From an uncultured Candidatus Cenarchaeum sp. (lineage in GTDB: Archaea > Thermoproteota > Nitrososphaeria > Nitrososphaerales > Nitrosopumilaceae): a stretch of 64,000 nt of DNA. This document shows positions 1-64,000 of this stretch, piece after piece. Every line of letters starts with the position of its first letter. Positions within the stretch are counted from its first letter, which is position 1. Below the pieces are notes generated by a model. The model made no database searches and had not been told where the DNA came from. It saw only the letters and a program-made list of their open reading frames with translations. The translations under genes were made by a program, and so were the position numbers. The stretch lies in the NCBI GenBank assembly GCA_958295735.1, contig OY282369.1, positions 480,161 to 544,160 on the forward strand, in the 5' to 3' direction.

Positions 1-393
1 GCCCTGCGCAGGCACGGCGTGGTGGGGGACGGGGGCCTCGTGTGCCTGGCCGGGTTCATGAGGATCCTCGGGCCGCGGTTCGTCTCCGCCCGCAGGAACC
101 GCGTGATGAACGTGCATCCCTCACTCCTCCCCGCGTTTCCGGGGCTCGACGCGCAGGGGCAGGCCGTGCGGTACGGCGCCAAGGTCTCCGGATGCACGGT
201 GCATTTCGTGGACGAGGGCGTCGACACGGGGCCCGTCATACTGCAGGCCGCCGTCCCCGTCGCGGAGGGGGACACGGCCGAGGCGCTGTCGATGAGGATA
301 CTGGATCAGGAGCACCGCATATACCCGAGGGCCGTCGAGATGTTCGCCAGGGGGAGCATACGCGTGAGCGGAAGGCGCGTGGTGCGCGCCTAG
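1..393 (+). CDS. purN: Phosphoribosylglycinamide formyltransferase (PurN), 3' part
   Basis: Transfers the formyl group of 10-formyl-tetrahydrofolate to GAR in purine synthesis. The frame is already open at base 1, so the N-terminal third, including the GAR-binding start of the fold, lies outside the window; 130 residues are visible. Family landmarks are present: the catalytic Asn and His in the NVHPSLLP stretch (about residues 36-43 of the visible part) and the VDEGVDTGP segment carrying the catalytic Asp. The C-terminus is of normal length and ends at a TAG. It is followed by folD and a 5-formyl-THF cyclo-ligase on the same strand and by purD convergently, so folate one-carbon and purine genes are grouped. 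Identification is secure from the two active-site motifs; only the start is missing. Confidence 0.95.
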   Translation, partial: ALRRHGVVGDGGLVCLAGFMRILGPRFVSARRNRVMNVHPSLLPAFPGLDAQGQAVRYGAKVSGCTVHFVDEGVDTGPVILQAAVPVAEGDTAEALSMRILDQEHRIYPRAVEMFARGSIRVSGRRVVRA

Positions 394-394
394 T

Positions 395-520
395 CGGGGC
401 GCGCGCCCCGCGCGCGGGGCCGGCGGCCGCCGATCTTCCAGGCGCGGATCCGGATCGGCGGGGCGGCTTCCGCGCCCGCGGCTGGCGGGCACGCGGCCCC
501 GCGCCGCCCCGCACTGGAAA
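395..520 (-). repeat. Dispersed palindromic repeat, family A (degenerate copy, minus orientation)
   Basis: The gap between purN and folD holds a GC-rich inverted-repeat sequence. Read on the minus strand it matches the family A copies near 21.7, 32.5, 39.3 and 43.3 kb: a GCGGGCGCGGAAGC arm, then a GATCCGGAT centre, then a GCGCC arm. No reading frame here looks coding. The folD promoter lies at its right edge. Confidence 0.5.
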
Positions 521-555
521 GAGTTAGTAAGACCCGGCGGCGCACCGCACGGCAC

Positions 556-1410
556 ATGCCGGGCGTTAGGATGGACGGCAGGATGGTAGCGGGGCTGGTC
601 GCCGAGGGCGTGAAGGCGGAGGTGGCCGGGATGAGGGCGCGCGGGATCGCCCCGTGCCTCGCCACCGTGCTGGTCGGGGACGATCCGGCCTCGGCCGCGT
701 ACGTGAGGGGCAAGCACGGCGCGTGCGCGGGGGCGGGCATCGAGAGCAGGGACCACAGGCTGGGCGCCGGCGCGACGCAGGGGGAGCTGGAGGGGCTCGT
801 GCGCGGGCTGAACGCCGATGCCTCGGTGCACGGCATACTGGTGCAGCTCCCGCTGCCGGGCGGGCTGGACGCCTTCGCCGCGGTCTCGGCGATACGGCCC
901 GACAAGGACGTCGACGGCCTCACCCCCGCCAGCGCGGGGCTGCTCGCGGCCGGCAGGGCCCCGCTGGCGCCCTGCACGCCGTCCGGCGTGATGGCGCTGC
1001 TCGACCACTACAAGGTGGGGCTGCGGGGCGCCGAGGCGGTCGTGGTGAACAGGAGCGGGCTGGTGGGCAGGCCCCTGCACCACATGCTGCTGCAGAGGGA
1101 CGCGACGGTCACGGTATGCCACTCCCGCACCGCGGACGTCGCGGCGCACTGCAGGAGGGCCGACGTGGTGGTCACCGCGGTGGGCGACAGGTCGAGGTTC
1201 GTGCTGACGCCGGGAATGGTGAAGGAGGGGGCGGCGGTGGTGGACGTGGCGATATCCAGGCGCGGGGGGCGGCTGGCCGGCGACGCGGACTACGAGGGGA
1301 TCATCCGGAAGGCCGCGTACGCCACGCCCGTGCCCGGGGGCGTGGGGCCCATGACCGTGGCCATGCTGCTGAGGAACACCGCGAGGGCGGCCGGGGCCGC
1401 GGGAGGGTAG
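556..1410 (+). CDS. folD: Methylene-THF dehydrogenase / methenyl-THF cyclohydrolase (FolD)
   Basis: Bifunctional cytosolic enzyme interconverting methylene-, methenyl- and 10-formyl-tetrahydrofolate with NAD(P). 284 residues, normal for the family. The catalytic lysine is in the YVRGKHGAC segment (around residue 54), the HGILVQLPLP stretch and KDVDG motif follow, and the dinucleotide-binding part has RSGLVGRP and TVTVCHS; the PVPGGVGPMT signature is near the C-terminus. The usual Ile of RSxIVGRP is Leu here. The ATG at 556 is about 26 bases after an AT-rich TTAGTAAG box at 527-534, supporting a leaderless start. It probably supplies 10-formyl-THF to the neighbouring PurN, and the cyclo-ligase gene starts 6 bases after its stop, so the two are likely cotranscribed. 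Confidence 0.96.
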   Translation: MPGVRMDGRMVAGLVAEGVKAEVAGMRARGIAPCLATVLVGDDPASAAYVRGKHGACAGAGIESRDHRLGAGATQGELEGLVRGLNADASVHGILVQLPLPGGLDAFAAVSAIRPDKDVDGLTPASAGLLAAGRAPLAPCTPSGVMALLDHYKVGLRGAEAVVVNRSGLVGRPLHHMLLQRDATVTVCHSRTADVAAHCRRADVVVTAVGDRSRFVLTPGMVKEGAAVVDVAISRRGGRLAGDADYEGIIRKAAYATPVPGGVGPMTVAMLLRNTARAAGAAGG

Positions 1411-1416
1411 GCGGCG

Positions 1417-2028
1417 GTGCGGAAGCCGGGCGGCGCCGTGGCGGCCGAAAAGGCGGCCCTGCGCGGGATCCTCCTCGCCAGGAGGGACTCCGTCTCGCAC
1501 GACATGGCGCGCATAGCCGGGAGGAGGATACTCGGGGCGGTCGCGGGCTCCCCCGAGTTCTGCGGGGCGGGGACGGTGGCGTGCTACTATCCGGTCGGCA
1601 GCGAGGTGCCCACCCAGGACATAATAGGCGAGGCGGCCTCCCGCGGCAAGCGGGTCTGCCTGCCCAGGATGGCCGGCGGCGCGCTGGAGTTCAGGACTGT
1701 GGACGGCCCCGGCGCGCTGGAGCGGGCCGGCAGCGGGCCGTTCGGCACCACGGAGCCCAGGGAGGGCTGCCCCGCGTGCGGGCCGGGCGAGATGGACCTC
1801 GTGATAGTGCCGGCCGTGGGCGTGTCGATGGACGGCACCAGGCTGGGGCACGGCGGCGGCCACTACGACAGGTTCCTCGCGGGGCTGGGCGGGAGGGGCG
1901 GCGGCGGGCCCCCCGTGATGGCCCTGGCCTTCGCCAGGCAGGTCGTCGGATCGATGCCGGCGGCGCCGCACGACGTGCCCGTCGACGTCGTGGTGACGGA
2001 GAGGGGCCTGTTCAGGACCCGCCGCTGA
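1417..2028 (+). CDS. 5-formyltetrahydrofolate cyclo-ligase
   Basis: ATP-dependent conversion of 5-formyl-THF to methenyl-THF, returning a storage or by-product folate to the pool used by FolD. 203 residues, typical size. Visible family features are the basic N-terminal helix with KAALRGILLARR, the ACYYPVGSEVPT strand-turn, and the nucleotide-binding signature RLGHGGGHYDRFL around residues 146-158. The GTG start at 1417 lies 6 bases past the folD stop; no separate promoter is visible, so it reads as the second gene of a folD operon. Its last 17 bases overlap the 3' end of convergent purD, so the two transcripts must overlap. The long Gly run after the signature is in keeping with the genome's GC bias. 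Confidence 0.93.
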   Translation: MRKPGGAVAAEKAALRGILLARRDSVSHDMARIAGRRILGAVAGSPEFCGAGTVACYYPVGSEVPTQDIIGEAASRGKRVCLPRMAGGALEFRTVDGPGALERAGSGPFGTTEPREGCPACGPGEMDLVIVPAVGVSMDGTRLGHGGGHYDRFLAGLGGRGGGGPPVMALAFARQVVGSMPAAPHDVPVDVVVTERGLFRTRR

Positions 2029-3310
2029 GGCCGCCGCCCTCCCGCGCCGGCCCCCCCGCCCCGATGTCCGAGCGCATGCGGCTGCCCGGCCACGACACGC
2101 GGCGCGCCTCCCCGTACGCCGCGGAGACGGCCGACCGGAGCGAGTCGCCGAGCGCGGCCACCCCCAGCACGCGGCCCCCGGAGGCGAGGATGCGCCCCCC
2201 CTCGCGGCGGGTGCCGGCGTGGAAGATGCGCACGTCCCGCGCGGGGGGGCGGTCCAGCCCGGATATCTCCCCGCCCGAGTCGTGCCTTCCGGGGTAGCCG
2301 CGCGAGGCCACCACCACGCAGGCGGCGTGCCGCGCGAGCCACCGCGGCGGCGGCATGGATGCCAGCCTGCCCTCCGCGCAGGCCTCGACGTACTCGAACA
2401 GGTCAAAGTCCATCCGCATCACTATCGGCTGGCACTCGGGGTCGCCCATGCGCGCGTTGAACTCCAGCACGCTGGGGCGCCCGTCCGCCCCCACCATCAC
2501 CCCCGCGTACAGGAACCCGGAGAACGGGCAGCCCTCCCTCCGCATGGCCGCGACGGCGCGCTCGATTACCCCCTCGCGCACGGCCCTGGCGGTCTCCTCC
2601 CCCTCGACGGCCGGCGCGGGCGAGTACGCCCCCATCCCGCCCGTGTTGGGCCCGCGGTCGCCGTCCAGCGCCCGCTTGTGGTCCCGGCTGGAGGCCATCG
2701 GGACCGCCGCCTCCCCGTCGCACATGGCGATGTACGAGGCCTCCTCCCCCTCCAGCCGCTCCTCCACGACTATCCGCGAGCCGGCCCCGCCGAACTCGCC
2801 GCTTACCAGCATGCGGTCCACGGCGGCGTGCGCCTCGTCCGCCCCGCCGCACACGACCACCCCCTTGCCGGCGGCCAGGCCGTCGGCCTTTACGACGACG
2901 CCGCCCCCTTCCGCGAGGGAGTCCACGAGCCGGTGGGCCGGCCCCGGCTCGCCGAACGCGCCGAACCGCGCCGTCGGTATGCCGTTGCGCGCCATGAACT
3001 CCTTGGCCCACTCCTTGCTGGACTCGAGCCGCGCGGCCGCCTTGGTGGGCCCGAACACGCGGAGGCCCCGCCCGGCGAACAGGTCGACTATCCCCATGGC
3101 CAGGGGCGCCTCGGGGCCCACCACGGTGAGGCAGCCGCGGTCGGCCGCGAAGTCGGCCAGGCCGCCCAGGTCGTCCGCCGCGATCGGCACGTTGTTCTCG
3201 GTCCCGCCGTTGCCGGGCGCCGTGTAGACCGCGTCGACCCTCGGGCTGGCCGCGAGCTTCCAGCCCAGCGCGTGCTCGCGGCCCCCCGACCCCACCACCA
3301 GCACGTTCAA
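2012..3310 (-). CDS. purD: Phosphoribosylamine-glycine ligase (PurD)
   Basis: ATP-grasp enzyme making GAR, the substrate of PurN, from phosphoribosylamine and glycine. 432 residues, standard length. It starts with the MNVLVVGSGGREHAL motif, followed by TAPGNGG, the ATP-grasp KADGLAAGKGVVV loop (about residues 141-153), SRDHKRA and the GPNTGGMGAYSP glycine/ATP site, and the metal-binding EFNARMGDPE segment. Promoter on the minus strand: an AATATATG box at about 3334-3342, roughly 26-28 bases before the ATG, so the transcript is probably leaderless. It converges on the cyclo-ligase gene with a 17-base overlap. Function is secure. Confidence 0.97.
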   Translation of the reverse strand: MNVLVVGSGGREHALGWKLAASPRVDAVYTAPGNGGTENNVPIAADDLGGLADFAADRGCLTVVGPEAPLAMGIVDLFAGRGLRVFGPTKAAARLESSKEWAKEFMARNGIPTARFGAFGEPGPAHRLVDSLAEGGGVVVKADGLAAGKGVVVCGGADEAHAAVDRMLVSGEFGGAGSRIVVEERLEGEEASYIAMCDGEAAVPMASSRDHKRALDGDRGPNTGGMGAYSPAPAVEGEETARAVREGVIERAVAAMRREGCPFSGFLYAGVMVGADGRPSVLEFNARMGDPECQPIVMRMDFDLFEYVEACAEGRLASMPPPRWLARHAACVVVASRGYPGRHDSGGEISGLDRPPARDVRIFHAGTRREGGRILASGGRVLGVAALGDSLRSAVSAAYGEARRVSWPGSRMRSDIGAGGPAREGGGLSGGS

Positions 3311-3662
3311 CGGCCCGCCCGGCGGCGCGCCTCATATATTCGGGGCGCGGCCCCCGGGGTACACATTTACCTCCCTTCCCCCCCTCCCGCCGCACCTTGG
3401 GGACGCCCGGGCTGGCCTGCATGTCGCGCAATCCTAGCCGAACGGCGGAATCTCTTGGTTGGTTGGTACTAGTATGGCGGATTTGTGCCGCGGCATGGCG
3501 GAGTCAGAGACGGTGGCGGCGCGCAAGGAACTGACGCGGCGGGAGGAGGGGGGGAGGTAAGTGTGTGCACTACCTGTATGTAGTCTATCTCACAACTATC
3601 CCGGACGGCGCCCGGGCTCCGCTCCTCCCCCCTCCCTTTCCCCCCCTTCCTTCCAAGTCCCC
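3311..3662. other. Gene-free spacer with purine/pyrimidine tracts
   Basis: About 350 bases between purD and a transposase remnant. The first 30 bases hold the purD promoter. Then come C/T-rich tracts (3360-3390, 3610-3660), a GGTTGGTTGG run at about 3457-3466, and a short open frame of 28 codons at 3474-3560 with no recognisable promoter or family. Base composition shifts away from that of the flanking genes. No conserved element was recognised. Confidence 0.5.
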
Positions 3663-3851
3663 CTATCCCGTCCCTCCCGCCGCCATGCTGACCATCCTGT
3701 TGTAGAGCGACGCCTCGAGGTTGACCTCCAGGACTATGTTCCCCCACCTCAGGGAGCGCACGTCGCTCCCGAACAGGCGCTTGAAGGCCGCAAACGCGGT
3801 CTCGGCCGTCCAGCGCCGCCCGCACCCGCTGGCGGCCTTCCACGCCTCCAT
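3663..3851 (-). pseudogene. C-terminal fragment of an IS5-like transposase
   Basis: A 62-residue remnant read on the minus strand, containing RRWTAETAFAAFKRLFG and, further on, LEASLYNRMV. This is the arrangement at the C-terminal end of IS5-type DDE transposases: the last acidic catalytic region (ETxFxxFKRxFG) followed by an amphipathic helix ending in YN. The frame is closed by a stop about 30 bases upstream, where the hicB promoter begins, so everything upstream of the last catalytic segment is missing. No terminal inverted repeats were found around it. It marks the left border of an acquired-looking island (3.66-6.45 kb). Confidence 0.6.
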
Positions 3852-3870
3852 GCTGGCCGCCTTTTCAACA

Positions 3871-3880
3871 TATTTTTAAA
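3871..3880 (+). promoter_or_regulatory. TATA box of the hicB/hicA-like operon
   Basis: The sequence TATTTTTAAA is centred about 27 bases upstream of the ATG at 3903, the archaeal spacing for transcription starting at or next to the start codon. This decides the hicB start at 3903 in preference to in-frame starts farther upstream. Confidence 0.7.
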
Positions 3881-3902
3881 CCCGGCCTGTGGTAATGCGG
3901 GC

Positions 3903-4352
3903 ATGTCGGTAGCACCAACAGGCTCTGGATTTCCCAGCAATACCGCCGCGGCATCGTACGCGGAGCACGACATGACGCCCGGGGCGACAACCGCCGCGGC
4001 ATCGTACGCGGAGCACGACATGACGCCCGGGGCGACAACCGCCGCGGCATCGTACGCGGAGCACGACATGACGCCCGGGGCGACAACCGCCGCGGCATCC
4101 GCCGCGGCATCGTACGTGGTGCACGGCCCCACGACGCATGCGCCGCCGTCCCGTCCGCGGGACATGTACGTCGTGACAGTCGAAGACGGCGAAGACGGCA
4201 TGTTGGTGGCAAAGTGTCAGCAGCTCAACGTGATAACGCAGGGCAAAACGATGGACGACGTGCAGCGCAACGCGATCGAAGCCATAGAACTAATGCTGGA
4301 AGCGATCGGGAAACCCCGCGAGTTTTACATGCACGTAAAAAGAAAGTTTTGA
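3903..4352 (+). CDS. hicB: HicB-like antitoxin with repeat-expanded N-terminus
   Basis: 149 residues. The C-terminal 62 (from about residue 88, MYVVTVEDGEDG onward) match the compact HicB/UPF0150 fold: a strand-rich start, the variant MLVAKCQQLNVITQGKT of the usual xAxCPELPGCxSQGxT, then the helix DDVQRNAIEAIELMLEAI. In this family the protein neutralises the RNase HicA and often represses its own operon. No DNA-binding ribbon-helix-helix tail follows; the protein ends 12 residues after the helix. The first 85 residues are unusual: three tandem 16-residue units (AAASYAEHDMTPGATT) and a partial fourth. The ATG at 3903 is supported by the TATA box at 3871-3880; an ATG at 4164 would give only the HicB fold. 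The stop overlaps the hicA start (TTGA), which is typical translational coupling. Confidence 0.7.
   Translation: MSVAPTGSGFPSNTAAASYAEHDMTPGATTAAASYAEHDMTPGATTAAASYAEHDMTPGATTAAASAAASYVVHGPTTHAPPSRPRDMYVVTVEDGEDGMLVAKCQQLNVITQGKTMDDVQRNAIEAIELMLEAIGKPREFYMHVKRKF
3943..4128 (+). repeat. 48-base in-frame tandem repeat in hicB
   Basis: Three essentially identical 48-base units begin at 3943, 3991 and 4039, followed by a shortened, diverged fourth unit from 4087. The period is a multiple of three, so each unit adds 16 residues without breaking the frame. The near-identity of the units implies recent expansion. No spacer-like unique sequence separates them, so this is not a CRISPR array. Confidence 0.9.
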
Positions 4353-4540
4353 CGCGCATTCCCGTTATTTCTTCGCACGAATTGATAAGATTTCTCAGTA
4401 AGCGAGGCTTTCTAGTTACCCGCCAAAGGGGCGGCAGCATCGTGAAACATCCGGACGGCAGGTGCGCCACCGTGCCGCAACATGCCGAACTTGACAGAAG
4501 AACATCGGGGGCGATGCCGCTTCAGGCGAGCGAACTATAG
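4349..4540 (+). CDS. hicA: HicA-like toxin, possibly degenerate
   Basis: 63 residues read from a TTG that overlaps the hicB stop (TTGA at 4349-4352). The order is that of the HicA/YcfA double-stranded-RNA-binding-like fold: ISSHELIRFLSKRGF helix, VTRQRGGSIVKHPDG hairpin, CATVPQHAEL, then a C-terminal helix. In HicA toxins an mRNA-cleaving His normally sits in a GSH or GSxH turn; here the turn reads GGSIVKH, so the usual catalytic His is absent, and the last helix (RRTSGAMPLQASEL) is poorly conserved. The protein may be inactive or may bind RNA only. Its stop codon lies inside the CTATAG that borders the downstream IS630 element, yet the coding sequence is not shortened by the insertion. Confidence 0.65.
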   Translation: MTRIPVISSHELIRFLSKRGFLVTRQRGGSIVKHPDGRCATVPQHAELDRRTSGAMPLQASEL

Positions 4541-4564
4541 CCGCGTAAATAAGTAACTGAGCTA
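4541..4564 (+). repeat. Left terminal inverted repeat of the IS630 element
   Basis: It pairs with 5811-5834 with three mismatches. The AAATAAGTAACTGAGCT core is identical at both ends and is AT-rich against the surrounding DNA. Confidence 0.85.
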
Positions 4565-4641
4565 ATCGCGGGCGTTCATTCGGGTTGTTTTTGCGGACGC
4601 GGCGCGCCGGCACGCGCGGGGCCCGACCGCGCGCGGCGCCG

Positions 4642-5646
4642 TCAGATGATCTTCGCGACGGGCTCCCTGAACAGAAACCGCGTGACGTCCAGGTGGAACC
4701 GGTGCGTCCTCAGGTATTCCATCGACTTCGCGATCCTCGCGTCCACCGTCGGGTAGACCTGGTGCGCGTGCGGCTGCCGCTTGAGCGTGTTCCAGCAGGA
4801 TTCGACCGGGTTGAGTTCGGGCCACCCGGTGGGGAAGTACCCGATGCGCACGAGTCCCTCGTTGTCCTTTACGAACTCGTTCGTGCCGATCGATCGGTGC
4901 GGCGTCGCCCTGTCCACGAGCAGCGCCGCCGGGCCGTGCCGTGCCGTCACGCGCCTGAAGAACTTGATCGTCGTCTCCGTGTCGAACCTCTGCGCGTTCA
5001 TGAACACCTGGTCGCCGTTCATGGACAGCGCCCCGAAGATCATCCTGCGCGTGTGGTTCCCCGTGTACCACTCGTAGGCCCGCTTCCCGACCAGCGTCCA
5101 CAAGCTCCGCCTGGGCTGGTAGTCGTGCAGCAGGCTGCTCTCGTCCACCACGAACGGCAGAAATCCGTCGTTTTCCGCCTTTTGGAGCCAATGTTTCAGC
5201 CATTTTTGCCACTTTGCTACGTTTTCGACCGACTCCCTCCTGGCGTGCACCGGCTCGGGGACCTTGGGGGAATAGCCGCCGTCGCGCAGCTTGCGGCGCA
5301 CCGCCCCCTCGCTGTACGCGATGCCGGTCTTCTCCTTCACCTTCTCCGCGAGCAGCTTCGGGAACCTGGACAGCGTGTCCCCCTCTTCCATGAATTCGGT
5401 GAGCTTCCGGTTTGTTATCTTGGGCGGGCGGCCGGGGCGGGGGCGATCGCTAAGGCCCTTGAGCCCTTCCCGCAGGTAGCGCTCGTGCCACGCCCTGATC
5501 GTGTTGTACGACTTGTACATGATCCTCGCGACTTCCCTGTAGCTTTCCTTCTCGATCACGATCCTGCAGATTCCGTGGATCCTCGTCACCTTGCGCGGAT
5601 CCTTTTCCGTCGCGAGGGCGTGCATGAGCTCCGCGCGGGTCAGCAT
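4642..5646 (-). CDS. IS630-family DDE transposase
   Basis: 334 residues, full length for the family. The N-terminal half holds two helix-turn-helix regions (ESYREVARIMYKSYNTIRAW around residues 34-53, and a second in KLLAEKVKEKTGIAYSEGAV) separated by the GRPPK hinge that is common in IS630 proteins. The catalytic acidic residues are all present: Asp in FVVDESSL (near 167), Asp in LLVDRATPH (near 243) and Glu in LNPVESCW (near 279). It therefore looks competent. The ATG at 5646 lies about 25 bases after a TTTAGATT-like box near 5670, giving the element its own leaderless promoter. Codon use is less GC-extreme than in the chromosomal genes, as expected for a mobile gene. Confidence 0.95.
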   Translation of the reverse strand: MLTRAELMHALATEKDPRKVTRIHGICRIVIEKESYREVARIMYKSYNTIRAWHERYLREGLKGLSDRPRPGRPPKITNRKLTEFMEEGDTLSRFPKLLAEKVKEKTGIAYSEGAVRRKLRDGGYSPKVPEPVHARRESVENVAKWQKWLKHWLQKAENDGFLPFVVDESSLLHDYQPRRSLWTLVGKRAYEWYTGNHTRRMIFGALSMNGDQVFMNAQRFDTETTIKFFRRVTARHGPAALLVDRATPHRSIGTNEFVKDNEGLVRIGYFPTGWPELNPVESCWNTLKRQPHAHQVYPTVDARIAKSMEYLRTHRFHLDVTRFLFREPVAKII

Positions 5647-5810
5647 GCCGTGCCCTCGAAAACAATCTAAATGAACGTTCCGGATCGGCCGGGCGTTTTT
5701 TCCTAATTATTGCGCAATTTGATCCCTCGCGACTAGGGGCGAGGCACCCGCGAAAAACGGCCCGAATCAGCCCCCAGACTAGCTCAATTACTTATTCCGC
5801 CGCCGAAGAC

Positions 5811-5834
5811 CAGCTCAGTTACTTATTTCCGTGG
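5811..5834 (-). repeat. Right terminal inverted repeat of the IS630 element
   Basis: Mate of 4541-4564. A degenerate direct copy of the same sequence lies at 5780-5800 (AGCTCAATTACTTATTCCGC), so the right end carries two tandem transposase-end-like sites where the left end carries one. Confidence 0.85.
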
Positions 5835-5874
5835 CTATAGAACGTTTTATATGCAAGCGGGGTTAGTGCCAACC

Positions 5875-6324
5875 GTGTCAAGCATAGAGGCGAAGGAGGT
5901 AGACTTTGTTGTTCTGAAGGAAGATTACAGCAGGTTTGTACTGGCAGGCGATGGAACGATTCTGAGGTCAAAGGAGGTGGTGAAAAAAATATTCTTTCAC
6001 CCGCAGACTACCCCCGAAGGATACCCAAAATCCTACGGAGTAGACTCCGTGAACATAACGTCAGCACTGGTGCCCTCCTCGCTAAAACGTCAACCTAGCT
6101 CCGAGCCGTGGGATCCCGATAGGGACATGGGCGAAGAGATGCGGTTTGACGAACAAAAGGCGGGGATCCAAGAGTACATGACCCACGACGGGTTCAGGGT
6201 GACCCTCAGGCCCGTGCTGACCAAAGTCTTCAAGTATCAAAAGTTTAACAATTTTGGAGAGCCCATATACTCTGTCCAAATGCAAACGATCACAAACGTA
6301 GAAAAAACGACGAACGCGGCATAG
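5875..6324 (+). CDS. Hypothetical protein of the acquired island
   Basis: 149 residues, not assigned to a family. The sequence is mixed and soluble-looking (FVVLKEDYSRFVLAGDGTIL near the start, VFKYQKFNNFGEPIYSVQMQ near the end), with no signal peptide, membrane segment or metal-binding motif. The alternation of strands resembles a small beta-rich fold. A TTTTATAT box at 5844-5851 is about 27 bases upstream of the in-frame GTG at 5875, which is preferred over the ATG at 5851 that overlaps the box. Its GC content is visibly lower than that of flanking housekeeping genes, and it lies directly downstream of the IS630 element, so lateral origin is likely. Its function is unknown. Confidence 0.7.
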   Translation: MSSIEAKEVDFVVLKEDYSRFVLAGDGTILRSKEVVKKIFFHPQTTPEGYPKSYGVDSVNITSALVPSSLKRQPSSEPWDPDRDMGEEMRFDEQKAGIQEYMTHDGFRVTLRPVLTKVFKYQKFNNFGEPIYSVQMQTITNVEKTTNAA

Positions 6325-6450
6325 CCACGACAGAGGCTGTCCGTGATTCGCCAACAGGTCAAGACGAGTCGACGCTGCGGGTCCGTCCCCGCGCGCGGTA
6401 CTGCGTCGCGCAGAACTCGATCGGGCGGCAGAACGCGTGCTCGCGGACAG
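6325..6450 (-). pseudogene. Possible transposon end with a transposase tail
   Basis: On the minus strand a frame of about 30 residues (VREHAFCRPIEFCATQY...) ends at a stop near 6359, followed by GGACAGCCTC, which resembles an IS end. No catalytic motif survives. This is read as a second piece of mobile-element debris closing the 3.66-6.45 kb island; homology could not be confirmed by eye. Confidence 0.3.
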
Positions 6451-6559
6451 GCGCGGGCGGCCGGATGCGGAGCTGCGGCGCGGGCGCAGTCTCCGTAGGC
6501 CGCCCTCCGCCAAAAGCAGGCTCGCGCGCAGCGATCCCGGCCCCGCGCCCCCCCCCCCC

Positions 6560-6732
6560 GCTAGCCGCGCCCGGATGCCGCCCCGGCGGCCCCGCGCGCC
6601 GCGCAATCACGGCCGGGCTGCGGGATGCTCCGCAGGCGGGTCCAGGCCGGAACCGCGCCCGGCGGCGGCAAGCCGCCCCCCGCCGCCGGGCGCGGTTCCG
6701 GCTCCGGCCCGGGCCCGGCGGCCGGGCGCATC
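6560..6732 (+). repeat. Promoter-upstream palindromic repeat, family B (ileS copy)
   Basis: GC-saturated sequence ending only a few bases before the ileS TATA box. It contains a perfect 20-base inverted repeat (6649-6668 with 6680-6699, 11-base loop) around a CGCGCCCGGCGGC core. The same core and following CAAGCCGCCCC occur at 38.1 kb; related copies lie upstream of sucC and hemL. Confidence 0.6.
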
Positions 6733-6763
6733 GCATATACCACGGCCCGGCCGGCGCCGGCGC

Positions 6764-9700
6764 ATGGAGCGGCTCCGCAAGGAATTCGACGCCAGGGCCA
6801 TACAGCGCGATGCCGTGGAGCAGATGGCGGGCATCGACCTCCGGGCGGAGATCGCCGCCTCGCCGGGCCCCGGCGGCGGGCCGCGCCGCGCCTCGGCGTT
6901 CATCGAGGGCCCCCCCACCATGAACGGGGCCCCCCACGCGGGCCACCTCAGGGGCAGGGTGATCAAGGATCTGTGGTACCGGTACGCGACGCTGCGCGGC
7001 GGGATGGTCGCGTTCAACGCGGGCTGGGACACCCAGGGGCTTCCCGTGGAGCTGCAGGCGCAGAAGGAGCTCGGGACGGAGGGCGGCGGGAGGGAGGCGG
7101 CCGGGTCGGCTGGCGCCGGGCGGCTGGCGGCACGGTGCAAGGCACTCGTGGAGAGGTACAGCGAGAAATGGATCGCCGTCGACCGCGCGCTCGGCGTCTC
7201 CCTGGACCACTCCGGGGCGTACTGGACGCACAGGGACGGCTACATAGAAAGGGAGTGGCAGTTCCTGAAGAAGGCCCTCCGCGACGGCATACTGGAGGAC
7301 GACCACACCGTCATCGCGTACTGCCCGAGCTGCCAGACGTCGCTGAGCCACGCCGAGGTGAACCAGCGGTACGAGGAGGTCTCCGACCCGTCGCTGTACT
7401 ACAAGGTGCGGCTGGCGGGCAGTGGCGAGTACCTGGTGGTGTGGACCACGATGCCGTTCACGCTGGTGACCGACGCCATGGTGGCGCTGAACCCGGACGA
7501 GGACTACAACTACGTGGAGGTCGGGGGCGAGGTGTGGGTGGTGGGCGCCTCGCGGATGGAGGCGATGCTCGGGGAGATCGGGATAAAAGAGTACGGCGTG
7601 GCAAAAACGGTCAAGGGCTCCGAGCTGGAGGGGGCCAGGTACGAGCACCCCCTGTACGAGGAGGTGCCCAGGCTGAGGGAGCTGGCCGAGGGCGGGGGGT
7701 ACCACGTGGCCGTCGCCGAGGGCTTCGTCGATGCGGGCGCCGGCAGCGGGATAGTGCACCTGTCGCCCGCCAACGGCGAGGAGGACATCGCGGTGGCCAA
7801 GAGGCGCGGCCTGCGCGCGTTCTGCCCCATAGACGACGGGGCGAGGTTCACCGCCGAGGCCGGCAGGTACGCGGGATCGTACGTGAGGGACGCCGACAGT
7901 GCGGTGGTGGAGGACCTGCGGTCGCGGGGGGCCCTCGTGAAGGCGGGCCGCCTGCGGCACAAGTACCCGCTGTGCTGGCGGTCGGGCCACCGCGTGGTAT
8001 GGCTGGCGCGCAGGGGGTGGTTTTACAAGCTGGACAGGCTGGGCGACAGGGCCGTCAGGGCGGCCGAGGCGGCGCGGTACTTTTTCGAGCAGCCGAGGAA
8101 CCGCTTCCTCGGGATAGTCCGGGAGAAGCACCCGTGGTGCATATCCAGGGAGAGGTCCTGGGGGTGCCCCATGCCCGTGTGGAACTGCGGCGAGTGCGGG
8201 AACAGGGACTGGCTGTTCTCCAGGGGCGAGATAGTAAAAGCGGCCGCCGAGCTGCCCGACGGGCCCGGCTTCGAGCTGCACAGCCCGTGGATAGACCGCG
8301 TGACGGTGAGGTGCTCGGCGTGCGGCGGGACCGACACGCGCAGGGAAAAGTACGTGCTGGACACGTGGCACAACAGCGGCGCGGCGCCGTTCGCGTCCAT
8401 GACGGACGAAGGGTACGCCGCGAGCGTGCCGGCCCCGTTCCTCACGGAGGGCATAGACCAGACCAGGGGGTGGGCGTACACGCTGCTCATACAGAACGTC
8501 ATACTGGGGGGCGGGGCGGGGGCCCCGTTCGCGTCATTCCTGTTCCAGGGGCACGTGCTGGACGCGGACGGCGGCAAGATGAGCAAGAGCCAGGGCAACG
8601 TCATAGACGCGGCCGCGCTGCTGGAGGAGCACCCGGCCGACCTGGTCAGGCTCTACTTCGTCCGCAAGTCCAGCCCGATAGAGCCGCTCAGCTTCAGCGC
8701 CGGCGAGATCTCGTCCAGGCCGTACCAGGTGCTCAGCACCCTGTACCACATGCACCTGTACTACGCGCAGAACAGCGCGTACGACCGGTTCGATCCCGGC
8801 GAGCACACCGTGGAGTGGGCGGGGCGCGAGGGCCTGCTGTCCCACCCGGACAGGTGGGTGCTCTCCAGGCTGCAGCGGCTGGCCCGCGGCGCCGCCGAGG
8901 CCAACGACTCGTGCCGCTTCCACGAGGCGGCCAGGGCCGTGGAGGAGTTCGTGGTGGGGGCCGTCAGCCAGACGTACGTGCCGGCCGTGAGGCGGGAGCT
9001 GTGGGACGAGGGGGGCGGGGGCGGCGGGGAGGGGGCGGGGCGCAGGAGGCTGGCCATATACGCCGTGCTGCGCCGCGTGCTGCTCGCCGCCGACGTGATG
9101 ATGCACCCGGCCTGCCCGCACACCACGGAGTACCTGTACCGGCGCGCGCTGGGCGGCCCCAGGCGGAGCATCATGCTGGAGGGGTGGCCCGAGGCCGACC
9201 CCGCCCTCGAGGACGAGGGGGTGGAGCGCTCCTTCGAGGCCCTCGGCGAGGCCGCGTCGGCCTGCGCGGCGGCGCGGATGAAGGCCGGCCTCAAGCGCAG
9301 GTGGCCGCTGGACGGGGCGATCGTCTGCGTCGCGGAGGGGGGAGCGGCGGGCGGGGGCGCGGGGCCCGCGGCGCCGGGCCCCGTGACGGCCGCGGCCCTC
9401 GAGTCCCTGCCTGGCGGGCTGCTCGACTCGCACCTCAACGTGGAAAAGCACGAGGTGCGCCGGCTGGCCGGCGCGGGCGGGTGGGACGGGCCGGGGGCGG
9501 CGGCCGAGATGCTCCGCATGGGGCTGCCCGTGGAGCCGCGGGCCGCGCTGGACCGGAAAAAGGCGGGCCCCAAGGCCGGGCGCATGATGCCGGGCCTGCT
9601 GGCCGCGCTGGACGAGATGGGCCCGGCGGAGGCGGCGCGCCGCCTGCTGGCCCTGCCGGAAGGCGCGCCGCTCGAGGTGGACGCGGGCGGGGGCGGGACG

Positions 9701-10081
9701 GTATCCCTGTCCGCGGGCGACTTTGGCATCTCGGTGGAGGCGGCCGCGGGGCACGCCGCCGCCGCCCGCGGGAACGTGATGGTCATAGTGCCCACGTCGC
9801 GCAGCCGCGAGCTGACGGCGCGCGGGCTGGTCAGGGACGTGGCGCGGCGCATACAGGCCCTCCGCAAGGAGGGGGGGCACGAGCCGACGGCCGTGCTGGA
9901 GGGGGCGGCCGTGCTGGGCCTCGAGGGGGAGGATGCGGAGATGCTCGGGGAGAGGAGGGACGAGCTGGCGTTCCTGGTGAGGGTGAAGAGGGTCTCGCTC
10001 TCCCCGTCCGGGTTCCCCGGCGCGTCGTACAAGGACGAGGAGATCGACGGCCGCGCGATAAGGATAGCCGTGGTCGCCTAG
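6764..10081 (+). CDS. ileS: Isoleucyl-tRNA synthetase
   Basis: Class I synthetase charging tRNA-Ile. 1,105 residues, normal for archaeal/eukaryotic-type IleRS. The HIGH motif appears as HAGH (residues 58-61, after GPPTMNGAP), with GWDTQGLPVE shortly after. The CP1 editing domain is present, with its TTMPFTLVTD substrate-gate segment near residues 227-236. CPSCQTSLSHAEV and CGECGNRDW carry zinc-type cysteines, and KMSKS is at about 605-609 in DGGKMSKSQGN. The C-terminal anticodon-binding domain includes LNVEKHEV. The ATG at 6764 is about 26 bases after a CATATACC box at 6734-6741, so earlier in-frame starts are unlikely. It stands alone as a transcription unit. Confidence 0.97.
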   Translation: MERLRKEFDARAIQRDAVEQMAGIDLRAEIAASPGPGGGPRRASAFIEGPPTMNGAPHAGHLRGRVIKDLWYRYATLRGGMVAFNAGWDTQGLPVELQAQKELGTEGGGREAAGSAGAGRLAARCKALVERYSEKWIAVDRALGVSLDHSGAYWTHRDGYIEREWQFLKKALRDGILEDDHTVIAYCPSCQTSLSHAEVNQRYEEVSDPSLYYKVRLAGSGEYLVVWTTMPFTLVTDAMVALNPDEDYNYVEVGGEVWVVGASRMEAMLGEIGIKEYGVAKTVKGSELEGARYEHPLYEEVPRLRELAEGGGYHVAVAEGFVDAGAGSGIVHLSPANGEEDIAVAKRRGLRAFCPIDDGARFTAEAGRYAGSYVRDADSAVVEDLRSRGALVKAGRLRHKYPLCWRSGHRVVWLARRGWFYKLDRLGDRAVRAAEAARYFFEQPRNRFLGIVREKHPWCISRERSWGCPMPVWNCGECGNRDWLFSRGEIVKAAAELPDGPGFELHSPWIDRVTVRCSACGGTDTRREKYVLDTWHNSGAAPFASMTDEGYAASVPAPFLTEGIDQTRGWAYTLLIQNVILGGGAGAPFASFLFQGHVLDADGGKMSKSQGNVIDAAALLEEHPADLVRLYFVRKSSPIEPLSFSAGEISSRPYQVLSTLYHMHLYYAQNSAYDRFDPGEHTVEWAGREGLLSHPDRWVLSRLQRLARGAAEANDSCRFHEAARAVEEFVVGAVSQTYVPAVRRELWDEGGGGGGEGAGRRRLAIYAVLRRVLLAADVMMHPACPHTTEYLYRRALGGPRRSIMLEGWPEADPALEDEGVERSFEALGEAASACAAARMKAGLKRRWPLDGAIVCVAEGGAAGGGAGPAAPGPVTAAALESLPGGLLDSHLNVEKHEVRRLAGAGGWDGPGAAAEMLRMGLPVEPRAALDRKKAGPKAGRMMPGLLAALDEMGPAEAARRLLALPEGAPLEVDAGGGGTVSLSAGDFGISVEAAAGHAAAARGNVMVIVPTSRSRELTARGLVRDVARRIQALRKEGGHEPTAVLEGAAVLGLEGEDAEMLGERRDELAFLVRVKRVSLSPSGFPGASYKDEEIDGRAIRIAVVA

Positions 10082-10088
10082 CCCCGGG

Positions 10089-10112
10089 TAACATTGTTAC
10101 TTAACAATGTTA
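10089..10112. promoter_or_regulatory. Perfect 10-base AT-rich palindrome (operator or terminator)
   Basis: TAACATTGTT, a 4-base spacer ACTT, and AACAATGTTA form a perfect inverted repeat 8 bases after the ileS stop and about 110 bases before the next gene. It is strikingly AT-rich in this GC-rich DNA. A dimeric regulator site is one reading; a weak hairpin at the ileS 3' end is the other. Confidence 0.5.
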
Positions 10113-10220
10113 GGCAGCACTTTATTCGCGCGGCATCGCATCCGCGGCATGATGCGCGAGGATGCGGCCGGGGCGGGCGCGGAGTTGCCGGATAAATACA
10201 AATCCGGGGGACAGCAGGTG

Positions 10221-10550
10221 ATGGCCAAGCAGGCGGACCTGGACTCGTGGCAGGAGGACAGGCTGGCGGAGCTGCTGAGGCGCGGCTCCCGGGAGGTGCG
10301 CAGGGGCGGCGGCGCGCCCATCGTCCTGTACAGGCAGACCCTCGAGGAGGAGGACGGCTCGTACGAGGAGGTGGTCTGCACCCTGACGGCCGGCTACGTG
10401 GTGGAGCAGCTGGTGACGTCGGGGGGCGTGATCCCGCCGTCGTTCCACGAGCAGGCCGTGTACAGCGTCGAGGAATACCCGCGCAGGCTGATCAGGAGCA
10501 GCAGGGACAGGTTCCGCGAGGTCGTCGAGTTGCTCGAGTCCCAGGTCTAG
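10221..10550 (+). CDS. Hypothetical protein, 109 residues
   Basis: Small soluble protein without cysteine-based metal sites or membrane segments. It starts MAKQADLDSWQEDRLAELL, has a strand-rich centre (APIVLYRQTLEEEDGSYEEVVCTLTAGY) and ends in a charged helix (RSSRDRFREVVELLES). I do not recognise the family. The ATG at 10221 is chosen because an ATAAATACA box at 10192-10200 is about 25 bases upstream; the in-frame ATG at 10107 lies before this box. It converges on the zinc-transporter permease gene with a 4-base overlap of the 3' ends. A link to metal homeostasis would be guesswork. Confidence 0.75.
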   Translation: MAKQADLDSWQEDRLAELLRRGSREVRRGGGAPIVLYRQTLEEEDGSYEEVVCTLTAGYVVEQLVTSGGVIPPSFHEQAVYSVEEYPRRLIRSSRDRFREVVELLESQV

Positions 10551-11404
10551 GCCGCCGCCGCCGCGGGCGGGCCCCTCGCCGGCCCGCGGCGGAGGAGGCG
10601 GCCGAGGCGCCCGGGGCGCAGCGCGGCCACGGCGAGCATGGCGGCCAGCGACAGCAGGACTATGGTCCCCGAGGGGGCGAGGTCGAGGTAGTAGGACAGC
10701 AGCATGCCGCAGACCGCCGCGGCCACGGCCAGCGACACGGAGACGGCCGCGGTCTGCGCCAGCCCGCGGCCGAGCATCATGGCGGTCACGTTGGGTATGA
10801 CGATGAGCGCGGATATGAGCAGTATGCCGACCAGCCGCATGGAGGTCACTACCACGACCGATGCGATCACCACGAACAGGTAGTTGGTCAGCGCGACGTT
10901 CACGCCGGACAGCCTGGCCAGCTCCTCGTTGAAGGCCACCTGCGCCAGCCTTCCCCGCATCGCCAGCAGGGCGGCGGCCGCCGCGGCGCTGACGGCCACC
11001 ATGGCGGCGGCGTCCCAGTCCCCGACCAGCAGGATGCTGCCGAACAGGAACCCCATGACGTCCACGGAGAACCCCCCCGAGGCGCTCACCAGCGTGACTC
11101 CCGCGGCCAGGCCGGCGGCCAGCATCACCGCGGTGGCCGCGTCTCCCGAGATGCGCGTGCTGGACCGGAGCTTCTGCAGCCCGAGCCCCCCGGCCACCGC
11201 CGCCGCCAGCGCCGTCCACAGCGGCAGCACGCCGAGGAACAGCCCCGCGGCGACCCCCCCGAACGCCACGTGCGATATGCCGTCGCCGAACAGCGAGTAG
11301 CGCCTGAGCACGAGGAAGAGCCCGGCGAGCGCGCAGACGGCCGCCACGGCCGCCCCGGACACGAGCGCCTTCTGCATGAACCCGTAGGAGAGCGCCTCGA
11401 GCAC
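10547..11404 (-). CDS. znuB: Zinc/manganese-type ABC transporter permease (ZnuB-like)
   Basis: Integral membrane subunit of a metal-uptake ABC transporter, 285 residues with about eight hydrophobic segments. The family loop with FGDGISHVAFGGVAAG near the N-terminus and the LLISALIVIPNVTAMML segment in the C-terminal half are characteristic of the ZnuB/MntB (ABC-3) family. The GTG start at 11404 is 12 bases past the ATPase stop; an ATG nine codons later is an alternative. It is the third gene of a minus-strand operon (binding protein, ATPase, permease). The Ala/Gly-rich tail after the last membrane segment is low complexity. Whether zinc or manganese is carried cannot be told from this subunit; the His-rich binding protein favours zinc. 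Confidence 0.93.
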   Translation of the reverse strand: MLEALSYGFMQKALVSGAAVAAVCALAGLFLVLRRYSLFGDGISHVAFGGVAAGLFLGVLPLWTALAAAVAGGLGLQKLRSSTRISGDAATAVMLAAGLAAGVTLVSASGGFSVDVMGFLFGSILLVGDWDAAAMVAVSAAAAAALLAMRGRLAQVAFNEELARLSGVNVALTNYLFVVIASVVVVTSMRLVGILLISALIVIPNVTAMMLGRGLAQTAAVSVSLAVAAAVCGMLLSYYLDLAPSGTIVLLSLAAMLAVAALRPGRLGRLLRRGPARGPPAAAAA

Positions 11405-11415
11405 GGCCGCGCCCC

Positions 11416-12207
11416 TCAGCGGTGGCACTCGGCCGCGTGCGCGGCCGACTCGGCGTACGCGCCCACGGCCCGCCCGTCCGCGAAGAACTTCCCGCACGGC
11501 CCGTGGAACAGCAGCTTCCGGTCCAGGCAGGCCACGCTCTTGGCGCGCCCCTCCATCGCCTCCATGTCGTGCGACGACCACAGCACGGTGATGCCGCGCT
11601 CGTCGTTTATGCCGCCCATCACGTCGTAGAACTGCTCCTGCGACTCGGCATCCACGCCGGCGACCGGCTCGTCCAGTATGATCAGGGGGGGATCCTTCAC
11701 CAGCGCCCTGGCTATGAACACGCGCCTCTGCTCGCCGCCGGACAGCTCCCCGATGCGGCGCTCCGCCAAGTGCGACAGGCCGGCCGCGCCCAGCGCCGCG
11801 TCGGCCGCCTCGCCCGGCCCGCGGGCCCGGCGGCGCGCATCCCCGCCCCCCACCAGGGCCTCGCCGGCCCTGGCCAGCCTTTTCGGTATGGCCCCCATCG
11901 CGACCACGTCCCTGACGCTGGCCGGGAAGTTCGGATCCAGCGGGACCGACTGCGGGACGTACCCGATGAGGGGGACTATCGGGCCGAACTCGCCCGGCCC
12001 GCGGCCGAACAGCAGCACCTGCCCCTTCCAGCACGCCTGCATGCCGAGGATCGCCCGGAACAGCGTGGTCTTGCCCGACCCGTTCGATCCCAGCACGCCC
12101 AGCAGGTCGCCCTCCGGGACGGCGAGGCTCACGTCGTCCAGGACGGTGCGGCCCCCGCGCTCCACCGTGAGGCCCCGCACCTCCAGCGCGGGGGCGGCTA
12201 CCGGCAA
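11416..12207 (-). CDS. znuC: Zinc/manganese-type ABC transporter ATPase (ZnuC-like)
   Basis: Cytoplasmic ATPase energising the neighbouring permease. 263 residues. Walker A is GSNGSGKTT, the Q-loop is in IGYVPQSVPLD, the ABC signature is LSGGEQRR, Walker B is LIILDEPVAG, and the switch His is in VLWSSHDME. An insertion rich in Arg/Gly (VGGGDARRRARGPGEAADA) lengthens the helical subdomain, and the last 25 residues carry several His (AHAAECHR end), possibly metal-interacting. A TTG at 12207, overlapping the binding-protein gene by 10 bases, is the best start because no ATG or GTG lies between the stop of the upstream gene and the conserved ALEVRGLTV strand. Confidence 0.94.
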   Translation of the reverse strand: MPVAAPALEVRGLTVERGGRTVLDDVSLAVPEGDLLGVLGSNGSGKTTLFRAILGMQACWKGQVLLFGRGPGEFGPIVPLIGYVPQSVPLDPNFPASVRDVVAMGAIPKRLARAGEALVGGGDARRRARGPGEAADAALGAAGLSHLAERRIGELSGGEQRRVFIARALVKDPPLIILDEPVAGVDAESQEQFYDVMGGINDERGITVLWSSHDMEAMEGRAKSVACLDRKLLFHGPCGKFFADGRAVGAYAESAAHAAECHR

Positions 12208-13514
12208 CGCAGCGCCGCCCTGAGGCTCTCTACGTTGCGCTCCATGCCCTCCAGGTACGTCGATCCGTCGGCGGGCGGCGTCTCCATGTTGCTGAACTGC
12301 AGCGTGCCGACTCCCGCCTCGGAGGCCACCGCCTCGGCCAGGCGCGGGTCCAGTTCCGCCTCGTCGACCAGCAGCGCCGGGGCGCCCGACTCTTTTACGC
12401 GGTCGACGAACCTCGCGATGTCCGATGCCGTCGCCTCGGCGCCGTGGTGGGTGTCGCCGCCCAGCGCCGCCTGCTCCAGCCCGTACCTGGCGGCCAAGCG
12501 GGAGAACGCCGGATGGTACGTGATGAAGACGTCCAGCTCGCACGCGGACAGCGCCTCCTCCGCCCGCCGATCCAGCTCGCCCAGCAGCAGGATGTACGAG
12601 GCCGCGTTGTCGGCGTAGTAGCCGGCGTTGGCCGGATCGGCCGCGGACAGCCCGTCCCGTATGGCGGCGACCTGCAGCATTGCGAGCTCCGGATCCAGCC
12701 ACACGTGCGGATCGATCCCGCCGGTGTGGTCGTGGTCGGCATCGTGGTCGGCATCGTGGTCGGCATCGTGGTCGGCATCGGCATCGTGGTCGGCATCGGC
12801 ATCGTGGTCGGCATCGGCATCGTGGTCGGCATCGGCATCGTGGTCGGCATCGGCATCGTGGTCGGCATCGGCATCGTGGTCGGCATCGGCATCGTGGTCG
12901 GCGTCGTGGTCGGCATCGGCGTCGTGGTCGGCATCGGCGTCGTGGTCGGCATCGTGGTCGGCATCGTGGTCGGCATCGTGGTCGGCATCGGCGTCGTGGT
13001 CGGCATCGTGGTCGCCGTCGTCGGCAGCGGCCACGAACGGCACGTCGTCGGCATCGGAGGCGGCCACGAACAGCACGTCGTCGAACTCACCCGACCGAAT
13101 CGCCCTGTCCACGTAGGCTTCCAAGCCCATGCCCCCGTGCACAAAGACGTCATACTGCCCGAGCCTGACCACGTCGCCTGGGCTCGGCTCCCAGTCGTGT
13201 ACCTCCTCCCCCGCGGGCATGTACTGCTCCACGTCGGCCCTGTCCCCCGCCACGTTCCTGGCAAACTCATAGTACGGGAAAAACGACGCCGTGACGCGGA
13301 GGCGCTGTTCTCCTTCCCCTCCCGCCGCGGCCGGCTCCGCGCCGGGAGGCTGCGCCGGGGCATCGGCCGGCTCCGCGCCGGGAGGCTGCGCCGGGGCATC
13401 GGCCGGCTCCGCGCCCGGCACGTCGGCCGGCCACGCCGCGGCGACGGCGGCCAGCGCCGCGGCGACGGCGACTCCCGCGAGCGCCGGTACCGCGTACTTT
13501 CTTGCCACCGCCAT
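12198..13514 (-). CDS. znuA: Zinc-binding lipoprotein/periplasmic protein (ZnuA-like) with giant His/Asp loop
   Basis: Extracellular metal-binding subunit of the znuBC transporter, 438 residues; ordinary ZnuA is about 300. An N-terminal hydrophobic segment (ALAGVAVAAALAAVAAAW) is followed by a repeated Pro/Ala linker (GAEPADAPAQPP units). The family start RVTASFFPYYEFARNVAGD, the VHDWEPSPGDV metal-site motif and GGIDPHVWLDPE flank a loop of roughly 110 residues made almost entirely of ADHD/AD units. The C-terminal lobe has TYHPAFSRLAARYGL and the ligand-type Asp in LLVDEAELDPRLA. The ATG at 13514 is about 26 bases downstream of a TTATATAC box near 13540, so the earlier in-frame ATG is rejected. 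It is the first gene of the operon, divergent from a NikR-like regulator. Confidence 0.95.
   Translation of the reverse strand: MAVARKYAVPALAGVAVAAALAAVAAAWPADVPGAEPADAPAQPPGAEPADAPAQPPGAEPAAAGGEGEQRLRVTASFFPYYEFARNVAGDRADVEQYMPAGEEVHDWEPSPGDVVRLGQYDVFVHGGMGLEAYVDRAIRSGEFDDVLFVAASDADDVPFVAAADDGDHDADHDADADHDADHDADHDADHDADADHDADADHDADHDADADHDADADHDADADHDADADHDADADHDADADHDADADHDADHDADHDADHDHTGGIDPHVWLDPELAMLQVAAIRDGLSAADPANAGYYADNAASYILLLGELDRRAEEALSACELDVFITYHPAFSRLAARYGLEQAALGGDTHHGAEATASDIARFVDRVKESGAPALLVDEAELDPRLAEAVASEAGVGTLQFSNMETPPADGSTYLEGMERNVESLRAALRCR
12726..13020 (-). repeat. 12/18-base coding mini-satellite (His-Asp units) in znuA
   Basis: About 300 bases consist of the unit CATCGTGGTCGG (plus strand) alternating with an extra CATCGG, giving 12- and 18-base steps that encode ADHD and ADADHD on the minus strand. 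A few units carry GTCGTGGTCGG variants, showing internal sub-arrays. All steps are multiples of three, so copy number can change without a frameshift. Confidence 0.95.
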
Positions 13515-13657
13515 GCCGCGAAGCGGGGCCTCCAGTATATAACTATAATAGTCCCGCAAGAAAAATTATTAACAATTCAGCCGCGGGGCGGGGAGCGGAG
13601 CGCAGCAGTTGTGAAAAAATATGGTATTCTTAAATAACCGCTGGCCGGCGGGGAGGC

Positions 13658-14041
13658 GTGGCGGTGGTCTCGATTTCGCTCAGCGACGCCCTGCTGGGGG
13701 AGATGGACAAGCTGCGGGAGGGCGGCAGGTTCTCCGGGCGCTCGGAGATCATCAGGGCGGGGCTGCGGTCGTTCCTCGAGGAAGAAAAGCAGAGGCAGGA
13801 CATGCGCGGGAAGCGCAGCGCCATACTCATGGCCGTCCACGACGAGCGGTTCGACGGGCAGGTGGTCGGGATAAAGCGCGAGCACGAGGACCTCATAACC
13901 ACGCACCTGCACAGCAGGATCGGCGGCGGCAGGTGCGTCGAGATGTTCCTGCTGGACGGGGACGGCAGGAGGATAGAGACGGTCACCAGGGGGTTCGTCG
14001 CGAGCAAGAACATGGACAACGTCCGCCTCGTGGTGCTGTAG
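13658..14041 (+). CDS. NikR-like metal-responsive ribbon-helix-helix regulator
   Basis: 127 residues. N-terminal ribbon-helix-helix (VVSISLSDALLGEMDKLREG, then GRFSGRSEIIRAGLRSFL) followed by an ACT-type domain. The metal ligands of NikR are recognisable: a His in KREHED, the HLH pair and the Cys in GGRCVEM. It should therefore bind a transition metal at a four-ligand site and DNA as a tetramer. The GTG start at 13658 lies about 26 bases from a CTTAAATAA box (13629-13637). It is transcribed divergently from znuA across a 143-base spacer, so it may control the transporter and itself. Whether the effector is nickel, as in bacterial NikR, or zinc is open. Confidence 0.9.
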   Translation: MAVVSISLSDALLGEMDKLREGGRFSGRSEIIRAGLRSFLEEEKQRQDMRGKRSAILMAVHDERFDGQVVGIKREHEDLITTHLHSRIGGGRCVEMFLLDGDGRRIETVTRGFVASKNMDNVRLVVL

Positions 14042-14160
14042 GCGCGGGCCGCGATCGGGCGCGGGCCCGCGCCCGGACCGAAGCCGCGCCCGGCGGCGGC
14101 GGGCCGCCCCCCGATCCCGCGCCCGGATCGCGGCGGGCGCGGGCCCGCGCGCGATCGGCG
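14042..14160 (+). repeat. Promoter-upstream palindromic repeat, family B (sucC copy)
   Basis: Between the NikR-like gene and the sucC TATA box. It shares with the 38.1 and 57.1 kb copies the order CCGCGCCCGGCGGC, then CCCGCGCCCGGATCGCG, then a short GCGGGC...GCCCGC palindrome, and ends about 10 bases before the TATA box, in the orientation of the gene. Confidence 0.7.
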
Positions 14161-14197
14161 CGCCAAACTATTATAGGGATCGCCGTTGCGGCGCGCC

Positions 14198-15304
14198 GTG
14201 CGCCTGCTGGAGTACCAAGCGAAGGAGCTCTTTTCCGAGTTCGGGATACCCGTGCCGGAGGGCCGGACGTCCCGGGACGCGGCGCAGGGCAGGAAGGACG
14301 CCGAGGAGCTCGGCTACCCGTTCGTGGCAAAGGCGCAGGTGCCGGTGGGCGGGCGCGGCAAGGCCGGCGGCGTGCAGAAATGCTCCAGCGCCGAGGAGTT
14401 CGAGCTCCGGTACCCCGAGATCCTGGGCATGTCCATAAAGGGCGAGAGGACGAGGGCCGTCCTGCTGGAGCGCGTGGCCGACGTCTCGAAGGAGCTGTAC
14501 CTCTCGCTGTTCCTGAACCGCAGCAAGCGGTGCTATACCGTGATAGCGTCCGCGGAGGGCGGCGTGGAGATAGAGTCGGTCAGGAACCGGGCGGTCAGGG
14601 AGGTCGGCTCGGGCGAGGTGGGCGAGGGCGAGGCCCGGGCGGTGGCCGCCGAGCTGGGCCTGGACGGCGCGGCGGCGGCCGACTTTGCGGGGATACTCGG
14701 GAGGCTCTCCGAGCTCGCCGTGAAAAAAGAGGCGGAGCTGGCCGAGATCAACCCGCTTGCCGTGCTGGCCGACGGCTCGCTGCTGGCCCTCGACGGCAAG
14801 GTGATGACTGACGACAATTCCAACTTCAGGCACCCCGAGATGGCCAAGTACAGGGAGATCTCCGAGCTGGAGGAGAGGGCGGAGAGGAGCGGCTTCTCGC
14901 TGGTGGAGCTCGACGGGAACGTGGCGGTGGTGGGGAACGGCGCGGGCCTCGTGATGTCCACGCTGGACATGCTGGCGGACAGCGGGGGCAGGGCGGCCTG
15001 CTTCCTCGACGTGGGCGGCGGGGCCACCGCCGAGTCCGTGTACGAGGCCCTGACGCTGATCGGCGGGATGGGCAGGGTGGACGGGATACTGGTGAACCTG
15101 TACGGCGGCATAGTGAGGACCACCACGGTCGCCGAGGCGCTCGTCAGGGCGTACGGGGACGGGACGGTGGGCGTCCCGGTATTCGCCAGGCTCAAGGGCG
15201 CCGAGTCGGACAGGGCCAAGGAGATGCTGGCCGGTTCCAAGACGGGCATCTACGAGGACGTCGAGGAGGCCATAAGCGCCGCGGTGGTGGGGGTCAGGAA
15301 GTGA
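14198..15304 (+). CDS. sucC: Succinyl-CoA synthetase beta subunit
   Basis: ATP-grasp subunit of succinate-CoA ligase (TCA-cycle branch). 368 residues. It starts VRLLEYQAKELFSEFGIPVPEG, the family N-terminus; VAKAQVPVGGRGKAGGV is the ATP-grasp Lys loop, AEINPLAVL and ALDGKVMTDDN carry the Mg ligands, and NGAGLVMSTLD and LYGGIVRTTTVA belong to the CoA-ligase domain. The GTG at 14198 is chosen over a TTG 12 bases upstream because the CTATTATAG box (14168-14176) is centred about 26 bases away. The start of sucD overlaps its stop by 4 bases (GTGA). In thaumarchaea this enzyme works beside the 3-hydroxypropionate/4-hydroxybutyrate carbon cycle; that role is known from relatives, not seen here. Confidence 0.95.
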   Translation: MRLLEYQAKELFSEFGIPVPEGRTSRDAAQGRKDAEELGYPFVAKAQVPVGGRGKAGGVQKCSSAEEFELRYPEILGMSIKGERTRAVLLERVADVSKELYLSLFLNRSKRCYTVIASAEGGVEIESVRNRAVREVGSGEVGEGEARAVAAELGLDGAAAADFAGILGRLSELAVKKEAELAEINPLAVLADGSLLALDGKVMTDDNSNFRHPEMAKYREISELEERAERSGFSLVELDGNVAVVGNGAGLVMSTLDMLADSGGRAACFLDVGGGATAESVYEALTLIGGMGRVDGILVNLYGGIVRTTTVAEALVRAYGDGTVGVPVFARLKGAESDRAKEMLAGSKTGIYEDVEEAISAAVVGVRK

Positions 15305-16254
15305 GCGGCCCCCCGCCCGTGCTGGACATCATGGCGGGGGCGCCCGGGGACGCGGACTACCGCAGGAAGCCCGTGATCATACAGGGGATCACCGGCAAGT
15401 TCGGCTCGCGCCACGCCAGGCTGATGGTGGAGTACGGCACCAACGTGGCCGCGGGGGTCACGCCGGGAAAGGGGGGGCAGGAATTCGACGGCGTGCCCGT
15501 GTACGACACGGTGGGCGAGGCGGCCGCGGCCACCGGCGCCAGGATCTCCGTCGTGTTCGTGCCCGCCAGGCACTTCCTGGCCGCCGCGAAGGAGGCGCTC
15601 GAGGCCGGCGTGAAGCTGCTGATCGCCATACCCGAGCACGTCCCGGTGAGGGACACCCTGGAAGTGCTGGAGCTGGCGGGCCGCCGCGGGGCCACCGTCG
15701 TGGGCCCCAACACGCCGGGCATAATAGTGCCCGGCATCATAAAGGCGGGCATCATGCCGGCCAGCCCCTTCAAGCCGGGGAACGTCGCGGTGCTCTCCAA
15801 GAGCGGCACCCTCCTGTACGAGATCTCCAACGCCCTCACCCAGGCCGGCTTCGGCCAGGCGGTGACCATCGGCATAGGCGGCGATCCCATAAACGGCACC
15901 AGGCTCACCGACGCGTTCGAGATGGTGAGGGGCATTCCGGGGCTCAGGGGCCTCGTGGTGGTGGGCGAGATAGGCGGCGATGCCGAGGAGCTGCTGGCCG
16001 AGAGGATAATAGACTCGGGGTTCGGCGCGCCCGTGGTCGCGTACGTGGCCGGCAGGGCCGCCCCGAGGGAGAAGAGGATGGGCCACGCGGGGGCCATAGT
16101 CATGGGCGACTACGGATCGGCCGAGTCCAAGGTGTCCATGTTCAACAAGGCCAACGTCCCGGTGGCGCGGCGCCCCGCCGAGGTGCCCGTCCTGCTGGCC
16201 ACCAAGATGGAGGGCGGCGGCGGGGGGGCCGGCCCCGGCCCCGGATCCGGTTAG
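15301..16254 (+). CDS. sucD: Succinyl-CoA synthetase alpha subunit
   Basis: CoA-binding subunit carrying the phospho-histidine. 317 residues. PVIIQGITGKFGSRHA is the CoA-binding loop, GPNTPGII and SKSGTLLYE are family motifs, and the phosphorylated His lies in KRMGHAGAIVMGDYGSA (about residue 262). The Gly/Pro-rich tail after LLATKMEGG is extra. The GTG start overlaps the sucC stop as GTGA, so the two subunits are translationally coupled. The N-terminus has about 20 residues before the first strand, slightly longer than usual. Confidence 0.95.
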   Translation: MSGPPPVLDIMAGAPGDADYRRKPVIIQGITGKFGSRHARLMVEYGTNVAAGVTPGKGGQEFDGVPVYDTVGEAAAATGARISVVFVPARHFLAAAKEALEAGVKLLIAIPEHVPVRDTLEVLELAGRRGATVVGPNTPGIIVPGIIKAGIMPASPFKPGNVAVLSKSGTLLYEISNALTQAGFGQAVTIGIGGDPINGTRLTDAFEMVRGIPGLRGLVVVGEIGGDAEELLAERIIDSGFGAPVVAYVAGRAAPREKRMGHAGAIVMGDYGSAESKVSMFNKANVPVARRPAEVPVLLATKMEGGGGGAGPGPGSG

Positions 16255-16285
16255 GTTATTAGAGGCGCCCCGGCGGCCGATGCGA

Positions 16286-16453
16286 ATGCCCATAACGGAC
16301 GTGGTAAAGAAGCAGATAGCGCAGAAGGCGCGCCTGCACATGAAGATATGCTTCTACTGCGGGGCGCGCAACGCGATCGCCGCCACCAGGTGCAGGAAGT
16401 GCAGGAACGGCAACCTCCGCCTGAAGAACAGGAACGTCGGGGCCAAGAAGTAG
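16286..16453 (+). CDS. rpl40e: 50S ribosomal protein eL40
   Basis: 55-residue zinc-ribbon ribosomal protein found only in archaea and eukaryotes. MPITDVVKKQIAQKARLHMK is followed by the two zinc knuckles CFYC and CRKC and by the basic end NLRLKNRNVGAKK. The ATG at 16286 (MPITD, the usual archaeal N-terminus) is preferred to the ATG six bases upstream; a GTTATTA box at 16255-16261 is 26-28 bases away. It lies between sucD and a tRNA gene, all on the plus strand. Confidence 0.95.
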   Translation: MPITDVVKKQIAQKARLHMKICFYCGARNAIAATRCRKCRNGNLRLKNRNVGAKK

Positions 16454-16499
16454 CGCCGCGCGCCTCCCCCCGCCCCGGCGCGCGCCGGCAGAATACAAA

Positions 16500-16511
16500 G
16501 GTACAAAAACT
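16500..16511 (+). promoter_or_regulatory. TATA-like box of the tRNA-Val gene
   Basis: AT-rich GTACAAAAACTT stands about 27 bases before the first acceptor-stem base of the tRNA and is the only AT-rich stretch in the spacer after eL40. Confidence 0.55.
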
Positions 16512-16531
16512 TCGGCCGGCGAGCGGCGCAC

Positions 16532-16626
16532 GGACCGGTTGTCTAGTGGCTAGGATGACGCACTCACACTGCGTAAGGGCGCCGCGCGCCCCGCAAGGGT
16601 CGTGGGTTCAAATCCCATCCGGTCCA
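16532..16626 (+). tRNA. tRNA-Val (anticodon CAC) with a ~22-base insertion in the variable region
   Basis: Acceptor stem GGACCGG (16532-16538) pairs with CCGGTCC (16619-16625), discriminator A at 16626, and CCA follows in the DNA (to 16629). The D arm is GTCT/GGAT, the anticodon stem ACGCA/TGCGT (16558-16562 and 16570-16574) encloses loop CTCACAC with anticodon CAC at 16565-16567, and the T arm is GTGGG-TTCAAAT-CCCAT. Between the anticodon and T stems lie 27 bases where 5 are expected. The excess can fold as GGGCGC-CGC-GCGCCC and could be a non-canonical intron or an extended variable arm. The anticodon loop itself carries no intron. Confidence 0.9.
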
Positions 16627-16629
16627 CCA

Positions 16630-16844
16630 CCCACACGAGCGCGGCCGGCGGGCCGGGGCCGGATCCGCCGCTTCCCGGGCGCGGGATCGCGCTGCCCCGT
16701 AGTCGTCGAGCGGCGACTGCGCGGCCGGGCATCCGGATCCCCGCGGCGGGGCCGGGCGGCCGGCCGCGCGCGGGAGCGCCCCGCCGATCCGGATCCGTGC
16801 CACGCGGGGGCCGCCGCGCGGCGGGGCCCGGGGCCGCCCCGCGC
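16630..16844. other. GC-rich inverted-repeat spacer
   Basis: About 215 bases between the tRNA and the 3' end of the giant repeat-protein gene. It contains GGCGCGGGATCGCG and GGATCC-centred palindromes related to families A and B, and a TCGTCGAGCGGCGA inverted repeat. No open frame of interest was seen. It may include the 3' ends of both converging transcripts. Confidence 0.5.
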
Positions 16845-19800
16845 CTAGCCGTCCGCCAGCGCCTGCGGGGCCGCCGCCGAGTCGCCGATGGCGCGGCCCA
16901 CGGGTCCGGTTATCGCGGTCTGGTTTATGGCGATGGTGCCGGTGGCGTTGTCCGGCGCGGCGGGGCCGGCGAACGCGAGGGCGTGGGCGGCTCCGCCGTT
17001 GCCCGAGAGCGGGTTGCTCGCGTAGGCGCGGGCGATGCCGTCCACGACGAGCGCGCCGTAGGCCAGGCCCGCGGCTGTCGCGGGCTTGTCGTACCGTATG
17101 ATTACCCGGTCGGGGCCGGTCACGGCGGCCGAGAGTATCGCGGGCGGCTCGTTGCCCGCCAGCGCCTGCGGGGCCCTCGCCAAGCTGCCGAGGGCGTTTC
17201 CCGCGGAGTCGGTCACGCCCGGCTGGCCCACGTACAGGGTGTCGGGGTCGGCGCTCTGCATCAGCGGATGTTTGAACGCGAGGACGTGGACGTCCCCGCC
17301 GTTGCCCGACAGGGGATTCCTCGGGTACGTGTACCTGATCGGCTCGCCGACAACCATGCGGATGAGCCTGTCGCCTGGCTGGGTGCAACGTACCTCGTCG
17401 GGGCGGTTAATCACGATCAGGGAATAGCATGTCGGCGTGCCGTACGCGTCGGCCGTGACGGTCACGGGCTCGCTGTAGCGTATGGTCAGCTGCTGGGGGC
17501 CGGTGACCATGGCGAAGGTTATCCTCGGCGCCTGGCCGTCCGCCAGGGCCCGCGGGCGTGCGGCCGAGGCGCCGAGCGCGTTGCCCGCGGAGTCGGTTAC
17601 CGCGGCCCGGTCTATGGTTATGGTGCCGGTGGCGCCGGTGGGCACTGATGCGCCGCCGCCGGCGAACTCGAGTGCGTGGGAGGCGGTGCCGTTTCCCGAG
17701 AGCGGATCGGCCGCGTATGCGCGGGCGATGCCGTCCACGACGAGCGCGCCGTAGGCCGAGGCCGTGGAGTTCACGGGCTCGCTGTAGCGTATCGCTATGC
17801 TGCCGGGGCCGGTCACGGCGGCCGAGAGCAGCCTGAGCGCCTGGCCGTCCGCCAGCGCCTGCCGGTACGCGGCCGAGGCGCCGAGGGCGTTGCCCGAGAG
17901 GTCGGCCACCGCGGTCTGGTCTATGGTCACGGCGCCGACGGCATCGGTGGGCGCGGCGGGACCGGCGAACGCGAGGGCGTGGGAGGCGGTGCCGCTGCCG
18001 GAGAGCGGGTTGCTCGCGAAGGCGCGGGATCTGCCGTCCACGGCTAGCAGGCTGTAGGCCGAGGCCGCGGCGGTCACGGGCTCGCTGTAGGTTATGGTCA
18101 CCCGGTTGGGGCCGGTCACGGCGGCCGAGAGCAGCCTGAGCGCCTGGCCGTCCGCCAGCGCCTGCGGGTATGATGCCGAGGAGCCGAGGGCGGTGCCCGC
18201 GAGGTCGGCCACCGCGGTCTGGTCTATGGTCACGGCGCCGGCGGCATCGGTGGGCGCGGGCGCGCCGTCGGCGAACGCGAGGGCGTGGGAGGCGGTGCCG
18301 TTTCCCGAGAGCGGATCCGCCGCGTAGGCGCGGGCGATGCCGTCCACGACGAGCGCGCCGTAGGCCGAGGCCGCGGCGGTCACGGGCTCGCTGTAGTTTA
18401 TCGTTATGCGGTTGGGGCCGGTGACCGCGGCCGATGTTATCCTTGGTGCCTGGCCGGGCAGCAGCGCCTGCTGGTATGCCGCCGAGGCGCCGAGGGCGTT
18501 GCCCGAGAAGTCGGCCACCGCGGTCTGGTCCATGGTCACGGCGCCGGTCGCATTGGCGGGAGCGGCGGCGCCGGTAAACGCGAGGGCGTGGGAGGCGGTG
18601 GTGCCGCCCGAGAGCTTGTCGGACGCGTAGGGGCGGATCTCGCCGCCTATGGTGAGCGCACCGTAGGCCGAGGCCGCGGCGGTCACGGGCTCGCTGTATG
18701 TTATCGTTATGCGGTTGGGGCCGGTCACGGCGGCGAATTCCACGCCCGGCGCCTGGCCGTCCGCCAGCGCCCGCTGGTATGATGCCGAGGAGCCGAGGGC
18801 GTTGCCCGAGAGGTCGGCCACCTTGGGCTGGCTTATGGTCACGGCGCCGGCGGCGCCGGTCGGCGCGGGCGCGCCGCCGGCGAACTCGAAGGCGTGGGAG
18901 GAGGAGGCGCCCGGCGGGAGATCGCGCTGGTGGGCGCGGGGTATGCCGTCCACGGCGAGCGGGCCGTAAGCCGAGTTCTTGGCGGTCACGGGCTCGCTGT
19001 AGCGTATGGTCACTTGGCGGGGGCCGGTGACCTCGGCCGAGGTTATCTCGGGCGCCTGGCCGTCGGCCAGCGCCTGCGAGTGCGATGCCGAGGCGCCGAG
19101 GGCGTTGCCGTCGGAGTCGGTCACCGCGGCCTGGTTTATGGCGACGGCGCCGGTCGCATTGGCGGGCGCGGCGGCGCCGGTAAACGCGAGGGCGTGTGAG
19201 GCGGTGCCGCTGCCCGAGAGCTTGCCGGACGCGTAGGAGCGGGCCTCGCCGCCTATGGTAAGCGTGCCGTAGGCCGAGGCCGTGGAGTTCACGGGCTCGC
19301 TGTAGGTTATGGTCACCCGGTTGGGGCCGGTGACCTCGGCAGAAGTTATGCCGGGCTTCAGGTTGTTGTCCAGCGCGCGCTGGGTCGTCGTCGAAGTGCC
19401 GAGGGCGGTGCCTGCCGCGTCTGTTACCTCGGGCTCCTGCAGGAGGAGGGTGCCGGTGGAGGTGTCCCCGGCCGTGCATCTGGCGAACGCGACGGTGTGG
19501 ACGGCGCCGCCGTTGCCCGAGAGCGGGCTGGCCGGGTAGGTGCAGAACCCGAAGTCTATGCGGAGCCTGGTGCCGGGCTGGCGGCATGACGACGAACCTG
19601 GCTGGACACCGGCGGGGCAGTCCGGCAGGCCGTACGCGTTGAGCGTGACGGTCACGGGCTCGCTGTAGCGTATGGTCACCTGCTTGGGGCCGGTGAGCGC
19701 GATCGAGGTCACCGTGGGCGCCTGGCCGTCCGCCAGCGCCCGCGGGTGTGCCGCCGAGTCGCCGAAGGCGTTGCCCGCGGCGTCGGTCACCGCGGTCTGG

Positions 19801-21488
19801 TTTATGGACACGGCGCCGGTCGCGTAGGCGGGCGCGGCGGGGCCGGCGAACGCGAGGGCGTGGACGGCGGTGCCGTTGCCGGAGAGCGGGCTGGGCGCGT
19901 ACGCGCGGGTGGCGTCGTCCACGGCGAGCGCGCCGTAGGCCGAGGCCGTGGAGTTCACGGGCTCGCTGTAGCGTATGGTTATTTGGTTGGGGCCGGTCAC
20001 GGCGGCCGAGGTTATCTCGGGCGCCTGCCCGTCGGCCACCGCCTCGGCGTGCACCTCCGAGGCGCCGAGGGCGATGCCCGCGGGGCCGATCACCGCGGTC
20101 TGGTTTATGGTCATGACGCCGGTTGCGTGGGTGGGCAGGCCGGCGCCGCCGGACAGCGCGAGCACGTGGACGGCGCCGCCGTTTCCCGAGAGCGGATCGA
20201 CCAAGTGGGGGTCGGCCGCGCCGCTCGCGGCGAACGCGCCGTACGCCGCGCCCGCGGCGGTCACGGGCTTGTCGTACCGCACGGTTATGCGGTCGGGGCC
20301 GGTGACCGCGGCCGACAGGACGGCGGGGGGCTCCAGGGCGATGTCGACGGCCACCACATTGGATGCCTCGTTCGCGTTTCCCGCCGCATCCATCACGCGG
20401 CCGGCCGGCACGCTCACCTCGAGCCTCTGCCCGTCCGCAAGATCCGCCACGTCGAACGCGTACGCGGCATCGAAGGCCAGGATGCGGCCGCTGCCCGTGT
20501 CGGCCGCGTATATCCTGCCGGAAAATCCGTCGACCGCCACGCCGTACGGGCGCTCGAACTGGCCGGGCAGGTCGGCGAGGCGGCTCCCGTCGGCATCGAA
20601 GGCCAGGATGCGGTCGTTGGACGCGTCTGCCGCGTATACGGCGCCCGAGCCGTCGACCGCCACGCCGTACGGGTAGGCGGACGGGGCGCGCATGTCGCCG
20701 GCGTGGCGCAGGGCGGAGTCGAATACCCGGATGCTGCCGCTGCCCGCATCGGCCACGTATATGGATCCCGAGCCGTCGACCGCCACGCCGTACGGATCGT
20801 CGAGTCCCGTGATGTTGGCCACGTTGCTCCCGTTGGAGTTGAGTACCAGGACGACGTCGGCGGCCGCGTCGGCCGCGTATATCCTGCCGGAAGATCCGTC
20901 GACCGCCACATCCGACAGGCGGCCGAACGGGCCCGGGATCACGCCCGTGCGGTTCCCGGCGGGGTCGAAGACCAGGATGAGCCCCTCGGCGGAGTCGGCA
21001 ACGTACACGCTTCCCGAGCCGCCCACCGCCACGCCCACCGGGTGGCCGAAGGGGCCTAGGAAGTCGGCCACGCGGTTCCCGGTGGTGGAGTTGAAGGCCC
21101 TGACGCTGGCGCCGATCGAGTCGACCACGTACAGGGTGCCCGAGGAGCCGTCGACCGCCACGCGGGACGGGCGGTCGAATTGGCCGCCGAAGGCGGCGTC
21201 GTACAGCGGCGCCGCGCGCAGGTTCTGCACCGTGCCCGAGGAGGCGTTGACGACGGATGCGCCGAGGGTCGAGGCGTTTATCGCCTTGTTGAACTTCATG
21301 CCGAACGGCACCGTCTGCAGGTCGGCGGGGGAGGCGACACCGGTCGAGATCTCGACGTCGAGCGAGTGGCCGTCCGCGTGCGCCTGCGGCGCGGCGGCGC
21401 AGCCGGCAAGGAGGGCCGCTGACGGGATCAGGGCCGCGGCGAGCAGCAGCCGGCTCCGCGATGCGGGATGCCCCTGGGTCCTCGTCAA
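16845..21488 (-). CDS. Giant secreted lipoprotein: NHL propeller plus SwmB-type repeats
   Basis: About 1,547 residues if started at the TTG at 21488. This gives a 29-residue lipoprotein signal (basic MTRTQGHPASRSR, then LLLAAALIPSAALLAGC with Cys 30 as lipid anchor); in-frame ATGs at 21701 and 21653 would bury the signal. Residues about 100-350 are six NHL-type repeats (VAVDGSSGTLYVVDS pattern), a beta-propeller. From about 375 to the end run eleven repeats of roughly 100 residues, each with VTGPNRITITYSEPVTA, PLSGNGTASHALAF and DLAGNALGASA, like SwmB/Ig-like adhesin repeats. Repeats 3 and 10 carry Cys-containing insertions. There is no C-terminal membrane anchor. It is likely a surface protein for adhesion or recognition; the ligand is unknown. 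Confidence 0.85.
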   Translation of the reverse strand: MTRTQGHPASRSRLLLAAALIPSAALLAGCAAAPQAHADGHSLDVEISTGVASPADLQTVPFGMKFNKAINASTLGASVVNASSGTVQNLRAAPLYDAAFGGQFDRPSRVAVDGSSGTLYVVDSIGASVRAFNSTTGNRVADFLGPFGHPVGVAVGGSGSVYVADSAEGLILVFDPAGNRTGVIPGPFGRLSDVAVDGSSGRIYAADAAADVVLVLNSNGSNVANITGLDDPYGVAVDGSGSIYVADAGSGSIRVFDSALRHAGDMRAPSAYPYGVAVDGSGAVYAADASNDRILAFDADGSRLADLPGQFERPYGVAVDGFSGRIYAADTGSGRILAFDAAYAFDVADLADGQRLEVSVPAGRVMDAAGNANEASNVVAVDIALEPPAVLSAAVTGPDRITVRYDKPVTAAGAAYGAFAASGAADPHLVDPLSGNGGAVHVLALSGGAGLPTHATGVMTINQTAVIGPAGIALGASEVHAEAVADGQAPEITSAAVTGPNQITIRYSEPVNSTASAYGALAVDDATRAYAPSPLSGNGTAVHALAFAGPAAPAYATGAVSINQTAVTDAAGNAFGDSAAHPRALADGQAPTVTSIALTGPKQVTIRYSEPVTVTLNAYGLPDCPAGVQPGSSSCRQPGTRLRIDFGFCTYPASPLSGNGGAVHTVAFARCTAGDTSTGTLLLQEPEVTDAAGTALGTSTTTQRALDNNLKPGITSAEVTGPNRVTITYSEPVNSTASAYGTLTIGGEARSYASGKLSGSGTASHALAFTGAAAPANATGAVAINQAAVTDSDGNALGASASHSQALADGQAPEITSAEVTGPRQVTIRYSEPVTAKNSAYGPLAVDGIPRAHQRDLPPGASSSHAFEFAGGAPAPTGAAGAVTISQPKVADLSGNALGSSASYQRALADGQAPGVEFAAVTGPNRITITYSEPVTAAASAYGALTIGGEIRPYASDKLSGGTTASHALAFTGAAAPANATGAVTMDQTAVADFSGNALGASAAYQQALLPGQAPRITSAAVTGPNRITINYSEPVTAAASAYGALVVDGIARAYAADPLSGNGTASHALAFADGAPAPTDAAGAVTIDQTAVADLAGTALGSSASYPQALADGQALRLLSAAVTGPNRVTITYSEPVTAAASAYSLLAVDGRSRAFASNPLSGSGTASHALAFAGPAAPTDAVGAVTIDQTAVADLSGNALGASAAYRQALADGQALRLLSAAVTGPGSIAIRYSEPVNSTASAYGALVVDGIARAYAADPLSGNGTASHALEFAGGGASVPTGATGTITIDRAAVTDSAGNALGASAARPRALADGQAPRITFAMVTGPQQLTIRYSEPVTVTADAYGTPTCYSLIVINRPDEVRCTQPGDRLIRMVVGEPIRYTYPRNPLSGNGGDVHVLAFKHPLMQSADPDTLYVGQPGVTDSAGNALGSLARAPQALAGNEPPAILSAAVTGPDRVIIRYDKPATAAGLAYGALVVDGIARAYASNPLSGNGGAAHALAFAGPAAPDNATGTIAINQTAITGPVGRAIGDSAAAPQALADG

Positions 21489-21716
21489 CGGCGCGGATCC
21501 TCCCCTCCGTCCGCAGCCGCCCCGCCCCGACGCGGGAGCGCCTCCGCCCGGGGTCGGCCACTGCCGCCGCCCCCCGCGCGGCTGCCGCCCGCGCCCCCGC
21601 CGAGGGGCGCCCGGCCCTGCATTCCACGCCGCCCCGCGCGCCCGGGCCGCCATTCCAGCAGCATGCGCGGCCGTCGTCGCGCCGGTAGATAAACTATCCA
21701 TGGAGCGGGCGGTATG

Positions 21717-21917
21717 AGGTCACGTACCCGTCAATTACAGGCGTGAAAACGACTTCGCCGATCCGGATTCACGCCTGAGGAGTGGGGGGTGCTGACCTCG
21801 TACAGCGGGCGGCATGAGGCCACGGACCCGCTGGTCACAGGCGTGAAAGCCACTCCGTTGATCCGGATTCGCGCCCGGGGAGCGGGGGTTGCCGGCCCCG
21901 TACAGCGGGCGGCCCGG
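21717..21917 (+). repeat. Dispersed palindromic repeat, family A (two tandem copies)
   Basis: Two copies about 96 bases apart. Each has an outer arm ATGAGGTCACG or ATGAGGCCACG, the inner arm CAGGCGTGAAA, a GATCCGGATTC centre and the complementary inner arm TTCACGCCTG (exact in the first copy, degenerate in the second), then a closing TGACCTCGTAC-like arm. The nested inverted repeats resemble a MITE or REP-type element. It lies just upstream of the giant lipoprotein gene. Confidence 0.75.
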
Positions 21918-22040
21918 CCTTTTCCCGCGAAACCTCGCGGCCCGCCGCCCGTCCCGGGGCGGCGCGCCCCGGCGGCCGCGGCGGCCGGTTTTTCGCGCAT
22001 AAAATCCGAGTCGTGTGATGGACTGCGCGATTGCGAGGGT

Positions 22041-22140
22041 TTAAATTTTGGCCCGCGGCAGGCCCGCCGACATCGGTTCAAACCGACCGGGGAAACACGG
22101 CTGGCGGCCAGTGCGTTGTGCCGCCAGCCATTCATTTCAC
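22041..22140 (+). ncRNA. Candidate small RNA with TATA box and stable hairpin
   Basis: A TTAAATTTT box at 22041-22049 is followed about 26 bases later by a sequence without a convincing reading frame. It can form a small TCGG/CCGA hairpin (22073-22086) and a perfect 10-base-pair hairpin GGCTGGCGGC / GCCGCCAGCC (22099-22108 with 22120-22129, 11-base loop), then the AT-rich ATTCATTT. Both neighbouring genes are on the other strand, so a plus-strand promoter here would serve a separate transcript. A second TATA-like CATAAAATC is at about 21998-22006. It is not a tRNA, SRP RNA or RNase P RNA that I can recognise. Confidence 0.35.
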
Positions 22141-22149
22141 GCGGGAGCC

Positions 22150-22325
22150 CCCGCCCGTCCCGCGCGCGGCGCCGCGCCGCGGGGCCGGCGCGGGGATGCC
22201 CCGCCGATCGGGCCCGCGCGGGGCGGGGAGGCCGGCGGCCCCGCGCGCCCGAGACCAGCTGGGGGATGCGAGCGCCGGCCGCGTCTCCGCCGGGCGGGGA
22301 GGCCAGCGGCCCCGCGCGCCATACA
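22150..22325. repeat. GC-rich direct repeats downstream of the M3 peptidase gene
   Basis: A stretch of about 30 bases around GGCGGGGAGGCC(G/A)GCGG followed by CCCCGCGCGCC occurs twice, ending near 22250 and 22322, about 80 bases apart. No coding potential was seen. It sits at the 3' end of the peptidase gene. Confidence 0.5.
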
Positions 22326-24122
22326 CTAGGCCGACCGCTCCAGCTCGCCCACCTGCCCCGATATGTAGTCGAAGCCGTCCTGCCAGAACCGGCCGGACGA
22401 CACGTCCATGCCGTGCTCGGCGAGCAGCGCCTCGGGGTTCCTCGAGCCGCCCGCGGCGAGTATCTCCTCGTACGAGCGCGCAAAGTCCCGCCCCTCCCTC
22501 TTGTACCTCTGGAACAGCGAGAGCGCCAGCAGGTTGCCGAACGAGTACGCGTAGCAGTAGAACGGGGCGTGAAAAAAGTGGGGTATGCAGGCCCACTCGT
22601 CGGCAAAGTCCTCCGAGACGTCGACCGAGCCGCCGAACTGCTCCCTCAGGCCCGACAGGTATGCCCGCGACAGGTCGCCCGGCGCCGCCGAGTCCGTTAT
22701 CATGCGGTGGGCCTCGACCTCGAACGCCGTGAAGTGCGACTGGCGCATGACCGTGGCGTACAGGTCGTCGATCTCCTCGGCCAGCATGGCCCTCCTCTCG
22801 CGGGCATCCGCCTTTTCCGACAGCGCGTCGTGCAGCAGGAGTTCGGAGAACGTGGACGCCGTCTCGGCCAGGGGAAGCGGGGCCTGGTGGACCAGCGCCG
22901 AGCGCCCCGCGGCGGCCATGCTGTGCACCGCGTGCCCGAGCTCGTGCGCCAGGGTGAACACGTCCCGCGAGCACCCGGTAAAGCTCAGCAGGACGTACGG
23001 CACGACGTCGGGGGACGGGGAGCTGCAGAAGGCCCCGTCCCGCTTGCCCGGCCGCACCCGCCAGTCCACGTGCCCGCCGTCCACCACCCTCCTGGCGTGG
23101 GCGGCCAGCGCCGGGCTGAACCCCCCCAGCGATTCCAGGACGAGCCGCGCGGCGGCGGCGTACCCGTACCGCTTCCGCGGGCGGCGGCCGGGCGGCGGGG
23201 CCGGCGCGTACAGGTCGTACCTGCGCAGCCTGCCCGCCCCGATCATGCCCGCCTTTGCCTTGAAAAAGCGGCGGAACACGCCCGCGTTGCCCCTGCACGA
23301 TTCCAGCAGGGCGGAGACGGCCCCGTCGCTCACGTCGTTGTCCGCGTTGCGGACGGACAGGGGGGTGCGGTGCTTCCTGATCTCCACGCCCTCGTCCGAC
23401 CAGTTGCGCGCTATGTTCTGGTATATCTCCCCCAGGACGCCCCTGCTCCCCGAATGCGCGGAGAGCAGCGACCTGTACGCCGCCCGCCGCGTGGAAGCGG
23501 ACGGGCTCCGGATCAGCGCGGCCACCTCCTCCCGGGTCAGGCGCGCCCCGCGCCCCCGGCGCGGGCCCCCGGCGGCGCCCACCTTATACCGGAACGCGCC
23601 GGTGATCTTGTCGTACAGCCTGGCCATCGCGGAGGCGCCGGTGGCGTCCAGCGTGTTGATTATCTTCTCCTCCGGCTCGGCCAGCGAGTGCCTCGCCAGG
23701 CGGCGCTCGTGCGCCAGGTGGTCCCGCAGCTCGCCCGACCCGGCCATCAGCCTCTCCGCGTTATCCCCGTCGATGCCGTTCTGCCACCACAGGTCAAAGT
23801 ACACGCTGCGGTTGGACACGTCGGCCCCGACCTTGGCCATCCTGCCCAGGAGGGCGGTGGCGGGGCCGGACTGCGTGTCCGCCGAGTGCAGCAGCGACGC
23901 GTAGCCGTGCAGCACGCCGGCATCCCTCGCCAGCCGGTCCAGCATGCGGAGCAGGCGGGCGAACGAGGCGGCATCCATCCCCGGATCCAGCGAGCCCCTC
24001 TCGCGGGCGAACGAGGCGGCCCGCCGGCGCAGGGCCGCGAGGCGCTTCTCCAAGCCGGGGGCGCCCACCAGCTCGTCGAGGTCCCAGCCGCCCGCCCCCA
24101 CGCCGCCCGCGGCCCGCCCCAT
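22326..24122 (-). CDS. pepF: Oligoendopeptidase F-like M3 family zinc peptidase
   Basis: Cytosolic zinc metallopeptidase that cuts oligopeptides. 598 residues, typical for the M3B/PepF group. The zinc motif is TLAHELGHAVHS (HEXXH), with the third ligand Glu in PLAETASTFSELLLHDAL about 25 residues later; the C-terminal FFHAPFYCYAYSFGNLLALSL helix pair and YEEILAAGGSRNPEALL are conserved features. The N-terminus is a helical domain without a signal peptide. A CCGTTTTTTTAGC stretch at about 24144-24151 on the minus strand places a promoter 24-28 bases before the ATG. It is likely involved in peptide turnover, perhaps of peptides imported by the cell; that link is inference. Confidence 0.95.
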   Translation of the reverse strand: MGRAAGGVGAGGWDLDELVGAPGLEKRLAALRRRAASFARERGSLDPGMDAASFARLLRMLDRLARDAGVLHGYASLLHSADTQSGPATALLGRMAKVGADVSNRSVYFDLWWQNGIDGDNAERLMAGSGELRDHLAHERRLARHSLAEPEEKIINTLDATGASAMARLYDKITGAFRYKVGAAGGPRRGRGARLTREEVAALIRSPSASTRRAAYRSLLSAHSGSRGVLGEIYQNIARNWSDEGVEIRKHRTPLSVRNADNDVSDGAVSALLESCRGNAGVFRRFFKAKAGMIGAGRLRRYDLYAPAPPPGRRPRKRYGYAAAARLVLESLGGFSPALAAHARRVVDGGHVDWRVRPGKRDGAFCSSPSPDVVPYVLLSFTGCSRDVFTLAHELGHAVHSMAAAGRSALVHQAPLPLAETASTFSELLLHDALSEKADARERRAMLAEEIDDLYATVMRQSHFTAFEVEAHRMITDSAAPGDLSRAYLSGLREQFGGSVDVSEDFADEWACIPHFFHAPFYCYAYSFGNLLALSLFQRYKREGRDFARSYEEILAAGGSRNPEALLAEHGMDVSSGRFWQDGFDYISGQVGELERSA

Positions 24123-24177
24123 GCCGGCGGCGGGGCAGGCCGCTAAAAAAACGGTGCGGGCGCGCCGCGGCCCAAGA

Positions 24178-24429
24178 CTAGCCGTACTCTTCGTGCGCGT
24201 AGCACCAGCGCCAGCGGCCGTCCGGCGCCGCCTCCATCACGGGATGGCCCGTCTCGGCGAAGTGCTTCGCGGCGTGCCGGCCCACGGACGAGTCGCAGCA
24301 ACCCACGTGCCCGCACTCCACGCACACGCGGAGGGCCACCCACGGCAGGCCCTCCTTTTCGCACTTCGCGCAACCGCCCGCGGAGGCCCCCGCCCGGCCG
24401 GCCGCCGCGAGGTGCTCGCACGCGCCCAT
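24178..24429 (-). CDS. UBP-type zinc-finger protein
   Basis: 83 residues forming a single ZnF-UBP domain: CEHL near the start, CAKC, LRVCVECGHVGCCDSS, then GRHAAKHFAETGHPVM and WRWCYAHEEYG. In eukaryotes this finger binds the free C-terminus of ubiquitin; stand-alone archaeal and bacterial copies occur, but their ligand is unknown. An ATG start at 24429 with a CTTTAATT box about 26 bases upstream (24450-24458) supports the gene. All expected Cys/His ligands are present. No ubiquitin-like gene is nearby. Confidence 0.93.
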   Translation of the reverse strand: MGACEHLAAAGRAGASAGGCAKCEKEGLPWVALRVCVECGHVGCCDSSVGRHAAKHFAETGHPVMEAAPDGRWRWCYAHEEYG

Positions 24430-24601
24430 GCGTCGGGGCGCGGGGGGGGCGAATTAAAGCCTCCCGTCCGCGGCTCGTCCCGCGATCGCGCCTGCGGCGC
24501 GGCCGTTTTTCGCGCCCGAAAACGGGATCGCGGGCAGGGCCGCCGCGGGCGACATTCGAAAGCGGAAATGCCTCGGGGTTGCTTTTAGAAAGCGGCGCCG
24601 G

Positions 24602-27600
24602 CTAGTCGCACGAGAAAGAGTACGCGACGGTCTGGTTCATGCTGCCCGTGAGCGCCGGCGCCCCTTCCAAGTTGACGCGGAACGAGATCTCCGCGGATCC
24701 CGCGGAGGCGATGTCCGATAGGACGGGCATGAGCACGCCCGGCGCCGCGAGATCCGTCCAAGCGCGGTTGCCCGCCGTGCTGATCTCCGTTATTGACGAC
24801 GGGAGCATCGCCGAGTTGGCGAACATCCACGAGGTGGAGTTCAGCGTGACCGAGCTGACCGCGAGGGTGCCCATGTTGGTTACGGTCTGGTTGAGCGCGC
24901 CGGACGTGGCGCCCTGGGCCAGTTCGTCGAAGCTCAGCCCGCCCGTGGCCAAGCGTATCCCGCACGAGTCGGGACCCGTGACCGTGCCCGACTTTACCCA
25001 GCCGTCCGGACCGAACACGAACTTGCCCAGCCTGTTCGGGGTGTGCAGGTCGCCCGCGGCGTCCAGCGTTATGCCGGGGCCCAGGGCCCCGTCCAAGTTC
25101 GTCGCCGCGGCGTGCACTTGGTCCTTCACGTCCGCCGAGGTGATGAGCGAGGCGTTGGGGGCGGGGGCGGCGGCGCGCGCCATGCCGATCGAGTCGCCGA
25201 TGAGGAACAGCGAGTCGTACGCGGAGTAGGAGAAGACCGTCGTGTAGACCTCCCCGTTGGTGTAGTAGTTCACCAGATCGTCGATCCTCTTGTTCTGGGG
25301 CACGTCGAGCTCGAAGGTCGTGAGGTTGGCCGTCCTTGCGAACGCCTCCGCGTTCGCGCCCAAAAGCTCGGCGCGCGGGGCGTACAGTATGCCGCTGGGG
25401 ACGAACCAAGGCACGCCGCCGGCCGAGCTCAGCCGGACGTACGGCTTGGCGGCCTCGGCCATGGACTCAAAGTCGCCTTCAAAGCCGGCGAACAGAATCG
25501 CCACCGTGCCGCGCGGCTCGGTGGCGAGCGTCCTGTCCAGCCTCGCGTTCAGGTCGGCGGCGAACGAGTCCCAGTCGTACGCGCCTGGCTGGAACGTGTA
25601 CCCGGCCAGCGTGTCCAACCCCAGCATCGGCAGGAGCTCCGACACCGAGGAGTTGAACGTCGTGCCGTACGTGTCGTTGCGGACCACCGGGATCACCTTC
25701 TTGATGCCCGCCTCGTCAAGCGCCTGCGCCATTATCGGCGCCTCCTTTGCCGTGCCGAACGTCAGCCGGAACACCGAGTCGACGGACCTGAGGTCCGCCG
25801 CCGAGGACGTCGAGTACGGGCTGACCAAGACGACCCCCGTCTCGTCGGAGTACCGCTTCGCCGCGGACAGGGCGGAGCTCGTCGTGGGCCCGACGTACGC
25901 CAGCGGGCCGTCGGCGCTGCCGCTGGAGTTGTGCAGTGACTGCAAGCCGGCTGCCGAGCTGTCGCCCCTCACCAAGTTGAGGTAGTACCGGCCGGTGTCG
26001 TTGGCGGCCAGATCCGCGAACCGCCCCTCCTGCCTCTTGTTGAAGTCGTTCACGGCCACGCGGACCGCCTCCCACTGCTCGCGGTCGTACCTGGGCTCCG
26101 TAGAGAACAGGCCCCCGACGTCGATGCACTCAACCGTGTTGGCCTGGTCCGCGCAGTAAACGTTGGTCACGGAGGCGACGGACTGCCTTACCCACTTTTG
26201 CTCCGCGTCCGACACGCCGAACACGGCGTAGTTCTGCGGGAGCCGTATGTCGCCGGCCTCGTTGAGGACTATGTCGCCGAGGGCGCCCGTGTAGTTGCGC
26301 GCCGCGTCCGTCACGGCCGCCCTCACCGCCAGCGGATCGTAGCTTCCGTCCTCCGCTATGACAGCCTTGACCGCGGCGCCGAGCACGCCCACGGCGTCGT
26401 ACGCCGAGTTCGAGTACTGGGTGCCGATCGAGATCAGGCGCCTGTTGATGTCGTTGGGGGCCACGTCGTACAGGACGCCCGTGAGGTTGACCGAGCGGGC
26501 GAACTCCAGCGCCGCCGGCGTGCCTATGGCTTCGGCGCTGTTGGCCGTGCCGTCGGGGACGTACCACGCGACGTCGTCCATGGCGGAATTGGCGGCCGCG
26601 TGGGAGGCGATGCTCGCGAACTCGTTGCCGAACCCGATGAAGACCACGGCGATGCTGCTGTTGTCGTGCTGCGCCGTGGCGGCATCGATCGCGGTGCTGA
26701 GGTCGGACGCGATGTCGGCCCAGTTCGCTCCCGACTCCGCGTACCGTATCCTGTCGGCCACCGCCGCGCCGTTGACCTCGAACGTGGCGGATACGGCGGT
26801 GTCGAGGCCCCGGCCCCACACGTCGTCGCGTATCACCGATATGATGCGCGTGATGCCGTCCTCCTTTATCAGCTCGGCCAGCAGCACGCCCTGCTTCGTG
26901 TCGTCGGGGACGAGCCTGTACAGGCTGTCGTCGGGTATCGCCAAGGCGGGAGCGGTCGACGAGTGGCTTATCAGCAGGAGGCCTTCCGCGTTGGCGTAGG
27001 CCAGCACGCGGCCCGTGTTGCCGCTCGTGGACGGGCCGATGAACAGCGTGTAGGCGTCCGTCTCGTGCGCCTCCGTTATGCCGGCAAGGGCATCGGGGGC
27101 GCTGGACCTGGCATCGGGGCTGATGCGGATGTTCTTCGTGTGCATGTCGAGGTAAAAGTCGCCGATCAGCTCGTGCACCGTGTTGAAGTCGTCGACGGCG
27201 AGCCGCATGGCGAGCAGTTCCTTGTCGTCGGTGTAGACGAGGTTGTCGTCAAGCAGCAAGAGGGCTCCAAAGTCGACGACGGGCGTCCCCATGTAGGTGT
27301 CCGTCTTGGCCCACTCGTAGCCTCCGCCGGCCGCGTCCCGCACCTCCCACTTTGCGTAGCTGTTCGGCGTGCGCAGGTCGCCCGCCGCGTTGAGCACGAT
27401 GTCGCCTAGGGCGCCCGAGTACTCGCGCGCGGCGTGCCTGAACGTCTGCCTGACGTCCTCCGGCACGTGATCCCTGCCCTCCGCGGCCGCCGCCTCTTTT
27501 GCCTCCTGGATGGCGCGGCCCAGCACGAATATCGCGTCGTACGACGAGAACTCGTATATGGTCGGGTCGTCCACGCCGGCCGCCTCGAGCTTGCCCATGA

Positions 27601-30600
27601 CCTCCGCGAACTTTGTGTTGTTTTCCACGTCGAATATGGTCGCGGTCAGGTTCACCGCCTCGGCGAACTCGCCCGATTCCAGTATCGACGGCTTCGCGGC
27701 TATGCCGTCGGTGCCGAACCACGGGACGGTCTTGATCTCCGCATAGTTGTCGGCCACTGCGGCCAAGTTGTTGAAGTCGCCCTGGAACCCGATGAACAGC
27801 ACCGCCACGGGGTCGGTGGCGGAGGCCGCGTGCAGGCGGGTGATGATCCCGTCAAGATCCTCGGCGATGGCCGTCCAGTTGGCTCCCGTCTCCGGTATGG
27901 TGACGTGCTCCACCTCCACCAAGTGCACCGCCAGCCGCTCGCTAGTTGAGGCGTTGAGGCCGGTGCCCCACGTGTCGTCCCTGGTCACCGTCACTACCCT
28001 CTCGATGCCCGTCTCGTTGAGCAGGCTGGCCAGCAGCGCTCCCTGCTGGTTGTGGACTATGTCCGCCAGCACGACGCCCTGCTGGTGGTCGTTGGGCACG
28101 AGCCGGAACAGGCTGTCGTCCCTCACGGCCAAGGACGGGGCCGTCGAGGACGGGCTCACCAGCACCAGATCCAAGTCGTTGTCCTGGGAGTAGTCCAAGG
28201 CCCTCTTGCTGTTGCCGCTGGTCGACGGGCCCACAAAGTACGACGGGCCGCCCTCGCCGCCGAATGCGGCGGCCAGCACGGAGGTCACGTTCGGGAGAGA
28301 GGCGGTCGCGGCCGCGGGGGAGATGCTGATGTTGCTCGGCTTTAGGTTCAGGTAGACGTCGCCCAGCCCCTCCTGCTCTATGTTGAAGTCGTCCACGGCC
28401 ACCTCGAACGCTATTCCCCTCCTGTCGTCGTTGAAGCCCTCGCCCCTCACCAAAAGCGCCCCCACGTCGACTACCGGCGTCTCGTACCTGATCTTCGTGT
28501 CGACCCAGTCGCCGCTCGTCGCGTTGAGCTGCCATACGGCGTACTTGTCGGGGGTCCTGAGATCGCCCTTTGAGTTCAGTATGATGTCGCCGAGCGCTCC
28601 CGTGTACCCCTCGGCCGCGCCCGGAATCGCCGCCCTCAGTTCGGCCGGCCCGTACCCGGGATCGGCCGCGCGCGCCGCCTCGGCCGCCAGCGCCAGCACG
28701 TGTACCGCGTCGTACGTGGAATAGTCGTACGCCGTGGGCGCCAGTCCCGCGGCCTCTATAGCGGCATCTATGCGGGCGGTCTTTTCGTTGGGGGCGATGT
28801 CCAGCGACAGGGACGTCAGGTTTACCGCCTTTGAAAAGTCCAGGACCGCGCCCGCCTGCAGCGGCTGGGGCGGGTACACGACGGCGTCCGGCAGGTACCA
28901 GTGGACGGACCGGAGGGCGGTGCTGGCGTTGGTCGCCCCCGCCGCCACCGCTTCAAACTCGCTGTCGAACCCGAGGAACGCCACCGCCACGTCGGCATCC
29001 GACCTGGCGTTCTGCGCTGCCGTTATCTCCGACTGGACGAGGTCGTTCATCCGCGGCACCAAGGTGTCCCAGTCCGCATCGGTGTCTGGGTACGACATGC
29101 CGGGAGCCATGGTGATGCCGTCGAGGGCCACCACCGCCGCGGTGAGCGTGTCGTTCAGGCTCGTGCCGTACGCGTCGTCCACGAATATGGGAACCAGCAC
29201 TTCCACCGACGCATCGGAGGCCAAGTTTGCTATGACTCTCGCCTCCTCCTCGGAGCTCACCGCGATGCGGAACGCGTTGTCGCCGGCGATCGCCAGCGAG
29301 GGCGCCGTCGAAGTCGGGCTCAGGAATGTCAGATCGGCATCGTGCGCTATCGCCTCCGTCAGATCGGCGCTGGTGGACGGGCCGATGTAGTACTGGAGAT
29401 TTTCGCCGTCCTCCTCAAGCTCCGTGATTACCTGGTCCGAGGTGTGGTGGGCGGTCATGTTGCCCAGCACCATGTCCAGCCGCAGCTTGCCGGCCCACAG
29501 CGCCGCCTCGTTGTAGTCGGATACCGCCGCCTTTGCCGACTCGTGCCTGTTCAGGTCGTTGAACTTGTCGGTCGCGTTGAGATCGAACAGGGCCCCAAAC
29601 CTCAGGGTGGCCGGCGTGTGATCGTACGCCCGCGTGGAGCCGTTGGCGCTGAGCACCAGCACGTCGCCGCCCGAGCCGACGGCCACGTCCTGCGGCTGGA
29701 AGTCCTCCGGAAGAGTCACCTCTGCCAGCAGCGTGCCGTCGGAGCCCCTGATCACCGCGAGCGCGGGCGGGGGGACGCCGCCGTCTGCGGCGTCCGTGCC
29801 CTCGGCGACGGCGTAAACCAGTCCTAGGCCGGGATCAGATGCGGAGGAGACGGAGACGTTTCCCGGTATCGTGACGTCGCTCATGTGGGCAGGCGCCGCG
29901 GGATCCGATACGTTGTACACGGAGATCTTTTTCTCCCCGAGCACGAAGAGTTTGCCGGACGCCGCCTCGACGCCCATTACCATCCCCTCGGCCGGCACGT
30001 CCGCATTGCCCGCGTTCGCGTGGGTGTATTCGCCGGTAGCAGGGTCCGCTACGGTGATCACCTGCACGGTGTTGTGCGCCGCGTCCGCCGCCGGCTTGTG
30101 CGTCGCGATCCCGTAGGCGTGGCCCGACGGGCCCGCGGCTATGTCGGTAAAGTTGTAGGCAAAGTCGTAATCAAATGCGGCAGTTCCGGCGGCGAGCTTG
30201 TCGGTGCCGTTGATTACCGCCACGTTGCTCTCGGTAGCCACGTAGACTAGGCCGTTGGCCTGGTCTATTGCAAGCGCTCGCGGGTCTGCCGCATCCACCA
30301 TGTCGCCTGCACTGTCCCAGACTTGCACGGCTACGGTGCTGCTGATCGCGTTGCTGCTGTCGATCACGCCCACGCGGGACGTCGTCGCGTTGCTCGTGGC
30401 GTCGGTCTCAGTGTACAGGACGTACGCCTTGTCGGCGCCGTGGTTTACGGCGATGTCCACAATCGCCACGGTGAAACTGGCGTTGCCCACATTGACGTTT
30501 TCTGCGCTACTACCGTCGGAATCCAGCACCCGCACCGTCCCGGAACCGGAGTCGCCAACGTAGATCGTGCCGGTATCGGCGTTGGCCGCTATTATCTGGC

Positions 30601-30745
30601 CGGCGCCGCCCGCCTCGAACGTCTCCACCGTATAGCACCCGTCGCAGGCGGCGTGGGCCGGCTGGAGGCCGAGCGCCGCCGCTGATGCTGCTACTGCGAC
30701 TGCCAGCAGTACGATCGTGGTTGCTGGCCTCCATGCGCCTGTCAT
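24602..30745 (-). CDS. Giant secreted protein with N-terminal propeller and four tandem periplasmic-binding domains
   Basis: 2,047 residues. Signal peptide 1-32 (TTIVLLAVAVAASAAALGL core, AHA|A site). Residues about 40-350 are strand-rich, NHL-propeller-like (GTIYVGDSGSGTVRVLDSDG). Four homologous modules start near 382, 755, 1155 and 1541, each with a G-A-L entry strand and a helix ending AVxDFN. Each contains (Y/F)(I/V)GPSTS or a close variant, followed by a LVSPSSTAPSLA-type loop, then TGALGDIxLNxxGDLRTP. This is the branched-chain amino-acid / ANF-receptor binding fold (Peripla_BP_6 type). The C-terminal 110 residues, starting at a Cys and ending FSCD, recur at the end of the 58.2 kb protein. 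There is no membrane anchor and no transporter genes beside it. The ATG at 30745 is supported by a TTTATTAAC box at about 30771-30779. Confidence 0.88.
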   Translation of the reverse strand: MTGAWRPATTIVLLAVAVAASAAALGLQPAHAACDGCYTVETFEAGGAGQIIAANADTGTIYVGDSGSGTVRVLDSDGSSAENVNVGNASFTVAIVDIAVNHGADKAYVLYTETDATSNATTSRVGVIDSSNAISSTVAVQVWDSAGDMVDAADPRALAIDQANGLVYVATESNVAVINGTDKLAAGTAAFDYDFAYNFTDIAAGPSGHAYGIATHKPAADAAHNTVQVITVADPATGEYTHANAGNADVPAEGMVMGVEAASGKLFVLGEKKISVYNVSDPAAPAHMSDVTIPGNVSVSSASDPGLGLVYAVAEGTDAADGGVPPPALAVIRGSDGTLLAEVTLPEDFQPQDVAVGSGGDVLVLSANGSTRAYDHTPATLRFGALFDLNATDKFNDLNRHESAKAAVSDYNEAALWAGKLRLDMVLGNMTAHHTSDQVITELEEDGENLQYYIGPSTSADLTEAIAHDADLTFLSPTSTAPSLAIAGDNAFRIAVSSEEEARVIANLASDASVEVLVPIFVDDAYGTSLNDTLTAAVVALDGITMAPGMSYPDTDADWDTLVPRMNDLVQSEITAAQNARSDADVAVAFLGFDSEFEAVAAGATNASTALRSVHWYLPDAVVYPPQPLQAGAVLDFSKAVNLTSLSLDIAPNEKTARIDAAIEAAGLAPTAYDYSTYDAVHVLALAAEAARAADPGYGPAELRAAIPGAAEGYTGALGDIILNSKGDLRTPDKYAVWQLNATSGDWVDTKIRYETPVVDVGALLVRGEGFNDDRRGIAFEVAVDDFNIEQEGLGDVYLNLKPSNISISPAAATASLPNVTSVLAAAFGGEGGPSYFVGPSTSGNSKRALDYSQDNDLDLVLVSPSSTAPSLAVRDDSLFRLVPNDHQQGVVLADIVHNQQGALLASLLNETGIERVVTVTRDDTWGTGLNASTSERLAVHLVEVEHVTIPETGANWTAIAEDLDGIITRLHAASATDPVAVLFIGFQGDFNNLAAVADNYAEIKTVPWFGTDGIAAKPSILESGEFAEAVNLTATIFDVENNTKFAEVMGKLEAAGVDDPTIYEFSSYDAIFVLGRAIQEAKEAAAAEGRDHVPEDVRQTFRHAAREYSGALGDIVLNAAGDLRTPNSYAKWEVRDAAGGGYEWAKTDTYMGTPVVDFGALLLLDDNLVYTDDKELLAMRLAVDDFNTVHELIGDFYLDMHTKNIRISPDARSSAPDALAGITEAHETDAYTLFIGPSTSGNTGRVLAYANAEGLLLISHSSTAPALAIPDDSLYRLVPDDTKQGVLLAELIKEDGITRIISVIRDDVWGRGLDTAVSATFEVNGAAVADRIRYAESGANWADIASDLSTAIDAATAQHDNSSIAVVFIGFGNEFASIASHAAANSAMDDVAWYVPDGTANSAEAIGTPAALEFARSVNLTGVLYDVAPNDINRRLISIGTQYSNSAYDAVGVLGAAVKAVIAEDGSYDPLAVRAAVTDAARNYTGALGDIVLNEAGDIRLPQNYAVFGVSDAEQKWVRQSVASVTNVYCADQANTVECIDVGGLFSTEPRYDREQWEAVRVAVNDFNKRQEGRFADLAANDTGRYYLNLVRGDSSAAGLQSLHNSSGSADGPLAYVGPTTSSALSAAKRYSDETGVVLVSPYSTSSAADLRSVDSVFRLTFGTAKEAPIMAQALDEAGIKKVIPVVRNDTYGTTFNSSVSELLPMLGLDTLAGYTFQPGAYDWDSFAADLNARLDRTLATEPRGTVAILFAGFEGDFESMAEAAKPYVRLSSAGGVPWFVPSGILYAPRAELLGANAEAFARTANLTTFELDVPQNKRIDDLVNYYTNGEVYTTVFSYSAYDSLFLIGDSIGMARAAAPAPNASLITSADVKDQVHAAATNLDGALGPGITLDAAGDLHTPNRLGKFVFGPDGWVKSGTVTGPDSCGIRLATGGLSFDELAQGATSGALNQTVTNMGTLAVSSVTLNSTSWMFANSAMLPSSITEISTAGNRAWTDLAAPGVLMPVLSDIASAGSAEISFRVNLEGAPALTGSMNQTVAYSFSCD

Positions 30746-30779
30746 GAGTTGGCGAACCGCCGAATACAGAGTTAATAAA

Positions 30780-32328
30780 GCTTCTTTTGAGAAAACGGCG
30801 TTCGCGCGGCATCCTGGCGGATCCGCGCCCGGCGATGCGGCGGATCGTGCGGAAGCGGGGCGCGCGCAAGAGGCGGCGCGCGCCGGGCCTGCCGCGCGCG
30901 CGGCGCGAAGTTCCGCCGGTTGCGCTTTTGCGGTCCGGCCCGCGGTCCCGGGACCGGGGCGCCCCGACCGGGGCCCGGCGGCCTGCGGCCCCGCGGCATC
31001 CTGCCGGCGGACGCGGCCTCGCGCCGGGAGCGCCCGTTCCCGCGGGGCGCGGCCGGCCGCCTTTGCGGCGTCACGCCCCGGCATCCCGCGGCGGACCCGC
31101 GGGGATCGGGCCGCGCGGCCTGCGCCCCACGGATCGGCGCGGCGGCGCGCCCCCGCGGGCGGCTCCCGCCCGCATCCTTTGCATCGCCGCGCCGCGCGGT
31201 TCGTCTTGCTGTTGCCGCGCCGGCGTCGCCTTGGGAGAGGCAGGCATCTGCGGGCGCGGGGGAGCGGCAACCTTCCCGCGGCGCGGCCCCGGACGGCGGG
31301 CAGCTCCAGCCGGCATCCGCGGGCGCGGGGGGGCGGCATCCCTCCCGCGGCGCGGCCTCCCGGCCGGCCGCCCGGGGGCGGGGGGCGCGCCCGGATGAAC
31401 TGGCGGCGGGGGCAGACAGAATACGCGGCGGAAAACAAGTCGCGGGGGCGGGGGGCGCGCCCGGATGAACTGGCGGCGGGGGGGCCTGGGCCTCCCTGTC
31501 CGCATTTTCCCGCGCGGCCGCCCCGCGCGGGCCGGGCGGCGGGAGCCGCGCCGCCTCGTTTTGGGCGCGCGGGCGGGGCGGTGGACGGGCGGCGCCCGCA
31601 CGCGCGCCGCGCGGTCCAGCCGATCCCCGGAGCGGCGCGGGCGGCGCTTTTGGCGCGCGCATCCGTCGCGGTCCTGCGCGCCCCGCGGGCCGCGCATTAT
31701 AACGCAATCAAATCACCCCCAACGGCGCGCGGGACCTGCCCGGCGCGGCCTCCGGCGGCGCGCGCGGCGGTCCGGCCGCAGGCGGGTGCCCGAGCCGCGC
31801 ATTCCGACTCCGGCGCGCCGGGGCGCCCCGCCGCCGCCCCTTCCGCCCGCGCCCCGCGGCCGCCCCGCCGCCGCGCATCGGTTCTGGCGCCTCCCGCCCG
31901 GCCGACGGCCCGGAGACGGCCCCCGCCAGGACGCCCGGCCGGAGCACGGGGAGAACCCCGCGGTGCGGCGCGCCCGCCGCCCGGCCGGACTGCGAGGGCA
32001 TTCCCGCAGTGCGTGCGCACGGGCGTGGGGCGCGGGCCGTGCGCCAAGTTGCAAGCCACAGCCTCGGCGGGCATCTTCCTGCGGCGGCGGATGCACGCGT
32101 CGTTCTGCCGCCGGCTCGGCCCCTTGCGCTCCGGCTGTGCCGGCGCCCTGTTTTGCGCCCCTAGTCCGCGCGCCGTTTTGCCCCCAGGCCGGCGCCGCCG
32201 CAACGCCGGCAACACGGCGCGGGCGAAAGCCGGCGCCGGTCGACGGAATGCTACACCCCGATCGCCCAAGTGGATGGCGCTGCGGGACGGCGAAGCATCC
32301 GGGCGCGGCCGGCCGCGGGCGCTTCCTG
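30780..32328. other. Long gene-poor region of extreme GC with tandem repeats
   Basis: About 1.5 kb upstream of the giant binding-protein gene. Open frames exist on both strands but are Arg/Pro/Gly/Ala-only, with no family motif, and read as by-products of GC content. The sequence contains repeats of about 70-base period: a 46-base block at 31243-31288 recurs at 31312-31357 with a few mismatches, and a 39-base block at 31374-31412 recurs exactly at 31444-31482. A TATA-like CATTATAACG lies at about 31693-31702, facing a possible plus-strand transcript of unknown nature. Around 32.03-32.26 kb the GC drops slightly without a recognisable gene. Confidence 0.6.
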
Positions 32329-32559
32329 TCAGTCGTCGGGCGGAGGACTAGGCTTGACCGGCCTTAACCCCGTGACCGGGTCAAGCGCGGCATCGGGTAT
32401 GAGCATCGCCATGCTGCCGTAATAGTACTCCTTTTCTTCCCTTTCCTTCTTTTCTGGCATTCTGTGTATGAGGCCACGTGCCCGCAGCCGCAAGCGTGAA
32501 AGCGCCTTCGCTGATCTGGATTCACGCCTGGGGAGTGGGGACTGCTGACCACGTACCAT
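32329..32559 (-). CDS. Small hypothetical protein whose 5' half is a family A repeat
   Basis: 76 residues: a basic N-terminus (MVRGQQSPLPRRESRSAKAL...), a charged middle (MPEKKEREEKEYYYG) and the end DPVTGLRPVKPSPPPDD. The ATG at 32559 lies 26 bases from a CTTTAAAAAG box (32581-32590 on the minus strand), the standard leaderless geometry here, so transcription is plausible. The first half coincides with a family A repeat, so the repeat supplies codons. An internal ATG at 32460 would give a 43-residue product lacking the repeat-derived part. No family is recognised; the gene call is tentative. Confidence 0.4.
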   Translation of the reverse strand: MVRGQQSPLPRRESRSAKALSRLRLRARGLIHRMPEKKEREEKEYYYGSMAMLIPDAALDPVTGLRPVKPSPPPDD

Positions 32560-32567
32560 GCTGTCTT
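32461..32567 (+). repeat. Dispersed palindromic repeat, family A
   Basis: TATGAGGCCACGTGCCCGC, AAGCGTGAAAGC, GATCTGGATTCACGC and CTGCTGACCACGTAC follow in the same order as the copies at 21.7 kb. The central inverted repeat GCGTGAA / TTCACGC is intact. It overlaps the first half of the 76-codon gene on the minus strand. Confidence 0.75.
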
Positions 32568-32589
32568 GTTTCTTGCCGCCTTTTTAAAG

Positions 32590-33233
32590 CAGATGTTATT
32601 GCCGACTAGCGCAAAAGCCGGTGCCCGGCACGCCGTTTCCATCCCGCGGATTCCCGAAAACGCGCGGCTTGGCGGGACGGGACGGCGCCCGGCAGGATCG
32701 CCGCGGCTCCGGCGGCGGGGGACCCCGGCCGGCCGGGGCCGGCGCGCGGCGCGGCATTCGGGATATTCCTGGCAGGACGGGCGGCGCGGGAACGCCGGCC
32801 GCGGCGCGGGCGGGGGCCGGCGGCCGCCCGCGGAATGCCGCGGCTGCGCCCGCTAGGATCGGCGGGGCGCCGCCGTTCCCGCGGACGGCCGGCGGCCGCC
32901 CGCGGAATGCCGCGCCCGCGCTCGCCCTGCCGGGCCGTGCCGCGGGGCAGCGGGGCATCACGGTGCTGCCGGACGCGGGCGCTTCCAGCCGTCCGCCGGG
33001 CCCCGGCTTGCCGGTTTTTGCCGCCGGGTTCGGGCCGGGCGGGGCCATGGGCATCCCGCGGCCGCGGCGCCGCGGCCTCGTCCCCGTCCCCTTCCGGCGC
33101 GCTGCCCCGTTTGCCTCCGCCCATCCGAAGCGGGCGTTCCCCGACGGCGCGCCGTTTTGCCGATGGCGGCCCCGCCGCCGCATCGGCTTCCCGGCGCGAA
33201 GGCCGGCGCCCGCGGAATGCCGGGGCGCGGCGG
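32590..33233. other. Gene-free GC-rich region with GCCCGCGGAATGCCG repeats
   Basis: About 640 bases between the small gene and aroA. The 15-base motif GCCCGCGGAATGCCG occurs at 32826-32840, 32898-32912 and 33208-33222, the first two within a 27-base identical block 72 bases apart. No convincing gene, RNA or promoter was seen other than the box of the 76-codon gene at its left edge. Confidence 0.6.
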
Positions 33234-34601
33234 TCAGGGCCGCGCCGCGCCGGGGGCGGGCCCGACCTCCGCGCCGAGGAGCCGCAGGTGGTCGAAATAG
33301 TCGGGGTACGATATGGCCACGCACCCGGCGTCCCGCACGACGGCGCCGCGGCCCGCTATCCCGAACAGCGACAGCGCCATGGCGATCCTGTGGTCGGAGA
33401 CGCCGCGATCGCCCACGGCGCTAAAGTCGTGCGGGCCCCCGAGCGCCCCCGCGCCGCCCCCGTGGACGGTCATCTCGTCGGGGCCCGACTCGGTCCTGAT
33501 GCCGTGCCGGCCCAGCTCCCTCTCCATGACGGCTATCCGGTCGGTCTCCTTTTCGCGGATCTGCGGCACGCCGTGCAGCCGGGTGCTGCCCCGGGCGTGC
33601 GCCCCGAGGACGGCCAGCACGGGAAGCAGGTCCGGCGCGTCGGCCAGGTCCTCGTCGACGCCCTCGAGATCGCTCGGCCCCGCGATCCTCACCGCCGCGC
33701 CCCCGCCCGTGTGGCGCGCATCGGCGCCCATGCGGCGCAGCACCTCCACCACGCGCCGGTCGCCCTGCGCGTCGCCGGGGTCGAGCCCCCCCACGGTGAC
33801 GTCGGACTCGGCGAGGCAGGCGGCCGCCATGAGGAACGCGGCCTGGGAATAGTCGCCGGGCACCGCGTACCGCGCCGGCGGCCGCGGCTCCTGCCCGCAG
33901 CGCACGGCGTACACGCCCCCCGAGCGGGCGGCGCGGATGCCGAACCGGCCCAGCACGTCGATCGTCACGTCCACGTACGGCCCCGAGACCGTCGGCCCCC
34001 CCGTGCGCACCTCCACGTCCGACTCGGCCAGGGAGCCGACCATCAGCAGCGCCGTCACGTACTGGGAGCTCTTGGGGTTAGGCATGTCGGCGCGCCCGCC
34101 GCGGAGCCCCCCCGGCCCCGCCCTGACCGGCGCGTACTCTTCCGTCGCGCCGGAGGCGCCGGGGCGCCTCTCCCCGCGCACGTCGGCCCCCAAGTCGTTG
34201 AGCGCCCGCACGAGCTGGCCGGTGGGCCTGTTCCGCAGGGACGCGTCGCCGGTTATGGTGGCCGAGCCCCGCGAGGCGGCCGCCATCGCCACGGCTATGC
34301 GCAGCGCCGTCCCCGAGTTGCCCACGGACACCTCGGCGCCTGCCGCGTCCGGGCCCCCCGCGCCGAACCCCGTGACGCGGAGGGCCGGCCGCGGGCCGCC
34401 CCCCTCCCATGCGGCGCGCGCGCCCATCGCCCTGCAGGCCCCGACCATGGCCGCGTTGGCCTCCGAGTTCGACGGGTTCTCTATGAGGGTCTCGGTCCCG
34501 TACAGCGAGGCGGCGGCCACCGCGCGGTGCGTGTACGACTTTGAGCCCGGCGCGTCGACCCTCCCGGAGAGGCGCTTCGCGCCCCCCACCAGCACGTCCA
34601 C
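33234..34601 (-). CDS. aroA: 3-phosphoshikimate 1-carboxyvinyltransferase (EPSP synthase)
   Basis: Sixth step of the shikimate pathway: joins PEP and shikimate-3-phosphate. 455 residues. Conserved segments are GSKSYTHRAVAAASLYG (Lys 21 region), SVGNSGTALRIAVAMAA, GDASLRNRPTGQLVRAL, PNPKSSQYVTALLM, PGDYSQAAFLMAA, and the C-terminal REKETDRIAVMERELGRHG with DHRIAMAL. The GTG start at 34601 is about 26 bases downstream of a GTTAATTA box (34622-34630). No other shikimate gene is in the window. The C-terminus carries a short extra Gly/Pro-rich tail. Confidence 0.96.
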   Translation of the reverse strand: MDVLVGGAKRLSGRVDAPGSKSYTHRAVAAASLYGTETLIENPSNSEANAAMVGACRAMGARAAWEGGGPRPALRVTGFGAGGPDAAGAEVSVGNSGTALRIAVAMAAASRGSATITGDASLRNRPTGQLVRALNDLGADVRGERRPGASGATEEYAPVRAGPGGLRGGRADMPNPKSSQYVTALLMVGSLAESDVEVRTGGPTVSGPYVDVTIDVLGRFGIRAARSGGVYAVRCGQEPRPPARYAVPGDYSQAAFLMAAACLAESDVTVGGLDPGDAQGDRRVVEVLRRMGADARHTGGGAAVRIAGPSDLEGVDEDLADAPDLLPVLAVLGAHARGSTRLHGVPQIREKETDRIAVMERELGRHGIRTESGPDEMTVHGGGAGALGGPHDFSAVGDRGVSDHRIAMALSLFGIAGRGAVVRDAGCVAISYPDYFDHLRLLGAEVGPAPGAARP

Positions 34602-34622
34602 GCGGCGCGGGGGCCCCGCGAT

Positions 34623-36221
34623 CTAATTAACCCTTGGCGCGGCGGCCCCCGCGCGGCGGCCGCGGCGGGCCGCCCTGATCCTGGAGGTCGCCAGCCACGC
34701 GGCGCAGGCGGGGGCGGCCACGTACATGCCGAGTATGGCGGACAGGGCCAGCATTCCCAGCAGCAACGCGGCGCCCTCGCCGCCCTCCTGCCAGTCGGCC
34801 AGCGGCGACATGGCCGCGTGCGCCACCAGAACCATCGGGGCGACCAGGGCGCGGACGGCCCCGCGGAGCTCCGGGCTCTGGCGCTCGGCGTCAGCCACGG
34901 CGGGCGAGAACGAATAGTACACGCTGCTGAACGCTGACATGAACGCCGAGCCCGCGCCCGTCCGGAGCAGCGGGCCGTCGCGGATCTCGCGCAGCTGCTG
35001 CACCTGGGGCGCCAGCTCCGTCCCGTACGCGGCGGTGGCGATCAGGCACCCTCCCCCGCTCTCCGTGGCCACGCAGGTGCCGTCCCTGAGCTCCGTGCCG
35101 GGGCCGCATTCGGGGTCGCCGGCGGGAGGCTCGGGCTCCGGGACCGGCGCGGGGGGCTCGGGCGTCGGCTCGGGCTCCGGGGCGGGCGCCTGCGGCTCGG
35201 GCTCCGGGGGCTCCGGGACGGGAGCGGGAGCGGAAGGCTCCGGGACGGGAGCAGGAGCGGAAGGCTCCGGGACGGGAGCGGAAGGCTCCGGGACGGGAGC
35301 GGGAGCGGAAGGCTCCGGGACGGGAGCGGGAGCGGAAGGCTCCGGGACGGGAGCGGGAGCGGAAGGCTCCGGGACGGGAGCGGGAGCGGAAGGCTCCGGC
35401 GGGGGCGCCTGCTCGGGCTCGGCCGGCGGGGGCGCCTGCTCGGGCTCGGCCGGCGGGGGCGCCTGCTCGGGCTCGGCCGGCGGGGGCGCCTGCTCAGCAG
35501 GCTGGGTCGCCCGCTCAACCTGCAACCCGGCCTCCCTCTCGACGGCCGCCCTGCGGGCGGCCGCCTCCGGATCCTCGGGCTCCGGCGCTGCAGGCGTCGG
35601 CTCCGTTGGTTCGTCGCTCACGCGGCCCACGGGCTGGATCGGCTGCTCCGGGGCCTGCGCCGGCGGCGGGTTCTCGCCCGCCTGGCTCGGCTGGGGCGGC
35701 AGCTGATCGCACATCTGCCGCTGGCTAATGGGATCCGACGTGACCGTGACGGTGAACGCCTTGCGCAGTTGAACGGTCTGCGAGGCGCCGGGCACCTCGG
35801 GCGCCGCCGTGGCCGTGCCCTCGTACTCGCCCGGCGCCGCGTCCGCCGGGACGGCCATGTGAATCCTGCTGAACACCTTGCTCTGGCTGGCCGTAATGGT
35901 CACGCTCGCCGGCACGGGGGTGACGAACTGCGCCGCCTCCCCGGCCACCAAGAACCGCACCACTATGCCCGCGTCGGGGATCGCGTCGGGCTCGGTCTCC
36001 TCCACCACGAAGGTGCCGAAGGCGCAGCCGCCCGCCGAGATCGTCTTGTCCAGCGAGTAGAACGGCCCGACCTGGGTCAGGAACGAGGCATCGGCCTGGC
36101 GCGGGGGCGCGAGGAACGCCTGGTCCCCGCCGTTGTCCGCCGCGGGCTGCAGCAGCAGCGCGACGGCCGCCACCGCCAGGGCAGGGGCCGCCCTTGCGGC
36201 TAGGCGGGCTCCGCGATGCAT
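34623..36221 (-). CDS. CFI-box membrane protein with long Pro/Glu stalk
   Basis: 532 residues. N-terminal signal (ALAVAAVALLLQ), then a domain of about 130 residues with VVRFLVAGEAAQFVTPVP and Ig-like strands, then a Pro/Glu/Ala stalk of about 170 residues built from EPEQAPPPA and EPSAPAPVP units, a small Cys-containing turn (DPECGPGTELRDGTCVA), and the C-terminal CFI-box module: GGGCLIATAAYGTELAPQVQQ, REIRDGPLL, FSSVYYSFSP. It ends with hydrophobic segments (LVAPMVLVAHAAM, ALLLGMLALSAILGMYVAA) and a basic tail, a membrane-anchored arrangement. CFI-box modules are known only as sorting-like domains of unknown role. The ATG at 36221 follows a CATATATAC box by about 26 bases. Its stop is 22 bases before the aroA start, so the aroA promoter lies between the two genes. 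Confidence 0.85.
   Translation of the reverse strand: MHRGARLAARAAPALAVAAVALLLQPAADNGGDQAFLAPPRQADASFLTQVGPFYSLDKTISAGGCAFGTFVVEETEPDAIPDAGIVVRFLVAGEAAQFVTPVPASVTITASQSKVFSRIHMAVPADAAPGEYEGTATAAPEVPGASQTVQLRKAFTVTVTSDPISQRQMCDQLPPQPSQAGENPPPAQAPEQPIQPVGRVSDEPTEPTPAAPEPEDPEAAARRAAVEREAGLQVERATQPAEQAPPPAEPEQAPPPAEPEQAPPPAEPEQAPPPEPSAPAPVPEPSAPAPVPEPSAPAPVPEPSAPAPVPEPSAPVPEPSAPAPVPEPSAPAPVPEPPEPEPQAPAPEPEPTPEPPAPVPEPEPPAGDPECGPGTELRDGTCVATESGGGCLIATAAYGTELAPQVQQLREIRDGPLLRTGAGSAFMSAFSSVYYSFSPAVADAERQSPELRGAVRALVAPMVLVAHAAMSPLADWQEGGEGAALLLGMLALSAILGMYVAAPACAAWLATSRIRAARRGRRAGAAAPRVN
35140..35495 (-). repeat. Pro/Glu-rich coding tandem repeats
   Basis: Two in-frame arrays: about seven units of roughly 27 bases encoding EPSAPAPVP, then four units of 30 bases encoding a PPPAEPEQA-type stalk. 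The units are nearly identical at the DNA level, pointing to recent slippage or recombination. Confidence 0.9.
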
Positions 36222-36276
36222 GGCAACGCGCTCCCGTCCGCGATTCCTGTATATATGCGATCAGTTGGGCGCCGCA

Positions 36277-36504
36277 TCAGGCCCAGCGGCTCCCCTCCTC
36301 GGCCTCGTATATGGCCGAGTTGAGCTTGGCCAGCAGCCTCTTCTTGGAGCGCTCGGCCTTCCCGCTGTGGCCGTAGTCCTTCTTCTCCACGAGCGACTGC
36401 AGCCGCCGGAGGTCGCCCAGCGGCATCCCCTTGAGCCCCCTCTTGGCCACGACGCCGAGCAACCGCACGCGCTCCTTGTCGTCCGGGGTGAGCCGGTAGT
36501 CCAC
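36277..36504 (-). CDS. Hypothetical basic protein, 75 residues
   Basis: Lys/Arg-rich helical protein: MDYRLTPDDKERVRLLGVVA, KGMPLGDLRRLQSLVEKKDY, then KAERSKKRLLAKLNSAIYEA. It is probably a nucleic-acid-associated or ribosome-associated small protein, judged only from charge and helix content. The GTG start at 36504 lies about 25 bases after a CGCTTAAACG box (36524-36533). It is divergent from the alcohol dehydrogenase gene across 93 bases. The family is not recognised. Confidence 0.75.
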   Translation of the reverse strand: MDYRLTPDDKERVRLLGVVAKRGLKGMPLGDLRRLQSLVEKKDYGHSGKAERSKKRLLAKLNSAIYEAEEGSRWA

Positions 36505-36597
36505 GCCGCCCCGCCCGCCGGCGAGCCGTTTAAGCGTGGCGGCGCCTGGCGCCCGCCGCTGGAAATGTAAAAATATCGAGGGCGCCGCCGCGGCCGC

Positions 36598-37641
36598 ATG
36601 GCCAAGATGCGCGCCATGGTGCTCTCAAAGCTGGGGCCCGTCGAGGGCGACCCGCTGCGCCTCACCGAGGTGGACAGGCACGAGATCCGCAGGCCGCGCG
36701 ACCTGCTGGTGAAGATAGAGGCCTGCGGCGTGTGCCACTCCCAGCTGCACGCCATAGAAGGAGACTGGAAGGAGTACGGCATCCCGCCGCAGCTGCCCAC
36801 CGTCCCGGGCCACGAGGTGGTGGGCAGGGTGGCCGAGGCGGGCAGCGGCGTCACGCGGTTCGCCGTCGGCGACAGGGTCGGCATCTCGCCCCTGCTGGAG
36901 TCGTGCATGGACTGCGCGTACTGCAGGGAGGGCAAGGAGCAGCTGTGCGAGTCCATGGACGTGCTCGGCGAGTCGCTCAAGGGGGGCTACGCGGAATACG
37001 TCACCGTGTCCGAGGACTTTGCGACGCGCGTCCCCGACGGCATGGGCGCGGCGTACGCCGCCCCCCTGTTCTGCGCGGGGATAACCGCGTACAAGGCGGT
37101 CAAGGCCAGCGAGGCCGGGCCCGGATCCACGCTGGCCGTGTTCGGGATAGGGGGGGTGGGCCACATGGCGGTGCAGTTCGCCGGGATCGGCGGGGCCGCG
37201 GTGGTGGCGGTCTCCAGGGGGGACAGGCACCTGGAGGTCGCGAGGAGGCTCGGCGCCGCGGCGGCGGTGAGGTTCGACGGGGGCGACGTCGGCGGGACGG
37301 CGGCGGCGGTGAAAAAGGCCGCCGGCGGCGCCCCGCCGGACGCGGCCGTGGTGTTCGCCCCGTCCCCCGAGGCGACCGAGTGCGCCATACGGTCGGTGAA
37401 GAAGGGCGGCACCGTGGTGGTCGCGACGGTCGGGAAAATAGGGGGGTTCCTGGCGTTCGAGGAGAAGACCGTGCGCGGCACCCTGATCGGATCCAGGAAG
37501 GACATGGAGGAGGTGGTCAGGCTGGCGCACGAGAAGGGCCTCGAGGTGGTCACCGAGGAGCATCCCCTGGAGGAGGCCAACGAGGTGCTCCGCAGGCTCA
37601 AGGCCTCCAGGATAGACGCCAGGGCGGTGCTCATCCCGTGA
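36598..37641 (+). CDS. Zinc-dependent alcohol dehydrogenase (MDR family)
   Basis: NAD(P)-dependent medium-chain dehydrogenase of 347 residues. The catalytic zinc ligands are Cys in EACGVCHSQLH and His/Glu in PGHEVVGRV; the structural zinc lobe is CMDCAYCREGKEQLC; the Rossmann loop is AVFGIGGVGHMAVQ. Substrate cannot be told. The ATG at 36598 is 27 bases from a GTAAAAATAT box (36567-36576). The next gene starts inside its stop (GTGA), implying cotranscription and a possible functional link with the DUF6659-like protein. Confidence 0.93.
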   Translation: MAKMRAMVLSKLGPVEGDPLRLTEVDRHEIRRPRDLLVKIEACGVCHSQLHAIEGDWKEYGIPPQLPTVPGHEVVGRVAEAGSGVTRFAVGDRVGISPLLESCMDCAYCREGKEQLCESMDVLGESLKGGYAEYVTVSEDFATRVPDGMGAAYAAPLFCAGITAYKAVKASEAGPGSTLAVFGIGGVGHMAVQFAGIGGAAVVAVSRGDRHLEVARRLGAAAAVRFDGGDVGGTAAAVKKAAGGAPPDAAVVFAPSPEATECAIRSVKKGGTVVVATVGKIGGFLAFEEKTVRGTLIGSRKDMEEVVRLAHEKGLEVVTEEHPLEEANEVLRRLKASRIDARAVLIP

Positions 37642-38048
37642 GCCCCGACGGGGATGCAAAGGCCGCGCTGGCCGCCGCGTGCGACTCGCTGCTGGAGGAG
37701 CCCGGGATGCGCTTCGCCGGCGTGGTGAACAGGATGGGCAGGCTGGTCGTGGGCCGGTTCAGGGAGGGGGTAAAGTCCCACCTGGACGACAAGGAGGACG
37801 GCATGGCGTACATGGAGTTCGCCATGGAGGTGTTCCTCAGGACGGAGTTCGACGACAAGCTCGGCGCCGTCGAGTACGTCCTGTCCAAGAGGAAAAAGAT
37901 CAACGTGATCAGCATCCCCGTCGGGGGGCACGTGGTGCTCGTGTCCACCGAGCCGGGCGCGGACGTGGAGGGCATAGTGGGCCGCGCCGGCGCGGCCTTC
38001 GCCGCCGCGCGCCCGGGGATGCCGCCGCACGGGGGCATGGGGGCGTAG
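37638..38048 (+). CDS. DUF6659-like protein
   Basis: 136 residues, starting with GTG overlapping the dehydrogenase stop. The core reads MRFAGVVNRMGRLVVGRF, FAMEVFLRTEFDDKLGAVEY, KINVISIPVGGHVVLVSTEP. This resembles the thaumarchaeal DUF6659 family, which looks like a roadblock/profilin-type sensory fold (inference from the strand and helix order). The C-terminal Ala/Pro/Gly tail is low complexity. No signal peptide. Function is unknown; the coupling to the dehydrogenase is the only clue. Confidence 0.75.
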   Translation: MSPDGDAKAALAAACDSLLEEPGMRFAGVVNRMGRLVVGRFREGVKSHLDDKEDGMAYMEFAMEVFLRTEFDDKLGAVEYVLSKRKKINVISIPVGGHVVLVSTEPGADVEGIVGRAGAAFAAARPGMPPHGGMGA

Positions 38049-38059
38049 CGGGCGCGGCC

Positions 38060-38175
38060 TGCCGGGGCCCGGCGGGCGGGGCGCGGGCTCGCGCCCGAGC
38101 CGAGGCCGCGCCCGGCGGCAGCAAGCCGCCCCGCGATCCCGCGCCCGGATCGCGGCGGACGCGAGTCCGCCCGGC
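38060..38175 (+). repeat. Promoter-upstream palindromic repeat, family B (38 kb copy)
   Basis: It contains CTCGCGCCCGAGC, CGCGCCCGGCGGCAGCAAGC, CGATCCCGCGCCCGGATCGC and a closing GGACGCGAGTCC palindrome, and ends about 15 bases before the TATA box of the following small gene. The best match is the 57.1 kb copy, which is inverted with its gene. Confidence 0.75.
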
Positions 38176-38219
38176 GGGCAGCCGCAGCATTATAACCGGA
38201 GGGCCCCGCCGCCCCCCCG

Positions 38220-38378
38220 TTGCACTGCGGCAGATGCCACCACGCCGACGTGGCGCACGGGGGCCCGGACGGGGACATGTCGTCGTCCGTGCTGGGCCTC
38301 GGCGCGTGCGGGGTGCCCGGCTGCGCCTGCCCCAGGTACGCGGACGCGATGCGCAAGATAGACGAGGAACTGGTCTAG
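38220..38378 (+). CDS. Small Cys/His-rich protein, 52 residues
   Basis: A gene read from TTG at 38220: start LHCGRCHHADVAHGG (initiator read as Met), then GLGACGVPGCACPRYADAMRKIDEELV. CxxC...CxxxxCxC plus His suggests one bound zinc or an Fe-S centre. A CATTATAAC box at 38189-38197 is centred 27 bases before the TTG, the geometry of most genes in this window, and a family B repeat precedes it. It is short but has the composition of a protein, ending in a regular charged helix. Family unknown. Confidence 0.65.
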   Translation: MHCGRCHHADVAHGGPDGDMSSSVLGLGACGVPGCACPRYADAMRKIDEELV

Positions 38379-38427
38379 CGGGCCGGCCCGGTGAAGAGAC
38401 ATATAGGCACGCGCGGCCGGCGGGCCC

Positions 38428-38688
38428 GTGGCCCGACGGCACGCACCGGCAGACGAGATGAGGAGCGACATCGACGCGATGCTGTCCAAGGTGAACGCCC
38501 TGGAGGTCGCATCCGCCGACGAGGTCCAGCGCGGGACGGCCAAGGTGCTCAGGGCGCTGGCGGAGGGCCAGCTCCACTCGATCAACGAGTTCGAGCATCT
38601 GAAGAAGGCCATAGACCTGCTCACGCTGCAGATGTTCGAGGCGCGCAGGGCCGCATCGGCGGCGGGCGGCGGCCGGCCGCCCGGGTAG
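38428..38688 (+). CDS. Hypothetical helical protein, 86 residues
   Basis: Almost entirely helical: MRSDIDAMLSKVNALEV, ADEVQRGTAKVLRALAEGQ, HSINEFEHLKKAIDLLTLQM, then a Gly/Pro tail. Heptad-like Leu/Ile spacing suggests oligomeric helices. The GTG start at 38428 is 26 bases from a GACATATAGG box (38398-38407). It converges on a small zinc-ribbon gene 6 bases downstream. The family is not recognised. Confidence 0.75.
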   Translation: MARRHAPADEMRSDIDAMLSKVNALEVASADEVQRGTAKVLRALAEGQLHSINEFEHLKKAIDLLTLQMFEARRAASAAGGGRPPG

Positions 38689-38694
38689 CGGCGG

Positions 38695-38871
38695 TCAGGC
38701 GCCGGGGTCCCGCTTGGGAACCGTGTTGCTGAGGCCGCATCCGGCGCACCGCACCAGGACGGACCTCCCCAGATCCCTCTCCGCCGCCATCCTCCCGCCG
38801 CAGCACGGGCAGCTCGCGCCGGCGCCCCCCGCGGTCAGGGCCGCCGCTCCTCCCCGCCGGATCCGTTGCAC
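38695..38871 (-). CDS. Small zinc-ribbon protein, 58 residues
   Basis: Two knuckles, CPCCGG and CAGCGL, separated by MAAERDLGRSVLVR, form a zinc ribbon; the tail is SNTVPKRDPGA. The frame is open further upstream; the GTG at 38871 overlaps the end of the upstream gene by 37 bases, suggesting translational coupling. It could be a transcription- or RNA-associated ribbon, but nothing decides this. Confidence 0.6.
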   Translation of the reverse strand: MQRIRRGGAAALTAGGAGASCPCCGGRMAAERDLGRSVLVRCAGCGLSNTVPKRDPGA

Positions 38872-39176
38872 GCGGGCCGGTAGCTTGACACGATCCTGTC
38901 CACGACCCGCCGCCGCTCGCCGCGGCTTGCCCCGAACATCGGGAGTATGCACAGGTACATCCGGTCGTCCCGGCGCCCGCACCCCTCCAGCCAGCACTTG
39001 AACAGGTCGCTGCCGGTGAAATAGTCCTCCTCGCCGGTGCTCTCGCAGTCCCCCGCGTACACTATGGCGAACCGGTCCTTTTCGTCCCGGGACATCACCA
39101 GGTAGACGACCTTTTCCATGGGAGGCCCCCACTCGGAGAGCCGCACGGGGCCCAGGAACTCGTACTGGAGTATCAT
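38835..39176 (-). CDS. Hypothetical protein, 113 residues
   Basis: Start MILQYEFLGPVRLSEWGPPM, then EKVVYLVMSRDEKDRFAIVY, a STGEEDYFTGSDLFKCWLEG segment and RMYLCILPMFGAS; the last 30 residues are basic. The order of strands and helices suggests a compact alpha/beta fold. GIY-YIG-like spacing can be imagined but the GIY-YIG motifs are absent. A clear TATA box is not visible; the upstream DNA is the 39.3 kb family A repeat. It is probably cotranscribed with the zinc-ribbon gene that overlaps its 3' end. Confidence 0.7.
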   Translation of the reverse strand: MILQYEFLGPVRLSEWGPPMEKVVYLVMSRDEKDRFAIVYAGDCESTGEEDYFTGSDLFKCWLEGCGRRDDRMYLCILPMFGASRGERRRVVDRIVSSYRPACNGSGGEERRP

Positions 39177-39248
39177 CACGCTCAAGCGGCGACGCCGCGC
39201 AGCCGCCGGATTTCTGCCTTTCTGCGCGGGGCGCCGGGGCGCGGCCCC

Positions 39249-39346
39249 GTGCAGTATGAGGCCGCGCGCCGGCCGGCCGCGGGCGCGGAAGCGACTCCGA
39301 TCCGGATTCGCGCCCGGGGAGCGGGGGGCGCCGGCCCCGCGCGCCG
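39249..39346 (+). repeat. Dispersed palindromic repeat, family A (degenerate)
   Basis: AGTATGAGGCCGCG, GGGCGCGGAAGCGACTCC, GATCCGGATTCGCGCC and GGGGAGCGGGG follow in the family A order, with arms shifted toward G and C. It lies between two divergent small genes and close to the promoter of the 39.4 kb gene. Confidence 0.65.
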
Positions 39347-39393
39347 CGCTCCCGTAAAGGGTTAAATTCCGCGCGGGGCGGCGCGGGTTCCAG

Positions 39394-39750
39394 ATGGCCG
39401 ATCCCCACAACTACAGGAAGGTCGGCTACTCCATGATAGTGGTGTCCGCCTCGCTCGCCGCGATCGGCCTCGTCGGCCTCGCGATAGGCGGTGACGTCCT
39501 GTACGCGGACAAGATCCAGAGGGCCAAGACGGCCCACTTCGAGGAGTGCGTCGAGACCGGGTTCGCCTCGGAGAGCTGCCGGCCGTACGAGGTGCACATG
39601 AAGTTCGAGCGGTGCGTCGCGGAAAAATCCCTGGACGACGAGTCGTGCCTCAGGTACAGGACGTGGGTGGAGTCCGCCATATTCGAGGAGTGCAGGGCGG
39701 ACAGGGACAGCAGCAGCCGCGCGTGCCAAAAGTACGAGGGCCTGTACTGA
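39394..39750 (+). CDS. Membrane-anchored Cys-repeat protein, 118 residues
   Basis: One N-terminal membrane helix (MIVVSASLAAIGLVGLAIGG) and an outer domain of three repeats of about 22 residues: FEECVETGFASESCRPYE, FERCVAEKSLDDESCLRYR, FEECRADRDSSSRACQKYE. Each repeat has two Cys and a conserved (R/K)Y(E/R)-type end, a helical hairpin that could be disulfide-locked like CHCH-type modules (inference). A GGTTAAATT box at 39360-39368 is about 28 bases from the ATG at 39394. The function is unknown. Confidence 0.8.
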   Translation: MADPHNYRKVGYSMIVVSASLAAIGLVGLAIGGDVLYADKIQRAKTAHFEECVETGFASESCRPYEVHMKFERCVAEKSLDDESCLRYRTWVESAIFEECRADRDSSSRACQKYEGLY

Positions 39751-39810
39751 CGGGCGGGGCCGCGCGGGAGGGCGCCGCGCGGGAGCGGGCGGCCCCCGCG
39801 CCGGCGGGCC

Positions 39811-41070
39811 CTAGAGGCCGCACGAGAGCGGGCTGCCCGGCTTCATGATCTCCCTCATCACGACGGTCGCGAACGAGCCCCTGCCCAGCGTGAACCGCGC
39901 CGTGCAGGCGCTCCCGCCCCCGCCCTCCTCGACGGCCGCGCCGCTGCACCGCACCCGCATGGCGCGGAACCCGCCCTCGGCGCCGATCTCCGGCATTCCC
40001 CCGACGGCAAAGTCCGCGTGGCGCACCCCCTCGCGCGAGAGCGCGGCCGAGACGGCCCCGTCGAACCGCGTCTTCGGGTAGTACGCGTAGCCGGCCGTCG
40101 GGACGGCCGGCACGTGCCGCGCCGCCGAGGCGGCCGGCCCCGGCCTGCCCAGCCCGCCGTCCGCGCCGAAGCAGACGTCGCCGTCCCGCGGCTCCAGCAG
40201 GCCGGGGGAGGCGCCCTCGGACTCCCAGTACGAGCTGAGCGCCTCGTTGAACAGGAACGACTGGTACGCCTGGACGTAGAACCGCCTCGCGGCGACCGGC
40301 AGGGCGGCGAAGGCGGCCCTCGGGTCGCCGTGCCTCACGAGCCCGGACAGGACGGTCCTCTCCAGGTCCATGCCGCGCGGGAGCGCGGCGAGCGCCGCGG
40401 CGCGGCGCGCCGGATCGGCCATCATGCCGCGCAGGCGGCGGCGCTCCGGCCCCTCGCCCGGCGGCGCGAACGACAGCATCAGGCCGACGGCGCCGGCAAA
40501 GTCGCCGCGCACCAGCGCCCTGCCCACCAAGTGCGTGACGGGCCTGGACGAGCCGAACCGCCGGTGGCCGAAAAAGTTGAGCACCCGGCCAAAGTGCGCG
40601 AACGATGCGGCCTCCCGCGCGCGGCACCCCGACACCGCGATGCGGAAGGCGTTGCCCAGCATGTCCCTGGCGGAGAGGGGCCTCGCCGCGAACCCGATCC
40701 GCTCCAGCCGCACGCCGGGCGCCTCGAAGAGGGGCCGGGTGGGCGCCCTGCGGCCGGTCGCGCATGCGTACTGGACGGTCGACGCGTCGGCGTCCTTCAG
40801 GCCGAGCGCCTTGAGGCGCATCCCCGTGGCGGCCCGCACCTCGGACAGCGCGTGGGCCGTGTCCACGCCCCTCTTGCGCAGCAGGTATACGGCGTAGCGG
40901 CCCCCGCCCTCCCTTATGGCGGCGGCGGCCCCCTCCCGCAGCACCTCGCGCACTTCGAAGTCCCCGGGCCCGGCGCGCAGCCTCCCGCCGGCCCCCCGGC
41001 CCGGCGTGCTGTACGCGCGCATGCCCACGTTGCGGTCCTCGGCGGGGACCTCGGGGGCCTCGCCGTCCAT
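39811..41070 (-). CDS. truD: tRNA pseudouridine(13) synthase TruD
   Basis: Converts U13 in the D arm of tRNAs. 419 residues, archaeal length. GDFEVREV begins the family core, the catalytic Asp lies in LKALGLKDADASTVQ, and the RNFFGHRRFG-type motif appears as VLNFFGHRRFGSSRP; the C-terminal region has FYVQAYQSFLFNEALSSY and the TRFTLGRGSFATVVMREIM end. It follows the Vgb-like gene by 10 bases and may be cotranscribed. Note that the tRNA-Val in this window has T at position 13. Confidence 0.95.
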   Translation of the reverse strand: MDGEAPEVPAEDRNVGMRAYSTPGRGAGGRLRAGPGDFEVREVLREGAAAAIREGGGRYAVYLLRKRGVDTAHALSEVRAATGMRLKALGLKDADASTVQYACATGRRAPTRPLFEAPGVRLERIGFAARPLSARDMLGNAFRIAVSGCRAREAASFAHFGRVLNFFGHRRFGSSRPVTHLVGRALVRGDFAGAVGLMLSFAPPGEGPERRRLRGMMADPARRAAALAALPRGMDLERTVLSGLVRHGDPRAAFAALPVAARRFYVQAYQSFLFNEALSSYWESEGASPGLLEPRDGDVCFGADGGLGRPGPAASAARHVPAVPTAGYAYYPKTRFDGAVSAALSREGVRHADFAVGGMPEIGAEGGFRAMRVRCSGAAVEEGGGGSACTARFTLGRGSFATVVMREIMKPGSPLSCGL

Positions 41071-41080
41071 GGCCGCGCCG

Positions 41081-42727
41081 CTACGGGAGGACCGTCACGG
41101 TGACGTACCTCGAGACGGTCGCGTCGCCGGTCGCCACGCCCAGCAGCACCTTGTGGTCGGCCGCCAGCGCCGAGAGCCGCGGCGTTATGGAGACCTCCAC
41201 GACGGCGGGATCGCCCGGGGAGGCGGCGAGCCGGTACGCGTCGGCCTCCACGGCCAGCTCGGAGAACTGCGTCGTGTCCGACGTGACCAGCGAGCCGGAG
41301 GCGGGCCCGCCCGCGGCGCTCGCGGTCACCGTCACCGTGGCCGTCTCCCCCTTCCCCACCGAGACCGCCGCGGGATCGACGACCACCTCGAACGGCGGCG
41401 GCACCGAGGTGTCCAGCACGCCTATGCGGTTCTCGACCCACTCCGTGAACCAGACCTTCTCGCCGTGTATGGCGAACCCGAAGACCTGCGCCAGGCCGCA
41501 GTCCGCCAGGCCCCCGCAGTCGCCCCACGCGGGGTTCTTCGAGGGGATCACGTACTCGACGAGCGACTGCTCTTCCGGATCGAACACGGCTATCCGGTTG
41601 GCGGTCTGCTCGTTGAACACGACGCGGCCCTCCCCGTCCACGTCCGCCCAGTACGGCCGCGTGACCGGGAGCTTTATCAGGCCGCTGGCGTTGCCGAACG
41701 CGGAGTTCGGGGGGTCGGACGTCACGTACTGGGTGAACTCCTCCGCGTCCGGATCGAACCGGAAAAAGTAGCTGCTGGACGTGTCCATTACCCACAGGGA
41801 GCCGTCGGGGGCGGCCGCGAGCCCGTTGGGCGTGGTGGCGACCGCCGGCATCTGGTACGTCTCCAAGTACCCCTCCGTGGGGAGCTCGGCGGCCGAGGGG
41901 GAGGGGGGCGCGGCCCCGGCCTCGGCGGCGTGGGCCGCGTGCGCGGCTTGGTCGAACCTGACCAGCACCACCTGGTTCTGGAAGACCCAGTTGGTGAACC
42001 ACAGGTAGCCGTCCCCGTCCACCGCGACGTCCCCCGTGAACCCGCCGTCGAGCGGGGCGCGCAGCACGGACGGGGGCGGGGGGCCGTCCCCCTGCGAGGG
42101 CGGCGCGCCCATCGCGTCGGCCCTAGCCAGCACGGGGTCGAAAAAGGCCACCTTGCCGCCGGTAAAGTCGTTCACTATGACGCGCGAGCCGTGCGCCTCG
42201 AGGCGCTGCGGGAGCGAGTCGGCCGACGGCGGGAACGTGAGCGCCTCGTACCGCCCGCCGTCTATGTGGAACTTCCACACCAGATCGTGGGCCTCGTCCG
42301 TGTACCACAGGGAGCCGTCCGGCAGGTAGTCCAGCCCCCACACCATGGAGCGGCCGGACGGCGGCCAGGACGGGTTCTCGTATTCCGTGAAGCGCTCCGA
42401 TTCCGGGTCAAACCCGGCTATTCGCCCCGTGTTGGACTGGGCGAACCAGACGGTCCCGTCGGGGGCGACCTCTATGGCGAGCGGCTGGGTGCACTCGGTC
42501 GGCACCGCGTACTCCGTCACGTACGGGGTCAACCCCGGGTCGCCGTCCCCGCCGCAGAACTGCGGCCTCTGATCGTCCGGAAAGTTGTCGGCCGGCGTCC
42601 CCGTCACGGTCATGGCCGCATCGCCGCCCGGCGGGAATATGGTCGGCATGCTGGAGGCGGTGGCCCAGAACATGAGGGAGCCGCCGAATATTACCAGGAA
42701 TATCAGCCCCTTGGTCTGCTTTTTCAA
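41081..42727 (-). CDS. Secreted Vgb-like beta-propeller protein
   Basis: 548 residues. The N-terminal signal or anchor is MKKQTKGLIFLVIFGGSLMF. The body carries propeller blades with the virginiamycin-B-lyase-like pattern (IEVAPDGTVWFAQSNTGRIAGFDPES, GLDYLPDGSLWYTDE, VAVDGDGYLWFTNW, LAAAPDGSLWVMDT), six or seven blades, then an Ig-like domain of about 110 residues (VDPAAVSVGKGETATVTVTA) to the C-terminus. The streptogramin-lyase active site has not been verified, and the domain is often non-enzymatic in archaea. A GATATAG box near 42752 precedes the ATG by about 25 bases. Likely extracytoplasmic; role unknown. Confidence 0.88.
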   Translation of the reverse strand: MKKQTKGLIFLVIFGGSLMFWATASSMPTIFPPGGDAAMTVTGTPADNFPDDQRPQFCGGDGDPGLTPYVTEYAVPTECTQPLAIEVAPDGTVWFAQSNTGRIAGFDPESERFTEYENPSWPPSGRSMVWGLDYLPDGSLWYTDEAHDLVWKFHIDGGRYEALTFPPSADSLPQRLEAHGSRVIVNDFTGGKVAFFDPVLARADAMGAPPSQGDGPPPPSVLRAPLDGGFTGDVAVDGDGYLWFTNWVFQNQVVLVRFDQAAHAAHAAEAGAAPPSPSAAELPTEGYLETYQMPAVATTPNGLAAAPDGSLWVMDTSSSYFFRFDPDAEEFTQYVTSDPPNSAFGNASGLIKLPVTRPYWADVDGEGRVVFNEQTANRIAVFDPEEQSLVEYVIPSKNPAWGDCGGLADCGLAQVFGFAIHGEKVWFTEWVENRIGVLDTSVPPPFEVVVDPAAVSVGKGETATVTVTASAAGGPASGSLVTSDTTQFSELAVEADAYRLAASPGDPAVVEVSITPRLSALAADHKVLLGVATGDATVSRYVTVTVLP

Positions 42728-42854
42728 CTGCCGGGCGCCGGCGCACGGCTATATCTTTTGATCGCAGGATCGCGCCGGCCCCCGGCGCCCCCGCCCGCCG
42801 GGGGCGCCGCGCGGGGATCGCGCCGCGCCGGCGCGGGGGGGGGCGGGAAGGCGG

Positions 42855-43211
42855 TCAGAGCAGGCGGAGGCCGCCGGTCACCCTGTCCACCACCTCGGCC
42901 GGCGCCGGCCCGAGCGAGACGCACGTGAGGGTCCCCGGCTCCAGCTGCGTGAGCCCCGCATCGGCCACCTCGCACCACGGTATCCCCAGCAGCGCGGCCC
43001 CCTTTACTATCTCGCGCGCCTCCCGCGCGTCCCCGGCCCTGACCACCACCTTGGCCTGCCCCGACCGGCGCCACTCCTCCAGCCACTCGGGGCGCGACCG
43101 CCCCGCCCGCTCGCACCCCATCACGCACGCGTGCCCCACCTGCGCGGCGATCTTGCCGCGGCCCATCCCGAGATCGGTGCGGACGGCGATCACCTGCTTC
43201 ATGCCGGCCAT
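42855..43211 (-). CDS. pth2: Peptidyl-tRNA hydrolase, archaeal type (Pth2)
   Basis: Releases tRNA from stalled peptidyl-tRNAs. 118 residues, exact family size. KQVIAVRTDLGMGRGKIAAQVGHACV holds the Pth2 catalytic and binding residues; WRRSGQAKVVVRA, GIPWCEVADAGLTQLEPGTLT and the final GPAPAEVVDRVTGGLRLL are conserved. The start at 43211 has a run AAGGTTTTTCTT about 26 bases upstream. It stands alone on the minus strand. Confidence 0.96.
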   Translation of the reverse strand: MAGMKQVIAVRTDLGMGRGKIAAQVGHACVMGCERAGRSRPEWLEEWRRSGQAKVVVRAGDAREAREIVKGAALLGIPWCEVADAGLTQLEPGTLTCVSLGPAPAEVVDRVTGGLRLL

Positions 43212-43670
43212 GCGGGCGCGGCCGGCTCCCGCAAGAAAAACCTTGGGCCCGCGCGGCCGCGCGGGGCCGGCAGCCCCCGCGTCGCGGGCGCGGCGGGGAT
43301 CGGCGGGGCCGCTTTCGCGCCCGCGGCCGGCGGGCGCGCGGCCCCGGGCGCGCGGCCGCCCCCGCGGGGGGCGGGGCGCCGCCGGGCGGCCGCGGGCCGG
43401 ATGCCGCCGGATGCCAGGCGGGGCGGGCCGGCGCGATCGCGGCGCGGAGAACGGTGCCGGCGGCGGCGCGCGGCCGGCGGCGGCCCGGGCGCGGCCGCCC
43501 CGGCCCGCGGGCCGCGGCCCCGATGCGCGCGGCGGTTCCCCTTTCGGGAGCCGGCGCCCCGGCCCTCCGCATCCCCCCCGCGCCTCGTAGGCATCGCGCG
43601 GGCCGGGGCGCGTCTCGAATGCGGATTCGCGGGGCCGGCGGGGCGCGGGCCCGCGCCGCGCCGGCCGGCG
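43212..43670. repeat. GC-rich spacer with a family A copy and a family B-like promoter segment
   Basis: At 43230-43350, read on the minus strand, the family A order (GCGGGCGCGAAAGCGG, then a GCCGATCC centre) is recognisable. At 43600-43665 a CGGATTCGCGG...GCGGGCGCGGGCCCGCG-type palindrome like the one before sucC ends close to the TATA box of the next gene. Open frames in between are compositionally uninformative. Nothing else was seen. Confidence 0.5.
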
Positions 43671-43704
43671 CTAGGTAGATAACGCGCGGGCGCCTCCTCC
43701 GCCC

Positions 43705-44895
43705 GTGGGTTACGACGTCGTGGTGGCCGGCGGCGGGATAGCCGGGCTGCTCTGCGCCAGGGAGATCGCCTCGCGGGGGCACGGCGTGCTGGTGGCCGAG
43801 GAGGGCCACGAGGTGGGCACCCCCGAGCACTGCGGCGGGCTGGCCAGCATCGCGGGCTTGGACGAGATGGGCCTCGCGCACGGGGCGGGGGAGGGCGGCC
43901 ACGCCATAGCGTCGGCGCTCGTCGCCTCCCCCTCGGGAAAAGAGGTGGAGATCGGCGCGGCCAGGCAGGGCGTCCTGGAGCTGGACAGGCGCGGCCTGGA
44001 CAAGACGGCCGCCCGCCAGGCCGCCCGGAGCGGCGCGGAGATCAGGACGGGCGCCGCGTTCAGGAGGAGGGAGGGGGGCGCGGCCACCGTGGGGAGGGAG
44101 GAGGTCGGCTGCAGGATAGTGGTGGATGCCAGGGGAGCCCACGCGGCGATGCGGCGGGACGGGTCCGGGGCGATCCCCGCGGCCCAGTACGAGGTGCACG
44201 CGGACTGGATAAGGGGCGGGAGGGTGGAGGTGCTGCTGGATGCCGAAAAGTACCCGGGGTTCTTCGCGTGGGTCATCCCGTCCGCCCGCGGCGGGGGGAG
44301 GGTCGGCGCGGCGGGCAGGGGGATAAACGCGGGCGCGGCCCTGGAGGCCCTCCTGGAGTCGAGGGGCCGCTTTTCGGTGACCCGGAAGGTCTTCGCCCCC
44401 GTCTGGGTGGGCGGCCCCCTGGAGGCCGTCCGCGGCGACACCGTGGCCGTCGGGGACGCCGCCGGCCAGGCAAAGCCGACCACCGCCGGCGGGATATTCT
44501 CGTGCGGGATGGGGGGCGTCCTCGCCGGGAGGGCCATATCCGCGTACCTGGACTCGGGCGACAGGAAAGACCTGCTGGCGTACGAGAGGGCGTGGAAGGG
44601 CCGGTTCGGGGCCGAGTTCGGCAGGCAGCTGGCGGCCAGGCGCGCGCTGGAAAACCTCGACAACGCGGCCCTCGAGGGGCTGTTCGCGGCGATCGCGCCG
44701 GGCCTGGCGCGCGAGGTCTCCGGGAGCGGCGACTTTGACTTCCACGCCGCGTCCATCGCGAAGCTGCTGGGGATCAGGGGGGTGCTGGGCGCCGCCAAGG
44801 CCGTCCTGGGCGGGAAGATCCGGGGGGCGGTCCGGCCGGGGCCGGCGCGCGCTTCCCCCCCGCCCCGCCGCGCGGGGCCGCCCGGCAAGGTATAA
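43705..44895 (+). CDS. Geranylgeranyl reductase family flavoprotein
   Basis: FAD-dependent reductase family that saturates isoprenoid chains of archaeal lipids or quinones. 396 residues. The FAD motif is [18 protein letters not shown], followed by the family HCGGLAS segment and the second FAD contact [28 protein letters not shown] and [12 protein letters not shown] are typical of the substrate-binding part. The C-terminal end is a basic Pro/Ala tail. The GTG at 43705 is 27 bases from a GTAGATAAC box (43674-43682). The substrate (membrane lipid precursor or menaquinone) is not determined by sequence. Confidence 0.9.
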
Positions 44896-44921
44896 ATCGT
44901 GCCGGCGCCGGTTCGCGCCAC

Positions 44922-45104
44922 ATGTCGTCGTCGGCGATATCGCTTCCCGTGTGCAGCTGCTGCAGGAGGCCGGTCATGCCCAACGACAAGTGCGTAAAGT
45001 TCCACTGCCCGAGCTGCGGGGAGGACCTCGTGTGGAGGTGCCAGAGCTGCAGGGAGGCCGCCCGCGGGTACGAGTGCGGGTCGTGCGGTTTCGCGGGGCC
45101 CTGA
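44922..45104 (+). CDS. Zinc-ribbon RNA-binding-type protein (COG2888-like)
   Basis: 60 residues with four CxxC knuckles: CSCC, CPSC, CQSC and CGSC, making two zinc ribbons. This is the small archaeal protein annotated elsewhere as a predicted Zn-ribbon RNA-binding protein involved in translation. A GGTATAAATC box (44887-44896) is centred about 29 bases before the ATG. The EF-1beta gene starts 2 bases after its stop, so the two form a translation-related operon. Confidence 0.9.
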
Positions 45105-45106
45105 CC

Positions 45107-45388
45107 ATGGCGCAGCTGCTCATAGTCGCGAAGATACTCCCGGGGGGGCCGGAGGTCGACCTGGACCGGCTGGCCGCGGACGTCGGCAGCTCGCTGAAGG
45201 ACGGCATCTCCATGAGGAGCCACCGCAAGGAGCCGCTGGCGTTCGGGATCCATTTCATAAGGGCCGAGTTCGTCCTGGACGACAGGGAGGGGCAGATGGA
45301 CTCGCTGGAGGGCTCCGTCAGGTCGTGCGCGGGGGCCGGCGAGTTCGAGGTGCTCAACATGAGCCGCATGTCCGTGGACATGAAGTAG
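45107..45388 (+). CDS. ef1b: Elongation factor 1-beta
   Basis: Guanine-nucleotide exchange factor for aEF-1alpha. 93 residues. [20 protein letters not shown] is the first strand-helix, [19 protein letters not shown] the central strands, and [10 protein letters not shown] the last strand, as in archaeal EF-1beta. The ATG is 2 bases after the zinc-ribbon stop; no separate promoter. Confidence 0.95.
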
Positions 45389-45502
45389 CGGCCGGTCGTA
45401 TGGCATCTCGCGTGCGCGGCGCTGCGGGCAGGGGCCGCCGGCGGCAGGGGGGTGCCGGGCTCGGCGCGCGGTAGCGGCGGGGGCGGGGGCCGCCCCGTCC
45501 GG

Positions 45503-47680
45503 ATGAGGGTGGCCGAGGCCAAGCGGAGGGACGTGGGGAAAAAGAGGGCCCGCGTGGGCCCCGAGGCCATGGGCAGGCTCGGGGCGGCGGCCGGCGATGC
45601 CGTCCTGATAGTGGGGCCGCGATCGGGATCCAGTTGCGCCGCGGCGTGGCCGGCCGACGAGGACGGCAGGGGCGGGGACACGATACGGATAGACGGCCAG
45701 ACCAGGAGGAGCGCGGGGGCCGCCGTGAACGACGCCGTGGAGGTCAGCAGGGTCGATGCCAGGCCCGCCAGGTCCGCCCTGCTGTCCAGGGAGGGCGGCG
45801 GGGCGGCGGCCGCCGCCGACGGCGAGTTCGCCGAGTTCGTGAAGGGCAGGCTGAAGGGCGTGCCGGTCACCGAGGGGGACGAGATCTCCGTGACCGTGCT
45901 CGGCGACCCCATGGACTTCCGCGTCGGCGCCACCGTCCCCGGCGGGGTGGTCGAGATAGTCGCGGCGACCGGCCTGGAGATACGGGACCCGGAGGATGCG
46001 CGGCCGGCCGCCGCGGGGGGCGGCCGCGGGGCCACCTACGAGGAGGTCGGCGGGCTGGGCGCCGAGATCAGGGCGATGAGGGAGATAGTGGAGCTGCCCC
46101 TGCGCCACCCCGAGCTGTTCGGCAGGCTGGGCGTCGAGCCGCACAGCGGCATACTGCTGTACGGGCCGCCGGGCTGCGGCAAGACCCTGATCGCCAGGGT
46201 GCTGGCGGGCGAGTCAGGGGCGAGCATGCACCTGATAAGCGGGCCGGAGATAATGAACAAGTACTACGGGGAGACCGAGGCCAGGCTGCGCGGCATATTC
46301 AAGGAGGCGAAGGACAACTCCCCGGGGATAATATTCATAGACGAGATCGACGCCATAGCGCCCAAGAGGGAGGAGGCGCACGGGGACGTCGAGAAGAGGG
46401 TCGTGGCGCAGCTGCTCTCCCTCATGGACGGCCTCACCGACAGGGGCAACGTCGTGGTGCTCGGCGCGACGAACAGGCCTGGCAGCGTCGATCCGGCGCT
46501 GCGCAGGCCCGGCAGGTTCGACAGGGAGGTGGAGATCTCCGTGCCCAACGAGGACGGCAGGCTGGAGGTGCTCCAGATACACACCCGCGGGATGCCCGTG
46601 GCCGGGGATGCCGACCTGGCGGGGCTGGCCGCCGAGCTGCACGGCTACACGGGGGCGGACATCAAGTCGCTGTGCAGGGAGGCCGCCATGAAGGCGGTGC
46701 GGCGCTACCTGCCGGAGATCGACCTGGAGACCGACAGGATCCCGGCGGGCGTCCTGCGGTCGATGGAGGTGAGGCTCGGCGACTTCCGCGAGGCGATGCA
46801 CGAGGTAGTCCCGACCGCGATGCGCGAGTTCTACGTGGAGCGCCCCAAGGTGTGGTGGTCCGGCGTGGGCGGGCTGGACGGGGCCAAGGAGGCCCTCAGG
46901 GACAGCCTCATGGCGGCCGTGCGCGACCCGTCGCGGTTCGCCCGCATGGGCGTCAGGGCCCCGCGGGGCGCCCTCATATACGGGCCGCCGGGCTGCGGCA
47001 AGTCGCTGCTGGCGAGGGCCCTGGCCAGCGAGAGCGGGGCCAGCGTGATGCTGGTCAGGGGGCACGAGATACTCTCCAAGTGGGTGGGCGAGTCCGAAAA
47101 GGCCGTCAGGGAGGTGTTCAGGAAGGCAAAGGCGGCGTCGCCGTGCGTGGTCGTGTTCGACGAGCTGGACTCGCTGGCCGGGCCCAGGGAGGCGGGGGGC
47201 CCCGGCGGCGGGTCCGGCGGCGGGGCCGTGCTCGGCCAGCTGCTCACCGAGATGGACGACTCGGCCCCGTCCAGCGTCTGCGTGGTGGGCGTGACCAGCA
47301 GGCCCGACCTGCTGGACGGGTCGCTGCTCCGGGCGGGCAGGCTCGACCTCGCGGTGTACGCCGGCCCGCCGGACGAGGCAGGCAGGCTGGAGATAGCGGG
47401 AATACTCGCGGCCGGGATGCCGCTGGCCGACGACGTCCGCCTCGGGGAGGTGGCGGCCCGCACGGGCGGCTTCACGGGGGCCGACCTGTCGGCCCTGTGC
47501 AGGGAGGCGGCCATATGCGCCATGCGGCGCGACGACGAGAAGGTGGGCGCGGCGGACTTTGAGGCCGCGTTGGGCAGGATCCGCCCGTCGGTGACCGAGG
47601 AGGCGAGGCGGTGGTACGACGCCGCGAGGGACGGGATGGGCGCGGTGCCAAAGTCTTTAGATAGCCGGTTCTACGGGTGA
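45503..47680 (+). CDS. Cdc48/VAT-type AAA+ ATPase
   Basis: Tandem AAA unfoldase feeding proteins to degradation or remodelling. 725 residues. The N-terminal double-psi-barrel domain is diverged (VAEAKRRDVGKKRARVGPEAM). D1: Walker A GPPGCGKTLIARV, Walker B GIIFIDEIDAI, sensor LGATNRP, Arg fingers RRPGRFDRE. D2: Walker A GPPGCGKSLLAR, pore segment SKWVGESEKAV, Walker B CVVVFDELDSLAG, and RAGRLDLAVY where RPGRxD is usual. Both ATPase sites look complete. The ATG at 45503 begins the conserved N-domain strand; in-frame upstream codons are Gly/Arg filler. The next gene begins 5 bases after the stop. Confidence 0.93.
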   Translation: MRVAEAKRRDVGKKRARVGPEAMGRLGAAAGDAVLIVGPRSGSSCAAAWPADEDGRGGDTIRIDGQTRRSAGAAVNDAVEVSRVDARPARSALLSREGGGAAAAADGEFAEFVKGRLKGVPVTEGDEISVTVLGDPMDFRVGATVPGGVVEIVAATGLEIRDPEDARPAAAGGGRGATYEEVGGLGAEIRAMREIVELPLRHPELFGRLGVEPHSGILLYGPPGCGKTLIARVLAGESGASMHLISGPEIMNKYYGETEARLRGIFKEAKDNSPGIIFIDEIDAIAPKREEAHGDVEKRVVAQLLSLMDGLTDRGNVVVLGATNRPGSVDPALRRPGRFDREVEISVPNEDGRLEVLQIHTRGMPVAGDADLAGLAAELHGYTGADIKSLCREAAMKAVRRYLPEIDLETDRIPAGVLRSMEVRLGDFREAMHEVVPTAMREFYVERPKVWWSGVGGLDGAKEALRDSLMAAVRDPSRFARMGVRAPRGALIYGPPGCGKSLLARALASESGASVMLVRGHEILSKWVGESEKAVREVFRKAKAASPCVVVFDELDSLAGPREAGGPGGGSGGGAVLGQLLTEMDDSAPSSVCVVGVTSRPDLLDGSLLRAGRLDLAVYAGPPDEAGRLEIAGILAAGMPLADDVRLGEVAARTGGFTGADLSALCREAAICAMRRDDEKVGAADFEAALGRIRPSVTEEARRWYDAARDGMGAVPKSLDSRFYG

Positions 47681-47684
47681 GCGC

Positions 47685-47981
47685 GTGTCCCCGCTGCCCC
47701 CCAGGAATGCCATACACGAGAAGATCGTCGAGGCCGGATCGCTCACCGACGTGGAGCTGGCCAAGGCCATGGCCAAGGACGGCATGGTGCTGCCCGAGGA
47801 CAGGCTGAACAAGACCCTCCTGGACCTGGAGATACTGGGGCTGGCCAAGGTGTACTGGCTCACCAAGGACACGCGCAGGATAGAGGCCGTCTCCCAGGCG
47901 GGCGACTCCGAGGACGAGGTAGACGCCCAGGGCAGGGAAGCCGGCGAGAGGGACTACGAGGCGAGCTTTCCCGGCGCGTGA
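47685..47981 (+). CDS. Small winged-helix-like protein, 98 residues
   Basis: PPRNAIHEKIVEAGSLTDVELAKAMAKDGMVLPEDRLNKTLLDLEILGLAKVYWLTKDTRRIEAV has the helix pattern and beta-wing of a winged helix-turn-helix (H1 IHEKIVEAG, H2 TDVELAKAMA, H3 LNKTLLDLEILG), followed by an acidic tail. A TCTTTAGATAG box at 47653-47663 inside the Cdc48 3' end is centred 27 bases before the GTG start, so it can be transcribed separately. It might regulate transcription or help assemble a complex; no partner is evident. Confidence 0.75.
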   Translation: MSPLPPRNAIHEKIVEAGSLTDVELAKAMAKDGMVLPEDRLNKTLLDLEILGLAKVYWLTKDTRRIEAVSQAGDSEDEVDAQGREAGERDYEASFPGA

Positions 47982-48079
47982 CCGGGCGGGGGCCCGCGGG
48001 GCGGGCGGGGGAGGGCGCGTTTTCGGCTTCCGGCGCGGGCGGGATGCGGCGGCGCCGCGGGGCGGGCGGGATATCGCGG

Positions 48080-48523
48080 TCAGTACAGGCCGGCGGCCTC
48101 TTCCTTCAGGCCGTCCGCGTCCCCGTCCCCGCCGCACTTGGCCAGGTGCGAGTACAGGGCGTATTTCAGGACCTTGAGCGAGAGCAGGGCGCACTTTATC
48201 CGCACGGCCTGCAGGTTCTCGAGGCCCAGCTCGGCGAGCACGTCGTCCTTGCCTATCAGCCTGGCCTCGTGGACGGTCTTGCCCTTGGCCGCCTCGGTCA
48301 GCACGGACGAGCACGCCATGCAGATGGCGCATCCCTTGCCGTCGAACTTTATGTCGGATATCCGCTCCCCGTCGAGCCTCAGGTGCACCTCGATGCTGTC
48401 GCCGCACAGGGGGTTGGAGTCGTGGTGCGTGGCGTCGGGGCTGTCCATCTTCCCGTAGTTGAGCGGGTTCCGCGAATAGTCGACTATCATCTCGTGGTAT
48501 ATGCCGGCGTTGCCGCTACTCAA
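48080..48523 (-). CDS. sufU: Fe-S cluster scaffold SufU/IscU-like
   Basis: 147 residues, last gene of the suf operon. Scaffold cysteines: NPLCGDSIEV (Cys 40), GKGCAICMACSS (Cys near 65) and RIKCALLSLKVL (Cys near 110). The usual second motif is GCAISTAS; here two extra Cys are present, possibly modifying cluster binding. The start overlaps the sufS stop by 8 bases. SufU proteins either scaffold clusters or accept sulfur from SufS; both need these Cys. Confidence 0.93.
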   Translation of the reverse strand: MSSGNAGIYHEMIVDYSRNPLNYGKMDSPDATHHDSNPLCGDSIEVHLRLDGERISDIKFDGKGCAICMACSSVLTEAAKGKTVHEARLIGKDDVLAELGLENLQAVRIKCALLSLKVLKYALYSHLAKCGGDGDADGLKEEAAGLY

Positions 48524-49853
48524 GCTTGAACAGCTCCGCCACCCTGTCCAGCGCGCGGACCAGCGCGTCCACGTCCCCCCGCGTGTTGTACACGTAAAAG
48601 CTGGCCCTGTTCGTCGCGGCCACGTCCAGCCTCTCCATCAGGATCTGCGCGCAGTGGTGGCCCGATCGTATGGCCACCCCCTCGCCGTCGACGATCTGCG
48701 CCACGTCGTGCGGGTGGACGTCGGCGAAGTTGAACGATATTACGCCGCCGGTCCTCGAGGCGTCGCGCGGGCCGTACACGGCGATCCCCCTCACCGCCGA
48801 GATCTTTTCCAGCGCGTACCGCGTGAGCTCCTCCTCGTGCCGCCTGACGTTGTCCATGCCCAGGCCCTCCAGGTAGTCGACCGCGGCCCCCAGCCCCACC
48901 ACGTCCGCGATGCTCGGCGTGCCGGCCTCGAACTTGTACGGCAGGTCGTTCCACGTCGAGCCCGACTTGCGGACCTCGCGGATCATGTCGCCGCCCCCGT
49001 GGAACGGCGCCATCGACTCCAGCGCCTCCTTCTTGGCCCACAGGACCCCCACGCCCGTCGGGCCGAGCATCTTGTGGCCCGAAAAGGCGAAAAAGTCGCA
49101 CCCCAGCGCCCGCACGTCCACCCGCATGTGGGGGACGGCCTGCGCGCCGTCGACCAGGGTGGCGGCCCCCGCCTCCCCGCACGCGCGCACGATGCGGGCG
49201 GCATCGGTTATGGTGCCCAGCACGTTGGAGACGAGGCTGAACGCCACGAGCTTCACTCCGCCGCCTGCCAGGTAGCGCTCCAGCTGCCCCAGATCGAGCT
49301 CGCCGCTGCCCGCGTCCACGTCCACGTATTCCAGGCGCGCCCCCTTCTCCTCGGCCAGGAGCTGCCACGGGACTATGTTGCTGTGGTGCTCGTATTCCGT
49401 GGTCACTATGACGTCGCCCTTTCCCACGTTCGCGCGGCCCCACGAGTGCGCCACCAGGTTGATCGCCTCGGTGGTCCCCCGCACGAACACGATCTCCTCG
49501 CGGCGCGGCGCGTTGACGAAGCGGGCTATCCTTTCCCTGGCCGACTCGTACGCCTCCGTGGACTCCTCGGCGAGGGCGTACACGGCGCGGTGCGTGTTGG
49601 CGTTGCTGTTCCTGTAATAGTCCGAGACCGCGTCTATCACGGCGGAGGGCTTTTGCGTGGTGGACGCGTTGTCCAGGTAGACGAGCGGCTTGCCGCCGCG
49701 CACCGTCCTGCCCAGCACGGGAAAGTCCCGCCGCACCTCCTCGGCCGAGAACCCGCCGGCGCGCCGCATCTCCTGCCGCGCGAGGAGGCCGGAAGCGGCG
49801 GGGGCGGGCGGGGGCGGCGCGGCCGCCGCGATCCCGTCACCCCCGCCGCCCAA
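48516..49853 (-). CDS. sufS: Cysteine desulfurase SufS
   Basis: PLP enzyme delivering sulfur from cysteine. Up to 445 residues; a start at the ATG 49769 (MRRAGGFSAEEV) would give the usual 417. YLDNASTTQKP is the N-terminal signature, the PLP contacts are TEYEHHSNIVPW and LVDGAQAVPHM, the PLP Lys is in FAFSGHKMLGPTG, and the active Cys in RSGHHCAQILMERL. The Ala/Pro-rich first 28 residues are doubtful. It lies between the Rieske protein and SufU with no room for promoters, in a sufB-sufD-Rieske-sufS-sufU operon. Confidence 0.95.
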   Translation of the reverse strand: MGGGGDGIAAAAPPPPAPAASGLLARQEMRRAGGFSAEEVRRDFPVLGRTVRGGKPLVYLDNASTTQKPSAVIDAVSDYYRNSNANTHRAVYALAEESTEAYESARERIARFVNAPRREEIVFVRGTTEAINLVAHSWGRANVGKGDVIVTTEYEHHSNIVPWQLLAEEKGARLEYVDVDAGSGELDLGQLERYLAGGGVKLVAFSLVSNVLGTITDAARIVRACGEAGAATLVDGAQAVPHMRVDVRALGCDFFAFSGHKMLGPTGVGVLWAKKEALESMAPFHGGGDMIREVRKSGSTWNDLPYKFEAGTPSIADVVGLGAAVDYLEGLGMDNVRRHEEELTRYALEKISAVRGIAVYGPRDASRTGGVISFNFADVHPHDVAQIVDGEGVAIRSGHHCAQILMERLDVAATNRASFYVYNTRGDVDALVRALDRVAELFKLE

Positions 49854-49856
49854 CGC

Positions 49857-50213
49857 CTATACCTCCGCGAAGATCTCGCCGCCGTCTATTTTAACATTGT
49901 AAGTGCGCAGCGGCTCTTTTGCCGGCGGGTTGCGCGGGGCGCCGCTCTCCAGGTCGAACTCGGAGAGGTGGAGCGGGCAGCGGACGCCCCCCGGCCCGAG
50001 GAACCCGTTGGAGAGGTCGGCGTCCTCGTGCGTGCACGCGGCATCGGCCGCGAAGAGCTTCCCGCCGTACGCGCACACGAGTATGCGGCGGCCGCCCTCC
50101 ACGTCGAACGCCTCCATCCGCCCCTCGCCTATGCTGCCTTCCCCGCACAGCCGCACCCACCTGCCGCCCGTCCCCGCATCACCTGTACTTGTAGTGCTGC
50201 TCGATCTCGGCAT
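49857..50213 (-). CDS. Rieske-type 2Fe-2S ferredoxin
   Basis: Up to 118 residues. The Rieske cluster ligands are CTHEDADLSNG (Cys-x-His) and VRCPLHLSEFD (Cys-x-x-His), as in soluble Rieske ferredoxins of the NirD/biphenyl type. The start at 50213 would overlap sufD by 35 bases; a GTG a few residues before RLCGEGSIGEG is an alternative. Its place inside the suf operon implies electron supply to, or dependence on, Fe-S assembly. Soluble, no membrane segment. Confidence 0.9.
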   Translation of the reverse strand: MPRSSSTTSTGDAGTGGRWVRLCGEGSIGEGRMEAFDVEGGRRILVCAYGGKLFAADAACTHEDADLSNGFLGPGGVRCPLHLSEFDLESGAPRNPPAKEPLRTYNVKIDGGEIFAEV

Positions 50214-51609
50214 CCTCGTTGTAGCGCGTCTCCTCCACCTCGACGAACCGGCGCAGCTCCTCGTCCGTGTTTATGGACAGCTCGCGCCCCTCCCACTTGG
50301 ACTCCACGAGGTAGGCTATCCACGCCCTGACCTGGTACGACATGCGGCGGGAGAGCGGCTCCAGGAAGCCCTCCACTATGGTCCTTTCCGCCTCCCTCCG
50401 CGCCAGGCACCTGGACTGGAGGTAGAAGATCTGCTCCTCGTCTATCTGGGCGACCGATGCGGAATGGGTCGCCTTCACGTCGTTGGTGAGGATCTCCAGG
50501 CCGGGTATGGCGTCGGACTTTGCGCCCGGATCCAGCAGTATCGAGCGGCCGGACAGGTAGGAGTTGGACTTGGTGGCGGACTCGCCTATGCGGATCATCC
50601 CCTTGAAGACGGACCGCGAGCTGTCGCGCAGTATGGACTTCTGGGTCACGCGCCCTTCCGTGTGGGGCGCATCGTGGAGCAGCCTGGACTGTATGTCGAA
50701 CGACTGGCCGCCGCTGCCGAAGGCCACCTCCGAGTCGGAGGCCGAGGCCCCGGGGCCGGACAGGCGGTAGTCCACGCGGTACCTGGACAGCGCCGAACCG
50801 AACAGGCCCAGGTACCAGTTCACGCCGGCGTCCCGCGAGACGGCCGTGCGCCTGGTCGAAAAGTTGACCGACGCGCTGCCCATCATCTGCAGCGTGGTGA
50901 CGTCCAGATGCGCCCCGTCCGAGACCGTCGCGTTGAGCATTTCCAGGTAGGCCTGCTGCGGCCCCTCCCCCCCGGGCCCCGCGGCCGGCTCGGGCGAGTA
51001 CAGCTCCTGCACTACTGTGGCGCGGCTGCCGCGGCCCGCGTGTATGACGTTGCGCGAGACCACGGACGAGCCGTCCTCCGGCAGGCACGTCAGTATGTGG
51101 ACGGGCTTCTCCAGCGTTGCACCGTCCGGTATCCCCAGGAACACGCCGGAACGGAACGCGGCGTTGTTCAGCGCCGTGAACCTGTCCTCCCTCGGGTCGG
51201 CCGCTTCCAGGGCCTCCCTGGCCATGTCGGGCGAGTCCCTGAGCGCGTCCCCTATGGACGAGAGGGCCAGCCCGGGGGCGCCGTCGGAGCCGACGCGGTG
51301 TATGCCGGAGCCTATCTGTATTATGCACGTCTCGCCCTCCAGCTCGCCCAGCCGCCTCTCGAGGAAGCGGGGGACGCGCGAGGCGTCGTCCTCGCCCCCG
51401 CGCAGCATCACCCTGCCCGGATCCATCCTGGCGGCGTCCGTGTACTTGCCGTACAGCGGGGAGGTCTCGATGGGCAGCTCGGCGTAGGCCTCAGCGGAGC
51501 GCAGCCGGAACTCGGCCAGCCAGCCCGGCTCGCCGCCCTCCGAGGATATGCGCTCCACGTCGCCCCTCCCCAGTTCGGAGAGCGCCGTCGCCCGCTGGCG
51601 TCCCGACAT
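50179..51609 (-). CDS. sufD: Fe-S assembly protein SufD-like
   Basis: 476 residues of the SufB/SufD right-handed beta-helix family. GDGSS-type turns and DEEQIFYLQSRCLARREAERTIVEGFLEP near the C-terminus are diagnostic; compared with SufB the N-terminal region is shorter and the sequence more diverged. It should form the SufBCD scaffold with SufB and the ATPase SufC. sufB ends 28 bases upstream, so they are cotranscribed. The mid-protein Gly/Pro insertion (PAAGPGGEGPQ) is a local expansion. Confidence 0.92.
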   Translation of the reverse strand: MSGRQRATALSELGRGDVERISSEGGEPGWLAEFRLRSAEAYAELPIETSPLYGKYTDAARMDPGRVMLRGGEDDASRVPRFLERRLGELEGETCIIQIGSGIHRVGSDGAPGLALSSIGDALRDSPDMAREALEAADPREDRFTALNNAAFRSGVFLGIPDGATLEKPVHILTCLPEDGSSVVSRNVIHAGRGSRATVVQELYSPEPAAGPGGEGPQQAYLEMLNATVSDGAHLDVTTLQMMGSASVNFSTRRTAVSRDAGVNWYLGLFGSALSRYRVDYRLSGPGASASDSEVAFGSGGQSFDIQSRLLHDAPHTEGRVTQKSILRDSSRSVFKGMIRIGESATKSNSYLSGRSILLDPGAKSDAIPGLEILTNDVKATHSASVAQIDEEQIFYLQSRCLARREAERTIVEGFLEPLSRRMSYQVRAWIAYLVESKWEGRELSINTDEELRRFVEVEETRYNEDAEIEQHYKYR

Positions 51610-51637
51610 GGTGCGCGCCCCCGACAGCCCGGCCCGG

Positions 51638-53038
51638 TCAGCCGACCGAGTCGTCCATCTCGAGCTTTATGAGCCGGTTGAGCTCCACCGCGTACTCCAT
51701 GGGGAGCTCCTTGGTGAACGGCTCCATGAAGCCGTTGACGATGAGGCTCAGCGCGTCCTCCTCGCTGAACCCGCGGGTCATCAGGTAGAATATCTGCTCG
51801 TCGCCTATCTTGCCGACGGTGGCCTCGTGGGTGATGGTCGCGTCCTCCTGGTTTATCTCCATGTACGGGTAGGTGTCCGTCTTTGACGTGTCGTCCAGGA
51901 GCAGCGCGTCGCACCGGACGGTCGACTTTACGCCGGTGGCGCCCTTCGCCACGTTGAGGAGCCCCCTGTACGTGGAGCGGCCGTCCAGCCGGCTCACCGA
52001 CTTCGAGGTGATCTTCGAGGTGGTGTTGGGCGCGAGGTGGACCATCTTGGCCCCCGTGTCCTGGTGCTGCCCCTTGCCGGCGAAGGCTATGGAAAGGGTC
52101 TCGCCGTACGCCTTTTCCCCGAGCAGGTACACGCCCGGGTACTTCATGGTTATGCGGCTGCCGATGTTGCCGTCTATCCATTCGACGGTGGCGCCGTCGT
52201 ACGCGTACGCGCGCTTGGTGACCAGGTTGTACACGTCGTTGCTCCAGTTCTGGATCGTGGTATAGCGCAGCCTCGCGTCCTTGTGGGCCACCAGCTCGAC
52301 CACGGCGGAATGGAGCGACTCGGAAGAGTACACGGGGGCCGTGCAACCCTCGATGTAGTGCACTTTGGCGCCCTCGTCCACCACTATGAGCGTCCTCTCG
52401 AACTGGCCGATGTTCTCGGCGTTGATCCTGAAGTAGGCCTGCAGCGGCATGTCGACCTCGACGCCCGGCGGCACGTAGATGAACGAGCCGCCGCTCCAGA
52501 CCGCGCTGTTCAGCGCGGCGAACTTGTTGTCTTCCGGCGGGATCACCTTGCCGAAGTACTTCCTGAACAGCTCGGGCTGCTCCTTCAGGGCCGAGTCGGT
52601 GTCCAGGAACAGGACGCCCTGCTTGGCGAGGTCCTCCCTGAGGTTGTGGTAGACGACCTCGGACTCGTACTGGGCCCCCACGCCGGCCAGGAACTTCTTC
52701 TCGGCCTCGGGGATCCCGAGCTTGTCGAACGTCCTCTTCACGTCGTCGGGGACGTCGTCCCAGCTCTTCTCGGTCTTCTCCGAGGCCTTTGCGTAGTAGT
52801 ATATGTTCTGGAAGTCTATCGTGCTGAGGTCGGCCCCCCACGTGGGCATGGGCTTCTTCATGAACGTCTCGTAGGAGCGGAGCCTAAAGTCGAGCATCCA
52901 CTGCGGCTCGCCCTTCATGCGGCTGATGCTCTCCACGACCTCCTTGGAGAGGCCCTTCTTGCTCAGGTGGACGTACAGCTCGGTGGAGTCCTTGAAGTCG
53001 TACTTCGAGTAGTCCATGTCGAGGTTCTCGGTGGCCAT
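51638..53038 (-). CDS. sufB: Fe-S assembly scaffold SufB
   Basis: 466 residues, first gene of the operon. Landmarks are [25 protein letters not shown]-type [39 protein letters not shown] (cluster-related Cys), and [27 protein letters not shown] near the end. It is one of the best conserved proteins in the window, with fewer low-complexity insertions. A TTTATAGC box near 53062 is about 25 bases before the ATG, giving the operon promoter. Confidence 0.97.
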
Positions 53039-53057
53039 CCCGACCTAGCGTCCGCGA

Positions 53058-53066
53058 TGCCGCTAT
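53058..53066 (-). promoter_or_regulatory. TATA box of the suf operon
   Basis: CGCTATAAATG read on the plus strand, centred about 24-26 bases upstream of the sufB ATG. It is the only promoter-like element for the five genes of this strand. Confidence 0.65.
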
Positions 53067-53088
53067 AAATGCATAAGGAAAATAAGGG

Positions 53089-53196
53089 CTAGCTAACGCT
53101 GCCGGCCAGGGCGGCCCCCGCGGCGGCGCGCCGGCCTCCCGCACCGTCGTCACCACCGGCTAGCTGGCGCTGCCGGCCAGGGCGGCCCCCGCGGCG
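53089..53196 (+). repeat. Duplication of the hemD 3' end
   Basis: About 37 bases (CTAGCTxxCGCTGCCGGCCA...GCCCCCGCGGCG) occur at 53089-53125 and again at 53160-53196, 71 bases apart. The second is the end of hemD including its stop; the first lies outside the gene, toward sufB. Two substitutions distinguish them. Confidence 0.85.
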
Positions 53197-53987
53197 TCCA
53201 GCGCGCCCGGCACGGTATGCACCCCCGCCGACACCACGCCCTCCGCCCCCAGCCCCTCCAGCTCGGCGGCGGTGAACGGGCCGATGGCCACCGGGAGGGT
53301 ACCCCCCAGCATGGACAGCACCTCCCCGCGCCCGCGGCCGCGCCCCATTATCTCGAAAAAGGCCCGCGCCGAGGAGGCGCTCGTGAATATGACGGCGTCC
53401 ACCCCGCCTTCCCGCAGCAGGCCGGCGAAGCGGCCCCACTGCCCCGCCCCCGCCGAGGAGGCGCGCACGTCGTACAGGTGGATCTCGCTCACCTCCAGCC
53501 CTATCTTTTCGAGCAGCTGCCTCAGGAAGGGCGTGGAGGCGCCGCTGCGCGGTATGACGGCCTTCTTTCCCGCCGCGTGCAGCATCGTGAACAGCTCGCC
53601 CACCCCCACGGAGGAGTACCTCTTTTCCGGCGAGTGCGCCACCCGTATGCCGCGCCCCTCCAGGGCCGCCCTGGTCTTGGGGCCCACCGCCACCACCGCA
53701 GTGTTGGCCACGGCCCGCCACAGCTCGCCGCCCTCTTTTCCGGCGCCGAGCAGCAGGGCGGCCGCTTTCGAGCTCATGAATACGGTATAGTCCGGATCGT
53801 CCTTTTTCACGCGGTCGAGGAAGCGGGCGGCCATCGCGCCCGGGTCGCCGTCCCGGGCGACGAGCTCTATGGTGGGCAGCGGCAGCGGCGCGGCGCCGCC
53901 CCGCGAGGCCAGCCGGACGAACTCGGCCGCGTCGTCCCCCGATCGGGTGATGGCTATAGTCCTGCCGCGCAGCGCGGCTTCGCTCAC
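53160..53987 (-). CDS. hemD: Uroporphyrinogen-III synthase
   Basis: Closes and inverts ring D of hydroxymethylbilane. 275 residues. This weakly conserved family is recognised by GRTIAITRSGDDAAEFVRL at the N-terminus, FMSSKAAALLLGA, AVGPKTRAALEGRGI, VIPRSGASTPFLRQLLEKIGL, YDVRASSAG, VIFTSASSARAFF and AIGPFTAAELEGLG, and by its position after hemC and cobA. The GTG start overlaps the cobA stop (GTGA at 53984-53987). The C-terminus ends in an Ala-rich AAGAALAGSAS stretch whose DNA is duplicated just downstream. Confidence 0.93.
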   Translation of the reverse strand: MSEAALRGRTIAITRSGDDAAEFVRLASRGGAAPLPLPTIELVARDGDPGAMAARFLDRVKKDDPDYTVFMSSKAAALLLGAGKEGGELWRAVANTAVVAVGPKTRAALEGRGIRVAHSPEKRYSSVGVGELFTMLHAAGKKAVIPRSGASTPFLRQLLEKIGLEVSEIHLYDVRASSAGAGQWGRFAGLLREGGVDAVIFTSASSARAFFEIMGRGRGRGEVLSMLGGTLPVAIGPFTAAELEGLGAEGVVSAGVHTVPGALDAAGAALAGSAS

Positions 53988-54775
53988 TTTCCGCTCCCCC
54001 CCTGCTCCGTGGCGGGGAGCGCGGCCACGCCGCCGATTATGATGTTGGCCGGCGGGCGTATTCCTTCGCGGGCCACCGCCCCGGCTATGTCAGATAGCGT
54101 GCCCCGCACGGAGCGCTGCCTGGGAGTGGTCCCGTCCTGTATGACGGCCACAGGGGTGCTGCCGGGCATCCCGCCGGCCTCGAGCTCCCCGCATATGAGG
54201 CCTATCCGGGACAGCCCCATCATCACCACTATGGTGTCCACGGAGCGGGCCAGCCACCTCCACTGCACCCGCTCGCCGCCCTTCTGCGGGTCCTCGTGGC
54301 CGGCCACGAACGCCACCGACGAGGAGACGCCCCTGTGCGTGAGCGGTATGCCCACGCTCGCCGCCGAGCCGATCCCCGATGTTATGCCGGGTATGATCTC
54401 GCAGTCCACCCCGTTGCGGGCCAGGAACTGCGCCTCCTCTCCGCCCCTGCCGAATATCGTCGGATCGCCGCCCTTGAGCCGCACCACGACGCCCCCGCGG
54501 CGCGCCCGCTCCAGCATGGCGGCGTTCGTCCCGTCCTGGTGGTCGGCCGCGCCCCCCACCGCCCTTCCCACGTAGACCCTCTCCGTTCCTTCTGGGACCA
54601 GCGCCATCACGCCCCTGCCTACCAGGCGGTCGTACAGGACGACGTCCGCCATGCGGATGAGCTCGGCCGCCCTCACGGTAAGCAGGGCCGGATCGCCCGG
54701 GCCGGCGCCCACCAGGTACACCTTCACGCGCTTCTTGCCGCGCGGCAGCGCCCCGGCCTCCTCCGCCCCGCTCAC
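53984..54775 (-). CDS. cobA: Uroporphyrinogen-III C-methyltransferase (SUMT)
   Basis: SAM-dependent methylase making precorrin-2, the branch to sirohaem, cobalamin and related tetrapyrroles. 263 residues from the GTG overlapping the hemC stop. VYLVGAGPGDPALLTVRAAELI is the SAM-pocket P-loop, DVVLYDRLV and RLKGGDPTIFGRGGEE are family signatures, IIPGITSGIGSAASVGIPLTHRG follows, then VAVIQDGTTPRQRSVRGTL. An ATG 11 codons upstream is possible but would overlap hemC by more. With hemL, hemC and hemD it supplies precorrin-2; thaumarchaea are known cobalamin producers. Confidence 0.94.
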   Translation of the reverse strand: MSGAEEAGALPRGKKRVKVYLVGAGPGDPALLTVRAAELIRMADVVLYDRLVGRGVMALVPEGTERVYVGRAVGGAADHQDGTNAAMLERARRGGVVVRLKGGDPTIFGRGGEEAQFLARNGVDCEIIPGITSGIGSAASVGIPLTHRGVSSSVAFVAGHEDPQKGGERVQWRWLARSVDTIVVMMGLSRIGLICGELEAGGMPGSTPVAVIQDGTTPRQRSVRGTLSDIAGAVAREGIRPPANIIIGGVAALPATEQGGSGK

Positions 54776-55731
54776 CGCCGGTTCCACTCCCGCACGAGTT
54801 CCCGCCATCCCGCGGCCAGCGCGTCGGCGCCGCCCCTTCTCAGGTCCTCCCCCGCGAGGCGCCCGAGCTCGGCGCATCGCGAGGCGGGCCCCTCCCTCAC
54901 GGCGCGCACCTCGGTGCGCCCGTCGGCCGAGAGGGCCGCCGCCGTTATCGACAGGGAGCCGCCCGCGCCCGCCTCCGCGTGCGCGCCCACGGGGAACCGG
55001 CACCCGGATCCCACCGCGGCCGAGAGGGCGCGCTCGGCGTCGGCCCCGCACCGCGAGGGCCGGTGCTCCAGGCCCGCCAGCATCCTCACGACGGGGCGGT
55101 CGTCCATGCGGGCCACCACGGCCAGCGCCCCCTGGCCCGGGGAGGGCACGAACTCGCCGAGCGGGAGCGGCTCGTATTCCGCAACGCCCAGCCTGTCCAG
55201 GCCGGCCTGGGCCAGCACCAAGGCGTCGCACTCCCCCCCGCGCATCTTCCGCAGGCGGGTCCCCACGTTGCCGCGCACGGGCCTCACCGCGAGGTCGGGC
55301 CTCAGCCGCCGCACCTGCGCGGCCCGCCGCAGGCTGCTGGTCCCTACGGTGCCGCCGCGCGGCACCGAGCCCAGGCCGCCGCCGCTGCCGCGGCGCGCGA
55401 CCAGCGCGTCGTTGGGCGCCGCCCTGGGGGGCACGCACGCGATGGCCAGCCCGCCCGGGATTCCGGCGGGCACGTCCTTGAGGCTGTGGACGGCAAAGTC
55501 GACCCGCCCCCCCGCCACGGCCTCGTCTATCTCCCTCTCGAACACGCCGCGGCGCTCCGTGGCGAACAGCGGCTCCGCCGAGCCCTGCGAGGCATCCCCG
55601 CTGGTGCGTATCGCCACCGCCTCGCACGTGGATCCCGGATCGGCCCCCTCCACCATCGCGGCCACCTCCCCGGCCTGCGCCAGGGACAGCGGGCTGCCCC
55701 TCGCCCCCACGCGGTACGTGCGGCCGCTCAC
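54772..55731 (-). CDS. hemC: Porphobilinogen deaminase (hydroxymethylbilane synthase)
   Basis: Polymerises four porphobilinogens. 319 residues. RVGARGSPLSLAQAGEVAA is the N-terminal signature, DFAVHSLKDVPAG binds substrate, GTSSLRRAAQVRRLRPDL and RGNVGTRLRKMRGGE carry the Arg cluster, PSPGQGALAV follows, and the dipyrromethane-attachment Cys is in AVGSGCRFPVGAHA. The GTG start overlaps the hemL stop as GTGA, and its own stop is overlapped by cobA the same way. Confidence 0.95.
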   Translation of the reverse strand: MSGRTYRVGARGSPLSLAQAGEVAAMVEGADPGSTCEAVAIRTSGDASQGSAEPLFATERRGVFEREIDEAVAGGRVDFAVHSLKDVPAGIPGGLAIACVPPRAAPNDALVARRGSGGGLGSVPRGGTVGTSSLRRAAQVRRLRPDLAVRPVRGNVGTRLRKMRGGECDALVLAQAGLDRLGVAEYEPLPLGEFVPSPGQGALAVVARMDDRPVVRMLAGLEHRPSRCGADAERALSAAVGSGCRFPVGAHAEAGAGGSLSITAAALSADGRTEVRAVREGPASRCAELGRLAGEDLRRGGADALAAGWRELVREWNRR

Positions 55732-57032
55732 CGGCCGCGCGCCGCCTCCCGCATGGCGGGGTGGTACGCCTCGGCGGCCCTGCGCAGCTCCGCCTCGCCG
55801 TGGGCCGCCGTGATCATGGCCGCCTCGGACCCCGACGGCGCCGCGTATATGCCGCCGGACAGGAGCGCCCCGAACATGCGGGCGAACGCCGCCCTGTCCG
55901 ACCCGCGCGCCCCCGCCGCGTCCCTGACCGGCCCGTCCGCGAAGAAGACCTGGAACATCGAGGCTGCGGCGTTCACCGCGTGCGGCAGGCCGGCGGCGGC
56001 GGCCGCGTCCGAGGCGGCCGAGGCCAGGGCGGCGGCCTTCCTGCGCAGTTCCGGGTACATGCGGCCGGCCCTCCTGCGTATTACGCGGACGGAGGCCAGG
56101 GCGGCGGCCACGGACACGGGGTTGCCCGCGAAGGTGCTCGCCTGGTACACGGGGCCGGCCGGCGCGAGCGACTCCATGATGTCGGCCCTGCCGCAGACCG
56201 CCGCTATCGGGAAGCCGCCCCCCAGCGCCTTTCCCAGCGTGGTGACGTCCGGCCTCACCCCGTACGCCTTTTGCGCGCCCCCTTCGGACAGGCGGAACCC
56301 CGTTATCGTCTCGTCGAACACCAGCGGGACGCCGGCGGCCCGCGTGATGCGGCGGACGGCACGCAGGAACCCCCTTTCGGGGGGTATGACCCCCATGTTG
56401 CCCATCACGGGCTCCATTATCACCCCCGCGAGATCCCCGCCGCATCTCCCGACGGCCCCCTCCAGGGCCACCATATCGTTGAACGGCACCACGACCGTGT
56501 CCCTGGCCGCCCCCGCCGGCACGCCGGCCGACGAGGGCGCGGCATCGGCGGATCCCGAGCCGGCCGCCGCCAGCATGGAGTCGTGCGCGCCGTGGTAGCA
56601 GCCGTCGAACTTGATCACCTTGTCCTTCCCCGTGAACCCGCGGGCCAGCCGCACGGCGGCCATGGTGGCCTCCCCGCCCGTGTTGACGAGCCTCACCCTC
56701 TCGGCCGACGGGTACAGCGACGAGATCTCCTCGGAGAGCTCCACCTCGGCCTCCGTGGGGGCGCAGAACAGCGGGCCGCGGGCCGCCGCGCGGGCCGCCG
56801 CGCCCACGATCTCGCGGCGCGCGTGCCCCAGCACGACCGCCCCGTACCCGCAGCACAGGTCGACGTACCTGCGCCCGTCCGCGTCCCAGACGTGCGGCCC
56901 CTCGGCGCGGCCCACGAACAGCGGGTGGGGCCCGTAGTAACGCACGGGGCTGTTCACCCCGCGGGGGATGCGCCTGCGGGCGCGCCGGTACAGCCCGGCC
57001 GACCTGCCCCCCCGCCACGCGCTTCCGGCCAA
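55728..57032 (-). CDS. hemL: Glutamate-1-semialdehyde 2,1-aminomutase
   Basis: PLP enzyme forming 5-aminolevulinate, the start of tetrapyrrole synthesis. 434 residues from the TTG at 57032. RRIPRGVNSPVRYYG is the family N-terminus, NTGGEATMAAVRLARGFTGKDKVIKFDGCYHGAHDSML the core, and the PLP Lys is in TTLGKALGGGFPIAA. In most GSA aminomutases the NTGxEA turn reads NSGTEA. An AATAATAAT box (57054-57062) is centred about 26 bases before the TTG, fixing this unusual start; no ATG or GTG lies nearer the conserved N-terminus. First gene of a four-gene operon; hemA and hemB are elsewhere. Confidence 0.93.
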   Translation of the reverse strand: MAGSAWRGGRSAGLYRRARRRIPRGVNSPVRYYGPHPLFVGRAEGPHVWDADGRRYVDLCCGYGAVVLGHARREIVGAAARAAARGPLFCAPTEAEVELSEEISSLYPSAERVRLVNTGGEATMAAVRLARGFTGKDKVIKFDGCYHGAHDSMLAAAGSGSADAAPSSAGVPAGAARDTVVVPFNDMVALEGAVGRCGGDLAGVIMEPVMGNMGVIPPERGFLRAVRRITRAAGVPLVFDETITGFRLSEGGAQKAYGVRPDVTTLGKALGGGFPIAAVCGRADIMESLAPAGPVYQASTFAGNPVSVAAALASVRVIRRRAGRMYPELRRKAAALASAASDAAAAAGLPHAVNAAASMFQVFFADGPVRDAAGARGSDRAAFARMFGALLSGGIYAAPSGSEAAMITAAHGEAELRRAAEAYHPAMREAARGR

Positions 57033-57061
57033 CGGCGCGGCGGGGCGGCCGGGATTATTAT

Positions 57062-57200
57062 TCGTAGGGCCGCGGCGCCGGCGCGGACTCGCGTCCGTCG
57101 CGATCCGGGCGCGGGATCGGGGGATGGCGCGCTGCCGTCGGGCGCGGTTTTTGTTTGGGCGCGAGTCTGCGGCGCCGGGCATCGCGGCGGGTGCTCCTCC
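57062..57200 (-). repeat. Promoter-upstream palindromic repeat, family B (hemL copy)
   Basis: Read on the minus strand it runs CTCGCGCCCAAAC, CCGCGCCCGACGGCAGC, CCGATCCCGCGCCCGGATC, then GACGGACGCGAGTCC, the same order as the 38.1 kb copy, and ends next to the hemL TATA box. Orientation follows the gene. Confidence 0.75.
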
Positions 57201-57500
57201 GGCCGATGCCGGCCCGGGCGGGCGGGACCCCCCGGAGGGCGCCGATCGCGGGGGGCCGCGGGGCGATCGGCGGGGAGTACGCAAAAAGCCGCGGGGCGGG
57301 AGGGCGCCGCGCATCGCGGACCGGGCGGTTGCGCCACAGATGCCGGGCCCCGCGCGCGCGGCGCGCGCTCGCCCGCACGCGGCCAGCGATCCGCAAGCGC
57401 GGGGGATGCTTCCCGGTCCCGGATCCGGAAGCCCGCGATGCTTCCCGGTCCCGGATCCGGAAACGCCCGAACCTGAAAAAGGCCGCCGACGCGGACAGCT
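57201..57500. other. GC-rich spacer with a 26-base direct repeat
   Basis: Between the hemL upstream repeat and the next promoter. GATGCTTCCCGGTCCCGGAT plus CCGGAA occurs twice in tandem (57407-57432 and 57437-57462), each with an internal TCCCGGATCCGGA palindrome. No gene was recognised. Confidence 0.6.
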
Positions 57501-57529
57501 CATATAGTTGCGCCGCGCATGATCTTGGA

Positions 57530-58141
57530 ATGGTTGCGGGGGACGCGAATGCCGCGGTGGTGGGCCTGGTGGCCACGTGTCTGGTTGCCACGGCGGCGCT
57601 CATGCTGCTGGTCCCGTCGGAGCCACCGCACATGCAGCGGGCGTCGGGGCTGATTGGTTCGGACTGGGATCCGGCCATGGCAGGCGAAGATCCCGTGGAT
57701 CCCGAGACGGAGCGGCAGATCTACGAGACCCTGGAAGCCGTGGAACGGCTGAGGACGCAAAACATCCAACTGCGCGAATCGCCGGCGGACGGCAGCGGGG
57801 ACGCGCGGGACGCCGTAGAACAGAACGAAGAGGCCGCGCGCCGCTTAATGGAGCGGCTTGACGCGCTGTCCCCGCCGATGGAGGTCGTGGAGATCTCCGA
57901 GGCCGACGAGGCGAAAATGAACGCGGCCATGATGATTCTCATGCTCAGCGGCATGCCCGTGCTGGAAATGGGGATTGATCATGCCACCGGCACGCTGGGC
58001 GTGATGATCGACGTTGACCGGGCCGATCGGAACACGGAAAAAATCATCAGGGGAATCGCGGCAGGCGTCGACGTAACATTCACGTACGGCAAGGATCGTG
58101 CGACGTTTCAGAGCGCCCGCGGCCAGCCTGCCTTGCACTGA
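57530..58141 (+). CDS. Membrane-anchored hypothetical protein, 203 residues
   Basis: N-terminal membrane helix (AAVVGLVATCLVATAALMLLV) and an outer part starting with an acidic linker and a coiled-coil-like stretch (ETERQIYETLEAVERLRTQN, DAVEQNEEAARRLMERLDAL), then a compact domain with VVEISEADEAKMNAAMMILM and a C-terminal TEKIIRGIAAGVDVTFTYGKD. Single-pass, probably facing outward. The ATG at 57530 is 26 bases from a CATATAG box (57501-57507). Codon usage is slightly less GC-rich than that of its neighbours. Not assigned to a family. Confidence 0.75.
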   Translation: MVAGDANAAVVGLVATCLVATAALMLLVPSEPPHMQRASGLIGSDWDPAMAGEDPVDPETERQIYETLEAVERLRTQNIQLRESPADGSGDARDAVEQNEEAARRLMERLDALSPPMEVVEISEADEAKMNAAMMILMLSGMPVLEMGIDHATGTLGVMIDVDRADRNTEKIIRGIAAGVDVTFTYGKDRATFQSARGQPALH

Positions 58142-58215
58142 GGCCCGTCTGCAGGAGGCACGCCCGGAGAAGACTGGCATCGGGGAAAGGGCCGCGGCGT
58201 CCACCCCGGATGCGC

Positions 58216-64000: not shown

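Follow-up and report, generated by a model that had tools for sequence, protein, structure and literature searches.

Insertion sequences of the IS66 family typically duplicate 8 bp of their target, and the family has a three-gene form with the accessory genes tnpA and tnpB. REP and BIME elements are moved by RAYT, a Y1 transposase, and leave no target duplication. The yeast element Ty3 is guided to its targets by TFIIIB. Among cited work, Ty3 is described as having its insertions confined to a narrow window upstream of genes transcribed by Pol III (PMC8632968). In Dictyostelium, TRE5-A is described as integrating some 47 bp ahead of tRNA genes, immediately upstream of the range of TFIIIB; in an assay, 80.2% of its insertions fell within 47 ± 3 bp, and its ORF1 protein binds TBP in vitro (PMC5391098). 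Excerpts of a review describe Correia elements as mostly situated immediately upstream of genes and make no mention of IS66 (PMC10969869).

The elements described here as family A were first noticed as nested palindromes scattered between genes in the window, i.e. the whole stretch of 64,000 nucleotides that was analysed. The initial annotation named six places, and a profile derived from 60 copies in the genome recovers all of them in the window (E 2e-25 to 4e-6), the sole extra row being copy 1 on the opposite strand (E 0.007). The places were right, but the true ends lie a few bases further out. The common arms and centre hold up as well: the four better copies can be aligned over 93 columns with a mean column identity of 85%, arms included, around the centre GATCCGGATTC (variant GATCTGGATTC in the copy at 32466). 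What had been listed as two copies near 21.7–21.9 kb is indeed a pair, yet the two form one array, with copy 1 (21712–21803, + strand, 92 bp, profile E 2.1e-25) proximal to the predicted promoter and copy 2 (21812–21903, + strand, 92 bp, E 7.8e-23) distal. Both have 8/8 target duplications, and sequence comparison finds the 8-mer AGCGGGCG three times (21704–21711, 21804–21811 and 21904–21911). An AT box, gatagtttatct (21686–21697, - strand), points away from the array; outward of it, an ATG at distance 48 opens 59 codons and an ATG at distance 59 opens at least 214 codons, the latter in frame with a 1618-aa ORF at 16845–21701. Copy 3 (32466–32556, + strand, 91 bp, profile match) is flanked by CATTCTGT and CATGCTGT, equal in 7/8 bases, and is the only family A site of the window without a promoter-like box at the expected spot. 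Copy 4 (39254–39343, + strand, profile match to 39341) has a duplication reduced to 5/8, an AT box at 39361–39369 and an ATG at 39394 (distance 51, 118 codons). Copies 5 (412–504) and 6 (43259–43349), both profile matches, are inverted and degenerate, as had been described; they lie on the - strand and are GC-rich. Copy 5 has its AT box at about 524–530 and an ATG at 556 (distance 52, 284 codons), copy 6 at about 43233–43241 (- strand) with an ATG at 43211 (distance 48, 118 codons). The window also contains two degenerate copies of family b, a 92-bp MITE belonging to a second IS66-type family: one at 38081–38172 (+ strand, profile E 6.6e-8) with an AT box on its right and a TTG at 38220 (distance 48, 52 codons), the other at 57081–57171 (- strand, E 8.5e-10) with an AT box on its left and a TTG at 57032 (distance 49, 434 codons).

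Collecting the genomic copies, as the initial annotation had proposed, gives 103 matches to a 27-base core at up to three mismatches in the 3.17-Mb genome (100 of the 103 listed), against none for the reversed control, and defines common ends and target duplications. Of the 104 copies that were scored, 76 have a length of 92 bp; the ends are GTATGAGG and CCTCGTAC. Flanking 8-mers agree in at least 6/8 bases in 81/104, where about 6 would be expected (mispaired flanks gave a mean of 5.8 copies at this level), and completely in 37/104. A 92-base query against 61 genomes found matches in the element's own genome only. The suggestion of a MITE is borne out by these common ends, the 8-bp duplications, the roughly 100 copies and autonomous elements with matching ends in the same genome; family A is almost certainly a MITE of an IS66-type element. 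The companion suggestion of a REP-like element is unsupported, because the target duplications are clear and the partner is a DDE transposase, neither of which fits the REP/BIME pattern. One might still picture family A as a REP-like or structured RNA element retained for a function of its own, given its strong single-strand fold (z = -5.4 for one copy folded as DNA, with 0/200 shuffles equally stable). The transposon ends, the duplications and the autonomous partner speak against this, as do the Rfam search, in which a tRNA is the only match of the window at the gathering threshold, and the MITE of a relative, G016, in which the ends alone are kept and the inner palindrome is unlike that of family A; such a function is extremely improbable.

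The transposase had been called unknown. One with matching ends does exist, in three IS66-type elements (L240, L243 and L246) of 1889–1911 bp, whose ends (GTATGAGGTCAGCACC) match in 15–16 of 16 positions and whose duplications are 8/8; each has, on one side, an AT box and a start codon at distance 48–49. The transposases of families A, B and D match PF03050 (DDE_Tnp_IS66) with E values of 7e-28, 1e-20 and 1e-16. D248, D297 and E416 are unchanged across six transposase proteins, and we read them as the putative DDE triad. Relative to the curated cut-off of 180 bits for NCBIfam IS66 (NF033517), the A transposase (184.3) and its G016 homologue (211.4) score above, while B (131.1/135.5), D (122.8), L214 (132.1) and L222 (165.4) score below. 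Transposases of the A type occur in 13 of 398 genomes of the phylum. The nearest solved folds to a model of the A transposase (pLDDT 73.6) are ISCth4 (Foldseek E 6.7e-9) and Hermes (E 2e-4), which are alike in fold but only about 11–15% identical and belong to other families; the structure search showed a DDE fold only and gave no sign of a targeting domain. Mobilisation of family A by the B or D transposase was dropped as needless once the three A elements had been found, and cross-mobilisation by either may still occur. The matching ends suggest that family A is mobilised in trans by IS66-type transposases of the same genome.

The unexpected main result, absent from the initial annotation, is a fixed position upstream of promoters. 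It was seen in arrays of family A and two other IS66-type families, for which a duplication of at least 6/8 was demanded (30 of 158 dropped, 128 kept). An AT box stands at a fixed distance in 109/128 arrays (on one side in 104, on both in 5, on neither in 19, copy 3 of the window being one of these 19 exceptions to the pattern), with 'AA' at 15–16 bp from the element edge and TATA at about 19–25 bp; five windows shifted outward gave 9–24 positive arrays of 128. Among the 104 arrays with a one-sided box, an outward coding start lies on the box side in 77 and on the other side in 11, and 54 of those 77 starts are at exactly 48–49 bp. Family D is recent (18/20 copies can be aligned and are 99.1–100% identical) and has the box in 18/20 arrays, with a start codon at 46–52 on the box side in 17/18, against 4/22 boxless sides. 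Because the distances of both box and outward start are fixed, the elements appear to enter the DNA immediately upstream of BRE/TATA promoters that serve near-leaderless genes, and such targeting of predicted promoters is very probable. An arrangement in which the TATA faces the element, placing the element between TATA and gene, was rejected because the 'AA' is on the element side of the TATA and the coding starts run outward. Loose insertion into open or AT-rich DNA near promoters, with selection sparing the harmless positions alone, would draw on the AT-rich promoter regions of a GC-rich genome and on the purging of in-gene insertions. It would, however, leave positions further upstream equally harmless, and the offset is sharp to 1–2 bp, it is seen in near-identical recent copies as well, and the same 8 bp are reused by independent elements, which makes loose insertion improbable.

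Some further sites were looked at separately. For 27 promoters without a called gene, tRNA genes were considered as targets, and 0 tRNAs were found. An autonomous B copy at 76330 sits within an apparent TPR-repeat gene, an observation that goes against promoter targeting. Family E, also of the IS66 type, has an AT-rich hexamer (T-runs) at a fitting distance on one or both sides in 4/6 copies and is ruled out by this as a clean negative control; box and start codon occur together on one side in only 1/6.

The same promoter can be used more than once. There are 23 arrays with multiple elements, 14 of them with mixed families, and different elements stacked at one promoter have identical 8 bp between them. 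Paralogous units give a filled and an empty version of one such site, A-ACGGCCGG-promoter and A-ACGGCCGG-b-ACGGCCGG-promoter. It has to be asked if stacks arise by tandem duplication, through recombination between the 8-bp repeats, instead of by repeated insertion. At 364450, three family A copies that are nearly identical follow one another head to tail, and a few pure arrays may have such an origin; as a general cause it is refuted by the mixed stacks and by neighbours that are mutually inverted in some of them, and a single insertion accounts for the difference within the filled/empty pair, so that it is very improbable for the stacks as a whole. Newer copies are probably nearest the promoter, a weak tendency with 8 arrays for, 1 against and 7 ties (p = 0.039; 7 of the 23 arrays, without one confirmed promoter, were unused), where a cruder first count had given 8 for, 5 against and 7 ties.

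Relatives show the pattern in part. In G016 (about 35% GC), IS66-type elements have the same ends as family A, and a TATA-like hexamer stands at 19–20 beside 10 of 19 elements and is missing there for 9, with 0–1/19 at three control positions. One of them ends 49 bp upstream of the ATG of amoA; in this one genome, an element sits at the promoter of a gene that is key to the nitrogen cycle. Seven further IS66-type copies of relatives gave one clear promoter placement (L214), one possible (L222) and five that are not clear (L218, L221, L224, L228 and L236).

The anatomy of a MITE, the autonomous elements that match it, the constant offset and the shared duplications are all read directly from the DNA. 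In the mechanism that we propose, an IS66-type DDE transposase of the same genome would move family A in trans and insert it at the upstream edge of the core promoter, giving, outward from the element, the target duplication of 8 bases, a further 6 or so, the 'AA' of the BRE at 15–16, the TATA at 19–25 and the start codon at 48–49. The site would be set by the promoter, so that later insertions would take the same 8 bp and stacks would form, with members of A and b and complete IS66 copies, facing either way, strung like beads on the repeated 8-mer. This account of a MITE moved by an IS66-type element, inserted at the upstream promoter edge and stacked there, is probably right as a whole. The site would be recognised through DNA-bound TBP/TFB, and we think it rather likely that the promoter complex, and not DNA alone, recruits the transposase. 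If instead the transposase itself read BRE/TATA sequence or shape, without a transcription factor, one would expect the clear motif that is seen ('AA', then TATA, at a set distance from the insertion), and family E, another of this type, apparently has a T-rich flank of its own. Indirect evidence speaks against such direct reading: the box sequence varies, one offset is common to three families with different ends, and among sites whose motif score equals or exceeds the median for targets, a gene start in the tight spacing range is found at 67% of 52 targets but at 46 of 143 others (32%), a difference that could also come from the purging of in-gene insertions. We consider direct reading unlikely.

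Eukaryotic retrotransposons provide known cases of integration guided by promoters; here a prokaryotic DDE transposon is found at one TATA offset. If the proposed mechanism is true, the way in which transposons choose harmless sites in compact genomes could be tested in the simpler TBP/TFB system of archaea, and the insertions would flag predicted promoters in an uncultured lineage. No description of promoter targeting by IS66, or of such promoter-linked elements in archaea, was found among the papers that the literature searches listed. With the IS66 family (PF03050, NF033517) the elements share the transposase domain, inverted repeats starting with GT and 8-bp target duplications; unlike it, they have a fixed spot upstream of archaeal promoters, stack on a shared 8-mer and have abundant 92-bp derivatives. 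Correia elements are likewise short and non-autonomous but bring their own promoters, whereas here the host promoter stays intact at one offset. The likeness to Ty3 and TRE5-A lies in the fixed promoter offset, read here from sequence. Ty3 is an LTR retrotransposon of a eukaryote, and TRE5-A a retrotransposon at eukaryotic Pol III genes, whereas these are DDE DNA transposons at archaeal protein-coding promoters; TRE5-A is a parallel and not a relative. On balance, we tentatively favour the view that a group of IS66-type DDE transposons of ammonia-oxidising archaea takes the TBP/TFB complex as its landing beacon: they would integrate along the upstream edge of the complex and form arrays linked to promoters, as an independently evolved DNA-transposon counterpart, in archaea, of Ty3 and TRE5-A.

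The window covers positions 480161-544160 of a one-contig genome of 3,166,131 bases and has a GC content of 65-76% in 4-kb steps. Archaeal AmoA is present in this genome, in G001 (a relative of the same genus) and in G016 (same family) but in 0 of 14 control genomes, and all three are therefore ammonia-oxidising archaea; the present genome may belong to a Cenarchaeum-like archaeon associated with a sponge. The six places in the window where the initial annotation had seen family A, a MITE- or REP-like element, were all recovered by a profile made from 60 copies, and further genomic copies abound: the 27-base core has 103 matches at ≤3 mismatches (reversed control, 0). Stretches around 100 listed core matches and further BLAST hits were taken for annotation. 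They hold 123 cores at ≤5 mismatches, 121 of them with enough context, and both ends score in 104, of which 76 are 92 bp long. The flanking 8 bases, the target duplication, match at ≥6 positions in 81 of these 104 copies (mispaired flanks, mean 5.8). Among the 81, agreement per position is 69-78 inside the 8 bases, 44-46 at the next base outward and 20-36 beyond.

The suspected mover is a transposase of the IS66 type. Family b, also a 92-bp MITE, has the end GTGTAGACTTACGTCC with 81 matches per strand in the whole genome (paired at 92 bp in 39 of the 47 pairs found), and its autonomous copies of ~2.3 kb carry an IS66-type gene. Family D, a third IS66-type family, has copies of ~2132 bp with the end GTACACACTTACCTCC, 20 of them annotated with duplications. 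A relative of these transposases is found in G016, inside an element whose ends, GTATGAGGTCAGCT, nearly match the ends of family A; as a query, this relative finds three intact-looking homologues in the present genome. Their elements (1889, 1889 and 1911 bp) have 8-bp duplications and the end GTATGAGGTCAGCACC. Since the right end of family A is GTACGAGGTCAGCACC in copy 1 (21712-21803, + strand), family A is the MITE of this autonomous element, whose transposase gene matches DDE_Tnp_IS66 (E 7e-28) and lies above the NCBIfam IS66 cut-off. Another IS66-type family, at L252, L255, L260, L262, L264 and L266, has the end GTAATAGCTCACGATT, 1923-1968 bp and 8-bp duplications; several copies have a T-run ~11-15 bp off the left edge, and one sits within a D transposase region. 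Three b copies without duplication (genome 208122, 698485 and 817194; L133, L129 and L077) are followed by similar AT-rich sequence ending ctttttgacggcgctata, perhaps another element.

The elements lie at a fixed distance from promoter-like sequence. The annotated set comprises 184 elements (A 113, b 47, D 20, and 4 of B, the autonomous form of family b) in 158 arrays of elements 8 bp (±2) apart; 128 arrays with a duplication of ≥6/8 were retained and 30 dropped. In 104 arrays an AT-rich hexamer (the box) falls in a 7-position interval on a single side; 5 arrays have it on each side and 19 lack it, while shifting the interval by 20, 40, 60, 80 and 100 bp gives 9, 24, 11, 18 and 23 of 128. Outward, the base profile reads 8-mer, spacer, AA at 15-16 and TATA at 19-25. 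A coding ORF (≥50 codons, GC-rich third positions) starts 39-75 bp outward on the box side in 77/104 arrays versus 11/104 on the other, with 29 starts at 48 and 25 at 49. Starts at 47-50 occur in single-element arrays of A (32/52), b (10/18), D (8/13) and B (0/1), and in 11/20 multi-element arrays; family A may face the promoter with either end (30 vs 22). The box and an outward start codon at 48-52 are present beside four of the window's five family A sites and beside both degenerate b copies; the site at 32466 has neither in place. In the 21.7-kb array, the frame from the codon at 48 runs for 59 codons, and the codon at 59 fits the long ORF described below. The old copies at 412-504 and 43259-43349 are nearly pure G+C by drift and retain their neighbouring box and start codon. 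Downstream of the A array lies a 1618-aa ORF (16845-21701) with NHL and Big_12-like repeats, possibly a surface protein. A tRNA-Val(CAC) at 16532-16629 probably has an intron, given its length of 98 bases.

Families are mixed in 14 of 23 multi-element arrays, and head-to-head A copies also occur. In paralogous units at genome 26.6 and 27.2 kb, a before/after pair reads A-ACGGCCGG-CCGGGCC.. versus A-ACGGCCGG-b-ACGGCCGG-CCGGGCC..; the added b lies between A and the promoter. Were newcomers always to insert beside the promoter, the duplication on that side would be expected to be the better preserved one; 8 arrays are for this, 1 against and 7 tied (p = 0.039; 7 arrays unused); a cruder count gives 8, 5 and 7.

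Such placement probably reflects targeting rather than survival. Leaving out two D copies without the orientation motif, 18 are 99.1-100% identical and therefore recent; the box is present in 18/20 D arrays, and in 17 of these 18 a start codon lies at 46-52 on the box side, against 4/22 for D sides without box. Autonomous A copies have both in 3/3, although at L246 the frame after the codon has only 28 codons. Family E, the intended IS66-type control, is only a weak contrast because AT-rich hexamers are in range in 4/6 copies (box plus start codon, 1/6). Among sites scoring at least the targets' median motif score, a gene start follows at tight spacing in 67% of targets (n=52) versus 46/143 non-targets, which favours active promoters over the bare motif. 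The excess could also arise from purging of insertions within genes. As this could yield the same motif comparison, we infer rather than observe that the transposase is recruited by TBP/TFB.

In G016, whose loci taken for analysis have ~35% GC, GTATGAGGTCAGCT has 182 matches at ≤2 mismatches (controls, 9). Of 56 end pairs, 19 with a duplication of ≥6/8 were analysed: a TATA-like hexamer starts at 19-20 in 10, and at 39-40, 59-60 and 79-80 in 1, 0 and 1. Start codons at 48 occur in 7/38 flanks (per-position mean 1.96), and the edge of one MITE lies 49 bp upstream of the amoA ATG (MVWLRRCTHY..). G016 also bears a very heavy IS66-type load: the A-type transposase matches it at 121 places, and many of these matches contain stop codons. 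Promoter-side placement of other IS66-type copies in relatives is mixed (clear at L214, possible at L222, not clear at five others).

No IS66 element or archaeal MITE with such targeting was found in the open-access literature (including PMC10280926, PMC9944714, PMC11894787, PMC7848895, PMC5391098 and PMC10969869); subscription papers lay mostly outside the search and may hold a prior description. The MITEs of G016 (77-81 bp) pair a GTATGAGGTCACGT-type end with a GTATGAGGTCAGCT-type end, sharing the end arrangement of family A but differing in the middle.

Follow-up and report, generated by a model that had tools for sequence, protein, structure and literature searches.

The sequence analysed here (the window) is a stretch of 64,000 nucleotides, C1:480161-544160, from the 3.17 Mb single-contig genome of an ammonia-oxidising archaeon that belongs to the genus of the sponge symbiont Cenarchaeum. 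Positions 24602-30745 of the reverse strand are occupied by an ORF of 2,047 aa (contig positions 504765-510923), which was confirmed as a real gene by translation, Pfam and codon-position GC. The GC values of the three codon positions in this frame are 0.6/0.5/0.9 from ∼30838 downward, near the start codon; upstream of ∼30838 they are flat (0.82/0.82/0.83), and the extended frame shows no coding pattern there. An archaeal TATA-like box, TTTATTAA, read by eye at 30772-30779 of the same strand, ends 26 nt before the ATG, and the promoter is probably of a short-leader or leaderless type.

The encoded chain (all coordinates on the reverse strand) begins with the signal peptide MTGAWRPATTIVLLAVAVAASAAALGLQPAHA (30650-30745), identified by sequence and hydropathy, and a probable beta-propeller of the NHL/YVTN type with seven blades as counted by eye (29606-30646). 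These are followed by four modules of the periplasmic-binding-protein (PBP) type, designated M1 (28469-29605), M2 (27275-28468), M3 (26174-27274) and M4 (25016-26125), the last of which is preceded by a linker with the Cys pair CADQANTVEC (26126-26173). The chain is closed by a C-terminal domain of ∼135 aa, hereafter CTD (24605-25015). The single secreted chain of ∼2,050 residues with a propeller-like region and four binding domains, proposed in the initial annotation, is thus borne out by the ORF, Pfam and the structural models, but the list of domains was incomplete, the CTD having been overlooked. The presence of a signal peptide without a membrane anchor was likewise corroborated by hydropathy, in which the signal peptide is the only strong hydrophobic segment. 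With no further transmembrane segment and no lipobox, the protein carries neither a membrane nor a lipid anchor, and its assignment as a lipoprotein was rejected. Its six cysteines are arranged in three pairs, either closely spaced or bracketing (CDGC, CADQANTVEC and both termini of the CTD), as would be expected of an extracellular protein, and the pI was calculated as 4.3.

Located 480 bp downstream on the same strand is a gene for an M3 family oligopeptidase without a signal peptide (22326-24122). Farther along the window, positions 16845-21701 encode a secreted protein of 1,618 aa which combines an NHL propeller with about ten tandem SWM/Big_12-like repeats (TGPNRITIRYSEPV) and has no CTD.

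Fold and ligand pockets of the four modules

Pfam detected four ANF_receptor/Peripla_BP_6 stretches over the cut-off (E-values of 1.4e-66 and 7e-34 for the whole protein), which makes the target a member of the type I PBPs of the LivK/ANF family (PF13458/PF01094). Structure prediction, suggested in the initial annotation as a check, gave periplasmic-binding folds for both modules modelled. M4 together with the CTD was modelled by AlphaFold2 at pLDDT 90.1 and pTM 0.86, and M1 mostly at high confidence; in Foldseek the M1 and M4 models match LivK/LivJ-type binding proteins with a probability of 1.00, as well as the ligand domains of class C GPCRs (mGluR, GABA-B). Hence, M1 and M4 have the two-lobed PBP fold according to the models, and the same fold is predicted by homology for M2 and M3, which were recognised by Pfam and pocket alignment. 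The propeller ahead of M1 is less well defined: the Pfam NHL match (3.3e-07) passes the cut-off on one blade, the AlphaFold2 model displays an all-strand pattern at a pLDDT of ∼70, and a phmmer search for relatives of the propeller among the collected ORFs found none. The four modules are pairwise 26-43% identical (32-43% among M1-M3), and their single origin by in-gene duplication was neither supported nor rejected by the AU test (p = 0.33).

Ligand pockets were read at the positions equivalent to residues 79, 102, 150, 202, 226 and 276 of E. coli LIVBP, using as a reference the LIVBP sequence and what we take to be its contact residues (S79, T102, Y150, Y202, E226 and F276). The pocket reads S,T,Y,F,D,Y in M1, S,T,W,F,D,Y in both M2 and M3, and S,T,Y,F,S,F in M4, where the acidic residue is gone. 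Proteins of the clade linked to LivHM have S,T/S,W,F,D/G,Y/F, and D,A,R/H/Y,S,G,P is read in the 30 PBP domains which end very long ORFs of this genome, the pocket set being lost altogether. Judged from these alignments, the alpha-amino-acid pocket is conserved or conservatively replaced in M1-M3, and M4 lacks the acid. Since M1-M3 match the LivHM-linked proteins at sites where the 30 paralogous domains have lost them, the sites have been kept in the target. The divergence of all four pockets, as initially claimed, therefore applies mainly to M4, whereas a single pocket set is common to M1-M3. The predicted ligands of M1-M3 are L-amino acids or closely related alpha-amino compounds, and M4 presumably binds something related with weaker alpha-amino recognition.

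A second measure was based on 47 columns that are invariant among 20 LivHM-adjacent proteins. These are kept at 46 positions in the anchored paralogue L022 described below, 33 in M2, 34/46 in M3, 26/45 in M1 and 24/47 in M4, compared with 24 in one of the very long ORFs and 23/45 in E. coli LIVBP. As M1 and M4 retain only about half of the invariants, roughly as many as E. coli LIVBP, the ability of these two modules to dock to LivHM seems doubtful.

The C-terminal domain and the paralogous family

The CTD is a beta-sandwich in the AlphaFold2 model. Its alignments are characterized by a bracketing pair of invariant cysteines, an invariant W and the motif N-x-G, all of which are present in the target, and in the copies read the chain ends at the second invariant Cys or 1-2 residues later. 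No match was obtained when 18 CTD members were searched against Pfam or when the CTD was compared with PDB sequences, and the domain was not found in phage records. The first CTD profile detected it in four of 250 genomes of the family Nitrosopumilaceae; a broader profile added further family members and almost nothing beyond the family. The CTD is previously undescribed, and together with its distribution it represents the newest part of the finding.

In other genomes the CTD follows beta-helix proteins (G197), NHL propellers (G206) and, as assigned by sequence motifs, subtilisin-like proteases and other propellers (G244, G241, G067). It also occurs as a stand-alone protein of ∼165 aa, composed of a signal peptide and the CTD, which is encoded between or beside the genes for CTD-bearing proteins in G244, G241 and G067 and near one in G202. 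A recurring cluster comprises a subtilisin-like protease-CTD, a secreted protein of ∼260-278 aa (G244, G241), the stand-alone CTD protein and a propeller-CTD (L245 7848-12864; L248 815-3851; L247 666-3886; L246 11553-12053). The range of cargo and the stand-alone copies, that is, the distribution of the domain taken by itself, suggest a role in assembly or anchoring. Tentatively, the CTD may define a cell-surface assembly system of Nitrosopumilaceae, in which the stand-alone secreted subunit would form or dock to a surface polymer and proteases, propellers, beta-helices and LivK arrays would plug in via their CTDs; in this genome the system would then have been expanded to ∼40 PBP-CTD proteins, among which the target, a four-module array, would still bind amino acids.

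The target is not isolated, since its genome contains another 53 PBP domains and another 42 CTD copies, 41 of which follow a PBP. Two more four-module arrays are present. L021 consists of four PBPs and a CTD, its later modules are degenerate, and a Cys-pair linker similar to CADQANTVEC precedes each of its modules. L022 (L022 3541-8610, C1:2018040-2023109) has an N-terminal membrane anchor, four modules joined by EEGMM repeat linkers and no CTD; its modules are 98-99.8% identical in DNA, so that their descent from one module by duplication is clear, unlike in the target. The repeat may have arisen by amplification within the gene in the recent past, or during assembly. In the tree L022 falls with the transporter-type proteins, and the target, L021 and the very long ORFs make up a clade of their own, which was found in no other genome.

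These lineage-specific giant ORFs (∼1,100 to >6,000 aa) occupy about 40 loci of the contig, e.g. L023, L024 and L028-L058, and end in a PBP and a CTD, the pocket being mostly degenerate. In the giants scanned, the region upstream of the PBP contains NHL, Ig-like (Big_12) or HYR domains. The 3' ends of the giants share a median of 83%, and up to 99%, of their DNA sequence (22 copies). A paralogue identified by Pfam and alignments in the window itself (58216-63873, reverse strand) is a HYR-containing ORF which ends in one PBP with a degenerate pocket and a CTD. Truncated or broken PBP-CTD copies (L095 1687-2169, L096 1165-1599, L097, L098, L059, L060) point to a turnover of genes within the family. 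A second C-terminal domain of secreted proteins, the CFI-box-CTERM type, is absent from the target (NF041770); such ends were recorded at 34623-36221 of the window and at L026 2500-4653 (both NF041770) as well as in L054, and in L026 and L054 they stand behind a LivK-type PBP.

Transporters and the proposed function

The initial report that no transporter lies nearby is correct for the locus, where no LIV-type permease was found near the target and LIV genes are not encoded alongside, but it does not extend to the genome, which has a LivHMGF operon ∼165 kb away. Its permease genes (C1:676317-678206) are the only PF02653 pair in the genome; the two ATPase genes of this single locus (L085) are divergent to the permease pair and a transposase-like ORF adjoins. 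No PBP is encoded in the 19.5-kb locus or within ∼8 kb of the operon, whereas in another genome of the genus (G001) a PBP adjoins the permeases. Hence, the binding function for this importer must come from elsewhere. When the two match lists were compared over the 250 Nitrosopumilaceae genomes, PBPs were found in 41, LivHM in 39 and both in 35, against 6.4 expected by chance. The livFGHMK genes are present in sponge-associated ammonia-oxidising archaea (AOA), and a gene encoding three livK domains adjoins an expressed livK (PMC6790972). An ordinary solute-binding protein (SBP) of a transporter was nevertheless rejected as a full description of the target, which has no anchor and no local LIV genes.

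The best-supported function of the target is surface amino-acid capture: at a probability of about 0.5, it would be a secreted multi-site amino-acid-binding protein which is retained at the surface and captures amino acids for uptake by LivHMGF. The four LivK-type Venus-flytrap domains would be displayed between the N-terminal propeller and the CTD, the latter most likely holding the chain on the cell surface, and the array would concentrate amino acids from the surroundings, presumably a sponge if the organism is a symbiont like its genus-mate. The amino acids could then be handed over to the only LivHMGF importer of the genome. For direct docking to LivHM the anchored four-copy L022 protein (C1:2018238-2023070) is the better candidate, with the secreted array possibly serving as a reservoir around it. 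The earlier idea of a surface array capturing several ligands is consistent with the LivK-type folds and the amino-acid residues of three pockets; its plurality of ligands is weak, as M1-M3 have the same core set.

The main rival is adhesion or host recognition, with the PBP modules acting as protein- or glycan-binding scaffolds, the propeller as an extra contact module and small-molecule binding being incidental. The same CTD follows pocket-less PBPs in ∼30 giant ORFs, so this very genome employs the PBP-CTD unit in a role that does not involve binding amino acids, M1 and M4 have drifted as far as the giant-ORF paralogues, and expansions of surface domains have been discussed as candidates for host contact in sponge Thaumarchaeota (PMC7848895). 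Adhesion alone, however, would not require the LIVBP-type residues which M1-M3 keep at the compared pocket positions, and the nearest relative outside the genome (L212) is simply a secreted protein of two PBPs whose pocket motifs are intact; this explanation is therefore considered rather unlikely. Less probable still is a soluble reservoir, decoy or sensor that would bind amino acids without feeding LivHMGF, buffering or sequestering them or reporting via the propeller to another partner: the PBP family tracks LivHM across genomes and no transducer is fused to the target or known nearby, even though there is no adjoining permease, M1 and M4 have lost transporter-clade invariants and the fold is common to the ligand-binding domains of receptors (mGluR, GABA-B).

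Given the massive expansion of the family with the decayed copies listed above and the loss of the acidic residue in M4, the target might also be just one drifting copy, losing ligand binding like the giants and having no selected four-site function. The intact frame of 2,047 codons and the retention of the pocket in three modules with an overall identity of no more than 32-43% render this very improbable. The almost identical modules of L022 could in principle have been multiplied by the assembler, but the modules of the target are highly divergent (26-43% identity) and the codon structure is uniform along the ORF, which is hence not an assembly duplication; relatives with two or three modules are also present in independent assemblies. 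An assembly or annotation artefact, raised in the initial annotation as a possible objection, was accordingly rejected for the target and is given a negligible probability.

With regard to surface amino-acid capture, sponge-associated AOA are thought to be mixotrophic because they possess LIV transporters, which the analysed free-living ones lack (PMC7848895, PMC6790972). Given a secreted array that retains several intact sites, alongside a quadruplicated anchored SBP, the scavenging of amino acids by an ammonia oxidiser would become open to direct testing. The CTD, which has no Pfam family and is attached to protease, propeller, helix and PBP cargo, would provide a handle on how proteins of these archaea are attached to the surface, and points to a wider family of surface-protein assembly.

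Relation to known binding proteins

The finding is genuine and stands out by its extent, with four sites, a propeller and a CTD in one chain and no transporter alongside; the full architecture was not found in any other genome searched. A scan of genome contigs with the whole target protein gave no match, and the PBP scan of contigs rests on a narrower alignment, the broad one being too diverse. One binding domain per chain, assumed to be the norm, indeed holds for the PBPs recovered outside Nitrosopumilaceae, which are single-module and mostly adjoin LivHM. Within the family, however, relatives carry one to three modules, a variation in number which the initial annotation had proposed to look for: two-module chains occur in PL23a_bin.18, D6, SB0662, 277c_17, G156 and G262, and a three-module chain, already published (PMC6790972), in IBTHAUMO2. 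Outside Nitrosopumilaceae no tandem array was found; several of the members that carry one are sponge symbionts, and some of the arrays lie beside LivHM (L087/L119, L218, L219).

LivK/LivJ, the branched-chain amino-acid SBPs of LIV ABC importers (PF13458/PF01094; 4n0q, 3td9, 1z15), have the same fold and pocket set as M1-M3. The target differs from them in having four modules in one secreted chain with a propeller and a CTD, in lacking an anchor and LIV genes beside it, and in the pocket aromatic W of M2 and M3. The best match outside the genome, L212 of G156 (39% identity over query residues 762-1398, E-value 3e-79), shares the signal peptide and intact pocket motifs but has two modules and neither propeller nor CTD. 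Three proteins of G013 (L089, L091, L092) resemble the target in that a secreted propeller is followed by a LivK-type PBP; yet they have one PBP, which lies outside the clade of the target, and no CTD, and in L089 an SdrD_B-like region follows. Another ORF of G013 (L088 5820-10001) combines a type II peptide-binding domain (SBP_bac_5) with two LivK-type PBPs. In GlnPQ, as in the target, a chain contains more than one substrate-binding domain with different sites, but its two domains are fused to a permease, which the target lacks (PMC8025302, PMC11331510).

A published parallel in layout is a protein of Ca. Nitrosospongia ianthellae, the symbiont of Ianthella basta (L146/L218), which has three livK domains with ligand sites reported to be kept (PMC6790972). 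Both are tandem LivK chains of sponge AOA or their relatives; the Nitrosospongia protein, however, has three modules, is adjoined by a single livK and livHM, and has no propeller or CTD, and its modules keep 37-44 of 44-47 transporter-clade invariants, compared with 24-34 in those of the target. Since tandem LivK proteins of sponge AOA are already known, the target is best regarded as an extreme variant of them.
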